Shown here piece by piece: positions 1 to 64,000 of a DNA stretch of 64,000 bases. The stretch spans positions 62,001 through 126,000 of the forward strand of contig JACCFC020000009.1 in the NCBI GenBank assembly GCA_020830965.2, given 5' to 3'. Origin of the DNA: Neisseriaceae bacterium TC5R-5. Its GTDB lineage: Bacteria; Pseudomonadota; Gammaproteobacteria; Burkholderiales; Chromobacteriaceae. Below the pieces are notes generated by a model, which saw only the letters and a program-made list of their open reading frames with translations, did not search any database and had not been told where the DNA came from. Position numbers and translations under genes: made by a program. Position 1 is the stretch's first letter, and every line of letters starts with the position of its first letter.

Positions 1-109
1 CTAAGCCCTACCAGAATGATGGGTTTCTATTGAGAGTCATCTCAATACGTAATGAGCGATAAAGTGCAATTTAGCAAGTAACAAAGCACACTTTGCTGAC
101 ATGAACTTT

Positions 110-179
110 GTAACCTTTGTTTTAGCTTTTTAAGGTTATATTTGTTTATGTAACCTGTCAAATATTTTTTGAAGGTTAC
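110..179. promoter_or_regulatory. Two successive TAACCT/AGGTTA inverted repeats in AT-rich DNA
   Basis: The first pair is TAACCTT at 111-117 facing AAGGTTA at 132-138. The second is GTAACCT at 150-156 facing AGGTTAC at 173-179. The two dyads have centres about 40 bases apart, close to four helical turns, in a strongly AT-rich stretch. This looks like a double operator or a protein-binding array. The regulated gene may lie left of the window, since the nearest gene to the right (fabI) ends here. Seen directly in sequence; the function is inferred. Confidence 0.4.
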
Positions 180-260
180 TTGAAATAAGCTACACAACTT
201 CCTTTGCCAGACTTAAAGAATAGATTGGGGAATGAACAGTTTGACCAAATAGCCGAATAA

Positions 261-375
261 GAGCGGCTAACAAAACCTCGAAGAGATCCTGAGCCAAAGC
301 GTACCGACGCAGACAGTACAAAAGTAGTACGGCACGGAGGCGCCATGCTGGACCAGGGGTTTGGTTAGCCGCTCT
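261..375 (+). repeat. Dispersed inverted-repeat element, copy 1 (about 115 bp)
   Basis: The element begins GAGCGGCTAACAAAACC and ends with the near reverse complement GGTTTGGTTAGCCGCTC. Its interior shares the series CCTGAGCCAA, CGTACC, GCAGAC, GTACGGCA and GGAGGCG with copies at 531, 21440 and 60724. It contains no gene. The open frame that spans it on the minus strand is a by-product of the repeat. The form (short, terminal inverted repeats, intergenic) resembles a MITE or a large REP-type element. Confidence 0.75.
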
Positions 376-530
376 CAAGGCGACGCCCGGTAGATGGCTG
401 CCACCCATCAAACGAAGAGTGGCTAGCTTCATTACCTGTATGAGCATAGTCTGGATACTGGGATATAGCTGCGGCCAATCGAAAGTTGACCAGGAAAATT
501 AAGCTAAACGATATTTTGCCATCCTAAAAA

Positions 531-639
531 GCCGCTAACAAAACCTTGACGGGGCCCCTGAACCAAGACGTACCAATGCAGACCGTACCAGTAATACGGC
601 AAGGAGGCGCAACGCGGGATCAGGGGGTTTGTTAGCGGC
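531..639 (+). repeat. Dispersed inverted-repeat element, copy 2 (about 109 bp)
   Basis: It starts GCCGCTAACAAAACC and ends GGGTTTGTTAGCGGC, nearly perfect terminal inverted repeats. It has the same orientation and interior as copy 1. It ends one base before the stop codon of fabI, so it forms the immediate 3' flank of that operon and could fold into a large hairpin in its transcript. Confidence 0.8.
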
Positions 640-640
640 G

Positions 641-1420
641 CTAAGCCATGATACTCATCCCGCCATCAACGAACACCGTGTTGCCCGTCATACGCCGTGC
701 ATAGGGTGTCGCCAGAAATGCGCAGGCATAACCCACGTCCATGATGTCGACCATTTCCCCTATCGGTGCACGGGCCGCTGCTTCGCTGAGCAGCACATCG
801 AAATCTTTCAGCCCCGATGCCGCGCGCGTCTTCAATGGCCCCGGTGAAACCGGGTGAACACGTATGCCTCGCGGCCCAAGTTCGTGCGCTAAATAACGAC
901 ACGATGCTTCGAGCGCCGCTTTCACCGGCCCCATCAGGTCGTAATTAGGCACAACCCGTGAAGCACCAAGATAGCTCATCGCAAACATCGACCCGCCCTC
1001 AGTCATCAGCGGTGCGGCCAGTCGCGCCATCCGGATAAACGAGTGGCAGGAAATATCCATCGCCTCGGCAAAGCCTTGTGCCGAGCTATTGAGCAGACCA
1101 TGTTGCAAATCCTCTTTTGGGGCATAGGCAATTGAATGCACGGCCACGTCCAGCCGTCCCCAGTTTGCACGAATCGATTCGAATAGCGCCTCCAGCTCAT
1201 CGGGCTTAGACACATCAAGCGGCATGCAAATCGTCGCACCGACTTCGCGGGCCAGTGGCTCGACAAAGGGCCTGGCCTTGTCATTCAGATAAGTTATCGC
1301 CAGTTCCGCGCCGAGCTCGCGAAAAGCGCGCGCGCAGCCCCATGCAATCGAATGTTCATTGGCGATGCCGATGATGAGCACTTTGTGTCCGGCGAATGGT
1401 TGTGCTGTCAGTTTGTCCAT
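641..1420 (-). CDS. fabI: Enoyl-[acyl-carrier-protein] reductase FabI
   Basis: This is a 259-residue short-chain dehydrogenase of the FabI type, which reduces the trans-2 double bond of enoyl-ACP with NAD(P)H. It has the N-terminal cofactor loop GIANEHSIAWG (about 18-28). The catalytic set is Tyr150, Tyr160 and Lys167 in SYLGASRVVPNYDLMGPVK, matching the FabI pattern of two tyrosines and a lysine. The C-terminal GNTVFVDGG is also typical. It is the last gene of a leftward cluster and follows ackA by two bases. In this setting it may serve PHB or acyl metabolism rather than bulk fatty acid synthesis; a second FabI could exist elsewhere. Family assignment is firm, the special role is inference. 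Confidence 0.92.
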   Translation of the reverse strand: MDKLTAQPFAGHKVLIIGIANEHSIAWGCARAFRELGAELAITYLNDKARPFVEPLAREVGATICMPLDVSKPDELEALFESIRANWGRLDVAVHSIAYAPKEDLQHGLLNSSAQGFAEAMDISCHSFIRMARLAAPLMTEGGSMFAMSYLGASRVVPNYDLMGPVKAALEASCRYLAHELGPRGIRVHPVSPGPLKTRAASGLKDFDVLLSEAAARAPIGEMVDIMDVGYACAFLATPYARRMTGNTVFVDGGMSIMA

Positions 1421-1422
1421 GG

Positions 1423-2601
1423 TCAGTTATCCAGATGGTGAAGGGTATGTAAGGCGATCATCAGTTCCTCGTCAGTTGGAATCACCCAAACCTTGACAGC
1501 GCTGTCGGCTGTGCTGATATGCGGCCCATGCTTGGCGTTGGCTTCAGTATCCAGCGCTACGCCAAGCCATTCGGCGAGCAGACAAACCCGCTCGCGCACA
1601 GGAGCCGCCCGCTCGCCGATGCCAGCAGTGAACACAAGCGCATCGAGACCACCCAGCGCAGCGGCTAGCGAGCCCAGTTCACGGGAGATGCGGTAACAGA
1701 ACAGATCAATCGCCTCTGCGGCGCGCGGATCTGTGCTCTCCAGCAGCGTGCGCATATCGCTGGAGATGCCGGATACGCCAAGCAGGCCGGAATGCTGGTA
1801 CAGCATCGTCTGAATCGCGCTGGCGTCCATATGGGCCTCCGCCATCATCCACAGTACGACGCCCGGGTCGAGGCTGCCTGAGCGCGTGCCCATCGGCAAG
1901 CCTTCGACGGCGGTAAAACCCATGGTGCTGGCAATGCTTTGGCCATTGGCGATGGCAGCCATGCTGGCGCCATTGCCCAGATGCAGCACGATGGTCTTAC
2001 CCTGCGCCGCACGCGCATCATAATCAGGCAATACCCGTGCGATGTACTCGTATGACAGGCCATGAAAACCATAGCGGCGCACGCCGCGTCCGGTAATTTC
2101 CGGCGGCAGCGCAAAGCGGGTGGCGATATCGGGCTGGGTATGGTGAAACGCGGTATCGAAACATGCTATCTGGGGTAGCTTGGCATGTTGTGCGCTAATC
2201 GCCCTGATTGCCGCAAGATTATGTGGCTGGTGCAGGGGCGCCAGCGGAATCAATGCTTCAAGCTGGCTAATCACCGCTGCGGTGATCCGTACCGGCGCGG
2301 TATAACCGCTGCCACCATGCACGATGCGGTGCCCCACCGCCAGCAGATTGGCACCCTGCGCATGCTCGCTCAGCCAGCCGAACAAAAAGCTGATTGCAGC
2401 ATCGTGCCCAAGACGCTCGCCTAGTGACCAGCGCTTCTCCTCAATCAACTCGCCATTCTGCCGTCTGGCCTGAAAATATGGATGGGTATAGATTTCCTCA
2501 AGCTTGCCACTGGTGACCGGCGCAAGTGTGCCAGCCGCTACCGAGAATACCGAGAACTTGATACTGGATGAACCAGCGTTAATGACGAGAATCACATCCA
2601 T
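1423..2601 (-). CDS. ackA: Acetate/propionate kinase
   Basis: A 392-residue acetate kinase of the ASKHA fold, close to the usual 400. It converts acyl phosphate plus ADP to the free acid plus ATP in the cytosol. Visible signatures are LVINAGSSSIKFSVF at the N-terminus (Asn8), GHRIVHGG with Arg92, the FDTAFHHT segment carrying the catalytic Asp, HLGNGAS (phosphate binding) and GTRSGSLDPG. A strong GAGGAG lies ahead of the ATG. It sits directly downstream of the phosphotransacylase (9 bases), so the two form the classic acyl-CoA to acyl-phosphate to ATP pair. Propionate or butyrate may also be used. Confidence 0.93.
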   Translation of the reverse strand: MDVILVINAGSSSIKFSVFSVAAGTLAPVTSGKLEEIYTHPYFQARRQNGELIEEKRWSLGERLGHDAAISFLFGWLSEHAQGANLLAVGHRIVHGGSGYTAPVRITAAVISQLEALIPLAPLHQPHNLAAIRAISAQHAKLPQIACFDTAFHHTQPDIATRFALPPEITGRGVRRYGFHGLSYEYIARVLPDYDARAAQGKTIVLHLGNGASMAAIANGQSIASTMGFTAVEGLPMGTRSGSLDPGVVLWMMAEAHMDASAIQTMLYQHSGLLGVSGISSDMRTLLESTDPRAAEAIDLFCYRISRELGSLAAALGGLDALVFTAGIGERAAPVRERVCLLAEWLGVALDTEANAKHGPHISTADSAVKVWVIPTDEELMIALHTLHHLDN

Positions 2602-2610
2602 CGTTACTCC

Positions 2611-3555
2611 TCAATTATTGACGCTCGCGCTGAGTCGTTGACGCCGGGCAAGCGCGACCAGCGATGCCACCGCACAGGAAGCCAGCCGCGTGATTTCCGA
2701 ATCGGCACGACTGGTGAGGATAATCGGCACACGTGCGCCAAGCACAATGCCGGCGGCGTCGGCACCAGCCAGAAATGACAGACTTTTCGCCAGCAGATTA
2801 CCGGCCTCAAGATCGGGCACGACCAGCACATTGGCGCGACCGGCAACTGGCGACACGATGTGCTTGATCTGTGCCGCGGCTTCATCGATCGCGTTATCAA
2901 GCGCTAGTGGGCCATCGACGATGCCACCGGTGATTTGCCCGCGATCGGCCATTTTGCAAAGCGCCGCAGCCTCAATCGTCGAGGGAACTTTAGGATTCAC
3001 CGTTTCCATCGCCGACAGGATGGCAACGCGCGCCTGTGGAAAATGCAGCGCATGGGCGAGGTCAATCGCGTTCTGGACGATGTGTTGTTTGTCTTCGAGC
3101 GTCGGCGCGATATTAATCGCCGCATCGGTGATAATCAGCGCCTCCTCCCGCCCTGGCACATCCATCACAAAGCAATGACTGATGCGGCGTTCGGTACGCA
3201 GCCCGCTATCGCGTGCCACGACTTCGGCCATCAGCTCATCAGTATGCAGCGAGCCTTTCATCAGCGCCTCTGCCTTGCCTTCACGCACCAGGCGCACCGC
3301 CATCGCCGCCGCCGCATGGCTGTGTGGCACATCAACGATAGGCAAATCGCCCAGCAGCAGCTTACCTGCCAGAGCAACAGCTTGGATTTTCGCGATCGGC
3401 CCGACGAGGATGGGGGCGATCAGGCCAAGCCGTGCCGCCTCAATCACCGCGGCAAGGGATTCGTGGTCGCAAGGATGGGCAATGGCGGTGAGTGTGGGCG
3501 GCAACGTTGCCGCAAAAGCCACCAGCCGTTCGTACTTTTCGCGTTTGGGTACCAT
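2611..3555 (-). CDS. Phosphate acetyl/butyryltransferase
   Basis: A 314-residue protein of the PTA/PTB family, which exchanges CoA for phosphate on short acyl groups. Conserved stretches include EALMKGSLHTDELM, RRISHCFVMDVPG, IITDAAINIAPTLEDK, and ITGGIVDGPLALDNA near residues 200-220. Many proteins in equivalent clusters carry an extra N-terminal MaoC-like hydratase domain. None is present here, so this is the short form. AGGA lies 9 bases ahead of the ATG. The gene precedes ackA and follows DUF3141. Substrate (acetyl, butyryl or hydroxybutyryl) cannot be read from sequence. Confidence 0.85.
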   Translation of the reverse strand: MVPKREKYERLVAFAATLPPTLTAIAHPCDHESLAAVIEAARLGLIAPILVGPIAKIQAVALAGKLLLGDLPIVDVPHSHAAAAMAVRLVREGKAEALMKGSLHTDELMAEVVARDSGLRTERRISHCFVMDVPGREEALIITDAAINIAPTLEDKQHIVQNAIDLAHALHFPQARVAILSAMETVNPKVPSTIEAAALCKMADRGQITGGIVDGPLALDNAIDEAAAQIKHIVSPVAGRANVLVVPDLEAGNLLAKSLSFLAGADAAGIVLGARVPIILTSRADSEITRLASCAVASLVALARRQRLSASVNN

Positions 3556-3687
3556 TTCAAGCGTCCTTTATCTGGTTAGGATGTGCTCAGTCCAAGCCAA
3601 CGGGAAAGCAGCGCCAGAACAAAGGCGTATTGAATTCCCGCTGGCGCTGGCATAACGGTTGCCGCCGAAAAAATTATCGGCTGCCGC

Positions 3688-5949
3688 TTAGCCCACCCGC
3701 GACTGGCGAGTGGTACGCGGTGTCTTGCTCTTGGCTACCGACTCGAAAATCTCAAGGACGCGGGCAAGATCGTGGCGTTCTTCATCATCAAGCAGCAGCT
3801 CTTTACCGAGCAGCTCCAGGTCACGCGCAATAACGTGAAGCTCAGCCGCCGGCGTGCTCGCCAGCATCGCAGGCAGTGCCGCCAGCGCGGCTTCCGCATC
3901 AACACGCAGCAATTCAGCCTGCTGTCTGATCACCGACTTGTACGCCAGAATGTTGCGCTCGGTAAGTGTGCGAAACAGCGTGAAACGGCGTTCATCCACT
4001 TCGCTACGCGAGCGCCGCACAAAGAGCAAGGCACGGATGCAAGCTTCGGTGAGCCCGCCCGCCGTCATTTGACTGAGCGCCCGTTCACGCGATGCGTGAA
4101 TCACCTCGGCCGGCGTGCTGCCAGGCTGGATTTTGGCATTCGCCACACGGCCATCATGGTCCGGGCTGAAACCCGCCAGCGCCTGCAACCACGGGTTGCT
4201 GTAGATGGCCTCAAAGGCTTTCTCGCAGGCTTCATCACGCTTGTCGCGGTAGAAATCAAGCGACGTGCGGATTGCGTCCGACACCATGTGCTGCATTTGC
4301 AAAAACGGATTGTCGGCGTTGACCGGCTGGCGCGTTGCGCTCACCTGCTCGGCCTGCGTGGCCACCACCGCAGCCAAGGGGTTGCGGTCGCACCAGACCT
4401 CATAAGACACCCGCAGCGGATGCAACACTGTCAGCGCATAGCTGGATAAAGGCGTAACGCTGGCGCGCACCCACGGTTGCACAAAGGTACGATAGAGGCC
4501 CAGATTCTGGTTCGACAGCCATGCCGCCGTGGCGAAGCGACGGTCGCTTTCAGCATCGGGCTCAACAATTTTCTTGATATCGTCGACGCTGCGACGTGAG
4601 ATCGACATCTCATAATGGCTGGAAACGAGTTCAGGGTTCGACACCGGGTCGCTCTTGTCTTCGATCTGCGCCTCATAAAGACCTGTCGGCAGCAGGTCGA
4701 TCAGATCGATATTGCTGACAAATTCACTATGCTCCTTGCGGCCGGTACTGCTCGATACAAAGATGCCGAGGTGACCAATATTGGCATGTGTCGCATAGAT
4801 AATGGTTTGGTCACGTTCTAGCAGGTCAACGTCCGTGCCGTAGAGGTCGGTGATCCAGCCCAGTGCCTGTGGTGGTGGCGTGATATTGTCGCCATACGAG
4901 CAGAACACAAGAATAGGCGAACGGATATTGCGCAAGTCCAGACGCGTGCCGTCGGACAGGACCAATTCGGCGCTGGTCAGGCGGTTGCCGACAAACAGGT
5001 TATCGGCAATGTATTGCATCTCTCCCGCGTTCAGAAAAACATGACCCCCCCAGTATTTTTCAAAGCCAAGATAGCGCGGCGCTTCGGTGTCGATATTCGC
5101 ATAGAGATTGTAATTCTTGGTCCACAGCGTATTGGCAGGATTGAGGTTTTCGAAGTTCTGCACCAGCCAGGCACCATCGAAACGACCCTTACCCAGATCA
5201 CCAGTCAGCGCGGTCATCCATGTGCCGCCGAGCAGGCCGCCGGAATAGCGCATCGGGTTTTTGCCACGCCAGCCGGCCCAGTACGACATGGGCGCACCAG
5301 CGACGATGATCGGGCCAAACAGCTCGGGCCGCATCGCCGCGGTCATCATGATCTGCCAGCCCGCCTGGCAGTTGCCGATGACGGCAGGCTTGCCGGGGCT
5401 ATCGGGATGCAGTTCGATGACTTTTTCGAGAAAGGCGGCTTCAGCGCGCATCACATCTTCAACGGTTTGGCCTGGCATCGGCTCGGGCAGGAAGCCGATG
5501 AAATAGCATGGATGCCCGGCGCGCAGCGCGGCACCAATCTCGCTATCGTGCTTGAAGCCACCAATACCGGGACCATGTCCGGCGCGCGGGTCGACCACCA
5601 CGAACGGACGCAAGCGTCCCCGATCCTGTGCGGAGCGCGTATCATCAATCACCTGCAGATCATCGGGCGGGATGATACGCACCAGCCCGTAATTGACCGG
5701 ACGTGGCAATTCACGGCCATCCATCACCAGTTCGGCATCGAAATCGAGCACATTAGGAACGGGCTGTGCCTGATGCGCCTGATACTGGTTGCCACGTTGG
5801 CGCATCACATCAGCGTAAAGCACGGAGCGCTGCCAGGCATCAACGGTATAGGCCATGGCAGCAGAGAAGCACGTATTGGATAAGATGTTATTAAGACTAG
5901 GGATATGGCTGGACAGATTGAAATCGGGGATAGGGTAAGACGGCTTCAT
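3688..5949 (-). CDS. DUF3141 protein, PHA-synthase-like alpha/beta hydrolase
   Basis: A 753-residue protein of the DUF3141 family. The front half is an alpha/beta hydrolase. The nucleophile elbow GNCQAGW carries Cys194 instead of Ser, as in PhaC synthases. CSYGDNITPP gives an Asp at about 356, and HANIGHLGIF a His at about 395, completing a Cys-Asp-His triad. The back half is helical and charged, with no recognised enzyme motif. The ATG at 5949 was chosen because ACGGAG precedes it; a longer reading from a TTG at 6045 lacks this support. The gene heads the cluster with phosphotransacylase, ackA and fabI, which suggests acyl transfer to or from PHB. The biochemical role is not established as far as I know. 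Confidence 0.8.
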   Translation of the reverse strand: MKPSYPIPDFNLSSHIPSLNNILSNTCFSAAMAYTVDAWQRSVLYADVMRQRGNQYQAHQAQPVPNVLDFDAELVMDGRELPRPVNYGLVRIIPPDDLQVIDDTRSAQDRGRLRPFVVVDPRAGHGPGIGGFKHDSEIGAALRAGHPCYFIGFLPEPMPGQTVEDVMRAEAAFLEKVIELHPDSPGKPAVIGNCQAGWQIMMTAAMRPELFGPIIVAGAPMSYWAGWRGKNPMRYSGGLLGGTWMTALTGDLGKGRFDGAWLVQNFENLNPANTLWTKNYNLYANIDTEAPRYLGFEKYWGGHVFLNAGEMQYIADNLFVGNRLTSAELVLSDGTRLDLRNIRSPILVFCSYGDNITPPPQALGWITDLYGTDVDLLERDQTIIYATHANIGHLGIFVSSSTGRKEHSEFVSNIDLIDLLPTGLYEAQIEDKSDPVSNPELVSSHYEMSISRRSVDDIKKIVEPDAESDRRFATAAWLSNQNLGLYRTFVQPWVRASVTPLSSYALTVLHPLRVSYEVWCDRNPLAAVVATQAEQVSATRQPVNADNPFLQMQHMVSDAIRTSLDFYRDKRDEACEKAFEAIYSNPWLQALAGFSPDHDGRVANAKIQPGSTPAEVIHASRERALSQMTAGGLTEACIRALLFVRRSRSEVDERRFTLFRTLTERNILAYKSVIRQQAELLRVDAEAALAALPAMLASTPAAELHVIARDLELLGKELLLDDEERHDLARVLEIFESVAKSKTPRTTRQSRVG

Positions 5950-6388
5950 GATCGATGCAAACTCCGTAAATAAGTCGTTGGGGACAACACTTCCGGGCTG
6001 GACAAAACGTAAGGCCTCATGCTTTCTGTGCAAGAGACTTACCAAAAGATCTTGCTCGAGTTTAGGCTTTTTGATCAGTGATGATGCACTACTGTTTGTG
6101 GCCGCTCACTCACGGGAACCCACATCTCCTCGATATTAGCTGATTGTTCATTTTACCCGCACGCATACGCACAAAGTGACTTTATAGCGCAGATGGTCAA
6201 CGATCACCATAATGGTGAACAACGCTAATCGTCGAGCCTGCCATCGATGAGTGCATGCTCATGCCGCGTTGCGAAGATGTGGGGCCGACAAGTTGCTGCA
6301 GCGGGGAATGCGGTTCAGATGGTTCGCTGATCGCGGCAGAGCGCATGACTTTACGTGGCAAGTGGCCGAACTCAGCTCGCCAATATCT
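5950..6388. other. Gene-free stretch between the DUF3141 and mdc clusters
   Basis: No convincing gene, RNA or repeat is seen here. It must contain the promoter of the leftward DUF3141 operon (right-hand neighbour of its start) and the 3' flank of mdcH. Short open frames (for example 6259-6450) lack a ribosome site and overlap the end of mdcH, so they are not called. Confidence 0.5.
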
Positions 6389-7303
6389 CTAGTTTGCTGA
6401 TAGCACCAAGCGCTGCCATGCTTGCCCGTCCACGGCCAACACATGCCCATCGATAAATACCGGCCGCGTCAGCCCGGTCAATACCTGGCCGGGCGGCATT
6501 TCCCAGGCGGTGCGTATGCCGCGCTCCCAAGCGTGGCGCATGCTGTCACCCCAGCGCACCTGGCGCGCCATATTCATGGCCAGATCATCGGCAATCTGTG
6601 CCGCAGTGAACAATACGCGCGCCCGGCTGCTGCTCAGATAGAGCAAGCGCGGTGCCTGTAACACGATGTGTTGCATGGCCTGACGCAGTTGTTCGGCAGC
6701 AGCTTGCAGCAAGGGGCAATGCGAAGGAACGCTCATCGCCAGACGATGGCAGGCCTGCGCACCGGCGGCGTGGGCGGCCGTGTTCAAGCGGGCTAGTGCG
6801 CCTTGTTCTCCGGCAATAACGAATTGGGTATCGCTGTTCAGATTGGCCAGATACAGCGGGGCAGCTGGCTGATGCAGCTCCAGCAGTAGCGCTTCCAGCT
6901 GTGGCTGACGCAGCCCCTGTATGGCCAGCATGCCGTAACCGCTGGGAAAGGCCGCCTGCATCAGTTCGCCGCGCAAAGCCACCAGTCGCAGCGCAGCGGC
7001 AAAATCCACAACGCCAGCCACTACCGCCGCTGGCCAGGCGCCAATCGAGAAACCGGCCACCATCGTTGCTGGCACACCAGCACTCAACAATAGCCGGGCC
7101 ATCGCGACACCGGCAATCAGCAGGCACAGCTGTACTGCTCGTGTGCTGTGTAGCGCCTGTTCGCTATCCAGCTCCAAAACCGGCTGCTGCAGCACCTCAC
7201 TGGCTTGGGCCAGCGTCTCGCTAATCAGCGGGTGCTCCGGCAGGGTGTGCAACATCCCGGCGCGTTGCGCGCCCTGCCCGGGAAAGGTCAACAATAAGCT
7301 CAT
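6389..7303 (-). CDS. mdcH: Malonate decarboxylase, malonyl-CoA:ACP transacylase MdcH
   Basis: A 304-residue FabD-like acyltransferase that starts the decarboxylase cycle by loading a malonyl group from malonyl-CoA onto the MdcC carrier protein. The N-terminal LLTFPGQGAQRAGML is the family hallmark. The nucleophile Ser86 lies in GFSIGAW, and the catalytic His lies in the SVPSHCPLL segment at about 200. It is the last gene of the leftward mdcE-madLM-MFS-amidase-mdcG-mdcH unit, 7 bases after mdcG, with AGGGG ahead of its ATG. The mdc context separates it from housekeeping FabD. Confidence 0.9.
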   Translation of the reverse strand: MSLLLTFPGQGAQRAGMLHTLPEHPLISETLAQASEVLQQPVLELDSEQALHSTRAVQLCLLIAGVAMARLLLSAGVPATMVAGFSIGAWPAAVVAGVVDFAAALRLVALRGELMQAAFPSGYGMLAIQGLRQPQLEALLLELHQPAAPLYLANLNSDTQFVIAGEQGALARLNTAAHAAGAQACHRLAMSVPSHCPLLQAAAEQLRQAMQHIVLQAPRLLYLSSSRARVLFTAAQIADDLAMNMARQVRWGDSMRHAWERGIRTAWEMPPGQVLTGLTRPVFIDGHVLAVDGQAWQRLVLSAN

Positions 7304-7310
7304 TTCACCC

Positions 7311-7931
7311 CTATTGCTGTTGCCAGGGGTCAGCCAGCAGCAGCGGCCCCTGTGCTGTTTTCAATAAGACTCGACCCGGTGCCGCCAGCCATTCACGCAG
7401 AGCAAAGCCACCACGACCGGTATCGATCTGTACGTCTAGGCGCACCGGGCTGTCAGCCAGACACTGCTGCAAACAGCGTTTCTGCTGCTCATCTGGCGGC
7501 GCAGTCAGGCGAATCAACACATCCAGATCACTGCTGGCGCGTACTACCGGCAGGCCACTGGCTAGCGCAAAGCCGACACTACCGGTCGGCCCCCACTGCA
7601 AGCCGGCAGCATTCAGGCGCGGCGCCAGTTGTGCTAAGGCCTGTATCGCGAGAGAGGTCGCTGGCCAACGTCGCCAGGGCTGACTGGCAGCGAGTTGTTC
7701 CGGGCAGATGATTGCTGTCAGCGCACGGCAATCCACCCAGGCCGCCTGGCGCTGCCCGCGCTGCCAGCCACGCAGGCCCACCGGCAGCAAGCCGTCCTGT
7801 GTCGGCGCACGGCGCAGCACCAGCCAGCGCGCTAGGGGTGAATATGGCCGCCACCAGTCGGGCAGGCCGCCGGCGCAGTGCAGCGCAGCACCATCGGCCA
7901 GGCCTAACAAATCATGCGCGTTTACTATCAC
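7311..7931 (-). CDS. mdcG: Phosphoribosyl-dephospho-CoA transferase MdcG
   Basis: A 206-residue nucleotidyltransferase-like protein. It attaches the 2'-(5''-triphosphoribosyl)-3'-dephospho-CoA prosthetic group, made by MdcB, to the serine of MdcC. The family features seen are PVGLRGWQRGQRQAAWV (about 50-66) and the metal-binding SSDLDVLIRL (about 132-141). The start is a GTG that directly follows the TAA of the upstream amidase with no gap, so its translation is probably coupled to that gene. MdcG is essential for holo-carrier formation in the characterised systems. Confidence 0.87.
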   Translation of the reverse strand: MIVNAHDLLGLADGAALHCAGGLPDWWRPYSPLARWLVLRRAPTQDGLLPVGLRGWQRGQRQAAWVDCRALTAIICPEQLAASQPWRRWPATSLAIQALAQLAPRLNAAGLQWGPTGSVGFALASGLPVVRASSDLDVLIRLTAPPDEQQKRCLQQCLADSPVRLDVQIDTGRGGFALREWLAAPGRVLLKTAQGPLLLADPWQQQ

Positions 7932-9386
7932 TTACCCGGCCAGCGCCAAGTCAGGTGGTCGCCGCACTACCCAACGGGTGAGCAGATCATAGGCATGGGC
8001 CAGTTGTAACACGGCCATATCACCACGCGGCTTACCGATAATCTGCATCCCCATCGGCAAACCGGCAGCATTAAAGCCTACTGGCACACTGATCACCGGC
8101 AAACCGGCCATTGTCGCCGCCAATACCACTTCCATCCAGCGGTGGTAGCTGCTCATGGTCTTGCCGGCAATCTGCTGTGGCCAGTGCTGCTCCAGCGCGA
8201 ACGGGAATACCTGTGCGCTCGGCAGCAGTAGATAGTCATAGCGTGCAAACAGGCGCAGCATTTCCCGATACCAGTCGCTGCGGGTTTGCGATGCCTGGTA
8301 GATATCCAAGGCCGATAGGGCCAGACCACCTTCTATCTCCCATTGTATTTCCGGTTTCAGCAGTGACCGTTGTGCCGGCTGACGATACGCCGCGTGTAAT
8401 TGACCGGCCAGCAGCCATTGCCGCAGGGTTTGCCAGCTCGACCATAGCCGTGCCATCTCAAAATCCGGCTGCGCCGCCTCCACCACCGCCCCCAGCTCGC
8501 TAAATGTCGACAAAGCCTGCTCACATAAGGTGAGCACACCCGCTTCGGTTGGCAAGTAACCGGCGTAATCGCCCAACCAGCCTAGGCGCACGCCGCGTAG
8601 CTCGCGTTGCAGCGGCTGCTGCAAATCTGGTAGATCAAACGATAGCGGCGCACGCGCATCGTAGCCCGCCTGAGTACGCAATAACGCCAGAATATCCGGT
8701 ACCGAGCGCCCCATCGGGCCCTCAGTAGCCAGTTGCTGACAATACAGTTCGGGCAATGGCCCCAAGGCTACCGCGCCGGTGGAGGGTCGAAAGCCGAACA
8801 CATTATTGAAAGCGGCCGGATTACGCAAAGAGCCCATCATATCGCTGCCATCGGCCACCGGCTGCATATGCAGCGCCAGCGCTACTGCCGCGCCGCCACT
8901 GCTGCCACCGGCGCACAGTGTCGGAACATAAGCGTTAGCGGTGGCACCAAACACCGGGTTATAGGTTTGCGAGCCGGCGCCAAACTCGGGGGTATTACTC
9001 TTGCCGATAATGATGGCGCCGGCTTTCTTCAGGCGCGCTACCGCCAGCGCGTCGTGGGCTGGCCGATAATCGGCAAATAGCGGCGAGCCCATGGAGGTGA
9101 TAATGCCCGCCGTGGCTGCCAAATCCTTCACCGCCTGCGGAAAACCATGCATCCAACCGCCATCCTCGCCGCGCGCCAATTGCTGGTCACACTGCTGCGC
9201 CTGCTGCAGTAATAGCTCCACCGGCTGCAAGGACACCAGCGCATTCACCTGCGGATTACAGCGCTCAATCTGCGCGAGATAAGCCTGCATCACCTCGACA
9301 CACGACCAGTGCCGTGCATGAATCGCCGCCGATAGCTCTAAAGCCCCTAAGCCGACAATCTGTTTGCTGCTTGCTGCTGATAGCAT
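7932..9386 (-). CDS. Amidase-signature hydrolase embedded in the malonate operon
   Basis: A 484-residue amidase-signature enzyme. The catalytic Ser-cisSer-Lys set is visible: Lys87 in AVKDLAA, Ser162/163 in AGGSSGGAA, and nucleophile Ser186 in GSDMMGSLRNPA. It hydrolyses an amide bond, but the substrate cannot be read from sequence. It is separated by one base from the MFS gene before it and by none from mdcG after it, and GGGGGA precedes its ATG. Known malonamidase E2 has this fold, so malonamate or another malonyl amide yielding malonate is the leading guess. A general amidase that has been captured by the operon is the alternative. Confidence 0.82.
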   Translation of the reverse strand: MLSAASSKQIVGLGALELSAAIHARHWSCVEVMQAYLAQIERCNPQVNALVSLQPVELLLQQAQQCDQQLARGEDGGWMHGFPQAVKDLAATAGIITSMGSPLFADYRPAHDALAVARLKKAGAIIIGKSNTPEFGAGSQTYNPVFGATANAYVPTLCAGGSSGGAAVALALHMQPVADGSDMMGSLRNPAAFNNVFGFRPSTGAVALGPLPELYCQQLATEGPMGRSVPDILALLRTQAGYDARAPLSFDLPDLQQPLQRELRGVRLGWLGDYAGYLPTEAGVLTLCEQALSTFSELGAVVEAAQPDFEMARLWSSWQTLRQWLLAGQLHAAYRQPAQRSLLKPEIQWEIEGGLALSALDIYQASQTRSDWYREMLRLFARYDYLLLPSAQVFPFALEQHWPQQIAGKTMSSYHRWMEVVLAATMAGLPVISVPVGFNAAGLPMGMQIIGKPRGDMAVLQLAHAYDLLTRWVVRRPPDLALAG

Positions 9387-9387
9387 T

Positions 9388-10704
9388 TTATTCCCCCTTT
9401 TCCAGAACGAGCCTCGACGGCGCCCGCGAGCGCACCGGCGTGGATTCTTCGCGCAAACACCAGCAGGCGATCACACCCAAGCCCACACACAGCATCAGAT
9501 AAAAAGCCGGCGCCAGTGAAGAAGCCGTGGTCTGGCTTAGCCACAACACAATCAAGGGCGCAAAGCCGCCAAACAGCATCACGCCCAGATTGTAAGAAAT
9601 CGACATAGCGGTAGAGCGCACCCGGGTGGAGAACTGCTCGGCAAAGATGGCAGGCAGCGGGCCGGCAGCCATGCCCTGCAAAGCACACAAAATCAGTTGC
9701 ACCACCAGAAAGCGCTCAATACTGGGTGCGCTGCTCAACCACCAGAACAACGGGTACACCAGCAACAGCAAGCTGCCCAACGAGTACAGCACAATGCTGC
9801 GACGACTGACATAGTCGGACAACCAACCAGACAAAGGGGTAATCACCGTCAGCAAGGACACCGCCGCAATCTGCACACTGAAAGTTTGCTCCAAGGGCAG
9901 CGAAAACTGGCGGCTGGCATAACCCGGCATATTCACCAGTACCACATAAAACAAGGCGGTGCCCGGCACAATCAGCGCCGCCGTCAGCAGCATGCCGCGC
10001 CAATGCGCGCGCAAGTCCTGACCCATACCCTGCTTGGGCTGGCCTTGTTTCACGGCGACAAACTCATCGGTTTCATGCATATAGCGCCGCACCCACATTC
10101 CCACCGGGCCAATCAGCAGGCCTATTGCAAATGGCAAGCGCCAGGCCCAGCTCTCCAATTGCTCAACGGTAAAGCTATAAGTCACCAGCGCCCCCATCAC
10201 CGAGCCCCCCAGCACCGCAGCATACTGCCCAAAAAACTGCCAGGAGCCATAGAAGCCACGCCGTCCCGGCGGCGCACTTTCCACCAGAAACGCCGTCGAG
10301 CTGGCAAACTCACCGCCGCTGGAAAAGCCCTGCAGCAAACGTGCCAGCAGCATGATGGCCGGTGCCGCCACCCCGATCACGGCATAAGGCGGGGCCAGCG
10401 TAATCATCAGCACCGCCAGCGTCATCAAGCCCATGATGAGCTGCAAGGCAGCCTTACGGCCCTTACGGTCCGCATACAGTCCCAACAGCACCCCACCGAT
10501 CGGCCGCATCACGAAACCGGCACCAAAGGTAGCCGTAGTCAGCAGCAAAGACACATAGCCATCGCCATGCGCCGGGAAAAACAGCTTGGCAATCACACCG
10601 GTCATAAAACCGTACACGATAAAGTCGTACCACTCCAAAGCATTACCGATGGTGGCCGCTACCACCTGACGGGTACGGGAGGGCATTGCGACACGCTGAT
10701 TCAT
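9388..10704 (-). CDS. MFS transporter, MHS (proline/betaine/citrate-like) family
   Basis: A 438-residue inner-membrane carrier with about 12 hydrophobic segments. The opening ATIGNALEWYDFIVYGF and the later FSSGGEFASSTAFLVESAPPGRRGFYGSWQ are hallmarks of the metabolite:H+ symporter subfamily. AGGAG lies 7 bases from the ATG. It lies between madM and the amidase in the same direction, with one base to the amidase, so it probably imports the amidase substrate or a related carboxylate. A close relative is encoded at 14863-16143. Confidence 0.85.
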   Translation of the reverse strand: MNQRVAMPSRTRQVVAATIGNALEWYDFIVYGFMTGVIAKLFFPAHGDGYVSLLLTTATFGAGFVMRPIGGVLLGLYADRKGRKAALQLIMGLMTLAVLMITLAPPYAVIGVAAPAIMLLARLLQGFSSGGEFASSTAFLVESAPPGRRGFYGSWQFFGQYAAVLGGSVMGALVTYSFTVEQLESWAWRLPFAIGLLIGPVGMWVRRYMHETDEFVAVKQGQPKQGMGQDLRAHWRGMLLTAALIVPGTALFYVVLVNMPGYASRQFSLPLEQTFSVQIAAVSLLTVITPLSGWLSDYVSRRSIVLYSLGSLLLLVYPLFWWLSSAPSIERFLVVQLILCALQGMAAGPLPAIFAEQFSTRVRSTAMSISYNLGVMLFGGFAPLIVLWLSQTTASSLAPAFYLMLCVGLGVIACWCLREESTPVRSRAPSRLVLEKGE

Positions 10705-10740
10705 AGCGAAACTCCTTGCTTGGGTAAGGGCAAAACACGC

Positions 10741-11505
10741 TCAGGCTACTAAGGCACGCGTCGCCAGAAACAATACCGACGGCGCCAGCAGACAGCCCAG
10801 ACCGGTATAAAAGGTTGCCGTCATCGCCCCATACGGCACCAGCTTGGGGTCGGTAGCAGCCAAACCACCGCATACCCCACTGGTCGTCCCCATCAGGCCG
10901 CCAAAAATCATCGCCGTGCGCGGATTGTTCAGGCCGATATAGGGGGCAGCAAATGGCGTGGCTACCATCACCAGAATCGACTTGATCAAACCTGCCGCAA
11001 TACTCAAGGCCACCACATCCGAAGAGGCACCAATCGCGGCACCAGTCACCGGGCCGACAATATAGGTCACCGCCCCGGCGCCTATGGTGGTCATGCTCAC
11101 CGCATCGTCATAGCCAAAAGCTACCGCCACCAAGGCCCCTACCACAAAGGACACCACCACCCCCAACAGCAGCGCAATACCGCCACTCAGCCCGGCCTGA
11201 CGGATCTCCTTCATCTCCACCCCGAACGCGGTAGCGGTAATGGCAAAATCGCGCAGCATCGCGCCCCCCAGTAAGCCAATGCCCGCCAATAAAGGCACAT
11301 CGGCCACGCCCTTGCTGCCGCCCGTCCATTTGCCACACACATAGGCCAGCACCAAACCGAGCAGGATAGCCAGCGCTGAGCCATGAATACGCCCGGCGGT
11401 CAGCCGCGCCGACAGACGATAGGACACAAACAGCGTCAGACCAATCAGCGCAAACGCGGTCAACAGGCCATTCTTGACGACGACTTCATCCAGTAATGTC
11501 AGCAT
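10741..11505 (-). CDS. madM: Malonate transporter subunit MadM
   Basis: A 254-residue very hydrophobic protein with about eight membrane segments. It matches MadM, the larger subunit of the two-component sodium-dependent malonate carrier known from Malonomonas and present in many mdc loci. Characteristic stretches are MLRDFAITATAFGVEMKEI and TTIGAGAVTYIVGPVTGAAIG. It follows madL by two bases, with GGGAG ahead of the ATG. MadL and MadM are required together for malonate uptake in characterised systems. Confidence 0.9.
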   Translation of the reverse strand: MLTLLDEVVVKNGLLTAFALIGLTLFVSYRLSARLTAGRIHGSALAILLGLVLAYVCGKWTGGSKGVADVPLLAGIGLLGGAMLRDFAITATAFGVEMKEIRQAGLSGGIALLLGVVVSFVVGALVAVAFGYDDAVSMTTIGAGAVTYIVGPVTGAAIGASSDVVALSIAAGLIKSILVMVATPFAAPYIGLNNPRTAMIFGGLMGTTSGVCGGLAATDPKLVPYGAMTATFYTGLGCLLAPSVLFLATRALVA

Positions 11506-11507
11506 GC

Positions 11508-11888
11508 TCAGGCTCCCTTCATGACAATGGTCGGCGCACGGCCCAACCTATCCAGCACGGGAATCAGCGCACCACACACCAGCACAGCCAGCACCCCGGC
11601 CAATACTGCCGCCGGCCCGCCTTTAACGGCAGCCACCACATTCTGCTGTGCCGCCATCGCCACCACGATGGGAATATAAATAGCACTCCAAAAGCTGATA
11701 CCCTGCTCGGTGATAACCGGCAAAGCACCACGTCGGCGTAGCCAGTCGCTGACCAACATCAGCAGCAGCATCGCAAAACCCACTCCGCCCACATTGGCTT
11801 TTACCCCAATCAACACCCCCAGGGCTTCACCCAATAACAAACCAAGCAACACACAGGCGGCTAATACCGCCGTTCCATAAATCACCAT
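11508..11888 (-). CDS. madL: Malonate transporter subunit MadL
   Basis: A 126-residue membrane protein with about four hydrophobic segments, the small partner of MadM. Segments such as VLLGLLLGEALGVLIGVKAN and GGVGFAMLLLMLVSDWL fit the family. AAGGAG lies in front of the ATG. It is the first mad gene after mdcE, from which it is separated by about 190 bases that hold a copy of the dispersed repeat. Confidence 0.9.
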   Translation of the reverse strand: MVIYGTAVLAACVLLGLLLGEALGVLIGVKANVGGVGFAMLLLMLVSDWLRRRGALPVITEQGISFWSAIYIPIVVAMAAQQNVVAAVKGGPAAVLAGVLAVLVCGALIPVLDRLGRAPTIVMKGA

Positions 11889-11993
11889 CTCTTCTCCTTT
11901 GCCCTTGCTTGACTAAACGCCACGCATTGCCCGTATCCCGAGTCTTAATCCATGGCGATGGTTGTATCTGCTCCTCATGACTGCTAGCCACTA

Positions 11994-12068
11994 AGAGCCG
12001 CTAACAAGAGTCCTGATCCAGCGTTGCGCCTTGATCCAGGAGCCCTTCGCGGCTTTGCTAGCGGCTTT
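11994..12068 (-). repeat. Dispersed inverted-repeat element, copy 3, inverted and internally shortened
   Basis: It reads AGAGCCGCTAACAA at the left and TTTGCTAGCGGCTT at the right. Compared with the reverse complement of copy 2 it keeps CCTGATCC, GCGTTGCGCC, CAGGAGCCC and both ends, but lacks the central GTACC-rich part. At about 75 bases it can fold into a near-complete hairpin. It lies between mdcE and madL inside what would be one transcript. Confidence 0.7.
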
Positions 12069-12079
12069 AAGCACTACAT

Positions 12080-12889
12080 TCAGCCTGCCTCCGCCCTCCA
12101 TTGCTCGCGCAAGCGCGCCCTAACCTGCTGCGCTGCCTGCGATACCCCAGAACCACGCCGCGTTGCCACCGGCTGCGCCCGCACTTCTTGTAAAGCGGCC
12201 TGCAAAGCCTGTTGCACCCGCTGCACATCCGCCGCGTCAGGAGCCGTCGCCGAGCTGACTGACAATAAGCGCCATAACAAACCTAGTTCGGCATAGGCGC
12301 GGATATCGTAGGCCATTGGCAAGATACTGGCCGCCAGCGTTTCCAGTTGCTCCAGTGAACGCATAGTCACCCGCGCCGCTGCCGCCTTACCCATCGCCTG
12401 CGTCATCACCCCGGCCTCATCCAGCGCCAATAAACGATGCGCCTGATAACCATGCGCCAAAAACGCACCCGACATCGCCTGTCCCACCAAGAGACCCAGC
12501 ACCGGATGTCCGGCCAGGCGCGCGCTGGCATAGGCGTCCACAGCGGCCGCCAGTGCCAGGTGAATACCATACGCCTCCTCGCGGCGCCCATACGCCTGGC
12601 TGGGAACATCAATCAGCGCCACCAGCGCCCGTTTATGCTCACGATCAGCATCTGCCGTGATGGCATCCTGCACCGCTTGCGCCAGGTTCCAGCCCTGCTC
12701 CAGCCCCACCTCGCCATGACGCGCGCGAACAAAGCGTTGCGCCGCATCCGGCACCACCGCCAGATAGCGCGCCGGGTAGGCACCCAACACCCCATCCGCT
12801 ACCACAATCGCCGCGCCATAGTGCTGCCAGTCTTGCGGACACAGTGCGTGCAACCAGCGCTCTGCTCTGTTTTCAGCTATCTGACTCAT
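12080..12889 (-). CDS. mdcE: Malonate decarboxylase gamma subunit MdcE
   Basis: A 269-residue crotonase-fold subunit. With MdcD it forms the malonyl-S-ACP decarboxylase part of the enzyme. Typical stretches are YGAAIVVADGVLGAYPARYLAVVPD, HKRALVALIDVPSQAYGRREEAYGIH, and GQAMSGAFLAHGYQAHRLLAL. The ATG at 12889 was preferred over one at 12904 because GGGAGG lies only four bases ahead of it. In usual mdc operons mdcE directly follows mdcD. Here the two are about 4.7 kb apart, with an M20 hydrolase, an MFS carrier and a divergent permease between them, so a second promoter must exist at about 12890-13010. Confidence 0.9.
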   Translation of the reverse strand: MSQIAENRAERWLHALCPQDWQHYGAAIVVADGVLGAYPARYLAVVPDAAQRFVRARHGEVGLEQGWNLAQAVQDAITADADREHKRALVALIDVPSQAYGRREEAYGIHLALAAAVDAYASARLAGHPVLGLLVGQAMSGAFLAHGYQAHRLLALDEAGVMTQAMGKAAAARVTMRSLEQLETLAASILPMAYDIRAYAELGLLWRLLSVSSATAPDAADVQRVQQALQAALQEVRAQPVATRRGSGVSQAAQQVRARLREQWRAEAG

Positions 12890-13151
12890 CCAACCCTCCC
12901 GCATGAAATGAGAAACATTGATTATTAAAATTTTGAATAAATCAAAGTAAACAATTCAAATAAATGCTTGTGCGATGCGATCAACGCATGCCAATATTTA
13001 TCTGCAATAGTGCAATAAAACAGACCACAAGCCTTCATTGTGGCGAAAAAAAATGTTTGCCAGGCAGAAACGCATTGCTCTTACCCCCTAGGTAACTGGC
13101 TGAGCTTCATGTCGCTTTCTGCCTATTCAATAACTATTCAGGAGAAACCTT
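12890..13151. promoter_or_regulatory. AT-rich divergent promoter region between mdcE and the APC permease
   Basis: This stretch of about 260 bases separates two genes that are read away from each other, so it should hold promoters in both directions. The part nearest mdcE is very AT-rich. It contains TTGATT at about 12918 facing AATCAA at about 12937 and, further on, ATGCG-ATCAA-CGCAT. AGGAG sits ahead of the permease ATG. No exact promoter is assigned. Confidence 0.4.
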
Positions 13152-14786
13152 ATGCCAGGCCAAGGCAATACTCAGGGCCAGCTAACGCTGGACGGCCTTC
13201 CTCTGCAAACGCCCAACACCAGCGGTGAAGGGCACTTCAAGCAACAACTGTCACTCACAGATCTGACCTTTATCGGCCTAGGTGCTATTTTTGGTTCCGG
13301 CTGGCTGTTCGCCGCCAGCCATGTTTCTGCCATTGCCGGGCCTGCCGGTATTTTTTCCTGGTTGCTCGGCGGTTTTGCCGTGCTGCTGCTGGGTATTGTC
13401 TATTGCGAATTGGGCGCTGCCTTGCCAAGAGCGGGTGGTGTGGTGCGCTATCCGGTGTTTTCGCATGGGCCTTTACTCGGTTACTTGATGGGCTTTGTCA
13501 CACTGATTGCTTTTTCCAGCCTGATTGCCATCGAGGTGGTTGCGGCACGCCAATATGCGGCGGCGTGGTTCCCCAGCTTGACCGAAGCTGGCAGCAGCAA
13601 TCCCACCACTATTGGCTGGTTGTTACAATTCGCACTGCTCTGCCTGTTTTTTGGCCTCAACTACTACAGCGTGCGTACCTTTGCCCGTGCCAACAATTTA
13701 ATCAGCATCTTCAAATTCATTGTGCCGTTGGCGGTGATTGTGGTGCTGTTTACCTTCTTTAATCCACAAAACCTGACCACCCAAGGCTTTGCACCATTCG
13801 GGCTTTCTGGCGTCGAAATGGCGGTCTCCGCTGGCGGAGTGATTTTTGCCTATCTCGGCCTCACCCCCATCATCTCGGTAGCCAGCGAGGTACGTAATCC
13901 GCAGCGCACCATCCCGATTGCCCTGATTTTGTCGGTGCTGCTTTCCACCTTGATTTATGTGCTGTTACAACTGGCCTTCATCGGCAGCATTCCAATTGAG
14001 ATGCTGGCCAATGGCTGGCAAGGTATCAGCCAGGCTTTTTCACTACCCTATCGCGATATCGCGCTGGCGCTGGGCGTGGGCTGGCTGGCTTATATGGTGG
14101 TTGCCGATGCCGTCATTTCTCCTAGCGGCTGCGGCAATATCTATATGAATGCCACCCCACGTGTGATTTATGCCTGGGCCCGTACCGGCACTTTTTTCAA
14201 TGTATTCACCCGTATCGATTCCGGCTCAGGCATTCCCCGCCCTGCCTTATGGCTCACCTTGGCGCTATCGGTGTTCTGGACACTGCCCTTCCCATCGTGG
14301 GAGGTCCTGATCAACGTCGTCTCCGCCGCCTTGGTACTCAGCTATGCCATTGCACCGGTTTCTGTGGCCGCGCTGCGACGTAATGCGCCGGACATGCCCC
14401 GCCCGTTCCGGGTACGTTGTTTCGCCCTGCTTGGCCCGCTGTCCTTTATCATTGCCGCCCTGATTGTGTATTGGTCCGGCTGGCGCACCGTGTCATGGCT
14501 GCTGGGTCTGCAAATCGTGATGTTCTTCGTCTACATCGCGTTTGGGCGTATGGTGCCGACCCAGCATCTGAGCCTGATGCAACAAGTTAAATCCTCTTTG
14601 TGGTTGATTGCCTTTTATGCACTGATTATCGTGCTCTCCTACCTGGGCAGCTTTGGTGGTAGCGGCATCTTGAAGCATCCGTATGACACCCTGGTCGTCG
14701 CCATCAGCACACTGGGCATTTACTACTGGGGTGCGCGTACCGGGGTACCGGCAGCGCAGCTACGTCTGGAGGAGGACGACGAGTAA
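13152..14786 (+). CDS. APC-family amino acid/organic acid permease
   Basis: A 544-residue inner-membrane permease with about 12-14 hydrophobic segments after a polar N-terminus of about 35 residues. LTFIGLGAIFGSGWLFAA is the APC first-helix motif, followed by YCELGAALPRAGG. The overall form resembles aspartate/proton symporter-like members such as YveA. AGGAG lies 8 bases from the ATG. It is the only rightward gene in the malonate region and is closed by a strong terminator. Its insertion splits the mdc genes into two units. Substrate unknown; an amino acid released from a malonyl conjugate is one possibility. Confidence 0.83.
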   Translation: MPGQGNTQGQLTLDGLPLQTPNTSGEGHFKQQLSLTDLTFIGLGAIFGSGWLFAASHVSAIAGPAGIFSWLLGGFAVLLLGIVYCELGAALPRAGGVVRYPVFSHGPLLGYLMGFVTLIAFSSLIAIEVVAARQYAAAWFPSLTEAGSSNPTTIGWLLQFALLCLFFGLNYYSVRTFARANNLISIFKFIVPLAVIVVLFTFFNPQNLTTQGFAPFGLSGVEMAVSAGGVIFAYLGLTPIISVASEVRNPQRTIPIALILSVLLSTLIYVLLQLAFIGSIPIEMLANGWQGISQAFSLPYRDIALALGVGWLAYMVVADAVISPSGCGNIYMNATPRVIYAWARTGTFFNVFTRIDSGSGIPRPALWLTLALSVFWTLPFPSWEVLINVVSAALVLSYAIAPVSVAALRRNAPDMPRPFRVRCFALLGPLSFIIAALIVYWSGWRTVSWLLGLQIVMFFVYIAFGRMVPTQHLSLMQQVKSSLWLIAFYALIIVLSYLGSFGGSGILKHPYDTLVVAISTLGIYYWGARTGVPAAQLRLEEDDE

Positions 14787-14824
14787 GCGCCGCTAACGAC
14801 TACACCAAACGGATTCCACCCCAA

Positions 14825-14857
14825 GCCACACAGCGCACAGCGCTGGTGGCTTTTTTT
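14825..14857 (+). terminator. Rho-independent terminator of the APC permease gene
   Basis: The stem GCCAC-(A)-CAGCGC pairs with GCGCTG-GTGGC around a three-base loop, with one bulged A, and is followed by seven T. It begins 38 bases after the stop codon. There is no T tract on the other strand, so it serves the rightward gene. Confidence 0.85.
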
Positions 14858-14862
14858 ACTCA

Positions 14863-16143
14863 CTAACGATGTTGCCGTGCCGCCACATACACCGCACTCA
14901 GACTGATGATGCTCAGCACAATCAGGTAATAACTTGGAGCCAGATCACTACCGGTTTTCTGGATCAGCAAGGTACAGATCATCGGGGCAAAGCCACCAAA
15001 TACCGTCACCGCCACGTTGTAACTGAGTGACATGCCCGTGGCGCGAGTGGAGGCTGGAAACAGATCAGCCATCATCGATGGCAGCGCGGCGAAGTACACC
15101 GACTTCAACACTGCCAGCCAGATCACAAACAGTAGTAAATAATTGGCAGTAGGATGCTGTACCAGCAGATAAAAACCGGGATAGACCGAAACCAATAACA
15201 GCAGCAAAGCGCCTTTCATCAAGGGGATGCGCCCCACTTTTTCTGCCCACAAACCCGCCAGCGGCGTCAGCACCGCCAGAATAATGCCGCCTACCAGTGT
15301 GGATAGATACGCCCCGCTACCGGCCAATTTCAGGGTTTTAGTTGCATAGGTGGGGATGTAATTGAGCATGTAATTGACGGCAGTGGAGATCACCATCAGG
15401 CCCGTGGCGGTAAAAAACCAGGCTTTTTGGTGACGGGCAATTTCCGCCACCGGGGAGGCCAGCACTGGCTCTGCATTAAAGCTGGGCGACTCATGCAGAT
15501 GACGGCGGATATACAAACCTACCGGCCCGATCAGCAAGCCAAAAAAGAAGGGAATACGCCAGCCCCAATCCTGAATCTGCTGCTCCGGCATCCACAGCGT
15601 TAGCCCGACGCCAAAAGCCGAGGCCATCACCGTGCTGGCGCCCTGCGTGGCAAACTGCCAGCTGGCGATAAAGGCTTTGCGCTCCGGAAAGTGCTCCACT
15701 AGGAAGGCCGTCGAGCTGCCGAATTCCCCCCCTGCCGAGAAGCCCTGAATCAGCCGCGCCAGCAGCAGCAAAATCGGTGCGGCCAAACCAATACTGGCGT
15801 AAGTCGGTAAAGTGGCAATCATCAGGCTGCCCACCATCATCAAGGCGATAGAGAGTAATAAAGAAGCCTTGCGCCCGGCCTTATCGGCATAAGCACCCAG
15901 TACAATCGCCCCTAGCGGACGAATCAGAAAAGACACGCCAAAAGTGCCAAAGGTCAGTAATAGTGAGCTGGTTTCATCGCCGACCGGGAAAAAAGCCCGC
16001 GCAATATAGCTGGCAAAAAAGGCATAGACAATGATGTCAAACCACTCCAGCGCATTACCAATACAAGTGGAAAACAGGGTTTTGTACAGACTGGGCTTGG
16101 GCGTTGTCGCCGGGTCTGCCGTTGCTAAGTTTGCTGGGTTCAT
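14863..16143 (-). CDS. MFS transporter, MHS family (second copy in the locus)
   Basis: A 426-residue 12-segment carrier with the opening FSTCIGNALEWFDIIVYAFFASYIARAFFP and the internal FSAGGEFGSSTAFLVEHFPERKAFIASWQ, as in metabolite:H+ symporters. It is clearly related to the protein at 9388-10704 but not identical. AGGAG lies ahead of the ATG. It follows the M20 hydrolase by about 30 bases and is the last gene of the mdcABCD unit, so it probably brings in the substrate of that hydrolase. Confidence 0.85.
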   Translation of the reverse strand: MNPANLATADPATTPKPSLYKTLFSTCIGNALEWFDIIVYAFFASYIARAFFPVGDETSSLLLTFGTFGVSFLIRPLGAIVLGAYADKAGRKASLLLSIALMMVGSLMIATLPTYASIGLAAPILLLLARLIQGFSAGGEFGSSTAFLVEHFPERKAFIASWQFATQGASTVMASAFGVGLTLWMPEQQIQDWGWRIPFFFGLLIGPVGLYIRRHLHESPSFNAEPVLASPVAEIARHQKAWFFTATGLMVISTAVNYMLNYIPTYATKTLKLAGSGAYLSTLVGGIILAVLTPLAGLWAEKVGRIPLMKGALLLLLVSVYPGFYLLVQHPTANYLLLFVIWLAVLKSVYFAALPSMMADLFPASTRATGMSLSYNVAVTVFGGFAPMICTLLIQKTGSDLAPSYYLIVLSIISLSAVYVAARQHR

Positions 16144-16173
16144 CTGGTTTCTCCTGATATTGCGCTTATTATT

Positions 16174-17598
16174 TTATTTGGCTAAGGGGCAGCGATGGCG
16201 CCGTTGCTGGGCCAGCAGCGCCTGACCTTGCTCACCCCAATCCCACCATAGCTGCGTCATGATATGCAGCCCTTCGCTGGCAATGGTTTTGAGCATATGT
16301 TCGTTAACGCCATGCTGACCGCAAGCCGGGTAGGAGTGCGGTATCCACAAGGTAGGCAAGCCAAGAATATCGGCAAACACTTCATTGGGCAGCGAGCCGC
16401 CAATATTGGGTAATAGCGCCGGTTTTTTGCCGGTGGCCGCCTGCATGATGGCCAGCGCCCAGTTCACCAGCGGGCTGGTGGGGTCGAAACGGGTGGCCGG
16501 GGTGCAGCCAAGTATTGCAAGCTGCACCTGATTAAAGCCGTGAGCATCCAGATGGGCACGCAGATGCTGCTGGATAGCATGCCAGTCGGTACCGACGACA
16601 AAACGTAGCTGGCAGATCGCTTGTGCGCTCGGCGGAATAGCATTAACCGGCTGTTGCGGATTGCCCGCGCTATAACTCAGCACTTCCAGCGTGTTCCAGG
16701 CAAACAGCCGCTCAGCCGGGCTAAGCCCCGCCTCACCCCAGTTAACATCAATCGCCGGGTCACCAGGCTGGCCACCGGGCTGAATATCACTGAGTATGGT
16801 GCGTAGCGCTGGCGTTAAGGCTGGCGCTTGTAAAGCGGAGACCTGCATCTGGCCTTGGGCATTCACCAGACAGGCAATCGCATTAGCCAGTTGAGTAGCC
16901 GGATTGCTCAGCAGCCCGCCCCAGTTGCCGGAGTGGTAAGCCTGCTCACGCGCCGACAGACTGAGACGGAAATTACAGCAGCCACGTGAACCTAAAAACA
17001 GCGTGGGCCGCTCAGCATTCAGGCGCGGGCCATCGGAGGCGATAAAGATATCGGCGGCCAGCCGCTGCTGATATTGTCGACAGAGTTCGGCCAGACCGGG
17101 CGAGCTGATTTCCTCGCCCATCTCGAACAGGATTTTGCAGTTAAAACCCAAACGGCCACCGCGTGCCTGATGAATCAGCTGCAAAGCCGCCAGATTGATA
17201 CTGTGCTGACCCTTATTGTCAGCACTACCACGCCCATACCAGCGCTCGCCCTCCTCCACCAGTTGCCACGGGTGTAAGCCTTCGCGCCAGTTTACGGCAT
17301 TACCGAAAACCACATCGCCATGGCCATAGCTCAACACGGTGGGAAGCTGCGGGTCTTCCAGATATTCGGCCAGTAAGAACGGTGGACAGCCGCTGTGCGG
17401 GTTATCCAGTAATTCGCAGCGGAAACCCAGCGCCTGTAAGGCCGGGCTGATTTCCTGCAGCAGATAGTCGGTCAGCAAAGTGACCGCTTGCGCTTGCTGA
17501 CTTTCCGTGGCCCAGCCAATACGCCGCGCTAAAGTGCGCTGCAATTCGCCGCTATCCAGAAAGGCTTGCACCTGAGTAGTGAGTACGGCTGCGCCCAT
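16174..17598 (-). CDS. M20-family metallohydrolase (amidohydrolase/peptidase)
   Basis: A 474-residue member of the M20/ArgE/DapE/ACY1 family, which cleaves N-acyl amino acids and peptides with a two-zinc site. Metal-binding stretches are LSYGHGDVVFG, WYGRGSADNKGQ (Asp bridging both metals), LFEMGEEISSPG (catalytic Glu pair), ASDGPRL, and the C-terminal IPHSYPACGQHGVNEH with the last His ligand. AAGGAG precedes the ATG. It follows mdcD by about 20 bases in the same direction. An N-malonyl amino acid is an attractive but unproven substrate; a dipeptidase is the alternative. Confidence 0.83.
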   Translation of the reverse strand: MGAAVLTTQVQAFLDSGELQRTLARRIGWATESQQAQAVTLLTDYLLQEISPALQALGFRCELLDNPHSGCPPFLLAEYLEDPQLPTVLSYGHGDVVFGNAVNWREGLHPWQLVEEGERWYGRGSADNKGQHSINLAALQLIHQARGGRLGFNCKILFEMGEEISSPGLAELCRQYQQRLAADIFIASDGPRLNAERPTLFLGSRGCCNFRLSLSAREQAYHSGNWGGLLSNPATQLANAIACLVNAQGQMQVSALQAPALTPALRTILSDIQPGGQPGDPAIDVNWGEAGLSPAERLFAWNTLEVLSYSAGNPQQPVNAIPPSAQAICQLRFVVGTDWHAIQQHLRAHLDAHGFNQVQLAILGCTPATRFDPTSPLVNWALAIMQAATGKKPALLPNIGGSLPNEVFADILGLPTLWIPHSYPACGQHGVNEHMLKTIASEGLHIMTQLWWDWGEQGQALLAQQRRHRCPLAK

Positions 17599-17619
17599 GA
17601 TTTTGCTCCTTAAAAAATT

Positions 17620-18453
17620 TTATTCGCCAGCGAACACTCGCGCCCGTGCCGCATCGGCCTGCTCCACGGCATCGATTGCCGCCAGTCGCTCACGGTAGTA
17701 AGCAATTTTCTGGCTGCGATGCTCAGTTGGTACGCCTTGTTGCAACCAGCGCTGCAGCTGCTGACGAATCTCGGCGACATCGTCAGCACAACAGGCATCC
17801 ACCAAGCCGCAGGCATAGCGCTGCTCCCCACCGATCAGGCTCCAGATTAGCGGGCGGTCACTGGCGTTGTATTCCGCCACCCCCGCTTCCTGCTCAATCA
17901 CCGCCGGGCCGTTCAAACCCAGGCGCGCCTCGCGGGTGAGCAGCAGATAGCTGCACAAACCAGCAGCAATACTCATGCCACCAAAGCAGCCCACCGGCCC
18001 GGCACTGATGCCGATAACCGGCTGATAACGGCGTAAATCGACAATGGCCGCATGGATATCCGCAATCGCCGCCAGGCCAAGATTAGCCTCCTGCAAACGT
18101 ACGCCGCCGGTTTCGAGCAAGAGCAATGCCGCCGTCGGCCGCCCCTGACGGTTGTCTTCGGCAGCCAGCTCCAGCGCGCCAGCCAGCTTGGCGCCGGAAA
18201 CATCGCCCAGGCTACCACCCTGAAACGCGCCTTCAATCGCCGCCACCACGACGGTCAGTCCTGCCACGCGGCCTTGAGCGATGACCATGCCATCATCAGC
18301 CTGGCTGACCAGGCCTTGCTGCTCCAGCCAGGGCGAGCGCAAGCGCTGAAAGGGGTCGAGTAATTCGCGAAAACTGCCGGCATCCAGCAAGCTTTGTGCA
18401 CGCTGCCGCGCATTACCTTCGCTAAAACTGTGTCGTTGTGCCACATTGCTCAT
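17620..18453 (-). CDS. mdcD: Malonate decarboxylase beta subunit MdcD
   Basis: A 277-residue carboxyltransferase-fold subunit that decarboxylates malonyl-S-ACP together with MdcE. Stretches such as GLVSQADDGMVIAQGRVAGLTVVVAAIEGAFQGGSLG, LLLLETGGVRLQEANLGL and GISAGPVGCFGGMSIAAGLC are typical. Its ATG overlaps the mdcC stop by four bases (ATGA), so the two are translationally coupled. The usual partner mdcE is not next to it here. Confidence 0.92.
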   Translation of the reverse strand: MSNVAQRHSFSEGNARQRAQSLLDAGSFRELLDPFQRLRSPWLEQQGLVSQADDGMVIAQGRVAGLTVVVAAIEGAFQGGSLGDVSGAKLAGALELAAEDNRQGRPTAALLLLETGGVRLQEANLGLAAIADIHAAIVDLRRYQPVIGISAGPVGCFGGMSIAAGLCSYLLLTREARLGLNGPAVIEQEAGVAEYNASDRPLIWSLIGGEQRYACGLVDACCADDVAEIRQQLQRWLQQGVPTEHRSQKIAYYRERLAAIDAVEQADAARARVFAGE

Positions 18454-18761
18454 CGGCTATTCTCCGCGTCCTGACTGGCTTCCAGCGCCTGCTCCAGGCG
18501 CAGCCGAATCACACCCGGGCTGGCACCAAAATCGTTGATTTCCAGTTGCACCGCTGGCCAGAGCCTGGCGGTAAACACCCGCTCCAACGTTGCTCGCCAG
18601 ATGGTTTCGGTACCGCTCAAAGCGGTGTTGACCCGCACCTGAATGCAGTCGGTGCTATCTGGCTCCAGCAGCACTTCCAGATCCCCCGAGCCGACCACGC
18701 CAACAATCGCTCGCTGTGGGGTGCGGCCATAGGCCGGATAGTTGAATTGATAGTGTTCCAT
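18450..18761 (-). CDS. mdcC: Malonate decarboxylase acyl carrier protein MdcC
   Basis: A 103-residue carrier protein (delta subunit). Ser25 in VVGSGDLEVLL corresponds to the serine that bears the phosphoribosyl-dephospho-CoA arm in the Klebsiella protein. The malonyl or acetyl group is carried on this arm during the cycle. It lies between mdcB (15 bases upstream) and mdcD (4-base overlap), and GAGG precedes the ATG. Confidence 0.92.
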   Translation of the reverse strand: MEHYQFNYPAYGRTPQRAIVGVVGSGDLEVLLEPDSTDCIQVRVNTALSGTETIWRATLERVFTARLWPAVQLEINDFGASPGVIRLRLEQALEASQDAENSR

Positions 18762-18776
18762 CTGTTTTCCTCATGC

Positions 18777-19646
18777 TCACGACGCGGTTGGCAAACTATC
18801 CAACAATAAAGTAGCAGCCAGTAAGTCGGCCGCCCCACCCGGTGATAAACGCCTCGCCAGTAATTGTCTATCCAGTTGTTGCAATAACACGCGACCAGTT
18901 GCACTGGCACTGCCGCCAGCCTGCAACACCGCCGCCGCGCCCTGCTGTGCCAGTTGCAAACCCGCCACACCGCCACGCGCCAGCAGGCAGGTATCGTCCA
19001 ATTGCGCCATGATGGCGAGCAAGGCATCCAGCTGAGCACAAGCTTCACCGGCACCGGCCTGCCGTGTGTGACGAAGTGTCGGTAAGCCTGCCTGCATCAC
19101 TTGTGGGAACCCCGCCATGGCCTGCGCGCGCGCGCCACCGACACCATATTGCTGACAGGCCCGGGCACCGGGATGCGCCGGCTGTTGCTCAAGGCCGCTA
19201 TCTGGCAGACGCGCCAGTTGAGCCGCTCTTTGTGTCAGCTCGGCCACACCGGCCTCTGGCCAGTGCGCCGCCGCTGTCAGCAGCAGGCCCAGCGCCCAGA
19301 TGGCACCGCGATGAGTATTGATCCCACCCGTTACCGCCAGCATGGCCGCTTCGGCATCACGACCATGCCGGCCAATCGCACGGCGTAAGCTGGCCAGATC
19401 ATCCAGTTCCTGTGCCGCTTGTGCCATCGCCAGCAGGCCGGGCTGCAAAGCGCGGGCAGAGCGGCACAGCAGCCACCAATCCATATCCTGATGCGCCCCA
19501 CCGCCACGCTGGTCTACCAGCCCCGGCTTGGGGCTGAGGCTGGCCTCGCTAATCAGCGCCCGCACTGCCGCCGTCGCCAGCGCAGCCGGGCTGCGATTGC
19601 TGACAGCGGTAGCCTCCGCCTGCCATGATCTGAGCAATGCCCCCAT
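18777..19646 (-). CDS. mdcB: Triphosphoribosyl-dephospho-CoA synthase MdcB
   Basis: A 289-residue protein of the CitG/MdcB family, which makes the prosthetic group precursor from ATP and dephospho-CoA. SPKPGLVDQRGGGAHQDMDW (about 36-55) and GINTHRGAIWALGLL (about 107-121) are the signature regions. The ATG at 19646 overlaps the mdcA stop (TAATG), and AGGAG lies six bases ahead, so coupled translation is likely. A TTG two codons earlier is possible but weaker. Confidence 0.9.
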   Translation of the reverse strand: MGALLRSWQAEATAVSNRSPAALATAAVRALISEASLSPKPGLVDQRGGGAHQDMDWWLLCRSARALQPGLLAMAQAAQELDDLASLRRAIGRHGRDAEAAMLAVTGGINTHRGAIWALGLLLTAAAHWPEAGVAELTQRAAQLARLPDSGLEQQPAHPGARACQQYGVGGARAQAMAGFPQVMQAGLPTLRHTRQAGAGEACAQLDALLAIMAQLDDTCLLARGGVAGLQLAQQGAAAVLQAGGSASATGRVLLQQLDRQLLARRLSPGGAADLLAATLLLDSLPTAS

Positions 19647-21313
19647 TACCAACTCCTGAACTTAGCCGGCGGCTGATACAAGCCGCCCGACCATTCCACC
19701 AGATCGGCCATGCTTTTCGCTGCCAGCCATTCGCGGCTGGCGTCCTGACGGCGTATCCCCAGGTCTTCCGGCAAGGCAATCAAGCCCTGGCGGCGCAGGC
19801 TTTCTGTTTGCTTAGGATCATGACGCAAGCCTATCGCGGTGACACCGGCTACCGCAGCAATCATTGCCTGGCGCTGTTGCAGCGATTCGGCCAGATATAA
19901 ATAGGCAATGCCTTCTTCGGTCAATAAATGAGTAACATCGTCGCCATAAATCATGATTGGCGCTAAAGCCATGCCGCTTTGCCGTGCCACGTCCAGTGCA
20001 TCCAGTCGCTCGACGAAAGTGGGTTTCATCCCCTCCTGAAAGGTTTCCACCATCTGCACCACCAGCTTACGGCCACGCTCCAACAAGGGCTCGGCACTAT
20101 GGCTTGGCCGCAGATCCAGCCAGGCCGGGCTAGCATGGCGACGACCGCGCGGGTCATGGCCCATATTCGGCGCCCCACCGAAACCGGCCAGACGGCCACG
20201 GGTAACAGTGGAAGAATGGCCATCGCCATCCACCTGCAAGGTGGCACCGATAAACAAATCCACCGCATACTGCCCGGCCAGTTGACAGAACAGGCGATTG
20301 GAGCGCAAGGAGCCATCGCGGCCGGTAAAGAAGATGTCCGAACGCGCCGCCACATAGTTTTCCATGCCCAGCTCGCTACCGAAGCAATGCACGCTTTCCA
20401 CCCAGCCACTTTCGATCGCTGGAATCAGCGTAGGGTGCGGGTTTAATGCCCAATGCCGACAGATCTTGCCCTTCAGCCCCAGTTTTTCGCCATAGGTCGG
20501 CAGGATCAGCTCAATGGCCGCGGTATTAAAACCAATGCCGTGATTCAGCGACTGCACATTGTGGCGCTGATAAATACCACGTATCGCCATCATCGCCATC
20601 AGCACATGCAGCGGCTTGATATGACGCGGATCGCGGGTGAATAGGGGTTCGATATGAAAGGGGCGGTCGGCTTCAACGACAAAATCCACCCAGGAGGCAG
20701 GGATGTCTACCCGTGGTAGCTCACTGATATCGTCTACCAGTTGATTTACCTGCACGATGACAATGCCGTCGCTAAACGCAGTGGGCTCCACTAAGGCCGG
20801 GGTGTCTTCGGTACTGGGGCCGGTATAGATATTGCCAGCACGGTCAGCCATAAAACCCGCCACCAACGCTATATTAGGAATTAAATCGAGCACCAGCCGC
20901 GAATAGAGTTCGATATAGGTGTGAATCGCACCAATCTCCAGCAGACCGTCCTCTAAAAGCTGGCTGATACGCAGGCTTTGCGGCCCGGCAAAGGAGAAGT
21001 CCAGCTTACGGGCAATGCCGCGTTCGAAAATATCCAGATGCTCGCTACGACTGACGCTGGGCAGAATCATGTGCAGATCATGCACGATGGCGGGGTCCAA
21101 CTGCGCCAGTGCGCGCGACAGAAAATCAGCCTGCTTCTGATTATTACCTTCCAGCACCACCTTATCGCCAGGCTGTAATAGTAGCTGTAAGGCCTCGACG
21201 ATGGCGTGACTGGGCAAGACTCTGCCCACCGCTAACGATGCCAGTTTGGCGAGTCGCTGTTGTTTGTTGTGGCGTCTATGCTGCCAGGGCGCTGCTTGTG
21301 CTGCCGCCTGCAT
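19646..21313 (-). CDS. mdcA: Malonate decarboxylase alpha subunit MdcA (acetyl-ACP:malonate ACP transferase)
   Basis: A 555-residue subunit that exchanges the acetyl group on the MdcC carrier for malonate, releasing acetate. Family stretches are KLASLAVGRVLPSHAIVEALQLLLQPGDKVVLEG, RDIFFTGRDGSLRSNR-like text at about 330-345, and GGAPNMGHDPRGRRHASPAW. The ATG is preceded by GGAGAG. It is the first gene of the mdcABCD-M20-MFS unit, and a dyad about 80-100 bases upstream is a candidate MdcR site. Length matches known MdcA proteins. Confidence 0.93.
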   Translation of the reverse strand: MQAAAQAAPWQHRRHNKQQRLAKLASLAVGRVLPSHAIVEALQLLLQPGDKVVLEGNNQKQADFLSRALAQLDPAIVHDLHMILPSVSRSEHLDIFERGIARKLDFSFAGPQSLRISQLLEDGLLEIGAIHTYIELYSRLVLDLIPNIALVAGFMADRAGNIYTGPSTEDTPALVEPTAFSDGIVIVQVNQLVDDISELPRVDIPASWVDFVVEADRPFHIEPLFTRDPRHIKPLHVLMAMMAIRGIYQRHNVQSLNHGIGFNTAAIELILPTYGEKLGLKGKICRHWALNPHPTLIPAIESGWVESVHCFGSELGMENYVAARSDIFFTGRDGSLRSNRLFCQLAGQYAVDLFIGATLQVDGDGHSSTVTRGRLAGFGGAPNMGHDPRGRRHASPAWLDLRPSHSAEPLLERGRKLVVQMVETFQEGMKPTFVERLDALDVARQSGMALAPIMIYGDDVTHLLTEEGIAYLYLAESLQQRQAMIAAVAGVTAIGLRHDPKQTESLRRQGLIALPEDLGIRRQDASREWLAAKSMADLVEWSGGLYQPPAKFRSW

Positions 21314-21392
21314 ATGCTCTCCGCTGTGTGCTTGGCCAATGCGAACACCTTACGGACTTGTTACGGCACGAATCAATCAAGCAGGCCGTCAC

Positions 21393-21415
21393 ATCATTAC
21401 TGTGAGGTTAATGAT
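21393..21415. promoter_or_regulatory. Candidate MdcR operator upstream of mdcA
   Basis: ATCATTA at 21393-21399 faces TAATGAT at 21409-21415 around nine bases. The size and the presence of a LysR regulator gene in the same locus fit an inducer-responsive operator. It lies about 80-100 bases upstream of the mdcA start. No second copy was found near mdcE or mdcR. Binding by MdcR is inferred. Confidence 0.45.
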
Positions 21416-21439
21416 ACTGCGCTAGTAGGAACTGACTGA

Positions 21440-21511
21440 GAGCCGCTAACAAAACCGCGAAGAGCCCCTGAGCCAAGGCGCGCTGACGCAGACAGTACCA
21501 GCAGTACCAAG
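21440..21511 (+). repeat. Dispersed inverted-repeat element, copy 4, truncated
   Basis: It starts GAGCCGCTAACAAAACC and keeps GAAGAGCCCCTGAGCCAAGG, GACGCAGACAGTACC and AGTACC in the order of copy 1. The right half, with GGAGGCG and the closing inverted repeat, is missing. It lies between DUF817 and mdcA. Confidence 0.7.
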
Positions 21512-21590
21512 CACAGTAAGACCTTGAAAACGTGGTTTGATATCATAAAGTGTCACAGATACACCTCAAAGCTGTGTGTCATAGCGGATA

Positions 21591-22520
21591 TTATCGTTTT
21601 TCACATGGCGGTCGATAGGCTTGCGGCCGGTTCACCGCCGCCACCATGATATAGCTGATGATCATCAATAAAAACCACGAACCCAGCTTGGCGAACGACA
21701 CCATCGTCCAGCCTTTCATTTGATTGGGGTAAAGCCAGGCACCGGTGAAGGTACCGATATTTTCAGCAAGCCAGATAAAGATCGCCACCAGGAAAAACCC
21801 AAGCAACAAAGGCATGTGGCGGTAAACCTGCCAGACCCGAAAATAAATCCAGCTTCGACCAAAACTCAGCAGCAGCACCACAAACAAGCCCCAGCGCATA
21901 TCCGGCATATAATGATGGGAGAAGAAATTAATGTAGATCGCACCACAAATCACATAGGCCAGCCAAAGCGGCGGATGATGCGTAAAACGGAAATCCATCA
22001 GGCGCCAGACTCGTGCGATATAGCTACCGATTGCCGCATACATAAAGCCGGTGAACAGTGGCACACCGCCGATGCGAAACCAGTTCGCTTCGGGATATAC
22101 CCAAGAACCAACCGCGGTTTTGAAAATCTCCATCACCGTGCCGACCACATGAAACAACAGAATCACCTTCGCCTCATCCAAGGTTTCCATGCGTAAGGCT
22201 AAGAGAGTTAACTGAATAAGCACCGCTGCGAGAAACAGAAAATCATAGCGAGCAAGCCAGCTACCTGACGGATACCACAGATAGGTACCCACCAATAAAG
22301 CCAGCATTAGCCCACCAAACAAACAGGCCCAGGCCTGCTTAACGCCAAAGCGGACAAACTCATACAAAAAAACGGCAAACTTTCCTCGCTGCGACGCATA
22401 GGCCCCCAGCCGGGCCGCACATTGTCGCCAATAAACTGGCGTGAAAACCGGGCTATTCGCTGCCGGTTCTGTCGAAACACTCATCGCTACCCCACCCCTA
22501 ATAATATGAATAACATGCAC
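21591..22520 (-). CDS. DUF817 integral membrane protein
   Basis: A protein of up to 309 residues with about nine hydrophobic segments and conserved polar or charged spots such as FLYEFVRFGVKQAWACLFG, LLFHVVGTVMEIFKTAVGSWVYPE and FIWLAENIGTFTGAWLYPNQ. It belongs to the DUF817 (YoaT-like) family of unknown function. A GTG at 22520 has AGGAG five bases ahead; an ATG at 22484 with GGGGTGGGG ahead is an alternative start. It lies between the divergent mdcR and mdcA, so it may be co-regulated with malonate use. No activity can be given. Confidence 0.78.
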   Translation of the reverse strand: MHVIHIIRGGVAMSVSTEPAANSPVFTPVYWRQCAARLGAYASQRGKFAVFLYEFVRFGVKQAWACLFGGLMLALLVGTYLWYPSGSWLARYDFLFLAAVLIQLTLLALRMETLDEAKVILLFHVVGTVMEIFKTAVGSWVYPEANWFRIGGVPLFTGFMYAAIGSYIARVWRLMDFRFTHHPPLWLAYVICGAIYINFFSHHYMPDMRWGLFVVLLLSFGRSWIYFRVWQVYRHMPLLLGFFLVAIFIWLAENIGTFTGAWLYPNQMKGWTMVSFAKLGSWFLLMIISYIMVAAVNRPQAYRPPCEKR

Positions 22521-22567
22521 TAAATCTCCTGTCGTATCATAGCTACCGGATCAAGCCGGAAACCGCC

Positions 22568-23494
22568 ATGCCCATCGATGACGACATTACCCTCAAAAAG
22601 CTGAGTGTGTTCCTCACCTTTATGCAGCAGGGCAGTATGGCACGCACTGCCGAACACTTGGGCCAGAGCACGGTGAGCGTACACCGCGCGCTGCATTCAC
22701 TGGAGCAAGCCTTGGGCTGCGCGTTGTTTAAGCGCGAAGGCCGACTGCTGACGCCACTGGCCACCGCCCGGCACTTTGCCGACAGCGCCGCCCAGGCGTT
22801 AACCCTGCTGGAGAACGGCATTCAGCAAATGCGCGAGTTGGCCGGCTTTGCCGGTACTCAACTGAAAGTGGGAGCCTTATATTCGCTGACAGCCGGGGTG
22901 ATTCCACAGATTCTGATGGGCCTGAAAATCCGTCGACCCAGCATTGAAGTGGACCTGACGCTGGCGTCCAACCACGCTTTGCTGCAAGGGCTGCATGAAG
23001 GCCGCCTGGACGCCATTATCATCGCCAGCGCACAGGCCGACTATCCCGGCGCGCTGTCGGTCGCGATGTTTGAAGATGAAATCTGCTTTGCCGCCCCACT
23101 CGCTTCACCTTATCAACACCATACCGAGATTGACCTGGCCACGGTTAGCCAACTGCCGTTTGTCGCCTTGGACGAAGCCTTCGCCACCGGCCAGGACTTT
23201 AACCGCGCCTTTCACCAGCTCGGCTTGCATGCTGAAGTGGTAATGCGGGTGAACGACATTTTTTCACTCGCTAATCTTATCAGTGGCGGCATGGGCTATG
23301 CGCTCTTACCCAAGCGCGTCGCCCTGTTCAACCCGCAGATTCAGCTCATCCCGCTGGCGGCCCATTGCAAAACCTATCAGCACATCCGCCTCCTGCTCAA
23401 TAAAAGCCGCGAGCGCGACCCCAATCTGCTGGCACTGGCCGCAGAATGTCGTATGCAGGGCAAACAACGGAGGCAGGATCGGGTAGCTAATTAG
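22568..23494 (+). CDS. mdcR: LysR-type regulator MdcR
   Basis: A 308-residue LysR-type transcription factor. The N-terminal helix-turn-helix is at about 10-65 (LSVFLTFMQQGSMARTAEHLGQSTVSVHRALHSLEQALG). A periplasmic-binding-like effector domain follows, with GALYSLTAGVIPQIL and SGGMGYALLPKR. In Klebsiella and Acinetobacter MdcR activates the mdc operon with malonate as inducer. The gene is read away from DUF817 across 47 bases and converges with mpl, overlapping its end by four bases. The name rests on family likeness and location. Confidence 0.85.
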   Translation: MPIDDDITLKKLSVFLTFMQQGSMARTAEHLGQSTVSVHRALHSLEQALGCALFKREGRLLTPLATARHFADSAAQALTLLENGIQQMRELAGFAGTQLKVGALYSLTAGVIPQILMGLKIRRPSIEVDLTLASNHALLQGLHEGRLDAIIIASAQADYPGALSVAMFEDEICFAAPLASPYQHHTEIDLATVSQLPFVALDEAFATGQDFNRAFHQLGLHAEVVMRVNDIFSLANLISGGMGYALLPKRVALFNPQIQLIPLAAHCKTYQHIRLLLNKSRERDPNLLALAAECRMQGKQRRQDRVAN

Positions 23495-24870
23495 CCAGTT
23501 TGCGCCAAACGCTGCAACAACTGCTGATGAATGCCACCAAAGCCGCCATTGCTCATCACCAGAATATGATCGCCCGGCTGTGCCGCTGCGACGATAGCTG
23601 CCAGCAAGGGCTCGAACTCACTGAAGTTGTGCAGCTTATCCCCTAAGGCAACTAAATCCTTGGCCGGGTCCCAGGATAAATTAGTGGCCGAACAAAATAC
23701 CAGATCGGCCTGTTCCAGCGCCGCTGGCAAGGCCGCCTTCATCTGGCCCTGCTTCATGGTATTAGAGCGTGGCTCCAACACCGCCAGAATGCGCGCAGCT
23801 CCGACTTTCTGGCGCAAGCCCTGCACCGTAGTGGCAATGGCCGTGGGGTGATGGGCAAAATCATCGTACACCGCCACCTCATTGGCGATACCGCACAACT
23901 CCATACGGCGCTTCACATTATGAAAACCACTCAGCGCAGCGATAGCCTGTGTCACACTCACCCCGACATGCCGCGCAGCAGCAATAGCCGCCAGCGCATT
24001 CAAACGGTTATGCTCGCCCAGCAAGTCCCAAGCCACCACGCCCTGCACCACGCCCGCCAATAACACTTCAAAATGACCATTCGCCTGCACCGACCCCAAC
24101 TGCCAGCCAGCAGCCACACCAAATGCCTCATACGGCGTCCAGCAGCCACGCGCCAGCACCCGGCTGATACTCTGTTCCCGGCCATTGCACACCAGCAGAC
24201 CCTGCGCCGGCACCGTGCGTACCAGATGATGAAACTGCGTTTCTATCGCCGCCAGATCAGCAAAAATATCGGCATGATCGAACTCCAGATTATTCAATAC
24301 CGCCGTGCGCGGTCGGTAATGTACAAACTTGGAACGTTTATCGAAGAAGGCCGTATCGTACTCATCGGCTTCAATCACAAAAAAAGGGCTGCGACTGCTC
24401 GGGTCCTGCGGCGGCACCCCCGGTAAGCGTGCCGACACCCCAAAATTTTGCGGAACACCACCAATCAAAAATCCCGGCGCCAGGCCTGCCTGCTCCAAGA
24501 TCCAAGCCAGCATCGCACTGGTGGTGGTCTTACCATGCGTCCCGGCCACCGCCAGCACCCATTTATCGTGCAAGACATTTTCCGCCAGCCATTGCGGCCC
24601 GGAAATATACGGCAAACCGCGGTTAAGGATTTCCTCCAGCAGCGGCTTACCACGCGAAATCGCATTGCCGACCACATAGACATCCGCGCCCAGCGTCAAT
24701 TGCTCGACACCAAAGCCTTGAATCAACTCAATACCCATGGCTTCCAGCTGGGTACTCATCGGAGGGTAAACATTGCTATCACAACCGGTGACAGTGTGGC
24801 CTGCTTGTTTGGCAATGGCGGCAATACCACCCATAAAGGTGCCGCAAATGCCGAGTATGTGGATGTGCAT
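23491..24870 (-). CDS. mpl: Murein peptide ligase Mpl
   Basis: A 459-residue Mur-ligase-fold enzyme. It joins UDP-MurNAc to the recycled tripeptide L-Ala-gamma-D-Glu-meso-DAP in cell-wall recycling. MHIHILGICGTFMGGIAA opens the protein. The ATP site is AGTHGKTTTSAMLAW (about 108-122), and EADEYDTAFFDKRSKFVHYRP and DDFAHHPTAI are typical Mpl text. The ATG at 24870 fits the family start. A TTG 13 codons earlier is possible. Its end overlaps mdcR by four bases on the other strand. Confidence 0.93.
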   Translation of the reverse strand: MHIHILGICGTFMGGIAAIAKQAGHTVTGCDSNVYPPMSTQLEAMGIELIQGFGVEQLTLGADVYVVGNAISRGKPLLEEILNRGLPYISGPQWLAENVLHDKWVLAVAGTHGKTTTSAMLAWILEQAGLAPGFLIGGVPQNFGVSARLPGVPPQDPSSRSPFFVIEADEYDTAFFDKRSKFVHYRPRTAVLNNLEFDHADIFADLAAIETQFHHLVRTVPAQGLLVCNGREQSISRVLARGCWTPYEAFGVAAGWQLGSVQANGHFEVLLAGVVQGVVAWDLLGEHNRLNALAAIAAARHVGVSVTQAIAALSGFHNVKRRMELCGIANEVAVYDDFAHHPTAIATTVQGLRQKVGAARILAVLEPRSNTMKQGQMKAALPAALEQADLVFCSATNLSWDPAKDLVALGDKLHNFSEFEPLLAAIVAAAQPGDHILVMSNGGFGGIHQQLLQRLAQTG

Positions 24871-25009
24871 AATATTTGTTCTAAGTATCGAAAAACAGCA
24901 AAGCGGCAAGCATACCTGAAACCGGCTATAATGCGCCGCCTGGATAAGGTGCTTTTGTCGACCCTGTTGCGCAAAAGCAGTATGCTGCCTAGACAGCTAT
25001 ACTTGCTTT

Positions 25010-25104
25010 GGAAGAGATACGTCCCCGGTGGGGCGGCTGGTCTTCAAAACCAGAGGGGGCCGCCAGCGGTCCTGGGCAGGTTCGACTCCTGTTCTCTTCC
25101 GCCA
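25010..25104 (+). tRNA. selC: Selenocysteine tRNA, anticodon UCA
   Basis: The 95-base sequence folds as a tRNA-Sec. It has an 8-base-pair acceptor stem GGAAGAGA/TCTCTTCC, a long variable arm (GGGGGCCGCCAGCGGTCCTG region), a T arm GCAGGTTCGACTCCTGT, and an encoded GCCA end. The anticodon loop CTTCAAA gives UCA at 25044-25046. It closely matches the E. coli selC sequence. It stands alone between mpl and a MarR gene. Its presence means the organism can insert selenocysteine at UGA, with selA, selB, selD and a selenoprotein gene expected elsewhere. Confidence 0.96.
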
Positions 25105-25224
25105 ATAGCACAGCCATTGAAAACGACCCAACATCCAGCAATAAAACACCCACTATCTTGATTAAGAGCCGCTAAGTAAGGGGTTTCTCGGCGGGCGACA
25201 CATCTATCGCTACCGCTATTAGCT

Positions 25225-25665
25225 CTAGCCAGCACAAGCCTTGGACAACTCCGCATTCACTTGCACCCAACCCTGAGTCGCCTCCTCTCCTACTGCAATA
25301 AAAGCCTGTTGCAGAAGACGGGTTTGCTCACGATAAAGCAACATTTCCAAGGCTAAGCCCGACGAACTGAGGCTGAGCTGTTTTACTCGCTTATCGTGGC
25401 TGGCGGTTACGCTATCGATCAGCCCCATTTCCAACAGCTGCCGCAGCGGAATATTGATTGCCTGTTTGCTCACCCCCATAGCGGCCAGCAAATCTTTCAC
25501 CGCCAAGCCCGGTTGGCTGGCAACGAAAAACAGAATGCGGTGATGTACCCGTGCCAGCCCACGCTTGGCGAGAATTTCATCAGATTTGCCGGTAAACGCC
25601 TGGTAAGCATGGAAGAAGGCCGCCATAGTGGCACGCCGATTTTCTTGCGTAGATAGGTCAAGCAT
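25225..25665 (-). CDS. MarR-family transcriptional regulator
   Basis: A 146-residue winged-helix protein. The HTH core is LARVHHRILFFVASQPGLAVKDLLAAMGVSKQAINIPLRQLLEMGLI (about 38-84), followed by the wing SHDKRVKQLSLSSSG. MarR dimers bind palindromes and are released by small aromatic or other ligands. It is read away from the aminotransferase gene across 94 bases that hold a perfect 18-base inverted repeat, so it very likely controls itself and that gene. Confidence 0.88.
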   Translation of the reverse strand: MLDLSTQENRRATMAAFFHAYQAFTGKSDEILAKRGLARVHHRILFFVASQPGLAVKDLLAAMGVSKQAINIPLRQLLEMGLIDSVTASHDKRVKQLSLSSSGLALEMLLYREQTRLLQQAFIAVGEEATQGWVQVNAELSKACAG

Positions 25666-25690
25666 ATTGACTATTTAACATCCTGGTAAG

Positions 25691-25731
25691 TATCCTAAAT
25701 AAGGTCAACAACATTGACCTTATTTAGGATA
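25691..25731. promoter_or_regulatory. Perfect 18-bp inverted repeat, presumed MarR operator
   Basis: TATCCTAAATAAGGTCAA at 25691-25708 is followed by CAACA and then by its exact reverse complement at 25714-25731. Both arms carry TTGACC, a good -35 box, pointing outward. The centre lies midway between the two divergent starts (25665 and 25760). This symmetry suggests one repressor dimer or pair covering both promoters. Confidence 0.8.
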
Positions 25732-25759
25732 CAGCAGTAAATATCGCGAGGAGAGTACC

Positions 25760-26926
25760 ATGTTTTCAGAACGTATTAATCGATTAAGTGGTTCGCTGAT
25801 CCGTGAAATTCTGGCCGCTGCCCAACACCCGGAAATGATCTCCTTCGCCGGCGGCTTACCGGCACAACAATGCCTGCCGGAACTGGACTTCAATGGCTTA
25901 CCGGCTGAGCTGGCGCAATATGGTACCAGCGAAGGCGAGCCGGTATTACGCGAACTAATAGCCAGCCAAGCGCAAGCGCTGGGCATTCGTTGTGATGCGC
26001 AACAGGTGCTGATCTTATCCGGCTCACAACAATGCATAGACTTGTGTGCCAAACTGTTCATCGACCCCGGCACACTGGTTGTCACCGAAGCCCCCACTTA
26101 TCTGGCAGCTTTACAGACTTTCAAGCTATTTGGTGCCGATATCCGCCCGGTAGCGCAGCAGAACGGCAGCTTGCCGGCCGATAAGCTCGCCGCAGCTTTA
26201 CCCGGTGCGCGCTGCTGTTATCTGATTCCCTCTTTCCAGAATCCGTCCGCTAGCTGTTATAGCCATAGCAAGCGCTTACAACTGGCCGCAGCAATCGACG
26301 ACGCCGACGTCCCCTTGATAGAGGATGACCCCTATCGCGCACTAAGCTATGACGGGGAAGCGCCAGCACCACTAGTTAGCCATCTGCAACGTGCGTCCTG
26401 GGTGTATTCCGGCTCTTTCTCCAAGACCCTGGCTCCTGGCCTACGTGTCGGCTATCTGATTGCCTCTCCCGATCTGTTTCCCTATCTACTACGTCTGAAG
26501 CAAGCACTGGACTTACACAGCAATCGTCCTGCGCAGTGGTGGGTAGCTCAACGCCTTAACGATCCCGACTATCCCGCTTATCTGCAACGTTTACGCGCAG
26601 CATACCGGCAAAGTCGGGATGCGATGCAAGCTTCTTTGCTGCGTCACTTCACCGAGCTAGCCGATTGGGCACTCCCGCAAGGAGGCTTGTTCTTCTGGTT
26701 AAAACTGAAACAAGCCCAAGATACGCGCCTGCTACTGCCCAAGGCTTTGCAACGACAACTGGCGTTCATGCCCGGAGAAGCATTTTTCCCGGTACCTGAA
26801 CAGAATTTGGGATATATGCGCTTGAATTTCAGCCATACTACTCCGCAGCGTATTGAGCAGGGTGTAGCCACATTGGCAGACTTGGTACGGGAGAGCGAGA
26901 CGCTTGCCGCACAACAGCTAGCTTAA
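25760..26926 (+). CDS. PLP-dependent aminotransferase, class I/II (LysN/MocR-like fold)
   Basis: A 388-residue fold-type I aminotransferase. Key stretches are EMISFAGGLPAQQCLP near the start, LSGSQQCIDLCAK (cofactor phosphate), TEAPTYLAAL, YLIPSFQNPSA, PLIEDDPYRAL (Asp to the pyridine nitrogen) and SGSFSKTLAPGLRVGYL with the PLP lysine Lys222. It resembles 2-aminoadipate or valine-pyruvate type enzymes without the HTH domain of MocR regulators. GAGGAG is ahead of the ATG. The divergent MarR regulator suggests control by a small ligand, perhaps its substrate. Substrate unknown. Confidence 0.86.
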   Translation: MFSERINRLSGSLIREILAAAQHPEMISFAGGLPAQQCLPELDFNGLPAELAQYGTSEGEPVLRELIASQAQALGIRCDAQQVLILSGSQQCIDLCAKLFIDPGTLVVTEAPTYLAALQTFKLFGADIRPVAQQNGSLPADKLAAALPGARCCYLIPSFQNPSASCYSHSKRLQLAAAIDDADVPLIEDDPYRALSYDGEAPAPLVSHLQRASWVYSGSFSKTLAPGLRVGYLIASPDLFPYLLRLKQALDLHSNRPAQWWVAQRLNDPDYPAYLQRLRAAYRQSRDAMQASLLRHFTELADWALPQGGLFFWLKLKQAQDTRLLLPKALQRQLAFMPGEAFFPVPEQNLGYMRLNFSHTTPQRIEQGVATLADLVRESETLAAQQLA

Positions 26927-26930
26927 GCAA

Positions 26931-26966
26931 AGCGGGCTGGATACCAGGCATGGTGTCCAACCCGCT
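26931..26966 (+). terminator. Hairpin downstream of the aminotransferase gene
   Basis: AGCGGGCTGGATACCA pairs with TGGTGTCCAACCCGCT around GGCA with one mismatch and one G-U pair. No clear T run follows, so it may be a weak or factor-dependent terminator. It starts four bases after the stop codon. Confidence 0.5.
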
Positions 26967-27022
26967 TCGTGCCGTTAAGATGGTCGTATCTGGTTTTGCC
27001 AGCAACTCATTTCATCCGTTCA

Positions 27023-27271
27023 TTACCGGACGTATGACTTGATAGGCTCTCTAGCGACTTCCAGAACATGAGCGCCAAATTGTGCGACTGCCTGCTCGGT
27101 TAAGGACTTCAGCAGTAAGCGAGCACGGATGAGATCATTACCATAATCGGCGGCAATATCCTCATCCTCAGTGCTGGCACATATCATCGCCCAACGTTGC
27201 TCCAGCTCGCTCATCGCCTCGATCAGCAAAGCGGTTTCAGACTCGGTCAGATTCAGTGTCAGTGTTTTCAT
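27023..27271 (-). CDS. Small conserved-looking hypothetical protein downstream of cysN
   Basis: An 82-residue acidic protein beginning MKTLTLNLTESETALLIEAM. It is mostly helical by composition (LIEAMSELEQRW, DYGNDLIRARLLLKSLTEQAV) with no known domain or membrane segment. Its ATG lies 20 bases after the cysN stop, so it is probably the last gene of the cysDN transcript. No strong ribosome site is seen and the longer upstream reading runs into cysN. Function not recognised. Confidence 0.55.
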   Translation of the reverse strand: MKTLTLNLTESETALLIEAMSELEQRWAMICASTEDEDIAADYGNDLIRARLLLKSLTEQAVAQFGAHVLEVAREPIKSYVR

Positions 27272-27291
27272 GTCGCGCACGACGATACGTT

Positions 27292-28737
27292 TTAGCCACT
27301 GGTTCCGCCCAGTTTCTGCAGCACATCCTTTGCTTCCCAATGCGGAAAATACTTGCGCACCAGAGCGTTCAACTCCACTTCAAAAGCACGATAATGCGCC
27401 AACTCATCGGTTTGATCGCGCTGCTCTTCACTCAGGGCAGCCACCACCATACCCGCAGCGGCAGTGGCATTGCTCAGACGATCGATCATGATCAGGCTGC
27501 CGGTGCCGCGACACTGTGCATAAGGATCAAACACCGCCGGTGCATTCAGATCAATGCGGCACAGCGCGATCTCATTCAACTGCAATTGCTCGCAGGCCAA
27601 TTGCTGCAGGCTGTTGACATCAATACGATGGCGAATCGCGCTGATACGACCGGTGACATATTTGCCAGCCAATTTAAAGCCATACTCCTTGCCCAGTTGC
27701 AGCGGTGCCTCTTGCATCCATACCAGATAGGCTTCTAGGCTGCGTGACACCGCCGGACGCACATCGGCAGCACGTACGATCATATCGCCACGTGAAATAT
27801 CAATCTCATCTTCCAACGTGACAGTAATAGCTTGCCCGGCATGGGCAACAGCCAACTCACCCTCATAAATTAATACCTGTTTGATGCGGCTGCTTTTGCC
27901 AGAAGGCAACGCAAGCACTTCTTCTCCAGCGCGAATCTCCCCGGCAGCAATGGTGCCGCAGAAACCGCGGAAATCCAGATTTGGGCGATTAACGTACTGC
28001 ACCGGTAAACGAAACGCTTGCAAGCTGACGTCGTGATTAATCGGTACCGACTCCAGCTGTGCCATTAAGGTAGGCCCCTGATACCAGCTACTATGCTGGC
28101 TGGGATGAATCACATTATCGCCACGCAGTGCCGAGATCGGCACAAAACGGATATCGGCAATATTCAGATGCTCGGCAAATGCCAGATAGTCATCACGAAT
28201 TCGATTGAACACCGCCTCGTCGTAATCCACCAAATCCATCTTGTTCACAGCCACAATCACATGGCGAATACCCAACAGGCTGACGATGAAGCTGTGGCGC
28301 CGGGTTTGTGTCTGAACACCGCGCCGCGCATCAATCAGGATAATCGCCAGATTACAGGTTGAGGCGCCGGTAGCCATATTGCGGGTGTATTGTTCGTGAC
28401 CAGGACAATCGGCGATGATGAATTTACGCTTGTCAGTGCTGAAATAACGATACGCCACATCAATGGTAATACCCTGCTCACGTTCTGCTTGTAAACCATC
28501 TACCAGCAAGGCCAGGTCGATATCCTGATCGGTGGTATTGTATTTTTTCGAGTCACGTTCAATGGCGGCGAGTTGATCCTCAAAAATCAGTTTGGAGTCA
28601 TGCAGCAAGCGACCTATCAACGTGGATTTGCCATCATCCACATTGCCGCAGGTAATCAATCGCAACATGTCCTTGTTTTCATGCTGCTGCAGATAGCTCA
28701 GGATATCGTCGGCAATCAGCTCGGATTGGTGTGTCAT
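27292..28737 (-). CDS. cysN: Sulfate adenylyltransferase subunit 1, CysN
   Basis: A 481-residue GTPase subunit of ATP sulfurylase. It has the elongation-factor-like G motifs [19 protein letters not shown] (about 31-49), [16 protein letters not shown] and NKMDL. GTP hydrolysis drives CysD to make adenosine 5'-phosphosulfate from sulfate. No APS-kinase domain is fused at the C-terminus. The stop of cysD and the ATG of cysN share one base (TGATG), so the two are coupled. Confidence 0.95.
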
Positions 28738-29666
28738 CAGAAATAACCTTCCATTTTTTTCTTTTCCATCGAGCCGGCGCTATCGTGATCAATCATCCGC
28801 CCTTGCCGTTCCGAGGTTTTGGTCAGCAGCATTTCCTGAATGATTTCCGGCAAGGTTTCGGCCTGGGATTCCACTGCGCCGGTGAGCGGATAACAGCCCA
28901 AGGTACGAAAGCGCACTTTTCGGGTTTGGATACTGGCTTTTTCTGCCGGGCTCAGATAGCTGAGAATGCGCTCATCGTCGATCATGATTAAGGTGCCATC
29001 CCGCTCAATCACTGGCCGCTCGGCAGCGAAGTACAACGGCACAATTTCGATATTTTCTAAAAAAATATACTGCCAGATATCCAGCTCAGTCCAGTTAGAT
29101 AGCGGGAACACGCGGATACTCTCGCCCTTGTCAATTTTGCTGTTGTAGATATTCCACAACTCCGGACGCTGATTTTTCGGGTCCCAACGATGGTGACGAT
29201 CGCGGAAGGAATAGACGCGTTCCTTGGCACGGCTTTTTTCCTCATCGCGCCGCGCCCCACCAAAAGCCGCATCAAACTGGTATTTGTTCAAAGCCTGCTT
29301 CAAGCCTTCGGTCTTCATCACATCGGTATGCTTGGCGCTGCCAGCAGTAAACGGGTTAATCCCAGCAGCGACCCCATCCTGATTGACATGCACAATCAAA
29401 TCCCAGCCATATTCCCGCGCCTGTTTATCACGCAGCGCTATCATCTCTTGGAATTTCCAGGTGGTGTCGACATGCATCAGCGGAAACGGCGGCTTGCCCG
29501 GCGCAAAAGCTTTACGCGCCAAGTGCAGCATCACGGCGGAATCCTTACCGATGGAGTACAGCATGACGGGATTATCAAACTCGGCAGCGACTTCACGGAT
29601 GATATGGATAGACTCGGCTTCCAGTTGCTTCAGATGAGTCAGTTGGTGCGGGTGGATGTTCGTCAT
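28737..29666 (-). CDS. cysD: Sulfate adenylyltransferase subunit 2, CysD
   Basis: A 309-residue PP-loop ATP pyrophosphatase that activates sulfate with ATP. The loop is [21 protein letters not shown], and [22 protein letters not shown] is the family stretch. The ATG at 29666 matches the usual start; a TTG ten codons earlier lacks a ribosome site. The rest of the sulfate-reduction pathway (cysH, cysI, cysJ, transport) is not near. The C-terminal [21 protein letters not shown] is typical. Confidence 0.94.
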
Positions 29667-29971
29667 GCCAGGCTCAGGGATTTTGAATGCCGGCAAATCT
29701 ACCTGAAAGCACCGCGTAGCAGCAAACCCAAATAGATATATTCATAGTACTGCTGATCACACAAGCGAAGTACGATTAAGTCACTGCCCCGCTTAACGAC
29801 TCACCATAGTTGAAACTCTCAAGAAATAACAGTATCTCACCGTGTGCTGCAACCAATACAGAATTCAGAATAAGGTCAAGACACAATACCAAGCGGTATT
29901 AGCCGTAATGACACCAATATCTGCCATAAAAATAGGCAGCACGTAGCTGCCTAGCTTAATATCTAATAACT
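29667..29971. other. Intergenic region upstream of cysD with the dsbA terminator
   Basis: About 300 bases without a gene. The left end should carry the cysD promoter; no clear boxes or CysB site were recognised. The right end holds the dsbA terminator listed separately. Confidence 0.5.
29928..29952 (-). terminator. Rho-independent terminator of dsbA
   Basis: On the minus strand AGGCAGC-TACGT-GCTGCCT is followed by ATTTTTA. It begins about 20 bases after the dsbA stop. Confidence 0.8.
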
Positions 29972-30583
29972 TTATTTTTTCTCTGCTCTGATCTTCGCAA
30001 TCAATTCATTCAGCACTTGAATCAAGCGCTCTGGTGCTGCTGCCGCCAGCGCATACTTACCATTGACGACGATGGTAGGTGTGCTCTGAATAGCATAATC
30101 CCGCGTCATTTTACTGGCGCGTGCTACTTGTGCATTCACAGCAAACGATTTGTAAGCAGCTAACACCTTGGCGGTATCCACCCCTTTTTGCTGCTTCAAC
30201 CATTTAGTAAACACTGCCTCGTCCGCCATATTTAAGTGCGACTGAAGCATTGCTGTAAAAGCAGGGCGATGCAACTTGTCTATTGTCCCTGTAGCATTGA
30301 AAGCGGCAAACATCCGTGCCAAACCTTCCATCTGCTTCTGCCAAACGATTTGTTCTTTACGGAAGTCGACGTCAGCGGGTTTAGTCTTTTCCCAGGCTGC
30401 CATAAACGGATCCAGCGTGTAGCAATGTGGACAGTGATAAGAGAAAAACTCGATGACTTCTATCTTTTTAGGATTGGCTACTGGCTGAGGATTAGCCAGA
30501 ACCGTATAGTCTTTACCAAGCTCAATGGCCGCATTGGCAAACCCGGTCAACGACAACAACAAGATTAACAACCATTTTTTCAT
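29972..30583 (-). CDS. dsbA: Thiol:disulfide interchange protein DsbA
   Basis: A 203-residue periplasmic oxidoreductase that puts disulfide bonds into exported proteins. A cleavable signal (KKWLLILLLSLTGFANA) precedes the thioredoxin fold. The active site is CPHC (Cys51-Cys54) in FFSYHCPHCYTLDPF, with the cis-proline in QSTPTIVVNG. The ATG at 30583 was chosen because AAGGA lies seven bases ahead. It follows the SPOR-domain gene closely in the same direction and ends in a terminator. The neighbouring order argS-SPOR-dsbA is common in related bacteria, but argS is not present here. Confidence 0.93.
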   Translation of the reverse strand: MKKWLLILLLSLTGFANAAIELGKDYTVLANPQPVANPKKIEVIEFFSYHCPHCYTLDPFMAAWEKTKPADVDFRKEQIVWQKQMEGLARMFAAFNATGTIDKLHRPAFTAMLQSHLNMADEAVFTKWLKQQKGVDTAKVLAAYKSFAVNAQVARASKMTRDYAIQSTPTIVVNGKYALAAAAPERLIQVLNELIAKIRAEKK

Positions 30584-30613
30584 TCTGCATTCCTTCATTG
30601 ATAAAATAAAGCC

Positions 30614-31351
30614 CTACTCTGCTTTGACTACATTAGCGCTAATATTTTCCTGCTTTAACTGAGCACGCGCCCTATTCATATCTTCTGCGCGGCTATAAGG
30701 CCCGGTACGTACTCGGTGAACCAAGCCTTTGCCTTCTATATTCACCGACTGTATTGTTGCTTCTACTCCCAACAGCGCTAACTTGGCCTTGAGATTATCT
30801 GCCTCGTCCTGGTTTTGGAAAGCCCCCAATTGCAAATAAGTTTTTTTGGCAAGCGTTGATGTAGAAGGTTCCGCCGGCTTATTAGCCTTCGGCGGTAACG
30901 CTGTCGCCTCACCCTGGCCTGGCAGAATCTTGTAAAAATCAAAACGCGGCTCTTCCTTTTCTACTTTTTTACTGGTAGCAGGCGGCTGCACTGGTACGGC
31001 TGTGGCGGTACTGTCCAGCGTCACGGGTGTTTCTGTTTTGGGCTCGCTAGGTTTGACGATGACTACCGGTGGAGCACTAGCGGTGGCCGGCTTCACTTCG
31101 GTAATATTTGTGCCAGGGGCCAGCAATTCTGTTGGCGGAGCAGAGGCAACGCTGGTCTTACGATCCAGTTTTTCCAGATTACTAAATGGCGTTTTGGACT
31201 TGTTCAAATACATTGCCAAAGCAACCACAACGGCCACGCCTACAATCAGGCCAATAATAATGCCCAGCATCACCCCGCCACTGCCACCCTTCGCTGCCGA
31301 AGAACCGCTACGCGCTGGGCGCGATGTGTGCTTTAAATCACGATTTGCCAT
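30614..31351 (-). CDS. SPOR-domain cell-division-type protein
   Basis: A 245-residue bitopic inner-membrane protein. A basic cytoplasmic start (about 1-25) is followed by one membrane segment VMLGIIIGLIVGVAVVVALAMYL, a long Pro/Thr/Ala-rich linker, FDFYKILPG, and a C-terminal SPOR domain from about 168 (TYLQLGAFQNQDEADNLKAKL to the end). SPOR domains bind denuded septal peptidoglycan, so it probably acts at division like FtsN or DedD. It is read with dsbA. Confidence 0.85.
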   Translation of the reverse strand: MANRDLKHTSRPARSGSSAAKGGSGGVMLGIIIGLIVGVAVVVALAMYLNKSKTPFSNLEKLDRKTSVASAPPTELLAPGTNITEVKPATASAPPVVIVKPSEPKTETPVTLDSTATAVPVQPPATSKKVEKEEPRFDFYKILPGQGEATALPPKANKPAEPSTSTLAKKTYLQLGAFQNQDEADNLKAKLALLGVEATIQSVNIEGKGLVHRVRTGPYSRAEDMNRARAQLKQENISANVVKAE

Positions 31352-31420
31352 CTACCACTATCACTTTAGCTATCAAATAATTATTACAACTATTTGTATT
31401 TATTAATAAAAACCAAATTT

Positions 31421-32923
31421 CTACGACTTCCCCATCATTACACGCCGTAATTGAATGGCTTGTAATACATGTACTCGCTGTACATTGGGGGCAGACTCTA
31501 AATCGGCAATGGTTCGCGAAACCCGCAGTATCCGATGATAACTACGCGCCGACAAGCCAAGTTTATCGATTGTTTGACGCAATAAAGCCAGCGCATCCGG
31601 TTCGGCCTGGCAATAAGTGTCCAATTCTGTTCCTGACAGTGCCGCGTTGACCTTCGCTTGTCGCTGCATTTGCCGCTGATATGCCTGCACAACCCTGTCA
31701 CGCACCTGCGCGGTACTCTCGCCCTGTTCCCCATCAACCAACTCCTCGGCCAATAAAGAAGGAACTTCAATATGCAAATCTATCCGATCCAGCAAAGGGC
31801 CAGACACTCTGCCGCGATAGCGGTTAATCTGCTCCGTGGTACAACAGCAACGGGCACTGGCATGCCCCAGATAGCCGCATGGGCAAGGATTCATCGCTGC
31901 AATCAATTGGAAACGAGCCGGAAAACTGGCTTGGCGTGCAGCCCTGGAGATATGTATAACACCACTCTCCAACGGCTCCCGTAACACTTCCAATACTCGG
32001 CGATCAAATTCGGGCAATTCATCCAAAAACAAAACACCATGATGTGCCAGGCTCACCTCTCCTGGCCTGGGGTCACTACCACCGCCAACCAGTGCCGCGG
32101 CAGAGGCCGTATGATGCGGAGCACGGTATGGACGCTTTTGCCAATTTTCTAGCAGAAAGCCTTGTGACCCCAAAGAGGCTAATGCAGCACATTCCAAGGC
32201 CTCTGCCTCTGTCATCGGGGGAAGAATACCGGGCAATCGTGCAGCTAGCATTGATTTACCTGTTCCCGGCGGGCCAAGTAATAACAAACTATGGTTACCG
32301 GCGGCAGCAATCTCTAACGCTCGTCGAGCACTGCGCTGGCCTTTGACATCAAACAAATCGGGATAGGGCGACAAGCACGTTACCGATTGAGCTTGAAAAG
32401 TCGATAATTCGATCAGCCCATTTAGAAATCCACAAACTTCAACCAAAGAAGTCACGGCATAGATACGGGCATGACTGAATACGGAAGCTTCAAGCGCACT
32501 GTCGGTAGGTAAAACAAAAGCATGCCCCACTGCTTGAGCTTGGCATACCATCGCCAAAGCGCCTCGAATTGGGCGAATCAATCCAGTTAAAGCTAATTCA
32601 CCAGCAAACTCAAAATGCTCCAACTGGTCGCTGCGAACCTGACCACTAGCGACCAACAAACCAATGGCAATAGGTAAATCAAAACGACCAGAGTCTTTAG
32701 GCAAATCGGCTGGGGCCAGATTGACGGTAATTCTACGCGCCGGGAACTCAAAACCAGAGGTCAAAATAGCGGCACGTACCCGTTCGCGGCTCTCCTTAAC
32801 CTCAGTATCCGGCAGGCCAACAATGGTAAAAGCGGGTAAACCGTTGGCCAAATGCACTTCAACTGAGACTTTGGGAGCATCTATTCCGGCTAAGGCACGG
32901 CTTGTGATAACAGCCAGCGACAT
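31421..32923 (-). CDS. comM: YifB/ComM family AAA+ ATPase (Mg-chelatase-like)
   Basis: A 500-residue protein with the ComM layout: an N-terminal LonC-like fold (LAVITSRALAGIDAPKVSVEVHLANGLPAFTIVGLPD), an AAA+ core with Walker A LLGPPGTGKSMLAARL and Walker B GVLFLDELPEF, a cysteine motif CPCGYLGHASARCCCT, and the C-terminal sensor part. In Vibrio, ComM is a hexameric helicase that aids branch migration in natural transformation. It follows ubiK by five bases. Confidence 0.9.
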   Translation of the reverse strand: MSLAVITSRALAGIDAPKVSVEVHLANGLPAFTIVGLPDTEVKESRERVRAAILTSGFEFPARRITVNLAPADLPKDSGRFDLPIAIGLLVASGQVRSDQLEHFEFAGELALTGLIRPIRGALAMVCQAQAVGHAFVLPTDSALEASVFSHARIYAVTSLVEVCGFLNGLIELSTFQAQSVTCLSPYPDLFDVKGQRSARRALEIAAAGNHSLLLLGPPGTGKSMLAARLPGILPPMTEAEALECAALASLGSQGFLLENWQKRPYRAPHHTASAAALVGGGSDPRPGEVSLAHHGVLFLDELPEFDRRVLEVLREPLESGVIHISRAARQASFPARFQLIAAMNPCPCGYLGHASARCCCTTEQINRYRGRVSGPLLDRIDLHIEVPSLLAEELVDGEQGESTAQVRDRVVQAYQRQMQRQAKVNAALSGTELDTYCQAEPDALALLRQTIDKLGLSARSYHRILRVSRTIADLESAPNVQRVHVLQAIQLRRVMMGKS

Positions 32924-32928
32924 ATCAC

Positions 32929-33219
32929 TCAGGGATGAGTAGACTCGGTTTGTGCATCGCCAATGGCTGCAGACTCTTCTGGAGGGAAGGCAGCCTGCTC
33001 CAAATGCGCTAGGCGCGACTCCAACATCTCTAGCTTTTCACGCGTTCGCAGCAAAACCTCCTGCTGTACATCAAACTCTTCTCTGGTCACCAGATCCATC
33101 TTGGTGAATGTCGAGGCCATCATAGCTTTGACATTTTTCTCAATATCTTTGGCAGGGCTAGCGGCAATAGTCTCGCTAATTTTATTACTGATGTCTGAAA
33201 ACCATTTTTGATTCAACAT
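32929..33219 (-). CDS. ubiK: Ubiquinone biosynthesis accessory factor UbiK
   Basis: A 96-residue membrane fusogenic-type protein (BMFP/YqiC). An amphipathic helix at the N-terminus (FSDISNKISETIAASPAKDIEKNVKAMM) is followed by a coiled coil with VTREEFDVQQEVLLRTREKLEMLESRLAHLE. UbiK partners UbiJ in the soluble ubiquinone complex. It precedes comM in the same direction, a pairing that is frequent in betaproteobacteria. Confidence 0.88.
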   Translation of the reverse strand: MLNQKWFSDISNKISETIAASPAKDIEKNVKAMMASTFTKMDLVTREEFDVQQEVLLRTREKLEMLESRLAHLEQAAFPPEESAAIGDAQTESTHP

Positions 33220-33939
<720 letters not shown>

Positions 33940-33958
33940 CAAATAAAGGTATATCAAA

Positions 33959-35269
33959 ATGAAAAAACAATGGGCAGCTCTCAGCTACTGCCTACTCAGT
34001 CTGCTTGCACCATTGGTGGCCTTCGCCGCCGGTGGCCCGACAATAGCAGATGTAAAAACGATCAACTCCGGTGACACCGCATGGATGTTAATGGCAACGG
34101 CTTTGGTTCTCTTCATGACGCTACCTGGTCTCGCTTTGTTTTATGGTGGCATGGTCAGGAAAAAAAATATTCTAGCCACCTTGATGCAGAGTTTCGCCAT
34201 CAGTGCACTGGTCACCATTCTGTGGGTGCTTGTGGGATATAGCCTAGCGTTTACTACTGGTTCACCTTATCTCGGCGATCTTAGTCGCCTCATGTTAAAT
34301 GGCATGGTTTATTTGAAAGAGGCCGGCCAACTATCAGTTCATCCCTTAGCTAGCAACATCCCTGAGTCAGTCTTCATGATGTTTCAGATGACTTTTGCCA
34401 TCATTACCCCTGCATTAATTACTGGCGCTTTTGCAGAACGCATGAAGTTCTCCGCTATGTTGCTATTTAGCACGCTGTGGTCGCTACTCGTTTATGTGCC
34501 GGTAGCTCACTGGGTGTGGGCTCCAGGTGGTTGGCTGGCAAACAAAGGCGTACTGGATTTTGCCGGCGGCACTGTTGTGCATATCAATGCCGGTGTTGCT
34601 GGTTTAGTCACCGCCTTGGTATTAGGCAAGCGTCTTGGCTTTGGCAAAGAAGCCATGCCGCCTCACAATCTCATTCTCACCTTTATGGGGGCGGTCATGT
34701 TGTGGGTGGGCTGGTTTGGTTTTAATGCGGGTTCAGCCACGGCCGCCGATGGTCGGGCAGGCATGGCGATGGTGACCACACAAATTGCCGCTGCTGCCGC
34801 TGCCTTAGCATGGATGTGTACCGAATGGATAAAGAAAAAGAAGCCCTCTCTTCTTGGCATTGCTTCTGGCACTGTAGCCGGCTTAGTCGCGATTACGCCG
34901 GCTGCGGGGTTTGTGGATGCCAAAGGGGCTTTGATCATTGGTATAGCAGCAGGTGTCATATGCTTCTGGGGCGCAACCTCGGCTAAACACGCACTCGGCT
35001 ATGATGATTCGCTGGATGCTTTTGGCGTTCATGGCATAGGCGGTATATTAGGCGCCCTATTAACCGGTGTTTTTGCAGTAAAAGCCATTGGTGGCAGCGA
35101 TGGCAGTCTAGCTGTCCAAGCTATGGCAGTATGTATCACCATTGCTTACTGTGGAATCGTAACGCTAGTGCTGCTGAAATTCATCGACCTGATAATCGGC
35201 CTACGTGTCAGTGAAGATGATGAACGCGAGGGACTGGATATCTCACTGCATGGTGAACGAGTAGATTAA
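33959..35269 (+). CDS. amtB: Ammonium transporter AmtB
   Basis: A 436-residue trimeric ammonia channel. A signal-like N-terminus (YCLLSLLAPLVAFA) precedes 11 membrane segments. Family landmarks are TALVLFMTLPGLALFYGGMVRKKN, FAIITPALITGAFAERMKF, GGTVVHINAGVAGLV (pore His) and DAFGVHGIGGILGALLTGVFA (second pore His). It follows glnK by about 20 bases as one operon and ends in a strong terminator. Confidence 0.95.
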   Translation: MKKQWAALSYCLLSLLAPLVAFAAGGPTIADVKTINSGDTAWMLMATALVLFMTLPGLALFYGGMVRKKNILATLMQSFAISALVTILWVLVGYSLAFTTGSPYLGDLSRLMLNGMVYLKEAGQLSVHPLASNIPESVFMMFQMTFAIITPALITGAFAERMKFSAMLLFSTLWSLLVYVPVAHWVWAPGGWLANKGVLDFAGGTVVHINAGVAGLVTALVLGKRLGFGKEAMPPHNLILTFMGAVMLWVGWFGFNAGSATAADGRAGMAMVTTQIAAAAAALAWMCTEWIKKKKPSLLGIASGTVAGLVAITPAAGFVDAKGALIIGIAAGVICFWGATSAKHALGYDDSLDAFGVHGIGGILGALLTGVFAVKAIGGSDGSLAVQAMAVCITIAYCGIVTLVLLKFIDLIIGLRVSEDDEREGLDISLHGERVD

Positions 35270-35302
35270 AAGTAACGGGCGCCATCTGCGCCCGTTACTT
35301 TT
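35268..35302. terminator. Bidirectional terminator between amtB and sspB
   Basis: AAAAGTAACGGGCGC and its exact reverse complement are separated by CATCT. The outer AAAA and TTTT give a T tract in both directions, so it can end both the rightward amtB and the leftward sspA-sspB transcripts. Confidence 0.9.
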
Positions 35303-35321
35303 CACCAAAAACCAATAATAT

Positions 35322-35786
35322 TTATTTCACAATACGCAAACTAGGCCGACCACTAGGCCTCTCTTCACTACCTATATTGGGAGATTTTTCACCTGTCACT
35401 CCCACCACTCCGGTTTGACTCTCATCATCAGTAGAAACCGACTTAAGCACTGGCGCTGTTACCGTTTCCTGTTCAACAAGCTCAACCTCAAAACCCATGC
35501 CCTCGCCAGTTTCACGAGCAAAGATGGAAATGATGTTACCTATAGGAACCCATAGGTCTCGGGAAACACCACCAAAACGAGCAGAAAACGATAACCAGTC
35601 ATTAGCTATTTGCAGATTCTTGGTCGCTCTCAAATCAATGTTTAACACAATTTCATTATTTTTGACATATTCATGAGGAACATCCGCCTGCTCGTTCACC
35701 CACACCACAATGTGTGGTGTGAGCCCATTATCCGTGCACCACTCATGTAAGGCACGAACCATATATGGTTTAGTGCTAGTAGCCAT
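35322..35786 (-). CDS. sspB: ClpXP protease specificity-enhancing factor SspB
   Basis: A 154-residue adaptor that delivers ssrA-tagged proteins to ClpXP. The N-terminal dimer and tag-binding domain is at about 1-110 (KPYMVRALHEWCTDNGLTPHIVVWVN, FSARFGGVSRDLWVPIGNIISIFARE). A flexible linker leads to the short C-terminal ClpX-binding tail GRPSLRIVK. It follows sspA by nine bases. Confidence 0.93.
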   Translation of the reverse strand: MATSTKPYMVRALHEWCTDNGLTPHIVVWVNEQADVPHEYVKNNEIVLNIDLRATKNLQIANDWLSFSARFGGVSRDLWVPIGNIISIFARETGEGMGFEVELVEQETVTAPVLKSVSTDDESQTGVVGVTGEKSPNIGSEERPSGRPSLRIVK

Positions 35787-35795
35787 CGTGTTCCT

Positions 35796-36398
35796 TTACT
35801 TACGCATCGCCTTTTCGGACGGTGTCAGTGAGTCAATGAAAGATTGACGCTGAAAAATTCTTTCCGCATATTTCAGTATAGGCGCTGCACTCTTCCCCAA
35901 ATCAATATCATAATGCTCCAAACGCCACATTAGAGGAGCAATTGCTACATCAATCATAGAAAAATCTTCCCCTAACATGAATTTCTGTTTAGCGAAGATC
36001 GGAGCAATTGTAGTCAGCCCATCACGAATAGCCTCACGTGTTTTACTCGCCTCTTTGCCTGTTACACCAGCTTCCAAAGCTTTAACACTCAGAAACAACT
36101 CATTTTCAAAACGATGCAAAAACAGACGGGCACGAGCACGCATGACTGGATCAGCGGGCATTAGTTGCGGGTGGGGAAAGCGTTCATCAATGTATTCATT
36201 AATGATATTGGACTCATAAAGAATAAGATCACGTTCCACCAGTACTGGAACTTCATTATAAGGATTCATTATTGCCAAATCTTCTGGCTTATTATGGATA
36301 TCTACATCAATAATTTCAAAATCCATACCTTTTTCAAATAGAACTATACGACAGCGCTGACTAAATGGGCAGGTAATTCCAGAATAAAGGGTCATCAT
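35796..36398 (-). CDS. sspA: Stringent starvation protein A (GST-fold)
   Basis: A 200-residue glutathione-transferase-fold protein that binds RNA polymerase. MMTLYSGITCPFSQRCRIVLFEKGMDFEI opens the thioredoxin-like domain, and NEVPVLVERDLILYESNIINEYIDERFPHPQLMP is typical. The helical domain follows from about 85. The ATG at 36398 was chosen (AAGGA 11 bases ahead); the longer reading to 36470 is not conserved in form. It heads the sspA-sspB operon next to the petABC terminator. Confidence 0.92.
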   Translation of the reverse strand: MMTLYSGITCPFSQRCRIVLFEKGMDFEIIDVDIHNKPEDLAIMNPYNEVPVLVERDLILYESNIINEYIDERFPHPQLMPADPVMRARARLFLHRFENELFLSVKALEAGVTGKEASKTREAIRDGLTTIAPIFAKQKFMLGEDFSMIDVAIAPLMWRLEHYDIDLGKSAAPILKYAERIFQRQSFIDSLTPSEKAMRK

Positions 36399-36507
36399 AG
36401 AGGGGGAAATCCTTACAAACGATAAAGTGGGGAGAGTAAGCTGGCTAGTGTAACATTTTTCACCTACCACTTTCCAGAAAAACCGCCTAAAGCCCTGATT
36501 ACAAAAG

Positions 36508-36531
36508 AAAAAGGCGAATATTCGCCTTTTT
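36508..36531. terminator. Terminator after petC (symmetric hairpin)
   Basis: AAAAAGGCGAAT is followed at once by its reverse complement ATTCGCCTTTTT. It lies 24 bases beyond the petC stop in the leftward direction and would also work in the other direction. Confidence 0.82.
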
Positions 36532-36554
36532 CTTTGAAAGTATGTATGAGCGGA

Positions 36555-37322
36555 TTAATGTATATCGCGCCAGTACTCTTTCTTGAGCAAGTAAATTAAC
36601 GGGAACAAGAGCAATGCCAAGAACATCAACACCATGTAGCCGATTTGCTGTCGCTTAACCTGAATTGGCTCACCAACAAAAACCAAGAAATTGGTCAAAT
36701 CCACCATACGCTGGTCAAACTCAACCGTATTTGCCTTACCATTTTCCAACTTGGTAAGACTGCCAGCTTTAACCAGCTCTAAATGATGTTCTTCCTCTCC
36801 CTTAGCATTTTTTGAGGTTTTTAGAACCTGCTCACCCTGCCACTCCCAAAAAACATGCGGCATGCCAACCTTGTCGAACACAATATTATTCCAGCCGGTT
36901 GGACGACTAGGATCACGATAAAACCCCCGCAAATAGCTATACAGGTAATCGGCACCACGTGAACGAGCAATTAAAGACAAATCGGGAGGAGTGGCACCAA
37001 ACCACGCCTTAGCATCCTTTTTATCCATCGAAATGTTCATTTGATCACCGATCTTTACCCCAGCAGGTAATAGATTAGCCTTAATCTGCTCCTCACTTAA
37101 ACCGATATCTGTTAGACGGTTATAGCGCATGAAGCTGGCCGAGTGACACGACAAACAATGATTGACAAAGATCTGCGCCCCACGCTGCAAGCTTTCAGTA
37201 TCTTGGATATTGATTGGCGCTTTAGGTAGGGCCGAGCCTTCATTAGCTAAACTAGGCGTCACCCAAAACGACACAAACAAAGCCATGGTAGCAAGCAGGT
37301 AACGGATTTTCATTTGCTTCAT
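36555..37322 (-). CDS. petC: Cytochrome c1 of the bc1 complex
   Basis: A 255-residue membrane-anchored c-type cytochrome. It has a signal peptide (RYLLATMALFVSFWVTPSLA), the heme motif CLSCH (Cys56, Cys59, His60), a distal Met in the second half, and a C-terminal anchor GYMVLMFLALLLFPLIYLL. It passes electrons from the Rieske protein to soluble cytochrome c or an oxidase. It follows petB by 15 bases and ends the petABC operon. Confidence 0.95.
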   Translation of the reverse strand: MKQMKIRYLLATMALFVSFWVTPSLANEGSALPKAPINIQDTESLQRGAQIFVNHCLSCHSASFMRYNRLTDIGLSEEQIKANLLPAGVKIGDQMNISMDKKDAKAWFGATPPDLSLIARSRGADYLYSYLRGFYRDPSRPTGWNNIVFDKVGMPHVFWEWQGEQVLKTSKNAKGEEEHHLELVKAGSLTKLENGKANTVEFDQRMVDLTNFLVFVGEPIQVKRQQIGYMVLMFLALLLFPLIYLLKKEYWRDIH

Positions 37323-37337
37323 ATGTCCTCTCCCCTT

Positions 37338-38681
37338 TTACACGTTCATGGCGAACAAAACAGCACCGACCAGAGTGATCAGCGAGAGCACCAAAAAGCG
37401 AACTTTGCGCTTTGTATTGGTCTCGGTCACGCGAGCAGGTACTGGCTCACTACCCACATCATTTTTGGTGTAGAAAGGCATTGCCAAGAAAAATGCGAAA
37501 TAGACAAATGAGAAGAGCTGCGCAATGACAGTTCTCGCATTAGTAGACGGTAAAGCACCTAATATACCCAAGCCTATGAAGGAGATAATAAATAACACCA
37601 ACATAAACTTAAATTTGGGGCCACGATAGCGAATGGACTTAATCGGTGAGCGGTCTAGCCATGGCAAGAATGCAATAATAACGACAGCAGCCCCCATTCC
37701 AATCACACCCCATACCTGCGTACCCAGGAAAGACGGAATGGCGCGCAAAATCGCATAAAAAGGAGTGAAATACCAAACCGGTGCAATATGAGGAGGCGTC
37801 TTTAATGGATCGGCCTGATCAAAATTGGGGTGCTCTAAAAAGTAACCGCCCATCTCCGGAAGAAAAAATACAATAACGGAGAAGACAATCATGAACACCA
37901 CAACACCCAGAATATCCTTTACCGTGTAATAAGGATGTGAATAAATCCCGTCCAAATAAATACCGGTAGCAGGGTCTTTTGCCTGTTGTTTAATCTCAAC
38001 ACCGTCTGGATTATTGGAACCCACCTCATGCAAGGCCATCAAATGAGCAGCGACCAAGGCCAGTAAAACTAGCGGCACTGCGATAACATGCAGGGCAAAA
38101 AAGCGGTTCAGCGTAACATCAGATACCACATAGTCACCGCGAATCCATAGTGACAAATCGGGGCCAATAACAGGTATTGAGCCAAACAAATTGACAATTA
38201 CTTGCGCCCCCCAAAATGACATCTGTCCCCATGGCAATAAATAGCCCATAAATGCTTCAGCCATCAAACAGAGGAAAATCAAAGTGCCAAATATCCAAAC
38301 CAATTCACGGGGCTTTTTATAAGACCCATAAATCAGGCCACGAAACATATGCAGATAGACCACGACAAAGAACATGGACGCCCCGGTGGAATGCATATAC
38401 CGGATAATCCATCCACCAGGAACATCCCGCATAATATATTCAACAGAGGCAAACGCCACTGGAATACCTGCGCCATTCAATGTACCGTCTGGTTTGTAAT
38501 TCATCGTCAAGAAAATACCTGTGACAATTTGCAACACCAAAACCAGCATGGCTAAAGAGCCAAAAAAATACCAGAAATTAAAATTCTTAGGGGCAATGTA
38601 TTTTCCCCACTGACTTTCCCACAAGGCGGTTAACGGAAAACGTGCATCCACCCAGTTGAGAAGCTTTTGTCCTTTAGTCAT
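37338..38681 (-). CDS. petB: Cytochrome b of the bc1 complex
   Basis: A 447-residue protein with eight or more membrane segments, holding two b hemes and the quinone sites. GNIFLTMNYKP-like text (GIFLTMNYKPDGT), RYMHSTGASMFFVVVYLHMFRGLIYGSY (heme His), LMAEAFMGYLLPWGQMSFWGAQVIVNL and PEMGGYFLEHPNF near the Qo site (PEW-like loop) are visible. The full-length form (b6 plus subunit IV fused) is that of proteobacteria. Middle gene of petABC. Confidence 0.95.
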   Translation of the reverse strand: MTKGQKLLNWVDARFPLTALWESQWGKYIAPKNFNFWYFFGSLAMLVLVLQIVTGIFLTMNYKPDGTLNGAGIPVAFASVEYIMRDVPGGWIIRYMHSTGASMFFVVVYLHMFRGLIYGSYKKPRELVWIFGTLIFLCLMAEAFMGYLLPWGQMSFWGAQVIVNLFGSIPVIGPDLSLWIRGDYVVSDVTLNRFFALHVIAVPLVLLALVAAHLMALHEVGSNNPDGVEIKQQAKDPATGIYLDGIYSHPYYTVKDILGVVVFMIVFSVIVFFLPEMGGYFLEHPNFDQADPLKTPPHIAPVWYFTPFYAILRAIPSFLGTQVWGVIGMGAAVVIIAFLPWLDRSPIKSIRYRGPKFKFMLVLFIISFIGLGILGALPSTNARTVIAQLFSFVYFAFFLAMPFYTKNDVGSEPVPARVTETNTKRKVRFLVLSLITLVGAVLFAMNV

Positions 38682-38695
38682 TGTGCCCTCTCAGC

Positions 38696-39280
38696 TTATT
38701 TGTCATCGCCAATCAGCAGGCGGGTATTGGACAGATACTTGTGCGGCGGAATCTCCAAATTCTTTGGAGCCGGCACCCCTTTAAAAACGCGGGCAGCCAA
38801 ATCAAACTTGGAGCCATGACAAGGACAATAGAACCCACCCACCCACTCCGGCCCTAAATCTGCTGGTGCAATATCCGGCCGATAAGTTGGAGAACAGCCG
38901 AGATGGGTACAAATACCCACCGCAACTAACAACTCCGGTTTAATCGAACGATGTCCATTTTGACAATACACAGGCTGTTGCGGCAGTTCCGATGCAGGAT
39001 CTACCAATCTAGCGTCTAATGTAGGCAAACTCTTCAACTGCTCAGGAGTACGATTCAATAGCCAAACAGGCTTGCCACGCCACTCCACATTGATTTTCTG
39101 ACCTGCCTCAATTTTGCTGACATCCACTTCAACAGGGGCACCAGCAGCCTTAGCCCTTTCTGAAGGGAAAAAGCTCAGCACAAACGGCGTAGCCATACCC
39201 ACTACCGCCACCCCCCCAACTGCACTAGTCGCCACCGTCAAAAATCGACGACGCCCCTTATCGACTTGTTGTTCACCCAT
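38696..39280 (-). CDS. petA: Rieske iron-sulfur subunit of the bc1 complex
   Basis: A 194-residue protein with a twin-arginine-type start (GRRRFLTVATSAVGG), one membrane anchor, and a periplasmic [2Fe-2S] domain. The cluster ligands lie in CTHLGC and CPCHGS. The ATG at 39280 has GAGG ahead. It takes electrons from ubiquinol at the Qo site and leads petABC. Confidence 0.94.
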   Translation of the reverse strand: MGEQQVDKGRRRFLTVATSAVGGVAVVGMATPFVLSFFPSERAKAAGAPVEVDVSKIEAGQKINVEWRGKPVWLLNRTPEQLKSLPTLDARLVDPASELPQQPVYCQNGHRSIKPELLVAVGICTHLGCSPTYRPDIAPADLGPEWVGGFYCPCHGSKFDLAARVFKGVPAPKNLEIPPHKYLSNTRLLIGDDK

Positions 39281-39323
39281 TACAGTCATCCTCAATCGTG
39301 AAAACCGAGCCCAAAACTGCCTG

Positions 39324-39353
39324 ATTTTACCCGATTCCGCCTAGGGACTTGAA
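39324..39353 (-). promoter_or_regulatory. Possible promoter of petABC
   Basis: Read on the minus strand, TTCAAG (39353-39348) and TAAAAT (39329-39324) are 18 bases apart. This ends about 45 bases ahead of the petA start. It fits a sigma-70 promoter, but no other evidence supports it. Confidence 0.3.
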
Positions 39354-39394
39354 GCATCTATGCAAATAAATTGCAGTTGCCTGTACCTAGGCGC

Positions 39395-40138
39395 TTAAAT
39401 CGGATTAAAAATATCAATAAATTCAACCTCAATGCCTAAGGCCTTCCCCAAATACTCGCCCAGTGCCTGCACACCAAATCGCTCAGTAGCATGATGTCCG
39501 GCAGCAATAAAAGCCACATCACACTCCAATGCCATATGATAATTCTGCTCTGATACTTCACCGGTAATGAACGCATCGACACCAAGCGCTATTGCCTCTG
39601 CAAACCAATTTTGGGCTCCACCGGTACACCATGCGACTCGGCCTACTTGCTTGTCAGGTCGACCGAGTAACTGTGCCTGACGCCCTAAACAAGAAGAAAC
39701 ATGCTTGGTAAAATCGACGGCACTACTTTCTTGCCAATCACCGTGCCACAACAGGCCATACTCTCCTGCCTGCATTGGTGAACTTAATCCTAACGCAGCA
39801 CCCAGGCGAGCATTATTACCTAGATCAAGGTGAGCATCTAAAGGCAGGTGATAAGCTAGCAAACTAATATCATTTTGCAGTAAGGTCTTTATCCTTTTGC
39901 CCTTAATACCAGTAATCCTGGCATCTTCACCTTTCCAAAAGTAGCCATGGTGTACCAAAATGGCGTCGGCACCACGTTCGCTTGCCACTTCAATCAACTC
40001 TTGTGATGCTGTGACTCCGGTTACCAGTTTGTTTACAACAGGCCGCCCCTCAATCTGTAGGCCGTTTGGGGCATAGTCCTTAAATTTCGATGGCTCTAAC
40101 AAACTATCCAGCTTAGCCAGCAATTCTGTCAGTTGCAT
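39395..40138 (-). CDS. Nif3-like dinuclear metal center protein
   Basis: A 247-residue NIF3/YbgI family protein, known from structures as a toroidal hexamer with a two-metal site. KFKDYAPNGLQIEGRP, ILVHHGYFWKGEDARITG (metal His pair), YHLPLDAHLDLGNNARLG and AAGHHATERFGVQALGEYL are conserved. It is sometimes annotated as GTP cyclohydrolase 1 type 2, but its reaction is not settled. It stands alone between petA and groEL, leftward. Confidence 0.88.
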   Translation of the reverse strand: MQLTELLAKLDSLLEPSKFKDYAPNGLQIEGRPVVNKLVTGVTASQELIEVASERGADAILVHHGYFWKGEDARITGIKGKRIKTLLQNDISLLAYHLPLDAHLDLGNNARLGAALGLSSPMQAGEYGLLWHGDWQESSAVDFTKHVSSCLGRQAQLLGRPDKQVGRVAWCTGGAQNWFAEAIALGVDAFITGEVSEQNYHMALECDVAFIAAGHHATERFGVQALGEYLGKALGIEVEFIDIFNPI

Positions 40139-40192
40139 AGTCTTTCTGTCCTTATTCGGGCACCCTATCCCGATCTACGCTGCGAAATAGAA

Positions 40193-40214
40193 AACCCCGC
40201 GTAAACGCGGGGTT
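40193..40214 (-). terminator. Rho-independent terminator of groESL
   Basis: AACCCCGCG-TTTA-CGCGGGGTT on the minus strand is followed by TTCTATTT. It lies about 30 bases beyond the groEL stop. Confidence 0.85.
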
Positions 40215-40241
40215 CAAACAAACAGAATTAAGAATAGCTAA

Positions 40242-41885
<1,644 letters not shown>

Positions 41886-41931
41886 TTAGCTCTCCAAATT
41901 CTTTAGTTAAGTCAGGGAATAAGGGTCGGAG

Positions 41932-42219
41932 TTACTCTACGATACCCATTACATCTTCTTCACGCATTACAAGCACTTCATCTCCGCTGATTTTCACAGC
42001 CTGGCCAGAATACTTACCAAAGATGACTTTATCGCCAACCTTCAATTCAAGCGAGCGGCGCTCACCATTTTCTAGAATCTTGCCATTACCTACAGCAAGC
42101 ACCTCACCCATGTCTGGCTTCTCAGCAGCAGCACCCGGCAAAACAATACCGGAAGCAGTTTTTTCTTCTGCCTCAAGACGTTTGATAACAACACGGTCGT
42201 GCAAAGGACGAATTGCCAT
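41932..42219 (-). CDS. groES: Co-chaperonin GroES
   Basis: A 95-residue lid of the GroEL cage. [39 protein letters not shown] and [31 protein letters not shown] are the family text, including the mobile loop. AGGAG lies ahead of the ATG. It is first in the operon, with a CIRCE element about 75-100 bases upstream. Confidence 0.97.
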
Positions 42220-42292
42220 TGATCTCTCCTAATTACATTGGCTGTTGAGAGTGAAAACGATTAGTTTTCTTGATTTAGTATGGTAGGTGCTA

Positions 42293-42319
42293 TTAGCACT
42301 CAACCATTGTGAGTGCTAA
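42293..42319. promoter_or_regulatory. CIRCE operator (HrcA binding site) of groESL
   Basis: TTAGCACTC at 42293-42301 and GAGTGCTAA at 42311-42319 are separated by nine bases, an exact match to the CIRCE consensus. The HrcA repressor binds it until heat stress. The hrcA gene is not in the window. Confidence 0.95.
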
Positions 42320-42347
42320 TGATAGGGATGGGAGTATTGATTTTCAA
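42319..42347 (-). promoter_or_regulatory. Sigma-70-type promoter of groESL
   Basis: On the minus strand TTGAAA (42347-42342) and TATCAT (42324-42319) have a 17-base spacer. The -10 box abuts the CIRCE element, so HrcA would block polymerase. The spacing does not fit a sigma-32 promoter. Confidence 0.6.
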
Positions 42348-42389
42348 GAGGGATGATGACTAATTTTCCTATTGCTTTGAATAAAGCAG

Positions 42390-43493
42390 TCAATGATTGG
42401 CGGTTTTACGAAGCACCAGCCACCGCGGTGCACGGAAGCGTACAATCATTCTGTATAGATAAACATAAGAAACAGCAAATAATGCGCAGAATGCCATAAG
42501 AATATATGTGTTTTGCCAAAACAACATTGCAGGAACGACAGAAACCGAGGACAGGGCCCACAAATATGGCGAAGTCAGACTATTACGCATGGTCAAATGC
42601 CCTGCCTCTTTCGAGCCAACCATCCATAGCACCATACGCTTATAAATTATCTGATGAAGATGTAAGGCATCAGGATACCCAACGCGGCGGCTCTGTAGAA
42701 ACTTCCTTCTATATATGGAGAATAAAGTCTCAAATACTGGGTAAATAACTAGTAACAATGGAAACCATGGTGAAACCAGAGGATTACGCACGACCAAAAG
42801 TACAGATACTTCTGCAACGATAAAACCGACAAGATAAGCACCACCATCACCGGCAAAAATCAGACCCCGCGGAAAGTTCCAAAACAAGAAACCCGAAATT
42901 GCCCCTACCGCAGCAAAGCACACCCCCATCAAGAGATGGTCACCTACTTTGAAGGCAACGTAAGCCAAGGCAAGAAAAATAAAAATAGCAACCATCCCAG
43001 ATAGCCCGTTATAACCATCAATAATATTGACAGCGTGAGCTACTCCTCCTACTGCAATCACCGTTAACAATAGCGAAAAAATAGTAGACCGTTGCAATAG
43101 CTGATCTAGCCCCGGCAAATCCAGGCGATGTAAGCCGGCACCTAGCAACCAATAACCCAGCGCGGCAGCAAACAACGTGGCCAAAAGACGCGGTAAGGGC
43201 CCTACACGTTTAGTTAAGTCCTCAAATAAACCAGCTGCAAATGCCGGCATGGCTACCAGAAAAAGCACTAGCGGCAAAACATGACCCTGCTGCCAGACCA
43301 AGACTAAAAAACCTGCCAGTAGCCCTACGCCGATAGGAATACCTCCGATGCGTGGCACGGCACCAATATGAAACTTTTGCACACCACTTGTTTCATAATC
43401 CGACGAAAAACTTTCATGCAAATGATTGAAATGTATCAACAGCATGGCTAAAACCAAGGACAAGAAAGTCGAAACCAACAATATTTGCAACAT
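42390..43493 (-). CDS. MraY/WecA-like polyprenyl-phosphate sugar-1-phosphate transferase
   Basis: A 367-residue protein with about ten membrane segments. It belongs to glycosyltransferase family 4 of the polyprenol-phosphate type, which loads a sugar phosphate onto undecaprenyl phosphate to start O-antigen or capsule chains. Conserved active-site text is GVQKFHIGAVPRIGGIPIG, HAVNIIDGYNGLSG and FAGDGGAYLVGF, with a C-terminal HLHQ-type His motif (YPDALHLHQIIYKRM). The ATG at 43493 was preferred over a TTG at 43535. The substrate sugar is unknown. Confidence 0.87.
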   Translation of the reverse strand: MLQILLVSTFLSLVLAMLLIHFNHLHESFSSDYETSGVQKFHIGAVPRIGGIPIGVGLLAGFLVLVWQQGHVLPLVLFLVAMPAFAAGLFEDLTKRVGPLPRLLATLFAAALGYWLLGAGLHRLDLPGLDQLLQRSTIFSLLLTVIAVGGVAHAVNIIDGYNGLSGMVAIFIFLALAYVAFKVGDHLLMGVCFAAVGAISGFLFWNFPRGLIFAGDGGAYLVGFIVAEVSVLLVVRNPLVSPWFPLLLVIYPVFETLFSIYRRKFLQSRRVGYPDALHLHQIIYKRMVLWMVGSKEAGHLTMRNSLTSPYLWALSSVSVVPAMLFWQNTYILMAFCALFAVSYVYLYRMIVRFRAPRWLVLRKTANH

Positions 43494-43611
43494 AAGCGTG
43501 TTACTCTTATTCGAACCGATGCTCAAAGCCTGCAACAGATTTGAGAGATTAAATGACTATGGCTCGCCTTGTAGGTCACAAAATCGTGACCCGAACAGCA
43601 AGAGAAGTATA

Positions 43612-44946
43612 TCAAGCAACTTTTTCAATCGCTTTAGCTATTGCCTGAGCCCACGTTTCTGCTAGTGACTTATCATCCGCTTCCACCATCACCCTCACGA
43701 CTGGCTCGGTACCCGAGGGGCGCAAGACCACCCTACCATGACCTTGCAACGCTTGCTGAGCAGCAAGCAGCGATTTAGCAGATGCGGCCTTCCAATCACA
43801 ACCATTATGGCGCACGTTGATCAGCGTTTGTGGGAAGGGTTGCCAATCACTGCAGGCCTCCGCCAGCGTCAAACCTAAATCACTCAGTGCTGATAGCACC
43901 TGCAGACTGGAAATGATCCCGTCACCAGTAGAATGCCGATCTAAGCATAGAATGTGGCCAGAAGCTTCACCCCCAACTTGCCAACCGTTGCTATTCAGCA
44001 TTTCCAACACATAACGATCACCAACCTTAGCCCGATCAAACTTGACACCTTGTTTTTGTAAGGCAAGCTCCATAGCCAGATTGGTCATCACAGTGCCAAC
44101 CACCCCCCCTTTAAGCTCCCCCTTGGCAACCCTGGCTTTAGCAATCACGTAAATCAACTGATCTCCGTCATACACCGTACCGTGCGTGTCAACCATCATC
44201 AAACGATCACCATCGCCATCTAATGCAATACCATAATCAGCATGATGCTCTAACACCGCCATTTGCAGCGTTTTAGGGTGAGTGGCCCCTACCTTATCGT
44301 TAATATTATATCCATCAGGGGATGCCCCAATCGACACCACCTCTGCCCCTAATTCATGGAAAACTTTAGGGGCGATATGATAAGTTGCACCATTAGCGCA
44401 ATCCACCACCAGTTTTAAGCTTTTAAGATTGCGATCAAATGGAAAGCTACTTTTACAGAATTCAATATAGCGCTCTGCTGCCCCATCAATCCGCCGTGCT
44501 CTGCCTAATTGGACAGAAGCATTCGTTAACATCGGCTGCTCTAGCATGGCTTCAATTTCCAGCTCAATCGCATCATCCAGCTTTTTACCACCTTCGGCAA
44601 AAAACTTAATTCCATTATCCTGAAAAGCATTATGCGATGCAGAAATCATCACCCCTGCCTCCAGTCTTAATGCTCTAGTCAAATAGGCTATGCCAGGCGT
44701 AGGCAATGGCCCGGTCAACAAAACATTCACTCCTGCAGCAGTAAAACCAGCCTGCAGAGCGGCCTCAAGCATATAGCCGGAAATACGGGTGTCTTTACCT
44801 ATTAACACAGTAGGACGATGTTGTTTGTCATGATTGACCAGCACGCGACCTGCCGCGTAGCCTAATTTCAGGATAAATTCAGGCGTAATGGGGAACTGCC
44901 CCACTTCGCCACGTACACCGTCAGTACCAAAATATTTACGACTCAT
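43612..44946 (-). CDS. glmM: Phosphoglucosamine mutase GlmM
   Basis: A 444-residue alpha-D-phosphohexomutase that converts glucosamine-6-phosphate to glucosamine-1-phosphate for UDP-GlcNAc. [16 protein letters not shown] opens it. The phosphoserine loop is [13 protein letters not shown], the metal loop is DGDGDRLMM, the sugar loop is GEASGH, and the phosphate loop is [12 protein letters not shown]. The ATG at 44946 fits the family start. It follows folP, an order typical of proteobacteria. Confidence 0.96.
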
Positions 44947-45036
44947 CATGCATCTCACACTTCTTATATTTTTAACGTCACTGGCTATAAAGTCACTTGT
45001 GCTAACTCCCAAGTATTCTACGCTCTAGCAAGTAAT

Positions 45037-45894
45037 TCAAACAGCAGGGTCAGCTAAAGCAGCAAGTATTCGCAAAGCCTGAGTGGTCGCTTTCACATCA
45101 TGCACCCTAACAATTTTGGCCCCACGCCGTACCGACTCCAACGCTGCAGCAACACTAGCCCCCAAACGCTCGGCAGGTACATCCTCACCGGTTATTTCAC
45201 CTAGCATAGATTTTCTACTCAGCCCAACCAACAATGGCACTTGTACCCGATCCTGTACATGCGTTAAACCAGCCAACAGTGTCAAATTGTGCGACAAGCT
45301 CTTACCGAAACCGAAACCTGGATCAATCAGCAGACGCTGAGGGGCAATACCGGCATCTAAACACCAACGCACGCGGGCTGCCAGATAAGTACTTACCTCG
45401 CTTAACACATCCTGATATTGTGGGCTAAGCTGCATATTATCGGGCTCACCTTTTTTATGCATAAGACAAATGGCGCAGGCGTAAGGCGACAACAATTTCG
45501 CAGCCCCCTCGTCCTCTAAAGCCGATACATCATTAATTAGATCTACCAGCCCTAAACGTAAAGCTTCCCGCATTACCTCGGTACGTCGAGTATCCAACGA
45601 TAAAGGTACGCCGCAATCCTGTAAGCCCTCTAGCACCGGCAATACCCTATCCATCTCTTCTTGCGGACTCACATACGCGGCACGTGGCCGCGTGGACTCT
45701 CCACCAATATCTAAAATGGCCGCCCCCGCCATCAGCAAAGACTCGGCATGTTGCACAGCTAAATCAACACGCTGAAAACAACCACCATCTGAAAAAGAAT
45801 CTGGCGTAACGTTTACAATACCCATCACTAAAGGCTCTGATAAATCAAGCACATAACGTCCACACTGCAAGACCGTATTTGTCATATCAAACAT
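45037..45894 (-). CDS. folP: Dihydropteroate synthase FolP
   Basis: A 285-residue TIM-barrel enzyme of folate synthesis and the target of sulfonamides. It joins p-aminobenzoate to the pterin diphosphate. VMGIVNVTPDSFSDGG, DIGGESTRPRA, SLDTRRTEVMREAL, LINDVSALED and LLIDPGFGFGKSLSHN are the conserved segments. The start is uncertain: ATG at 45894 or 45885. Neither has a ribosome site, because the ftsH terminator ends only about six bases before 45894. Confidence 0.93.
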   Translation of the reverse strand: MFDMTNTVLQCGRYVLDLSEPLVMGIVNVTPDSFSDGGCFQRVDLAVQHAESLLMAGAAILDIGGESTRPRAAYVSPQEEMDRVLPVLEGLQDCGVPLSLDTRRTEVMREALRLGLVDLINDVSALEDEGAAKLLSPYACAICLMHKKGEPDNMQLSPQYQDVLSEVSTYLAARVRWCLDAGIAPQRLLIDPGFGFGKSLSHNLTLLAGLTHVQDRVQVPLLVGLSRKSMLGEITGEDVPAERLGASVAAALESVRRGAKIVRVHDVKATTQALRILAALADPAV

Positions 45895-45899
45895 TCAAT

Positions 45900-45935
45900 A
45901 AAAAACCGGGCAAGCCACATTAAGGCTCGCCCGGT
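45900..45935 (-). terminator. Terminator between ftsH and folP
   Basis: On the minus strand ACCGGGC-G-AGCC pairs with GGCT-T-GCCCGGT around TTAATGT and runs into TTTTTT. It directly abuts the folP start region, leaving no space for a promoter or a ribosome site in between. Confidence 0.88.
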
Positions 45936-45952
45936 AACACATAACTCTAGCT

Positions 45953-47863
45953 TCAAACTTCCTGAGCAGGATCAGTCGTTGCTTCTGCACTTGGTGGAAC
46001 AGGTTTCTCTTCCACTTGTTTTGCAACAAAACCACTACCCGGCTTAGGAGGGCGAGGCGGCTTGCCATCCATAATGTCGTTTATTTGATCAGCATCGATA
46101 GTTTCCCACTCCAGCAAAGCTGCTGTCATGGCCTCTACCTTATCGCGATTCTCTTCCAACAAACGACGCGCCAAACCATATTGCTCATCAATAATGCGGC
46201 GAATTTCACTATCTACTTGATACAGAGTGGCCTCAGACAAGTTCTTATGCGTCGTGATGGAGCGACCTAAAAATACCTCTCCCTCATTTTCGCCATATAC
46301 CATTGGCCCCAGCTTGTCGCTCATACCGTAGCGAGTCACCATATCACGTGCCATTTGTGTCGCGCGCTCAAAATCATTTGAGGCGCCAGTGGTCATCTGA
46401 TTCATGAACAATTCTTCAGCAATACGACCACCGAATAAAATAGCCAAGCGATCCATCAAATAACCACGGTCATAGGCGAAACGATCCTGCTCTGGCAACT
46501 GCATCGTTACTCCAAGAGCGCGGCCACGAGGAATAATCGTCACTTTATGTACCGGATCCGACTTAGGCAATAATTTGGCCACCACCGCATGTCCGGATTC
46601 GTGATAAGCCGTGTTCCGCTTCTCCTCCTCAGACATAACCATACTACGGCGCTCTGCTCCCATCATAATCTTATCTTTGGCAGATTCCAGATCCTCCATA
46701 TCCACCAAACGCTTATTACGACGAGCAGCAAACAGTGCAGCTTCATTAATCAGATTGGCTAGGTCAGCGCCGGAAAAACCCGGCGTACCACGAGCAATCG
46801 TCTCAGCATTAACATCTGCTGCAATAGGAACCTTACGCATATGCACGCCAAGGATCTGTTCACGACCACGAATATCAGGCAGAGGCACAACCACTTGTCG
46901 GTCAAAACGGCCGGGGCGTTGCAAAGCGGGGTCAAGCACATCAGGACGGTTAGTTGCCGCAACAACAATCACTGTTGTGTTGGTTTCAAAGCCATCCATC
47001 TCTACTAATAGTTGATTCAGCGTTTGTTCACGCTCATCATTACCACCACCTAAACCTGCCCCACGCTGCCGCCCAACCGCATCAATCTCGTCAATAAAAA
47101 TGATGCAGGGCGAGTTCTTTTTGGCCTGTTCAAACATATCCCGAACACGTGCAGCACCTACCCCGACAAACATCTCCACAAAATCTGAACCGGAGATACT
47201 GAAGAATGGCACTTTGGCTTCGCCAGCAATGGCTTTAGCCAGTAAGGTTTTACCGGTTCCCGGGGAGCCTGCCAACAGAATGCCACGAGGAATACGCCCA
47301 CCTAAGCTTTGGTAACGAGAAGGGTCGCGCAAATAGTCGACAATTTCCCGCACCTCTTCTTTAGCTTCATCACAACCAGCAACATCTGCAAAGGTGATCG
47401 TATTGGTTTCCTGATCCAACATACGCGCCTTACTCTTACCAAACGAGAAAGCCCCACCTTTACCGCCGCCTTGCATCTGACGCATAAAGAATACCCAAAC
47501 ACCAATCAACAACAACATAGGGAACCAACTGATAAAAATATTCATCAGCATGGATGGTTCTTCTTCTGGCTTGGCAGAAAAACGCACATTGTTCTTAATC
47601 AGATCATCAACCAATTGCGGGTCATATGGGGCATAAGTACTGAAGGCGGTACCGTCAGTCATTTTGCCTCTTAGCCATTGACCGCGTAGCGGATGTCCCT
47701 CAATGGTTAAAGATTGCACTTTTCCCGACTCGACATCGCTAATAAACTGCGAATATTCAAGTTGGTTCTGGGTGTCCGGGCGTTTATTAAATTGATTAAA
47801 TACTGTCATCAAAACCAAACCGATGATGACCCAGATAGCGATGTTTTTACCGATATTGTTCAC
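45953..47863 (-). CDS. ftsH: ATP-dependent zinc metalloprotease FtsH
   Basis: A 636-residue membrane protease that degrades LpxC, sigma-32-like factors and damaged membrane proteins. Two N-terminal membrane segments flank a periplasmic loop (about 25-105). The AAA+ core has Walker [14 protein letters not shown], Walker [16 protein letters not shown] and the SRH region. The zinc site is HESGHA. The tail is proline-rich. The start is a GTG with AGGAG ten bases ahead. It follows rlmE, the usual order. Confidence 0.96.
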
Positions 47864-47947
47864 GAGTAGCGGACTCCTCTGTGCCCTGACTTTCTTGGTT
47901 ACTTGTCTAAATGTTTATGGTTATAAGCCTTGAGCAGCGATTAAATG

Positions 47948-48565
47948 TCAGCGTCGTCTTTTACCCAGCAGGTAAACTTCGCTAGAACGATCCCGCGATG
48001 CTTTGGGCTTACGGCTTACTACTTCGTCAAACAACTCGCGCATAGACTGGAGATAGCGCTGAAAATCACTGCCTTGAAACACTTTGACGAGAAAATGGCC
48101 ACCAGGTTTCAAATAATCGCGAACAAACTCTAAAGCCAGCTCACAAAGTAAAAAACTCCTGGCCTGATCCATGGCACTCAAGCCAGAAATATTGGGTGCC
48201 ATGTCTGAAATTACAAGATCTAATTCACGCCCCTCTAACTGGTGGACAAACTGCTGCAGCACCTCTTCCTCACGAAAATCACCCTGAATAAAAACCACAC
48301 CCGGCACAGGGTCCATAGGCAATATATCCAATGCAAATACTTTACCTTTATCGCCGACAATACGCGCCGCCACCTGTGACCAACTGCCCGGCGCCGAGCC
48401 CAGATCAGCCAATACTATTCCAGGAATAATCAATTTGTCTTTGTCGTTAATATCCAGCAACTTATAAGCTGCTCGGGCACGATAGCCATCTTTTTGTGCC
48501 ATTTGCACATAGGAATCGTTGACATGCTCTTTAAGCCAATTGTTACTACTTTTACTTCTAGCCAT
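47948..48565 (-). CDS. rlmE: 23S rRNA (uridine-2'-O)-methyltransferase RlmE
   Basis: A 205-residue FtsJ/RrmJ enzyme that methylates U2552 of 23S rRNA. The N-terminal SSNNWLKEHVNDSYVQMAQKDGYRARAAYKLLDI is typical. The SAM site is VLADLGSAPGSWSQVAARIV, with the K-D-K-E set spread over AYKLL, ISDMAPN and FLVKVFQG. GGAGAG lies ahead of the ATG. It is read away from yhbY and leads into ftsH. Confidence 0.95.
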   Translation of the reverse strand: MARSKSSNNWLKEHVNDSYVQMAQKDGYRARAAYKLLDINDKDKLIIPGIVLADLGSAPGSWSQVAARIVGDKGKVFALDILPMDPVPGVVFIQGDFREEEVLQQFVHQLEGRELDLVISDMAPNISGLSAMDQARSFLLCELALEFVRDYLKPGGHFLVKVFQGSDFQRYLQSMRELFDEVVSRKPKASRDRSSEVYLLGKRRR

Positions 48566-48664
48566 TCACCAACGCTCTCCGAAACAGAAGCAGTTACCAG
48601 CACGTCCATGCAATCACACGCATAGTTTATGCCTTTGTTTTTTACGTAATTTTGTACCAGAGCT

Positions 48665-48693
48665 TTGGGTTAGTTCTCAAATTCTAGTAGAAT
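48665..48693 (+). promoter_or_regulatory. Likely promoter of yhbY
   Basis: TTGGGT (48665-48670) and TAGAAT (48688-48693) are 17 bases apart, about 30 bases ahead of the yhbY ATG. This agrees with a sigma-70 promoter in the divergent region. Confidence 0.5.
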
Positions 48694-48725
48694 CCTGATC
48701 TTTATGCTTTGAAATTCGTCTTTAC

Positions 48726-49046
48726 ATGAAAATTGAACTCAAGCCGTTCCAACGCAAATATCTGCAAGGACTGGCACACCAAATTAAGCCGGTAGTCATG
48801 ATCGGTAACAATGGCTTAACCGACTCCGTTATCCGTGAGATTGCAATCAATCTGGACGCTCATGAGCTTATCAAGATTCGGGTGCAAGGCGATGAGCGTG
48901 ACGTTCGTACCGCCCTGTTTGAACAGATCTGCACCGATTTAACCGCCGCTCCAGTGCAACATATAGGCAAACTACTCGTTATATGGCGGCCGAGTGATAA
49001 ACAACGTATCACTCTGCCTAAGGACAAAAAGGCGCTCAAACGCTAA
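48726..49046 (+). CDS. yhbY: YhbY-type CRM-domain RNA-binding protein
   Basis: A 106-residue CRM-domain protein that associates with the assembling large ribosomal subunit. KIELKPFQRKYLQGLAHQIKPVVMIGNNGLTDSVIREI carries the GxxG-like GNNGLT loop, and HELIKIRV is the core strand. It is read away from rlmE, the usual pairing of two rRNA-related genes. Confidence 0.93.
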   Translation: MKIELKPFQRKYLQGLAHQIKPVVMIGNNGLTDSVIREIAINLDAHELIKIRVQGDERDVRTALFEQICTDLTAAPVQHIGKLLVIWRPSDKQRITLPKDKKALKR

Positions 49047-49058
49047 AACCGGTAATAC

Positions 49059-49086
49059 AGTAAGCGATGGGTAACCATCGTTTACT
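49059..49086. terminator. Hairpin between convergent yhbY and DUF4149 genes
   Basis: AGTAAGCGATGG and CCATCGTTTACT pair with one mismatch around GTAA. It overlaps the stop codon of DUF4149. T tracts are weak, so termination in either direction is only probable. Confidence 0.5.
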
Positions 49087-49510
49087 CATGACGCCACACA
49101 TAAACTAAGCCAAGCACACTCTGTAGCAAATAAATCAAGCTGGAAATGGCATGCCATGTGGCAAAACCACCACCAAACAACCCTTCTGCCGCCTGATTCA
49201 TTTGCAGCTTCACATCGGCAATAATGGGGCTCACCGCAAAATGATTAACCAGTGTACAAAGCAGCATGGCAAACACCAGCCAGAAACTGGTCGTCTGTAC
49301 ACCACGCACCCCATGCCGCCAAACCTGCTCCACCATTAAGAATACCGCACACACCAATCCCACCCAGGCGATACCCGCGAATAACTTACCGGCAACCATA
49401 CCAGCGATGGCTCTGTCCAGCGTACTAAACAAAACAGGGGTGACTAATATTCCAATCACCCATAAACCACCAACCCAAAAAGTCTTCGCTATCGAGCGCA
49501 AGCCGTCCAT
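49082..49510 (-). CDS. DUF4149 membrane protein
   Basis: A 142-residue protein with four hydrophobic segments (WVGGLWVIGILVTPVLFSTL, LFAGIAWVGLVCAVFLMVEQV, WLVFAMLLCTLVNHFAV, and a C-terminal one). It belongs to the DUF4149 family of unknown function. It is regularly found between greA and yhbY in betaproteobacteria. It is read with greA upstream of it. Confidence 0.8.
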   Translation of the reverse strand: MDGLRSIAKTFWVGGLWVIGILVTPVLFSTLDRAIAGMVAGKLFAGIAWVGLVCAVFLMVEQVWRHGVRGVQTTSFWLVFAMLLCTLVNHFAVSPIIADVKLQMNQAAEGLFGGGFATWHAISSLIYLLQSVLGLVYVWRHE

Positions 49511-49561
49511 ACAGGGTCTCCGTATCAGAAAAACAGGTCGTGCTTTGGGGTATCAATTCAA

Positions 49562-50038
49562 TTAAAGATAATTCACATCCAGTATTTCATACTCACGTAC
49601 ACCGCCAGGCGCCATCACTTCAGCAACATCACCAGCTTCTTTGCCTATCAACGCTCGTGCGATTGGTGAATTAACTGAAACCCTGCCCTCTTTAATACCT
49701 GCCTCATCATCGCCCACAATCTGATAGGTAACTCGGTCTTCTGTTTCCAAATCCATCAAGTCAACGGTTGCCCCAAACACCACGCGCCCATCTGCATCCA
49801 GTTCCGCAGGATTCACGATAAAGGCATTAGAAAGCTTTCCTTCCAATTCAGCAATACGGCCTTCGACAAAGCCCTGCCGCTCTTTTGCTGCATCATATTC
49901 AGCATTTTCGGATAAGTCCCCGTGCGAGCGCGCCTCGGCAATTGCCTCAATCACCGCAGGCCGTTCCACGCTTTTGAGTCGCTGCAACTCATCCCTGAGT
50001 AGGTCAGCACCTCGTACAGTCAATGGAAATTTTGTCAT
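49562..50038 (-). CDS. greA: Transcription elongation factor GreA
   Basis: A 158-residue factor that rescues backtracked RNA polymerase by promoting transcript cleavage. The N-terminal coiled coil (about 1-75) has the acidic tip [33 protein letters not shown], and a globular C-terminal domain follows. A small AGGGCA/TGCCCT hairpin (50054-50069) lies in its 5' leader. It follows carB after a terminator. Confidence 0.95.
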
Positions 50039-50073
50039 CTTTGTCTATTCTCCAGGGCAAATCTGCCCTCATG

Positions 50074-50106
50074 AAAAACACAAGCCGCCGTACGAGACGG
50101 CGGCTT
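50074..50106 (-). terminator. Terminator of carAB
   Basis: On the minus strand AAGCCGCCGT-CTCGT-ACGGCGGCTT is followed by GTGTTTTTC. It separates carB from greA. Confidence 0.82.
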
Positions 50107-50194
50107 GCTGTTATAGCGAGTTAATGCCCGGAATTGTAGCGGGAAACCACCCAATTATCCAAGCCCCATAGCATGAACTCGCCAATTTAATTAC

Positions 50195-53100
50195 TTAATG
50201 CCGAATCATCGCATGCAACTGTTGTACGCTATACACATCAAATGCCTCTGCATGAGCCATACCAACGCATACTGCTTTCGCGCCAGCCAAGGTGGTGTAC
50301 TGCGGAATACGCATCTGCAAGGCAGAACGACGAATAGAGTGGCTATCCTGAATCGCCTGGCGCTTTTCGTCCACGGTATTGATCACCAAATCGACCTGGC
50401 CATTCTTAATCATATCGACAATGTGCGGGCGGCCTTCGTTGACCTTATTGACCACTTGCACCACCATCCCCGCCGCACTCAGGCTTTTGGCCGTACCTCG
50501 TGTAGCACAAATGCCAAAACCCAAACGCTGCAATTCCCGTGCAACTTCCACTATTCCAGCTTTGTCGCTGGCACGTACTGACAAAAACACCTTACCCGTT
50601 TGTGGCAAACGATCACCCGCACCCAATTGCGCTTTAACAAAAGCCTCAGCAAAGGTCTTGCCTACGCCCATTACTTCGCCGGTGGACTTCATTTCCGGCC
50701 CTAAGATGGTATCCACACCAGGGAATTTGATGAAAGGGAATACTGCTTCTTTCACCGCATAAAATGGCGGTATCACCTCTTTGGAAAACTGCTGCTGAAC
50801 AAGACTGATTCCCGCCATGGCACGGGCAGCAACCTTGGCCAAAGGCACACTGCTTACTTTAGAAACAAAAGGCACAGTACGACTGGCGCGTGGATTGACC
50901 TCCAACACATAAATGGTATCGCCTTGAATCGCAAACTGCACATTCATCAAACCCACCACATTCAGTGCCCGCGCCATAGCCTCGGTCTGTCGACGGATTT
51001 CATCTTGCAAAGACGATGACAGACTATACGGCGGCAACGAACAGGCAGAATCACCAGAATGCACGCCAGCTTGCTCTACGTGCTGCATGATACCGCCAAT
51101 CACCACCGTACTACCGTCAGAGACGCAATCAACATCCACTTCAATCGCATCATTCAAAAAATGATCCAGCAATACCGGGCTATCATTCGACACCTTCACC
51201 GCTTCGCGCATATAGCGCTCCAAATCAGCCGGCTCATGCACGATTTCCATCGCTCGACCACCCAACACATAACTAGGCCGCACCACCAGCGGATAGCCAA
51301 TCTCCTCTGCCAGCAACATCGCCTCGGCAGGTGCCCGGGCGGTGCGATTAGGTGGCTGCTTCAAGCCCAACTCATTTAGCAGAGCCTGGAAACGTTCGCG
51401 ATCCTCCGCCGCATCAATCATATCTGGGCTGGTACCAATAATCGGCACCCCATTTGCCTCTAATGCTCGCGCCAGTTTCAACGGCGTTTGGCCACCATAC
51501 TGCACAATTACCCCAAACGGCTTTTCAATACGACAAATTTCCAGCACATCTTCCAAGGTCAACGGCTCAAAGTACAAACGATCAGAAGTGTCGTAATCAG
51601 TCGACACCGTCTCCGGATTGCAATTGACCATGATGGTTTCAAAACCCGACTCACGTAGGGCTAAAGCAGCATGCACACAACAGTAGTCAAATTCAATACC
51701 TTGGCCGATACGATTAGGCCCACCACCCAGTACCATGATTTTTTGACGGTCAGATGGTTGCGACTCACACTCTTCTTCGTAAGTCGAATACATATAAGCC
51801 GTATTCGTTGCGAACTCCGCCGCACAGGTATCCACCCGCTTATACACCGGGTGTAATTGCAAACTCCAACGCTTGGTACGCACCGCAGCCTGATCGGTGC
51901 GTAATAGCTCACCTAGGCGCCGATCAGAGAAGCCCTTGCGCTTTAAACGACGCAACTCCGCATAGTCCAATTGCTCAAGTTTGCGATCCGCTAACGCGCA
52001 CTCCTCTGCGATCAAATCTTCAATCTGCGCCAAGAACCAGGGGTCGATCTTACTCAAGCCATGGATTTCATCACGGCTCAAACCAAGCCGGAACGCATCT
52101 GCCACATACAAAATACGCTCTGGCCCTGGCGTGCTCAATTCGTGCCGAATGACCGCTTCATCGCTACTGACTGAATCAAAGCCGGACAAACCCGTTTCTA
52201 GGCCACGCAGAGCTTTTTGCAAAGACTCCTGCACGGTACGTCCCATAGCCATCACCTCACCCACCGACTTCATCTGCGTCGTCAGCCTATCATCTGCCTG
52301 TGGGAATTTTTCGAAAGCAAAGCGCGGAATTTTGGTGACAACATAATCTATTGTCGGCTCGAAAGAAGCGGGGGTTGCACCGCCGGTAATGTCATTTTTC
52401 AGCTCATCTAGCGTAAAACCAACGGCTAACTTGGCGGCAATTTTGGCAATCGGAAAGCCCGTTGCCTTAGATGCCAATGCGGAAGAGCGCGACACCCGTG
52501 GATTCATCTCGATCACGATCATCTCGCCGGTGGCAGGATTGGTCGCAAACTGCACATTGGAGCCACCGGTATCCACGCCGATTTCACGCAACACCGCCAA
52601 ACTGGCATTGCGCATAATCTGATATTCCTTATCCGTCAGCGTTTGCGCTGGCGCTACCGTAATGGAATCGCCAGTATGCACCCCCATGGGGTCAAAATTT
52701 TCAATCGAACAGATGATGATGCAGTTATCGTTTTTATCACGCACTACCTCCATTTCGTACTCTTTCCAACCGAGTACAGACTGCTCAATCAGCAACTCAT
52801 GGGTTGGTGATGCTTCAAAACCGCGCTCACAAATAGCCAGAAACTCTTCTCGGTTATACGCAATACCGCCACCCGAACCCCCCATGGTGAAAGACGGACG
52901 TATCAACGTGGGAAAACCCACTTTAACCTGGGCCTCCAGTGCCGCTTCCAGCGTATGACATACAAAAGACAATGGGCAGGACAGGCCAATCTTCGCCATC
53001 GCCTCTTTGAAACGCCCACGATCTTCTGCCTTATCAATCGCATCCTCGCTGGCACCAATCAGTTCTACTTTGTATTTTTCCAGCACACCTTCTCTGGCCA

Positions 53101-53404
53101 AATCCAGCGCACAATTCAATGCTGTTTGCCCACCCATGGTCGGCAGAATGGCGTCGGGGCGCTCTTTAGCGATGATTTTTTCTACTACACGCCACGTAAT
53201 CGGCTCGATATAAGTCACATCGGCCATCTCCGGGTCAGTCATAATCGTGGCCGGGTTGGAATTCACCAGAATGACTTTATAACCCTCTTCCCGCAAAGCC
53301 TTGCAGGCTTGTGCGCCGGAATAATCAAACTCGCAAGCCTGACCAATCACGATCGGCCCGGCGCCAATAATCAGTATGCTTTTAATATCAGTACGCTTTG
53401 GCAT
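50195..53404 (-). CDS. carB: Carbamoyl-phosphate synthase large subunit CarB
   Basis: A 1069-residue enzyme with two homologous ATP-grasp halves and a C-terminal allosteric domain (about 935 on, ending [10 protein letters not shown]). It makes carbamoyl phosphate from bicarbonate, ammonia (from CarA) and two ATP, for pyrimidines and arginine. [23 protein letters not shown] and the second-half [20 protein letters not shown] mark the two halves. The ATG at 53404 matches the family start. Confidence 0.97.
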
Positions 53405-53464
53405 GATGTTCGCTCTAGTCGAATTTTTAGTAATTGAGTATTGCCACAAAAAACACTCAAGCGG

Positions 53465-54592
53465 CTAGCCTGCGGCAGCCATGGCGGCAACGAAACGATC
53501 AAACAACGCCGCCACATCCTGCGGCCCTGGGCTCGCTTCCGGATGCCCTTGAAACGAAAAAGCCGGTCTATCAGTCAACTCCACCCCTTGTACCGTCCCG
53601 TCGAACAAGGAGCGATGCGTCACGCGCACATTATCGGGCAGACTAGCTTCATCCAACTGGAAGCCATGATTCTGGCTGGTGATCATCACCTTGCCACTGC
53701 GCAAGTCCTGTACCGGATGATTGGCACCATGGTGACCGAACTTCATCTTGGAAGTTTTCGCGCCGCAAGCCAGGCCCAGCAATTGATGCCCTAGGCAAAT
53801 ACCAAACACCGGCAAACGCGTAGCTAAGATATCGCGGATAGCACGAATGGCGTAATCACACGGCTCTGGATCTCCCGGACCATTCGACAAAAACACACCA
53901 TCGGGTTGCAATGCCAGCACCTCTTCGGCAGAAGTATTGGCGGGGACTACCGTCAGGCGGCAGCCACGCTGGGCCAGCATGCGCAAAATATTGCGCTTTA
54001 CGCCGAAATCATATGCCACCACATGAAAACGATGGCGAGCCTGTGACTGATAACCCTGCCCCAGCTGCCACTCCCCCTCACTCCAGGCATAAGACTCCCG
54101 ACACGTGACCACTCTGGCCAGATCCATACCCGCCATGGAGCCAAAATGGCGGGCCAGTTCAAGCGCGCGCGCCTCATCAATTTCACCTGCCATAATACAA
54201 CCGGCCTGCGCCCCTTTTTCTCGCAATATACGAGTCAGTCGGCGGGTATCGATATCGGCAATAGCAACAACCTGATGCTTGACCAAGTACTCGGCCAAAG
54301 AGCACTCTGCACGGAAATTGCTATGTAATAGAGGTAAATCACGAATAATCAGCCCAGATGCAAAAACGGCGCTGGATTCGGTATCTTCCGAATTTGCGCC
54401 GACATTGCCGATATGGGGATAAGTGAGGGTGACGATCTGTCTGCTATAAGAAGGGTCCGTCAGAATTTCTTGATAGCCGGTAATGGCAGTATTGAATACC
54501 ACCTCACCCACTGATTGCCCAACAGCACCAATGGATTGTCCTTTAAACAGGGTGCCGTCGGCCAAGACAAGAATGGCGGGTACGATTGACAC
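53465..54592 (-). CDS. carA: Carbamoyl-phosphate synthase small subunit CarA
   Basis: A 375-residue glutaminase subunit that feeds ammonia to CarB. The class I glutamine amidotransferase nucleophile is in [11 protein letters not shown], with the catalytic His-Glu in the C-terminal GHPEASPGP. The N-terminal domain has [19 protein letters not shown]. The start is a GTG with AGGAG seven bases ahead. A terminator-like hairpin sits about 41 bases upstream in the leader. Confidence 0.96.
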
Positions 54593-54632
54593 TGGCTGGC
54601 TCCTAATTACGTTTACCTATGTGCGCCTACAC

Positions 54633-54653
54633 AAAAACCGGCAGGGCCGGTTT
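54633..54653 (-). terminator. Intrinsic-terminator-like hairpin in the carA leader
   Basis: On the minus strand AAACCGGC-CCT-GCCGGTTT is followed by TT and GTG, with a five-T run from the stem. It lies about 41 bases ahead of carA. It may end the upstream hiuH transcript or act as an attenuator of carA. Confidence 0.65.
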
Positions 54654-54695
54654 GGTGATTGCTAGCGAATATTGGGGATTGATTCTGATGTGAAT

Positions 54696-54726
54696 AACGG
54701 GACTAGCGCTCGGCGTCAGTCCCGTT
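54696..54726 (-). other. Second hairpin in the hiuH-carA gap
   Basis: AACGGGACT and AGTCCCGTT pair around 13 bases. It precedes the carA leader terminator by about 40 bases in the direction of transcription. No T run follows. It could be an antiterminator partner or the 3' end of the hiuH transcript. Confidence 0.45.
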
Positions 54727-54863
54727 TGGATAAACCTTGGCATAGTAGCGTTTTCTGGTGCTGCACGCAAAAATATTTAGCCATAAGCGCACAATTATTG
54801 AGCATCAGCACAAAAAATAAGCGCGCCGCCAGCCACTACTCAGTAAAGCAGTGCAATCTGAGT

Positions 54864-55280
54864 TTAATTCCCGCGATAGCTGGAGAAACCATAAGGGCTA
54901 ATCAGCAGAGGAATGTGATAGTGCGGCAACTTACCGTCTACCTCGAACACAACCGGGATCTCAGGAAAAAACGTCGTTGACTGATGCTCTTTAAACCATT
55001 TGCCGGTTTGAAAAGTCACCCGGTATATCCCTTTTTCCAAAGGTTTTCCCTCAGGGTAAAGTGCAGATATACGTCCCTGCTCATTAGTCACACCTTTGTT
55101 CAACAAAGTCCATTGCATGTCATCCTGTTTTTCAAGCCGCACTTCCACACCCGCTGAAGGTAAACCATCCTGCAGATTCAATACATGAACACTAAGTGGA
55201 TTGCTCGCAGCGATGGCCAAGCTGGCAAACAGACTAAGCAATAGGCCCGCTAGTACCGATTTTATTTTTAACATCATCAT
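54864..55280 (-). CDS. hiuH: Exported 5-hydroxyisourate hydrolase (transthyretin-like)
   Basis: A 138-residue protein with a clear signal peptide (about 1-24, ending ASLAIAA). It then matches HIU hydrolase: LSVHVLNLQDGLPSAGVEVRLEK (catalytic His and Arg), PEIPVVFEVDG, PHYHIPLLISPYGFSSYRGN. It hydrolyses 5-hydroxyisourate from urate oxidation. The C-terminal tetrapeptide is YRGN rather than the usual YRGS. The export signal resembles the E. coli periplasmic form. No other purine gene is nearby. Confidence 0.88.
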   Translation of the reverse strand: MMMLKIKSVLAGLLLSLFASLAIAASNPLSVHVLNLQDGLPSAGVEVRLEKQDDMQWTLLNKGVTNEQGRISALYPEGKPLEKGIYRVTFQTGKWFKEHQSTTFFPEIPVVFEVDGKLPHYHIPLLISPYGFSSYRGN

Positions 55281-55346
55281 TTCCTAAGTGAGTTGGAAGG
55301 AATCAAACTTATTTAACTGCGTAACACACGGCACGACTATGCGGCC

Positions 55347-56096
55347 TTACACTCCTGGGCGCACCTGCCAGTTCACACTATTGGGCCCGGATGGCTGCCC
55401 CAGCATCAAGAGCAAGGGTTTCAAAGCGTCGTACTGCTCCGGTGTGCTGCTGGCAGTCCCAGCCAGCTTCAATTCTGCCCCCGGCTGCCACTGTCCCTGC
55501 CCAGTTAATTGCAAAGGCCCGTCCAAAGTAGCTAGCTGAAAATTCAAACCCGGCCCGCTACCATTGATATGCAATTGATAGCTGCCAAACGGCTGCTGTG
55601 TCGTCATCGGCGAACTGGCCCCCAACCAGCTAAGCTGCATCCCACCACTCAGCTGACCTTGCCGACGACTGAACTGCGCAACGTTCAGATGCAAATCACC
55701 CCCCAAGCGTGCCGCCTGCCAGGTTTTGGACAAGTTAGCCAACGCTGCCACCGGCAAGGTCAGTGACAAGCCGGAAAGCTGTAGCTGATTCCAACCTAAT
55801 TCCAGCAAACCCTTCTGCCCATCGCTCTCTAGCTGCCAACGCAAACGCCCTGCCAACACTGCCTTGGGCTGAAACTGCCAGCCTATACGGCTCATTGTCA
55901 ACACCTGCCCTTGCTCACCCACATACACCAGTTGAGTGTTGCCAGACCATACTGTTCCTTGCGACCCACTAAACTGCCAACGCTCAGCTGTCGCCTGACG
56001 CAAAGGCAACGAGAGTAGATTGGCCGGCAAAGCCAGCACCAGCCCCCCCATAAACAACAAACTGCACAATAGTCCCAGCGCAATCTTGCGTCCCAT
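55347..56096 (-). CDS. gspN: Type II secretion protein GspN
   Basis: A 249-residue bitopic inner-membrane protein. One N-terminal membrane segment (LGLLCSLLFMGGLVLALP) is followed by a periplasmic beta-rich domain with GTVWSGNTQLVYVG, typical of GspN. Its ATG shares a base with the gspM stop (TGATG). GspN is a non-essential part of some systems. Last gene of the gspG-N operon. Confidence 0.82.
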   Translation of the reverse strand: MGRKIALGLLCSLLFMGGLVLALPANLLSLPLRQATAERWQFSGSQGTVWSGNTQLVYVGEQGQVLTMSRIGWQFQPKAVLAGRLRWQLESDGQKGLLELGWNQLQLSGLSLTLPVAALANLSKTWQAARLGGDLHLNVAQFSRRQGQLSGGMQLSWLGASSPMTTQQPFGSYQLHINGSGPGLNFQLATLDGPLQLTGQGQWQPGAELKLAGTASSTPEQYDALKPLLLMLGQPSGPNSVNWQVRPGV

Positions 56097-56602
56097 CAAA
56101 TGGCCCCCGCGTGTACCAATACTGCCTTGATATTCACCTGACCCGGCTGCGGCTGTGCTTCTGCCTGTAAGCTGAGCACCTGTATCTGATGCCGCTCCGC
56201 CAACAGCCCTGTCAGTTTGCTCCAGGCATTAAAATTCACCACCCCCTGTAGCTGCACCCCTGAGCTACCCTCCGGCGTCAACTGCCAGCCGGTCTGTGGC
56301 AAGCCCTGGTTTTGCGCCAATTGCTGAATCACAGTAATCAGTTCCTTCGCAGGCAGAGCTGTCTGCACGGGTTGTCGTTTCAGCTTCTCTGCCTCCTGCG
56401 CCAGGCTCTGGATATAGCGCCGCTCGGCCTGCAGCTTGCTCACCGCCAGGCGATTACGCTCCAGCGAGCTTGTAGCCGGCTCCCATATTCCGCCATACAG
56501 TACCCCCACTCCCAATACCAGCGCCATCAGCCATAACAGCACACGCTCACGAGTGCTGCGCTGTGCCCAATAGGTCATCCATCGTTGTCGATACTGTTGC
56601 AT
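56096..56602 (-). CDS. gspM: Type II secretion protein GspM
   Basis: A 168-residue inner-membrane protein. A short cytoplasmic start (WAQRSTRERVLLW) and one membrane segment (LLWLMALVLGVGVLYGGIW) lead to a periplasmic ferredoxin-like domain. It stabilises GspL in the inner-membrane platform. It follows gspL by two bases. Confidence 0.85.
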   Translation of the reverse strand: MQQYRQRWMTYWAQRSTRERVLLWLMALVLGVGVLYGGIWEPATSSLERNRLAVSKLQAERRYIQSLAQEAEKLKRQPVQTALPAKELITVIQQLAQNQGLPQTGWQLTPEGSSGVQLQGVVNFNAWSKLTGLLAERHQIQVLSLQAEAQPQPGQVNIKAVLVHAGAI

Positions 56603-56604
56603 GC

Positions 56605-57795
56605 TTAGGGCTCCTGCACCAAGGTCAAGGTTTTTACCCCCGGCTGAGAGGTAGCCACCTCCAGCCGAATCTGTCGATTAGCCAACTGACTGCGCCAACG
56701 CTGCACGAGCTCGGCAGGCAGTTCACCCACCTTCAGTTGCAGGCGACCGCCCTCATACTGCAGGCTCTGTACCTGCAAATCCCGTCCACTGACTGCCGCC
56801 AACGCCCCCATCAAGGTCAACACATTATCGCGAGCAGGTAAGCCATGCCTCAGTCGCAGCTTATCCACCGCGCGAGTCATCGCCAAAGCACTAGAGCCCG
56901 GCACCGCCTGCGCGCCTATCCAGGGCTTGGCCAACTCGCGGATGTCTGCGCTCAAGCTATGCTTCTGCCAGGCAAACCAGCCCGCCTGCCCTAGGGTCAA
57001 CAACAATTGTGCCAATAACACAGTCAACACAATCACGCCGGTTTTACGTACCGTGGGTGCCCAGGCACGCCAGCGCCGATTGGCTGCCAGATCGCCATTG
57101 GCAAAATTAATGTGACCACTAGAACGGGCCTGCCGCCAGTCATGAGCAGCCTGCTGCTGCACCTCGCCCTGCCAACTCGGCAAACAATGACTAAACTGCG
57201 CCGCCACGTCCGCCCCGCAAACAATTAAGGTACTGGGCGCCCCTTCCTGCGCTAAGCGCGCCAGCAAGGCCTGCTCAGTTCCTTCCCCCGCCGCAGGCAA
57301 GTACACGGCCCGGGCCGCCGACAAACGCAATAGCCAAGCCTGCGCCTGCCGTGCCACACTCCAGCCCTGCTTGGGCGGCAGCGGCAACAGGCACTCTTCC
57401 GGGGTAATACGATCACATAAACGCCCCAAACTCTTCAGCATAGCGACGGCACGCTTGAGCCCAAACGCCTCGGTTAACGCCACTGCCCGACTGCCATCTG
57501 CCAATATCTCGCCCAAGACGTAGACATTCTGGGCGGGCTCATTCAGCAAACCCTCCTCCAGCGCAAAACCGATTACCGCCTCACTGGCTTGCTTGACCGC
57601 AGCGGGTAAGGTCAGCTGTGTAAACAGTGTTCGCCCAGCAGGTAGAATCAACTCGCAATGATCTGCCTTCGGCCAGCTGGAGGGTGCACTATCCCCTTGC
57701 GCACTCAACTCACCTCGTGCGCCCAACAAAGCCCAAGGCAAGCCCGGCTCACTATCGGGCCAGCCCGGTCGTAGATACAGTCGTAGTATTGTCAT
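56605..57795 (-). CDS. gspL: Type II secretion protein GspL
   Basis: A 396-residue platform protein. The cytoplasmic actin-like domain (about 1-240; LPAAVKQASEAVIGFALEEGLL) recruits the GspE ATPase. One membrane segment (TGVIVLTVLLAQLLLTLGQAGWFAW) and a periplasmic ferredoxin-like domain follow. The ATG at 57795 has AGGAGG ahead and lies inside the end of gspK (44-base overlap), so coupling is likely. Confidence 0.88.
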   Translation of the reverse strand: MTILRLYLRPGWPDSEPGLPWALLGARGELSAQGDSAPSSWPKADHCELILPAGRTLFTQLTLPAAVKQASEAVIGFALEEGLLNEPAQNVYVLGEILADGSRAVALTEAFGLKRAVAMLKSLGRLCDRITPEECLLPLPPKQGWSVARQAQAWLLRLSAARAVYLPAAGEGTEQALLARLAQEGAPSTLIVCGADVAAQFSHCLPSWQGEVQQQAAHDWRQARSSGHINFANGDLAANRRWRAWAPTVRKTGVIVLTVLLAQLLLTLGQAGWFAWQKHSLSADIRELAKPWIGAQAVPGSSALAMTRAVDKLRLRHGLPARDNVLTLMGALAAVSGRDLQVQSLQYEGGRLQLKVGELPAELVQRWRSQLANRQIRLEVATSQPGVKTLTLVQEP

Positions 57796-58723
57796 TGCCC
57801 CCTCCTGCAAAAGCCGCTGCCAGCAGCGGGTCGATGTCGCCGTCTTGTCGCCATAACATTTTCACCACGTTCATCTGGCTATAAATCAGCGCGCGCATTT
57901 CCAGCCGCACACGCGCCAAACTTGCCGAACTCGTCAATAAAAAGTAATTGGATGTGGTAGCAAGGTCGATATCGGCCACGATGCCTGGTGCCGGTGCCCG
58001 CATCTTGAAATCAGCCACATCCTTGTAATAATTGGTCTTGCGCTGCTGCATCAGCACCAGCAAATTACCATCACCCACTCCCGGCAACAGTGTTTTCAAA
58101 ATAGCTTGCGTTGCTGTATTGGCATTGATCTGCGTCACTCCTGCTGGTAGTGCCGTCACATGCGGCAATAATTTGGCCAATACCTCCGGCGTATAATCTG
58201 GCACCCAGCGCAGCATCTCCACCCGCACCAGCACTTTACCCGGCGACGCTGCTGGCTGAGTCTGCTGCTTATCTTCATCCTCACGCGCACCCAGGTATTT
58301 CAATAAGGGATCAGACAAACGGTTAGGCAAACCCAGCGTTGCCAGCAGACTCTTGTAAAACACCAGTTGGCGAGTATTGATCTGCCCGTTCTGCACCAGT
58401 GAATTCACATTGAAACGCCCCTGCAGATCACTCAAGCGCCCACTCACCGTTACCCCTTCGGCCTCAATTGCCGGCAAGGGCTGCGCCCACAACTGTGACA
58501 ACGCCACCACGCCATTACCGGCCGGGCCATTATTAAAACGCAAAATTTCCATCGCCCAGCCCAGACCACCATCGGCTACCAAGCGCAACTGGGCACGATT
58601 ATGATCATTATCCAGTTGATGCCACCACAAACCCTGCTGCCACAATACTAAGGCCGCTGCTGTGGTCGCCAGCGCCACAATCAGCAAAGCCATGATCACT
58701 GCCATCCCTGCCTGTTTCTTCAT
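57752..58723 (-). CDS. gspK: Type II secretion minor pseudopilin GspK
   Basis: A 323-residue minor pseudopilin, the largest of the set. Prepilin cleavage is after Gly in KKQAGMAVIMALLIVALAT. The large alpha domain inserted in the pilin fold is typical, and INANTATQAILKTLLPG is the helix-hairpin part. It caps the pseudopilus with GspI and GspJ. Its ATG overlaps the gspJ stop by four bases. Confidence 0.9.
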   Translation of the reverse strand: MKKQAGMAVIMALLIVALATTAAALVLWQQGLWWHQLDNDHNRAQLRLVADGGLGWAMEILRFNNGPAGNGVVALSQLWAQPLPAIEAEGVTVSGRLSDLQGRFNVNSLVQNGQINTRQLVFYKSLLATLGLPNRLSDPLLKYLGAREDEDKQQTQPAASPGKVLVRVEMLRWVPDYTPEVLAKLLPHVTALPAGVTQINANTATQAILKTLLPGVGDGNLLVLMQQRKTNYYKDVADFKMRAPAPGIVADIDLATTSNYFLLTSSASLARVRLEMRALIYSQMNVVKMLWRQDGDIDPLLAAAFAGGGNDNTTTVSTTGLAR

Positions 58724-59304
58724 GGCAATACCCATACCCGGCGCGCCAGCTCATTGCCTGGCAAATGCACTCGCATTTCCAGCGCCCTAGCGCGTTGGCC
58801 GGCACCATCTGCTTGAGCCGGAGGCCAGGTTTCCGACCAGCGTTCGCCACCCAACCACACCCGCCATTGCACCCGCACCACATTCGACAACAAGGGATAA
58901 GCCACCGGCTTGGCCGTGGCGCCCACCTCAGCCGCCGACCATGTCAAACCTTGCGCTGATTGCTGATAACGGATTTCTTCCTCACCGCTGGCATAGCTAG
59001 CCGACACATTACGCAGAATCAACAGCTGCCCCTGGGCCATGTTTTGCAAACTCAAACCACTCGCTCCCAAACCCCAGCCACCAGCAATTTCCCCCGAATT
59101 AGGCTGTGGCGTTTGCGCACTTAAATCTCCCTCTAGTCGGCGAAATGCGCGAGCCACATCCACCCACTGCTGGCTGGTTTGCATCAGGCGCTCACGCGCC
59201 AGCAATAACGCGCCAAATGCGCGATAGCCCAGCACTGACAAAATGGCCAGCAAGGTCATCGCCACTAATAGCTCAATCAGGGTAAAGCCACGCACCGCTC
59301 TCAC
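58720..59304 (-). CDS. gspJ: Type II secretion minor pseudopilin GspJ
   Basis: A 194-residue minor pseudopilin with the cleavage motif RAVRGFTLIELLVAMTLLAILS (Glu5 of the mature form). The GTG start overlaps the gspI stop by four bases. It forms the pseudopilus tip complex with GspI and GspK. Confidence 0.9.
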   Translation of the reverse strand: MRAVRGFTLIELLVAMTLLAILSVLGYRAFGALLLARERLMQTSQQWVDVARAFRRLEGDLSAQTPQPNSGEIAGGWGLGASGLSLQNMAQGQLLILRNVSASYASGEEEIRYQQSAQGLTWSAAEVGATAKPVAYPLLSNVVRVQWRVWLGGERWSETWPPAQADGAGQRARALEMRVHLPGNELARRVWVLP

Positions 59305-59684
59305 TGCGCACCGCCGGCATTGTTACGCAAATAAGCCGTCATCTCCGCCAGCACATAGCCGGGCTGCTCAGCCGCCAATACCTTAATCACCACCTTGCGG
59401 AAGTTAGCGTTCGGCGTTTGACTGGTTACCCGCTGCCACTTCCACACCTCGCCCTCATCCTTGCTCTCGCCGGTGGTGGCACCCAATTCCGGCCACTCCT
59501 GACGCGCCTGCATCATCGCAATGATGTTCTGCGCCTCCCAGCCGGCCTGCATACGCCGCTTCATTGCGCTACTGTTATCCGCAGCCAGACCCGTTGCACG
59601 CAATAAGGCCCCCAGCGCCACAGCAATAATCGCCAGCGCAACCAGCACCTCGACTAGCGTAAAACCTTGCTCACGCGCCATCAT
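59301..59684 (-). CDS. gspI: Type II secretion minor pseudopilin GspI
   Basis: A 127-residue minor pseudopilin with REQGFTLVEVLVALAIIAVALGALL. It nucleates the tip complex. The ATG overlaps the gspH stop by four bases. Confidence 0.9.
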   Translation of the reverse strand: MMAREQGFTLVEVLVALAIIAVALGALLRATGLAADNSSAMKRRMQAGWEAQNIIAMMQARQEWPELGATTGESKDEGEVWKWQRVTSQTPNANFRKVVIKVLAAEQPGYVLAEMTAYLRNNAGGAQ

Positions 59685-60154
59685 TCATTTACCTCGGCTC
59701 GTCCCAGCGGCGACAAGGTCACCGTGACGCGACGCTGCTCGGTTTGCAGCGTCAAACTCAATACACTGGCGCGCCCATCCTGCCAAAGCAACACTGGCGT
59801 ATTCATATTTGTTGGCTCGCCCCCCAGCAGTAAAGCACCACTCTGAATCCCCTCGGGCCAACGGCGATCTGCCAGCAACTCATCAGCAAGCGGCTCCCAA
59901 TCGCCACTTGGCAAACGTCGCCGCAACGCATAACCCTGCGCTCCCCATTGCAAAGCTAGTGGATCGCCCATCTCCGCGGCATCTACCGCCTGTTCCAGCA
60001 CACGTGCTAAACGATAAGCCTCATCATTGAGCAGGCGATGGGTATCCGGGCGCAGGCTTAAGGTGACCGTCGTCGCCAGCACACCGATAATCAGCATCAC
60101 CACCATCACCTCAATCAGGGTGAAACCTCGCACGGCGGAACGAAAACGGAACAT
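59681..60154 (-). CDS. gspH: Type II secretion minor pseudopilin GspH
   Basis: A 157-residue minor pseudopilin with the prepilin motif AVRGFTLIEVMVVMLIIGVLATTVTLSL. The rest is a beta-rich pilin domain (RVTVTLSPLG near the end). It follows gspG by 11 bases. Confidence 0.88.
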   Translation of the reverse strand: MFRFRSAVRGFTLIEVMVVMLIIGVLATTVTLSLRPDTHRLLNDEAYRLARVLEQAVDAAEMGDPLALQWGAQGYALRRRLPSGDWEPLADELLADRRWPEGIQSGALLLGGEPTNMNTPVLLWQDGRASVLSLTLQTEQRRVTVTLSPLGRAEVNE

Positions 60155-60165
60155 GGCAGCAGCGC

Positions 60166-60606
60166 TTATTGGTTATTCCAGTTGCCGATATCCGCATTTA
60201 CCCCTTCACCGCCGGGTTCTCCATCTGCCCCTAGGCTCCAGATATCCATCTCACCGTGCGTGCCGGGATTGGCATATTGATAAGGATTACCCCAAGGATC
60301 GTTCGGCAAACGCTCCAGATAACCACCGGGCTTCCAGTTCTTCGGCTCCGGTGTGGCGGTCGGTTTCTCGATTAGTGCTTTCAAACCCTGCTCAGTCGTC
60401 GGATAACGGCTATTGTCCAGGCGGTATAACTTCAGCGCCTGAGCAACGGAATTAATATCCTGCTTGGCCGCGACCACTCGCGCCTCATCCGGACGGCTCA
60501 TGATCTTAGGGACGATCAGAGTGGCCAGTACGGCCAGAATGACAATGACCACCATGATTTCAATCAGGGTAAAGCCTTTTTGTAACGATTTTGATAGCGT
60601 AGACAT
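60166..60606 (-). CDS. gspG: Type II secretion major pseudopilin GspG
   Basis: A 146-residue major pseudopilin. The prepilin site is [25 protein letters not shown], followed by [29 protein letters not shown] and the calcium-loop region [21 protein letters not shown]. It forms the helical piston of the secretion system. It opens the gspGHIJKLMN operon; gspC, D, E and F are not in the window. Confidence 0.95.
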
Positions 60607-61050
60607 AGTAATTTCCTACTTTTTAATCATTGAGGGAACGATTATAGGGTTTTGTTGTGTCAATTACTCGTCACTGAATACACAGCACAATCAGCAATAA
60701 GCCAAGCAATAGTTACAGCAGCGCTAGCCAAGGCGCGCAGATGCAGACAGCACAAGCGGTACGTCAAGGAGGTGCAACGCGGAATCAGGGAGTTTTGTTA
60801 ATGGTGCTAAGCAGAGGTGAGGAGTACTGGACATAGCAACGACCTATGAATGATCTAAATGGTGAGCACGCTTTTATCACATAGTGTTAATTTTGAGCAA
60901 TGCTTGCCGTTGATTGGCATTTTACGAGGCGGTTTTTAGCCACTATCAGCAGTGGAACAATGACGGGCTCAGGCGGCTGCCAGATGGCTGGAAAGTAGCA
61001 AGGACGGGCACGCTATGTATGTGCCGATGCGGGATGCCATAGTGTTGTGC
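60607..61050. other. Gene-free stretch upstream of gspG
   Basis: About 440 bases with no gene. The right part of the gspG promoter must be here. It contains repeat copy 5 (60724-60812). The rest, to the tRNA-Glu, has no feature I can name. Confidence 0.5.
60724..60812 (+). repeat. Dispersed inverted-repeat element, copy 5, left-truncated
   Basis: It keeps GCCAAGGCGCGCAGATGCAG, GGTACGTCAAGGAGGTGCAA, CGCGGAATCAGGG and a degenerate right end TTTTGTTAATGGTGCTAAG, in the order of copy 2. The left terminal repeat is lost. Confidence 0.65.
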
Positions 61051-61126
61051 TGGCGTCCCCACGGGGATTCGAACCCCGGTTGCCGCCGTGAAAGGGCAGT
61101 GTCCTAGGCCTCTAGACGATAGGGAC
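61051..61126 (-). tRNA. tRNA-Glu, anticodon UUC
   Basis: The reverse complement begins GTCCCTATCGTCTAGAGGCC and ends GGGACGCCA with an encoded CCA. The anticodon loop CTTTCAC reads UUC. It closely matches bacterial tRNA-Glu. It follows tRNA-Ala by 12 bases in the same direction. Confidence 0.96.
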
Positions 61127-61138
61127 GTTTTTTAAATA

Positions 61139-61214
<76 letters not shown>

Positions 61215-61401
61215 ACAACAGACCTGCCAAGAACTTGGCAGGAGGCGAACTATACCTAGGATTTCGCCCTGCCGCAAGTCACTCGACCCAAGCAGCGCGA
61301 TCAATACCAAGCTTAACAAAATACAAAAACCAAATCTGCAGCCGTCATAGTAGGATATCGATATATCATGAAAAAAATCACGACAACTGCCAGAGGTGCA
61401 T

Positions 61402-62142
61402 ATGAAAATCGCTACCATCCGCGAGCAGGCTTTTGCCATGCCCTTCACCAATCCTGCCTTTCCTTGTGGGCCTTATCGTTTTGTTAATCGCGAATTTTTT
61501 ATCATCAGCTATCGCACCGACCCCGACAAACTGCGTGCGATTGTTCCTGAGCCGCTGGAAATCAGCGCGCCAATTGTCAATTTTGAATTTATTCGTATGC
61601 CCGACTCAACCGGGTTTGGTGATTACACCGAAAGCGGGCAAGTGATTCCGGTCACCCTCAATGGCGTAGCCGGTGCTTATACCCACGCAATGTATCTGAA
61701 TGACCACCCACCGATTGCCGGAGGGCGCGAGCTGTGGGGCTTCCCGAAGAAACTGGCTTATCCAAAGCTGCAAGTCTATACCGACACGCTGGTCGGCGAA
61801 CTGGACTATGGCCCCATCCGCATTGCTACCGCCAGCATGGGGTATAAACACAAAACGCTGGATAGCGCCGATGCACAGCGTTCTCTAAGCGATACCCCCA
61901 ACTTTCTGTTGAAAATTATTCCCCACGTCGATGGTAGTGCGCGCATCTGCGAGCTGGTTCGCTATTACTTGCAGGATGTCAAAGTTCATGGCGCCTGGAG
62001 CGGCCCTGCTGCCTTAGCACTATTCCCCCATGCCTTGGCACCCGTTGCCGAACTGCCGGTATTAGAAGTGCTGAGCGCACGACATATCGTGGCGGATTTA
62101 ACCTTAGGTTTAGGTGAAGTTGTTTTCGATTACCTCAAATAG
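61402..62142 (+). CDS. adc: Acetoacetate decarboxylase
   Basis: A 246-residue enzyme of the acetoacetate decarboxylase family, which makes acetone and CO2 through a Schiff base. The catalytic lysine is the first of the pair in [15 protein letters not shown] (Lys116). [23 protein letters not shown] carries the conserved acidic residues. The ATG at 61402 has AGAGG five bases ahead. It lies just before 3-hydroxybutyrate dehydrogenase, so it probably removes acetoacetate from PHB breakdown. Confidence 0.92.
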
Positions 62143-62167
62143 AACGGTTTACCACGGAGGAAACACA

Positions 62168-62950
62168 ATGCAATTAAATGGAAAAGTCGCCCTTATTACC
62201 GGTGCAGCTAGCGGAATTGGTAAAGCGATTGCCGAAACCTATGCCAAGGCAGGTGCCGCTGTGGCCATTGCCGATATCAACCTTGCTGCAGCGCAAGCAA
62301 GCGCAGACGAAATCAAGGCTAATGGCGGCAAAGCCATTGGAGTGGCCATGGACGTCACCAATGAAGAAGCGGTCAATGCCGGTACTAAAGCAGTGGTAGA
62401 GGCTTTTGGTCAATTGGACATCCTGATTTCCAATGCTGGCATTCAGATTGTCAGCCCACTTGTCGATTACAAGTTTTCTGACTGGAAAAAAATGCAAGCC
62501 ATACACGTCGATGGCGCCTTTCTCACCACCAAGGCTGCCCTGCCTTATATGTATCAAGATAACCGTGGCGGCACCGTCATTTATATGGGCTCGGTACACT
62601 CCCACGAAGCCTCCAAGCTCAAATCCGCGTATGTCGCCGCCAAACACGCACTGCTGGGACTATGCCGGGTACTCGCCAAAGAAGGGGGCGAACACAATGT
62701 ACGCACCCACGTTATCTGCCCAGGCTTTGTACGCACCCCACTGGTAGAAAAACAAATACCGGAACAAGCCAAAGAACTGGGCATTAGCGAAGAGCAGGTC
62801 ATTAAGAGTGTGATGCTGGGCAATACCGTAGATGGCACCTTCACCACGGTAGAGGATGTCGCACAAACCGCCCTGTTCTTGGCCGCCTTCCCTAGCAATG
62901 CCTTAACCGGTCAATCCATTGTTGTCAGCCACGGCTGGTACATGCAGTGA
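62168..62950 (+). CDS. 3-Hydroxybutyrate dehydrogenase
   Basis: A 260-residue short-chain dehydrogenase that interconverts D-3-hydroxybutyrate and acetoacetate with NAD. Cofactor loop [16 protein letters not shown] motif [11 protein letters not shown], and catalytic Ser142, Tyr155 and Lys159 ([22 protein letters not shown]). [31 protein letters not shown] is the substrate-loop text of bacterial BDHs. GGAGG lies ahead of the ATG. Middle gene of adc-bdh-patatin. Confidence 0.93.
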
Positions 62951-62957
62951 GCGCCTT

Positions 62958-64000
62958 ATGACAGCAAAACTAAACCCGGCATGCCCGCACACGAGCGGCA
63001 TTTATCAAAGTCGCTCGCTACCCGAAGGGCACCGCTATCAGGTGCTCGCTTTGGTCTTACAAGGCGGCGGGGCACTAGGCTCTTATCAGCCAGGCGTCTA
63101 TCAGGGCCTGGCCGAGGCAGACCTGCACCCCAACTGGGTGGCAGGTATTTCCATCGGCGCGCTGAACGCTGCCATCATTGCCGGCAATCCACCCGAACGC
63201 CGGGTAGAGCAACTGCGAGCCTTTTGGGAAACCATCTGCCAGCCGCCCTTCCTACCTGCCAGCCCGTTCAGTAGCTTGGATGATAGCCATTGGCCAGGCA
63301 GCCTGATTAATATGGCTTCCGAATGGCAAGCTTGGCGGGCGATGACCGAGGGCCAGAATGGCTTCTTCACGCCGCGCTCGCCCTGGCACGCTTATGGCGC
63401 GCCCTCACCCGGCAATACCAGCTATTACGACACCGCTCCGTTAAAAAGAACGCTGGAGGCTTTTGCGGACTTTGATCGCATCAATGACAGCAGGGAAATG
63501 CGCGTCTCTGTTGGTGCTGTCAATGTTCGAACGGGTAACTTCATTTATTTCGACAACACCCATCAAAAGCTGCGTGCCGAGCACTTTATGGCCTCCGGCT
63601 CACTGCCGCCAGGCTTCCCTGCGGTGGAAATTGACGGTGAATTTTACTGGGATGGCGGCGTCGTCTCCAACACGCCGTTAAAGCAGATTTTGGCGAGCGA
63701 ACCCAGAAAACACAGCCTGGTCTTTCAGGTAGACCTATGGAGCGCACAAGGAACGCTCCCCACCAACCTAGCCGACGTGGTAACGCGTCAAAAAGACATT
63801 CAGTACTCCAGTCGTACCAGAATGATCACCGATGCCATGCAAGCTGAGCAGCGCTACCGGGCCCTATTGCAGCAACTGATGCAGTTAGTTCCGGCAGAAC
63901 AGCAGCAGCATGCCAGCTATCATCGGGCTCAGCAGATAGCTTGTGGTCGTCTTCTGAATATCATCCACCTGATTTATCAGGATAAAACCTATGATGGGGA
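62958..64000 (+). CDS. Patatin-like phospholipase (DUF3734 type), incomplete at the window end
   Basis: The frame stays open from the ATG at 62958 to the window end, 347 codons so far. LVLQGGGALGSYQPGVYQGL is the oxyanion-hole motif of patatins. The nucleophile is Ser66 in GISIGALNAA, and the dyad Asp232 is in YWDGGVVSNTP. The form with a long C-terminal part fits patatin proteins with DUF3734. It starts seven bases after the bdh stop. It could be a lipase or a PHB-granule hydrolase; the end lies beyond the window. Confidence 0.88.
   Translation, partial: MTAKLNPACPHTSGIYQSRSLPEGHRYQVLALVLQGGGALGSYQPGVYQGLAEADLHPNWVAGISIGALNAAIIAGNPPERRVEQLRAFWETICQPPFLPASPFSSLDDSHWPGSLINMASEWQAWRAMTEGQNGFFTPRSPWHAYGAPSPGNTSYYDTAPLKRTLEAFADFDRINDSREMRVSVGAVNVRTGNFIYFDNTHQKLRAEHFMASGSLPPGFPAVEIDGEFYWDGGVVSNTPLKQILASEPRKHSLVFQVDLWSAQGTLPTNLADVVTRQKDIQYSSRTRMITDAMQAEQRYRALLQQLMQLVPAEQQQHASYHRAQQIACGRLLNIIHLIYQDKTYDG

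Follow-up and report, generated by a model that had tools for sequence, protein, structure and literature searches.

Characterized malonate decarboxylase (mdc) operons are described, in the sections of PMC5534430 on which we draw, for free malonate. All of the decarboxylase, acyl carrier protein (ACP)-modifying, and madLM (mdcLM) genes of the Pseudomonas mdcABCDEGHLM operon, as those sections present it, also occur in the 64-kb stretch of DNA that we analyzed (the window). Unlike in Pseudomonas, however, the mdcD-mdcE and madM-mdcG intervals of the window hold extra genes, for two hydrolases, two MFS carriers, and an APC permease of divergent orientation. Here, we compare this enlarged locus with its relatives, and we propose that it is probably a malonate catabolic operon that has been extended to use amide-bound malonate.

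An enlarged mdc operon

An earlier sequence-only reading had claimed a complete mdc set (A, B, C, D, E, G, and H) together with madLM, and the open reading frames and their Pfam and NCBIfam profiles bear this out. MdcD, MdcE, MdcG, MdcH, MadL, and MadM pass NCBIfam equivalog cutoffs, and MdcA, MdcB, and MdcC are assigned by Pfam only. Every protein expected of a biotin-independent mdc operon (MdcA, B, C, D, E, G, and H) is present, as are madL, madM, and a LysR gene. Read down the minus strand from 21313, the order is mdcA, mdcB, mdcC, mdcD, M20, MFS2, APC (on the plus strand), mdcE, madL, madM, MFS1, amidase, mdcG, and mdcH. The features of the locus are as follows, L136 being the corresponding operon of a second species of the genus:

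22568..23494, plus strand: LysR-type regulator (MdcR by position); PF00126/PF03466; a 62% relative adjoins mdcA in L136
21591..22520, minus strand: DUF817 gene, between mdcA and the LysR gene; PF05675; without a match in L136
19646..21313, minus strand: mdcA, malonate decarboxylase alpha subunit; PF16957, 974 bits (Pfam only)
18777..19652, minus strand: mdcB, triphosphoribosyl-dephospho-CoA synthase; PF01874, 240 bits (Pfam only)
18450..18761, minus strand: mdcC, acyl carrier protein subunit; PF06857, 81 bits (Pfam only); Ser25 in GSGD
17620..18453, minus strand: mdcD, decarboxylase beta subunit; TIGR03133, above cutoff
16174..17598, minus strand: M20-family metallohydrolase, between mdcD and MFS2; NF005478, 749 bits, cutoff 330; conserved metal-site residues
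14863..16143, minus strand: MFS carrier 2 (MFS2), metabolite/H+ symporter type; TIGR00883, 371 bits, below the cutoff of 443
13152..14786, plus strand: APC-superfamily amino acid permease, divergent; PF13520; TIGR00909 below cutoff; absent in L136
12080..12904, minus strand: mdcE, decarboxylase gamma subunit; TIGR03134, above cutoff
11508..11888, minus strand: madL, malonate transporter subunit; TIGR00807, above cutoff
10741..11505, minus strand: madM, malonate transporter subunit; TIGR00808, above cutoff
9388..10704, minus strand: MFS carrier 1 (MFS1), metabolite/H+ symporter type; TIGR00883, 348 bits, below the cutoff of 443
7932..9386, minus strand: amidase-signature hydrolase, proposed malonyl-amide hydrolase; NF005686 (PRK07486), 756 bits, cutoff 465; K87/S162/S186 invariant
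7311..7931, minus strand: mdcG, holo-ACP synthase; NF002332 and TIGR03135, above cutoff
6389..7303, minus strand: mdcH, epsilon subunit (malonyl transferase); TIGR03131, above cutoff

The two hydrolases are placed as the sequence-only reading had them. The amidase lies between an MFS carrier and mdcG, with a spacer of 1 base from the end of MFS1 (9388) to its own start (9386) and of 0 bases from its end (7932) to the start of mdcG (7931), and the M20 gene and MFS2 directly follow mdcD, with spacers of 21 and 30 bases. The M20 gene, MFS2, and the plus-strand APC gene separate mdcD from mdcE, a departure from the adjacency and single direction that are usual, although not essential, in mdc operons. 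As for the mdcR that had been named, a LysR gene does stand in its place, but the NCBIfam matches of this gene are other regulators, all below cutoff, and it bears the name by position only. The division of the minus-strand run in two by the APC permease was absent from that reading, as was the DUF817 gene, which is perhaps an insertion.

The mdc operon of the second species carries the same extra genes in the same enlarged order, at 70 to 73% identity. Given this recurrence and the dN/dS between the two species (0.15 for the amidase and 0.09 for M20, with dS near saturation), we conclude that the enlarged gene set is not due to chance. In L136, madM is absent and madL is a remnant, and the amidase, M20, and MFS1 genes are still open. 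The APC permease had been thought to handle a freed amino acid; because it is divergent and absent from this sister operon, and so not conserved, we dropped it as a part of the system. Within the genus, mdcA occurs in 2 of 19 genomes, the same two that carry a close amidase and M20, and a sample of the class has it in 7 of 369 genomes, the window included (a genome with a split mdcA, G428, was left out of the fetched loci). We found neither amidase nor M20 in a further 38 mdc loci from the order, several of which are truncated by contig ends. The amidase tree does not settle whether the two mdc-linked amidases are each other's closest relatives or whether one of them groups with that of Aquitalea.

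The amidase and its relatives beside malonate genes

The amidase matches PF01425 at 300 bits, above cutoff, which places it in the amidase-signature family. Its K87, S162, and S186 are invariant across an alignment of 40 rows from five context groups, and from their spacing we take them to be the Lys/cis-Ser/Ser triad. Malonamidase E2 is a distant relative (E value of 9e-17, versus 5e-51 for GatA, and near the bottom of 56 PDB matches), and we rejected orthology because the sequence distance is too large. It is also absent among the 50 fold matches listed for the predicted structure, the nearest of which is an aryl acylamidase (25%). The active-site and pocket loops of this model are of low confidence, and no substrate was read from it.

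Relatives that are 53 to 63% identical adjoin malonate genes outside mdc operons. Collimonas has the order AMI-madL-madM (AMI being the amidase), and malonyl-CoA decarboxylase (MCD) and malonyl-CoA synthetase (MatB) genes accompany the amidase in Marinovum and, in four arrangements, in six Halomonadaceae: MCD-MatB-madL-madM-AMI in Halomonas organivorans; SCFA carrier-MCD-MatB-AMI-OprD in Bisbaumannia pacifica and genome G827; AMI-SCFA-MCD-MatB in G948; and AMI, a GntR gene, a TRAP carrier, MCD, and MatB in G971 and G805. On the Marinovum plasmid, the order is MCD-MatB-amidase-SCFA-amidase, and the operon, with its two amidases, also holds a gene annotated as glutamate/leucine dehydrogenase. 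The linkage of amidase and malonate genes thus recurs in Beta-, Gamma-, and Alphaproteobacteria, via different malonate pathways. These contexts (madLM; MCD with MatB) support the earlier suggestion that the amidase may feed malonate to the decarboxylase.

For most of the relatives read, the neighborhood is free of malonate genes: none turned up in 77 of 80 named loci, in any of the 40 loci from the order, or in 18 of the 19 plasmid loci. The sequence-only reading had staked its proposal on homologs elsewhere being linked to mdc; for most of those read they are not (0 of 40 fetched order loci), but the malonate link returns via other pathways. On the amidase tree (106 of 149 rows, thinned, mostly Pseudomonas), the malonate label needs four changes, for which gains and losses are both possible. 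We did not count as malonate-linked those loci with a MatB-like match of 29 to 32% alone (L062, L070, L074, and L146), other MatB-like matches (L227, 35%; L267, 29%), a lone MCD-like gene on the opposite strand (L220), or an SCFA carrier only (L187). L112 and L118 have a convergent amidase on the far side of mdcH (36 to 37% identical); these were likewise left uncounted, as they fall below the NF005686 cutoff.

Linkage to ACC deaminase

Plants store the ethylene precursor ACC as N-malonyl-ACC, which joins malonate and ACC in one molecule. N-Malonyl-ACC hydrolase activity has been reported in plants, and the parts of a 2014 review on which we draw call the enzyme unknown. In 9 of 27 amidase-carrying Halomonadaceae genomes, an ACC deaminase gene (acdS) immediately precedes the amidase on its strand; of these nine proteins, the five that were tested match TIGR01274 at 621 to 633 bits (cutoff, 392). 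Against this evidence, a palindrome, read by eye, stands 3' of acdS in some loci, and the pairing is confined to one clade of 14 loci, 5 of which are without acdS; since a KdgD gene is near the amidase in all 14, the place of the amidase there is simply syntenic.

No ACC deaminase was found within the window. Across the subfamily, the amidase is linked to both product pathways (MCD/MatB/madLM/mdc and acdS), never to both in one locus read; among Halomonadaceae, six are malonate linked and nine others carry the acdS-amidase pair. Given that relatives adjoin malonate genes in some bacteria and ACC deaminase in others, the amidase may free malonate from conjugates such as N-malonyl-ACC. The upstream acdS genes suggest this substrate, which the sequence-only reading had named, although they do so from a single clade. 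That PRK07486-type amidases are bacterial hydrolases of N-malonyl-ACC (and N-malonyl D-amino acids), and would supply the first gene for the activity, is a tentative idea that we regard as possible but somewhat doubtful.

The M20 hydrolase

In an alignment of 43 rows, seven M20 residues (H93, D95, D127, E162, E163, D189, and H429) each show at least 95% conservation. Set against CNDP-type chains, they are presumably the metal site and the catalytic Glu, as a predicted dinuclear zinc hydrolase would have. None of the 42 loci read around M20 relatives shows a clear malonate gene; MFS or peptide-ABC carriers stand there instead (an oligopeptide-type ABC cluster in 16). Outside the genus of the window, the M20 family has no clear link to malonate genes. 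The M20 tree holds 41 of these loci, the window, and L136; L227 dropped out through ORF calling. M20 and amidase occur together in 15 of 25 amidase genomes, versus 3.0 expected (Fisher tests, with kinship considered in one genus-level repeat only and an amidase cut of about 50% identity chosen after inspection of the list). In 50 of the 80 named loci, the amidase occurs with a member of another M20 subfamily, the M20D-type amidohydrolases. We consider the earlier suggestion that M20 cleaves malonyl amino acids weak in view of the 42 loci, although M20 does occur together with the amidase.

Alternative explanations

The malonate linkages fit equally well an amidase that, like a malonamidase, hydrolyzes malonamate or malonamide to malonate and ammonia, without any amino acid conjugate. 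The two amidases and annotated dehydrogenase of Marinovum are what one could expect of a diamide route that also assimilates ammonia, and malonamidase E2, of the same superfamily, performs this type of reaction (PMC8393822, in the sections consulted). We nevertheless find this rather doubtful, since it accounts neither for the nine genomes with ACC deaminase next to the amidase nor for the recurrent M20-type enzymes, and malonamidase E2 is only distantly related. It is unlikely, in our judgment, that the amidase and M20 are general scavengers of diverse amides and peptides that landed in an mdc operon and do not yield malonate. The scarcity of malonate genes near most relatives, the MFS, ABC, or TRAP carriers and M20 enzymes beside many of them, and the oligopeptide-type ABC clusters near M20 relatives would suit such scavengers, whereas the recurrence of the amidase-malonate linkage through different pathways in three proteobacterial classes, and a sister operon that lacks madM and kept its hydrolases, argue otherwise.

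Two further substrates appear less probable still. The amidase could cleave N-aryl malonamic acids, a class that includes the compounds left when fungi detoxify benzoxazolinones. Fusarium makes such compounds (PMC4726666, in the sections consulted), and the nearest predicted-fold match, an aryl acylamidase, would agree with them. We consider these substrates very unlikely, given that a 25% fold match tells little about substrate, that no aromatic-catabolism gene was seen among the named neighbors (a part of all neighbors) in malonate-linked loci, and that the ACC deaminase linkage would go unexplained. Ureidomalonate, formed in pyrimidine oxidation, is an intermediate on a pathway to malonate. 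An amidase in the role of ureidomalonase would thus also yield malonate; we think this extremely improbable. PF09663 (AtzD/TrzD-type ring-opening amidase), sought as a sign of the barbiturate route, has no match in the organism's own genome, but neither does any control genome have one.

A proposed route from malonyl amides to malonate

We favor an mdc operon enlarged to use amide-bound malonate. Building on the gene set, its order, its conservation, and its linkage to malonate and ACC deaminase genes, we propose a history, an uptake route, a substrate, a reaction, and a part for M20. The two transporter-hydrolase pairs, MFS1-amidase and M20-MFS2, are separate loci elsewhere and would have entered the operon within this genus. 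The symporters may import a small carboxylate amide, whose malonyl amide bond the amidase, with its Ser-cisSer-Lys chemistry, would split, and the released malonate would be decarboxylated by the Mdc enzyme. Judging from gene contexts, the amidase most likely frees malonate from malonyl amides, with plant N-malonyl-ACC and N-malonyl (D-)amino acids as lead candidates and malonamate or malonamide as possible ones. M20 might trim a further amide or peptide bond in these or related compounds. The sequence-only proposal that the locus releases malonate from malonyl amides thus has fair support as regards the amidase, weak support as regards M20, and none as regards the APC permease.

An mdc version that draws malonate from amide conjugates would reveal one source of environmental malonate. 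If N-malonyl-ACC is a substrate, carriers of the amidase would be linked to the stored form of the plant ethylene precursor, and bacteria could raid that store, with the malonate moiety passing to Mdc or MCD/MatB and the ACC moiety to ACC deaminase. Ethylene levels might then be affected from a pool thought to be closed. Because the amidase adjoins malonate genes in some lineages and ACC deaminase in another, N-malonyl-ACC hydrolysis is directly testable.

Comparison with known systems

Fungal FDB clusters, in the sections of PMC4726666 on which we draw, include amidase genes in Fusarium and Colletotrichum and a malonyl-CoA synthetase gene in Colletotrichum; these clusters make malonamic acids by malonyl conjugation of 2-aminophenol, and involve no bacterial malonate catabolism. 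Malonamidase E2 of rhizobia shares the superfamily and possibly the product, malonate, with our amidase, although it is distant in sequence. The M20D-MFS-amidase-IclR loci of Pseudomonas have an amidase 63 to 67% and an MFS1 51 to 60% identical to those of the window, but no malonate genes were seen in their flanks and their M20 belongs to another subfamily (TIGR01891, tested on L015). In the acdS loci of nine Halomonadaceae, the amidase lies directly downstream of a gene that the window lacks. Finally, matAB-type operons (MCD and malonyl-CoA synthetase) adjoin the same amidase subfamily in some Halomonadaceae and in Marinovum, and where these have MCD and MatB, the window uses the Mdc enzyme.

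An enlarged mdc operon and its counterpart in a second species

Our ORF list and profile scans bore out the gene list of the sequence-only reading, and the observation of an enlarged malonate locus is sound. The minus strand carries mdcA-mdcB-mdcC-mdcD-M20-MFS2 and then mdcE-madL-madM-MFS1-amidase-mdcG-mdcH, where madLM encodes the malonate transporter and MFS1 and MFS2 are the carriers next to the amidase and the M20 enzyme. An APC permease gene lies on the plus strand between MFS2 and mdcE, and past mdcA come the following genes.

21591-22520: DUF817 gene, between mdcA and the LysR gene, missing from the sister operon (below)
22568-23494, plus strand: LysR gene, from the profile scan

A single base separates MFS1 from the amidase gene, which abuts mdcG with no spacer. 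The amidase belongs to NF005686 (PRK07486), a family named only "amidase", and the M20 enzyme to NF005478 (PRK07079), named "hypothetical protein". The two carriers share about 43% identity, and their top models were metabolite/H+ symporter and tricarballylate-symporter models, with scores below the cut-offs. The genome has a second PF01425 gene, which scores higher with the family than the operon amidase does and has counterparts in all genomes of the genus; we read it as GatA.

Within the genus, mdcA occurs in 2 of 19 genomes, and a close amidase and a close M20 gene were found in those same two only. In the second species (genome G001), the sister operon runs in a single direction as mdcA-B-C-D-M20-MFS2-mdcE-madL remnant-MFS1-amidase-mdcG-mdcH, and the APC and DUF817 genes are absent from it. 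It lacks madM, madL is reduced to a fragment, and MFS2 is split into two reading frames (L136, 11943-14364), yet the amidase, M20, and MFS1 genes are full length, with 64-73% identity to those of the window. Loss of the madLM symporter has thus left this operon with a carrier and both hydrolases. Comparing the two species gave dN/dS values of 0.15 (amidase), 0.09 (M20), and 0.24 (MFS1), against 0.07-0.25 for mdcA, D, and G, all at dS values near saturation. The earlier suggestion that the APC permease handles a freed amino acid was not supported, given that its gene is missing from the sister operon.

Probable origin of the extra gene pairs

A long MdcA match was present in 40 of the 399 genomes of the order, the window counted. 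Of the other 39, we fetched the mdc loci of 38, along with that of G001 and one fragment; several end at contig ends, and mdcH is not visible in 6 of the 38. Within the stretches read, no close amidase or M20 gene was found in the 38 loci. In two of them (L112 and L118), a distantly related amidase (36-37% identity) stands convergent just past mdcH; it scored below the NF005686 cut-off and was left out of the tally of such cases.

In Aquitalea, which belongs to the same family as the window (Chromobacteriaceae), the MFS1-amidase pair is not part of the mdc locus but sits on a different contig or at a distance of megabases, and the same holds for the M20-MFS2 pair in two Aquitalea genomes. That both pairs lie outside mdc there suggests that they entered the operon within the lineage of this genus. 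Amidase trees group the window enzyme with those of G001 and Aquitalea without picking out two of the three as sisters, and in the M20 tree the window and G001 form a firm pair that is not joined with Aquitalea; the trees therefore fit one insertion event or more.

The amidase beside malonate genes in other lineages

Scanning named genomes by amidase similarity alone confirmed 578 relatives, and we read the loci of the best 80. An MFS1-like gene lies upstream of the amidase in 56 of these 80, and 50 of those 56 loci also hold an amidohydrolase of another M20 subfamily, M20D (the TIGR01891 and IclR profiles were checked on one representative each). Malonate genes adjoin the amidase (AMI) in three of the 80, where MCD is malonyl-CoA decarboxylase, MatB malonyl-CoA synthetase, and SCFA short-chain fatty acid.

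L050, Collimonas: AMI-madL-madM
L075, Halomonas organivorans: MCD-MatB-madL-madM-AMI
L078, Bisbaumannia pacifica: SCFA carrier-MCD-MatB-AMI-OprD

The L078 MatB scored 822 bits with the malonyl-CoA synthase model (cut-off, 558). Of the 399 genomes of the order, 67 show an amidase match at E 1e-100; among the best 40 of 68 further places there, no malonate gene lies beside the amidase, apart from one weak MatB-like match. Among 201 sampled Halomonadaceae genomes, 27 carry the amidase at E 1e-130, including both seeds, L075 and L078, and we read all 27 loci for about 7-10 kb on each side, contig permitting. Six are malonate linked, in four arrangements (L075; L078 and L181; L186; L184 and L185). 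In L184 and L185, the amidase and MCD are about 4 kb apart, with a GntR-type regulator gene and a TRAP carrier in between; the same regulator adjoins the amidase in L186. An M20D gene is directly upstream of the amidase in 4 of the 27; in L182 (5898-9522), and similarly in L183, M20D, amidase, and peptidase S58 genes are consecutive.

Forty-six plasmid records match the amidase, and one of the 19 read is malonate linked. This is Marinovum algicola pMaD2 (L252, 64-9047), where MCD, a MatB-like acyl-CoA synthetase (sharing 68% identity with MatB), an amidase, an SCFA carrier, and a PRK07486-type amidase form a single run, all in one direction, that looks like a plasmid pathway from amide to acetyl-CoA. 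The two amidases of the run differ, and a glutamate/leucine dehydrogenase gene is also present. On a Variovorax paradoxus plasmid (L262, 4074-9781), the amidase is flanked by a gene pair annotated as transketolase and a penicillin acylase family gene.

By our estimate, random placement would bring an amidase to 7-10 kb or less from any one malonate locus in far fewer than 1% of genomes of 4-5 Mb. On a tree of 106 amidases, with Marinovum left out, the malonate label (nine rows) takes four changes, at least three of them forced by well-supported branches; these may be gains or losses. The proposal that the amidase frees malonate from malonyl amides for Mdc has thus gained comparative support from malonate-gene linkage in other lineages.

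The amidase beside ACC deaminase

In 9 of the 27 Halomonadaceae loci, the amidase directly follows the ACC deaminase gene (acdS), and the two genes share a strand.

L193, L195-L198, L200-L203: acdS, with a PRK07486-type amidase downstream and a KdgD gene on the other side

Five of the nine ACC deaminases, the ones run against TIGR01274, scored 621-633 bits (cut-off, 392), and each of the remaining four shares 92-99% identity with one of them. Between the acdS stop and the closest amidase start lie 60-157 bases. A palindrome, read by eye, follows acdS in some loci, so the two genes may or may not share a transcript. Genes for ACC deaminase are often controlled by an Lrp/AsnC-type regulator, and in L200 such a gene lies on the far side of acdS.

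The nine linked amidases, 70-94% identical to one another, fall within a single clade of 14. The five others lack acdS at that place; since the basal pair has it, acdS was probably there in the ancestor and then lost several times. A KdgD gene is near the amidase in all 14 loci. The neighborhood as a whole is therefore conserved, and we counted the acdS link as a single event. The flanks fetched for 11 loci also hold, on the other strand, a MatC-family carrier gene (the family was profile checked on four); these are dicarboxylate carriers, and their presence is no proof of malonate. Beside the acdS gene of a Halomonas plasmid (L268), there is no PRK07486-type amidase.

The M20 enzyme

Relatives of the M20 enzyme occur in 48 of the 399 genomes of the order (the window counted) and in 18 of 111 Halomonadaceae, and we read 42 loci, part of all matches. 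An MFS2-like gene is directly downstream in 6 of the 42, and a cluster with an ABC importer solute-binding protein is nearby in 16, its representatives having a family 5 solute-binding protein and an oligopeptide/dipeptide-type ATPase. In L229-L238, from Halomonadaceae, M20 genes of the PRK07079 type come after those for oligopeptide-type ABC importers (profile checked on L229), which suggests a peptide substrate for the family.

The M20 half of the original idea, a second hydrolase that frees malonate, is plausible but thin. In its favor, 15 of 25 genomes with the amidase (at least about 50% identity) also have M20 versus 3.0 expected, or 11 of 17 versus 2.9 by genus, in counts not controlled for genome size and kinship; against it, the 42 loci read show no clear malonate linkage. 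Of these, L220 has an MCD-like gene on the strand opposite to M20, and L227 a weak acyl-CoA synthetase match. Pseudomonas, Azoarcus, Agrobacterium, and some Halomonadaceae also have M20-type enzymes in the vicinity of the amidase. M20 would most likely cut a peptide or N-acyl bond in the compounds that the amidase acts on or in related ones; this element of the model is weak.

Candidate substrates and known systems

These contexts tie one amidase subfamily to the consumption of malonate in some lineages and, in another, to that of ACC. According to PMC5258695 and PMC4227472, an amide bond joins malonate and ACC in the plant compound N-malonyl-ACC, and PMC10452086 describes D-methionine as a competitor of ACC for the plant malonyltransferase. 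Given the two linkages, the compound that unites them, and this competition, N-malonyl-ACC and N-malonyl D-amino acids would be the leading candidates, a more specific hypothesis for the amidase half of the idea. The main alternative is that the substrate is instead malonamate or malonamide.

K87, S162, S186, and R188 are identical in 40 rows spanning enzymes from mdc, mat, acdS, Pseudomonas/Aquitalea, and Burkholderiales contexts, so the subfamily may share similar chemistry throughout. In the AlphaFold model of the amidase (mean pLDDT 80, active-site loops weak), the best fold match was an aryl acylamidase (25-26% identity, TM 0.87-0.88), which would be compatible with cleavage of N-substituted amides and is no demonstration of it. 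The chemistry proposed for the locus, these substrates included, is inferred throughout.

Our searches covered mainly the open literature and few subscription journals, so their outcome is no proof of novelty. The ACC deaminase and malonyl-ACC literature found there does not mention an amidase. For a malonate decarboxylase operon with an amidase, the only match was unrelated, judged by its title and the start of its abstract. For clusters of MCD, malonyl-CoA synthetase, and amidase, PMC4726666 came nearest, with fungal clusters whose products are malonamic acids. The locus itself is a variant on the known mdc operon type.
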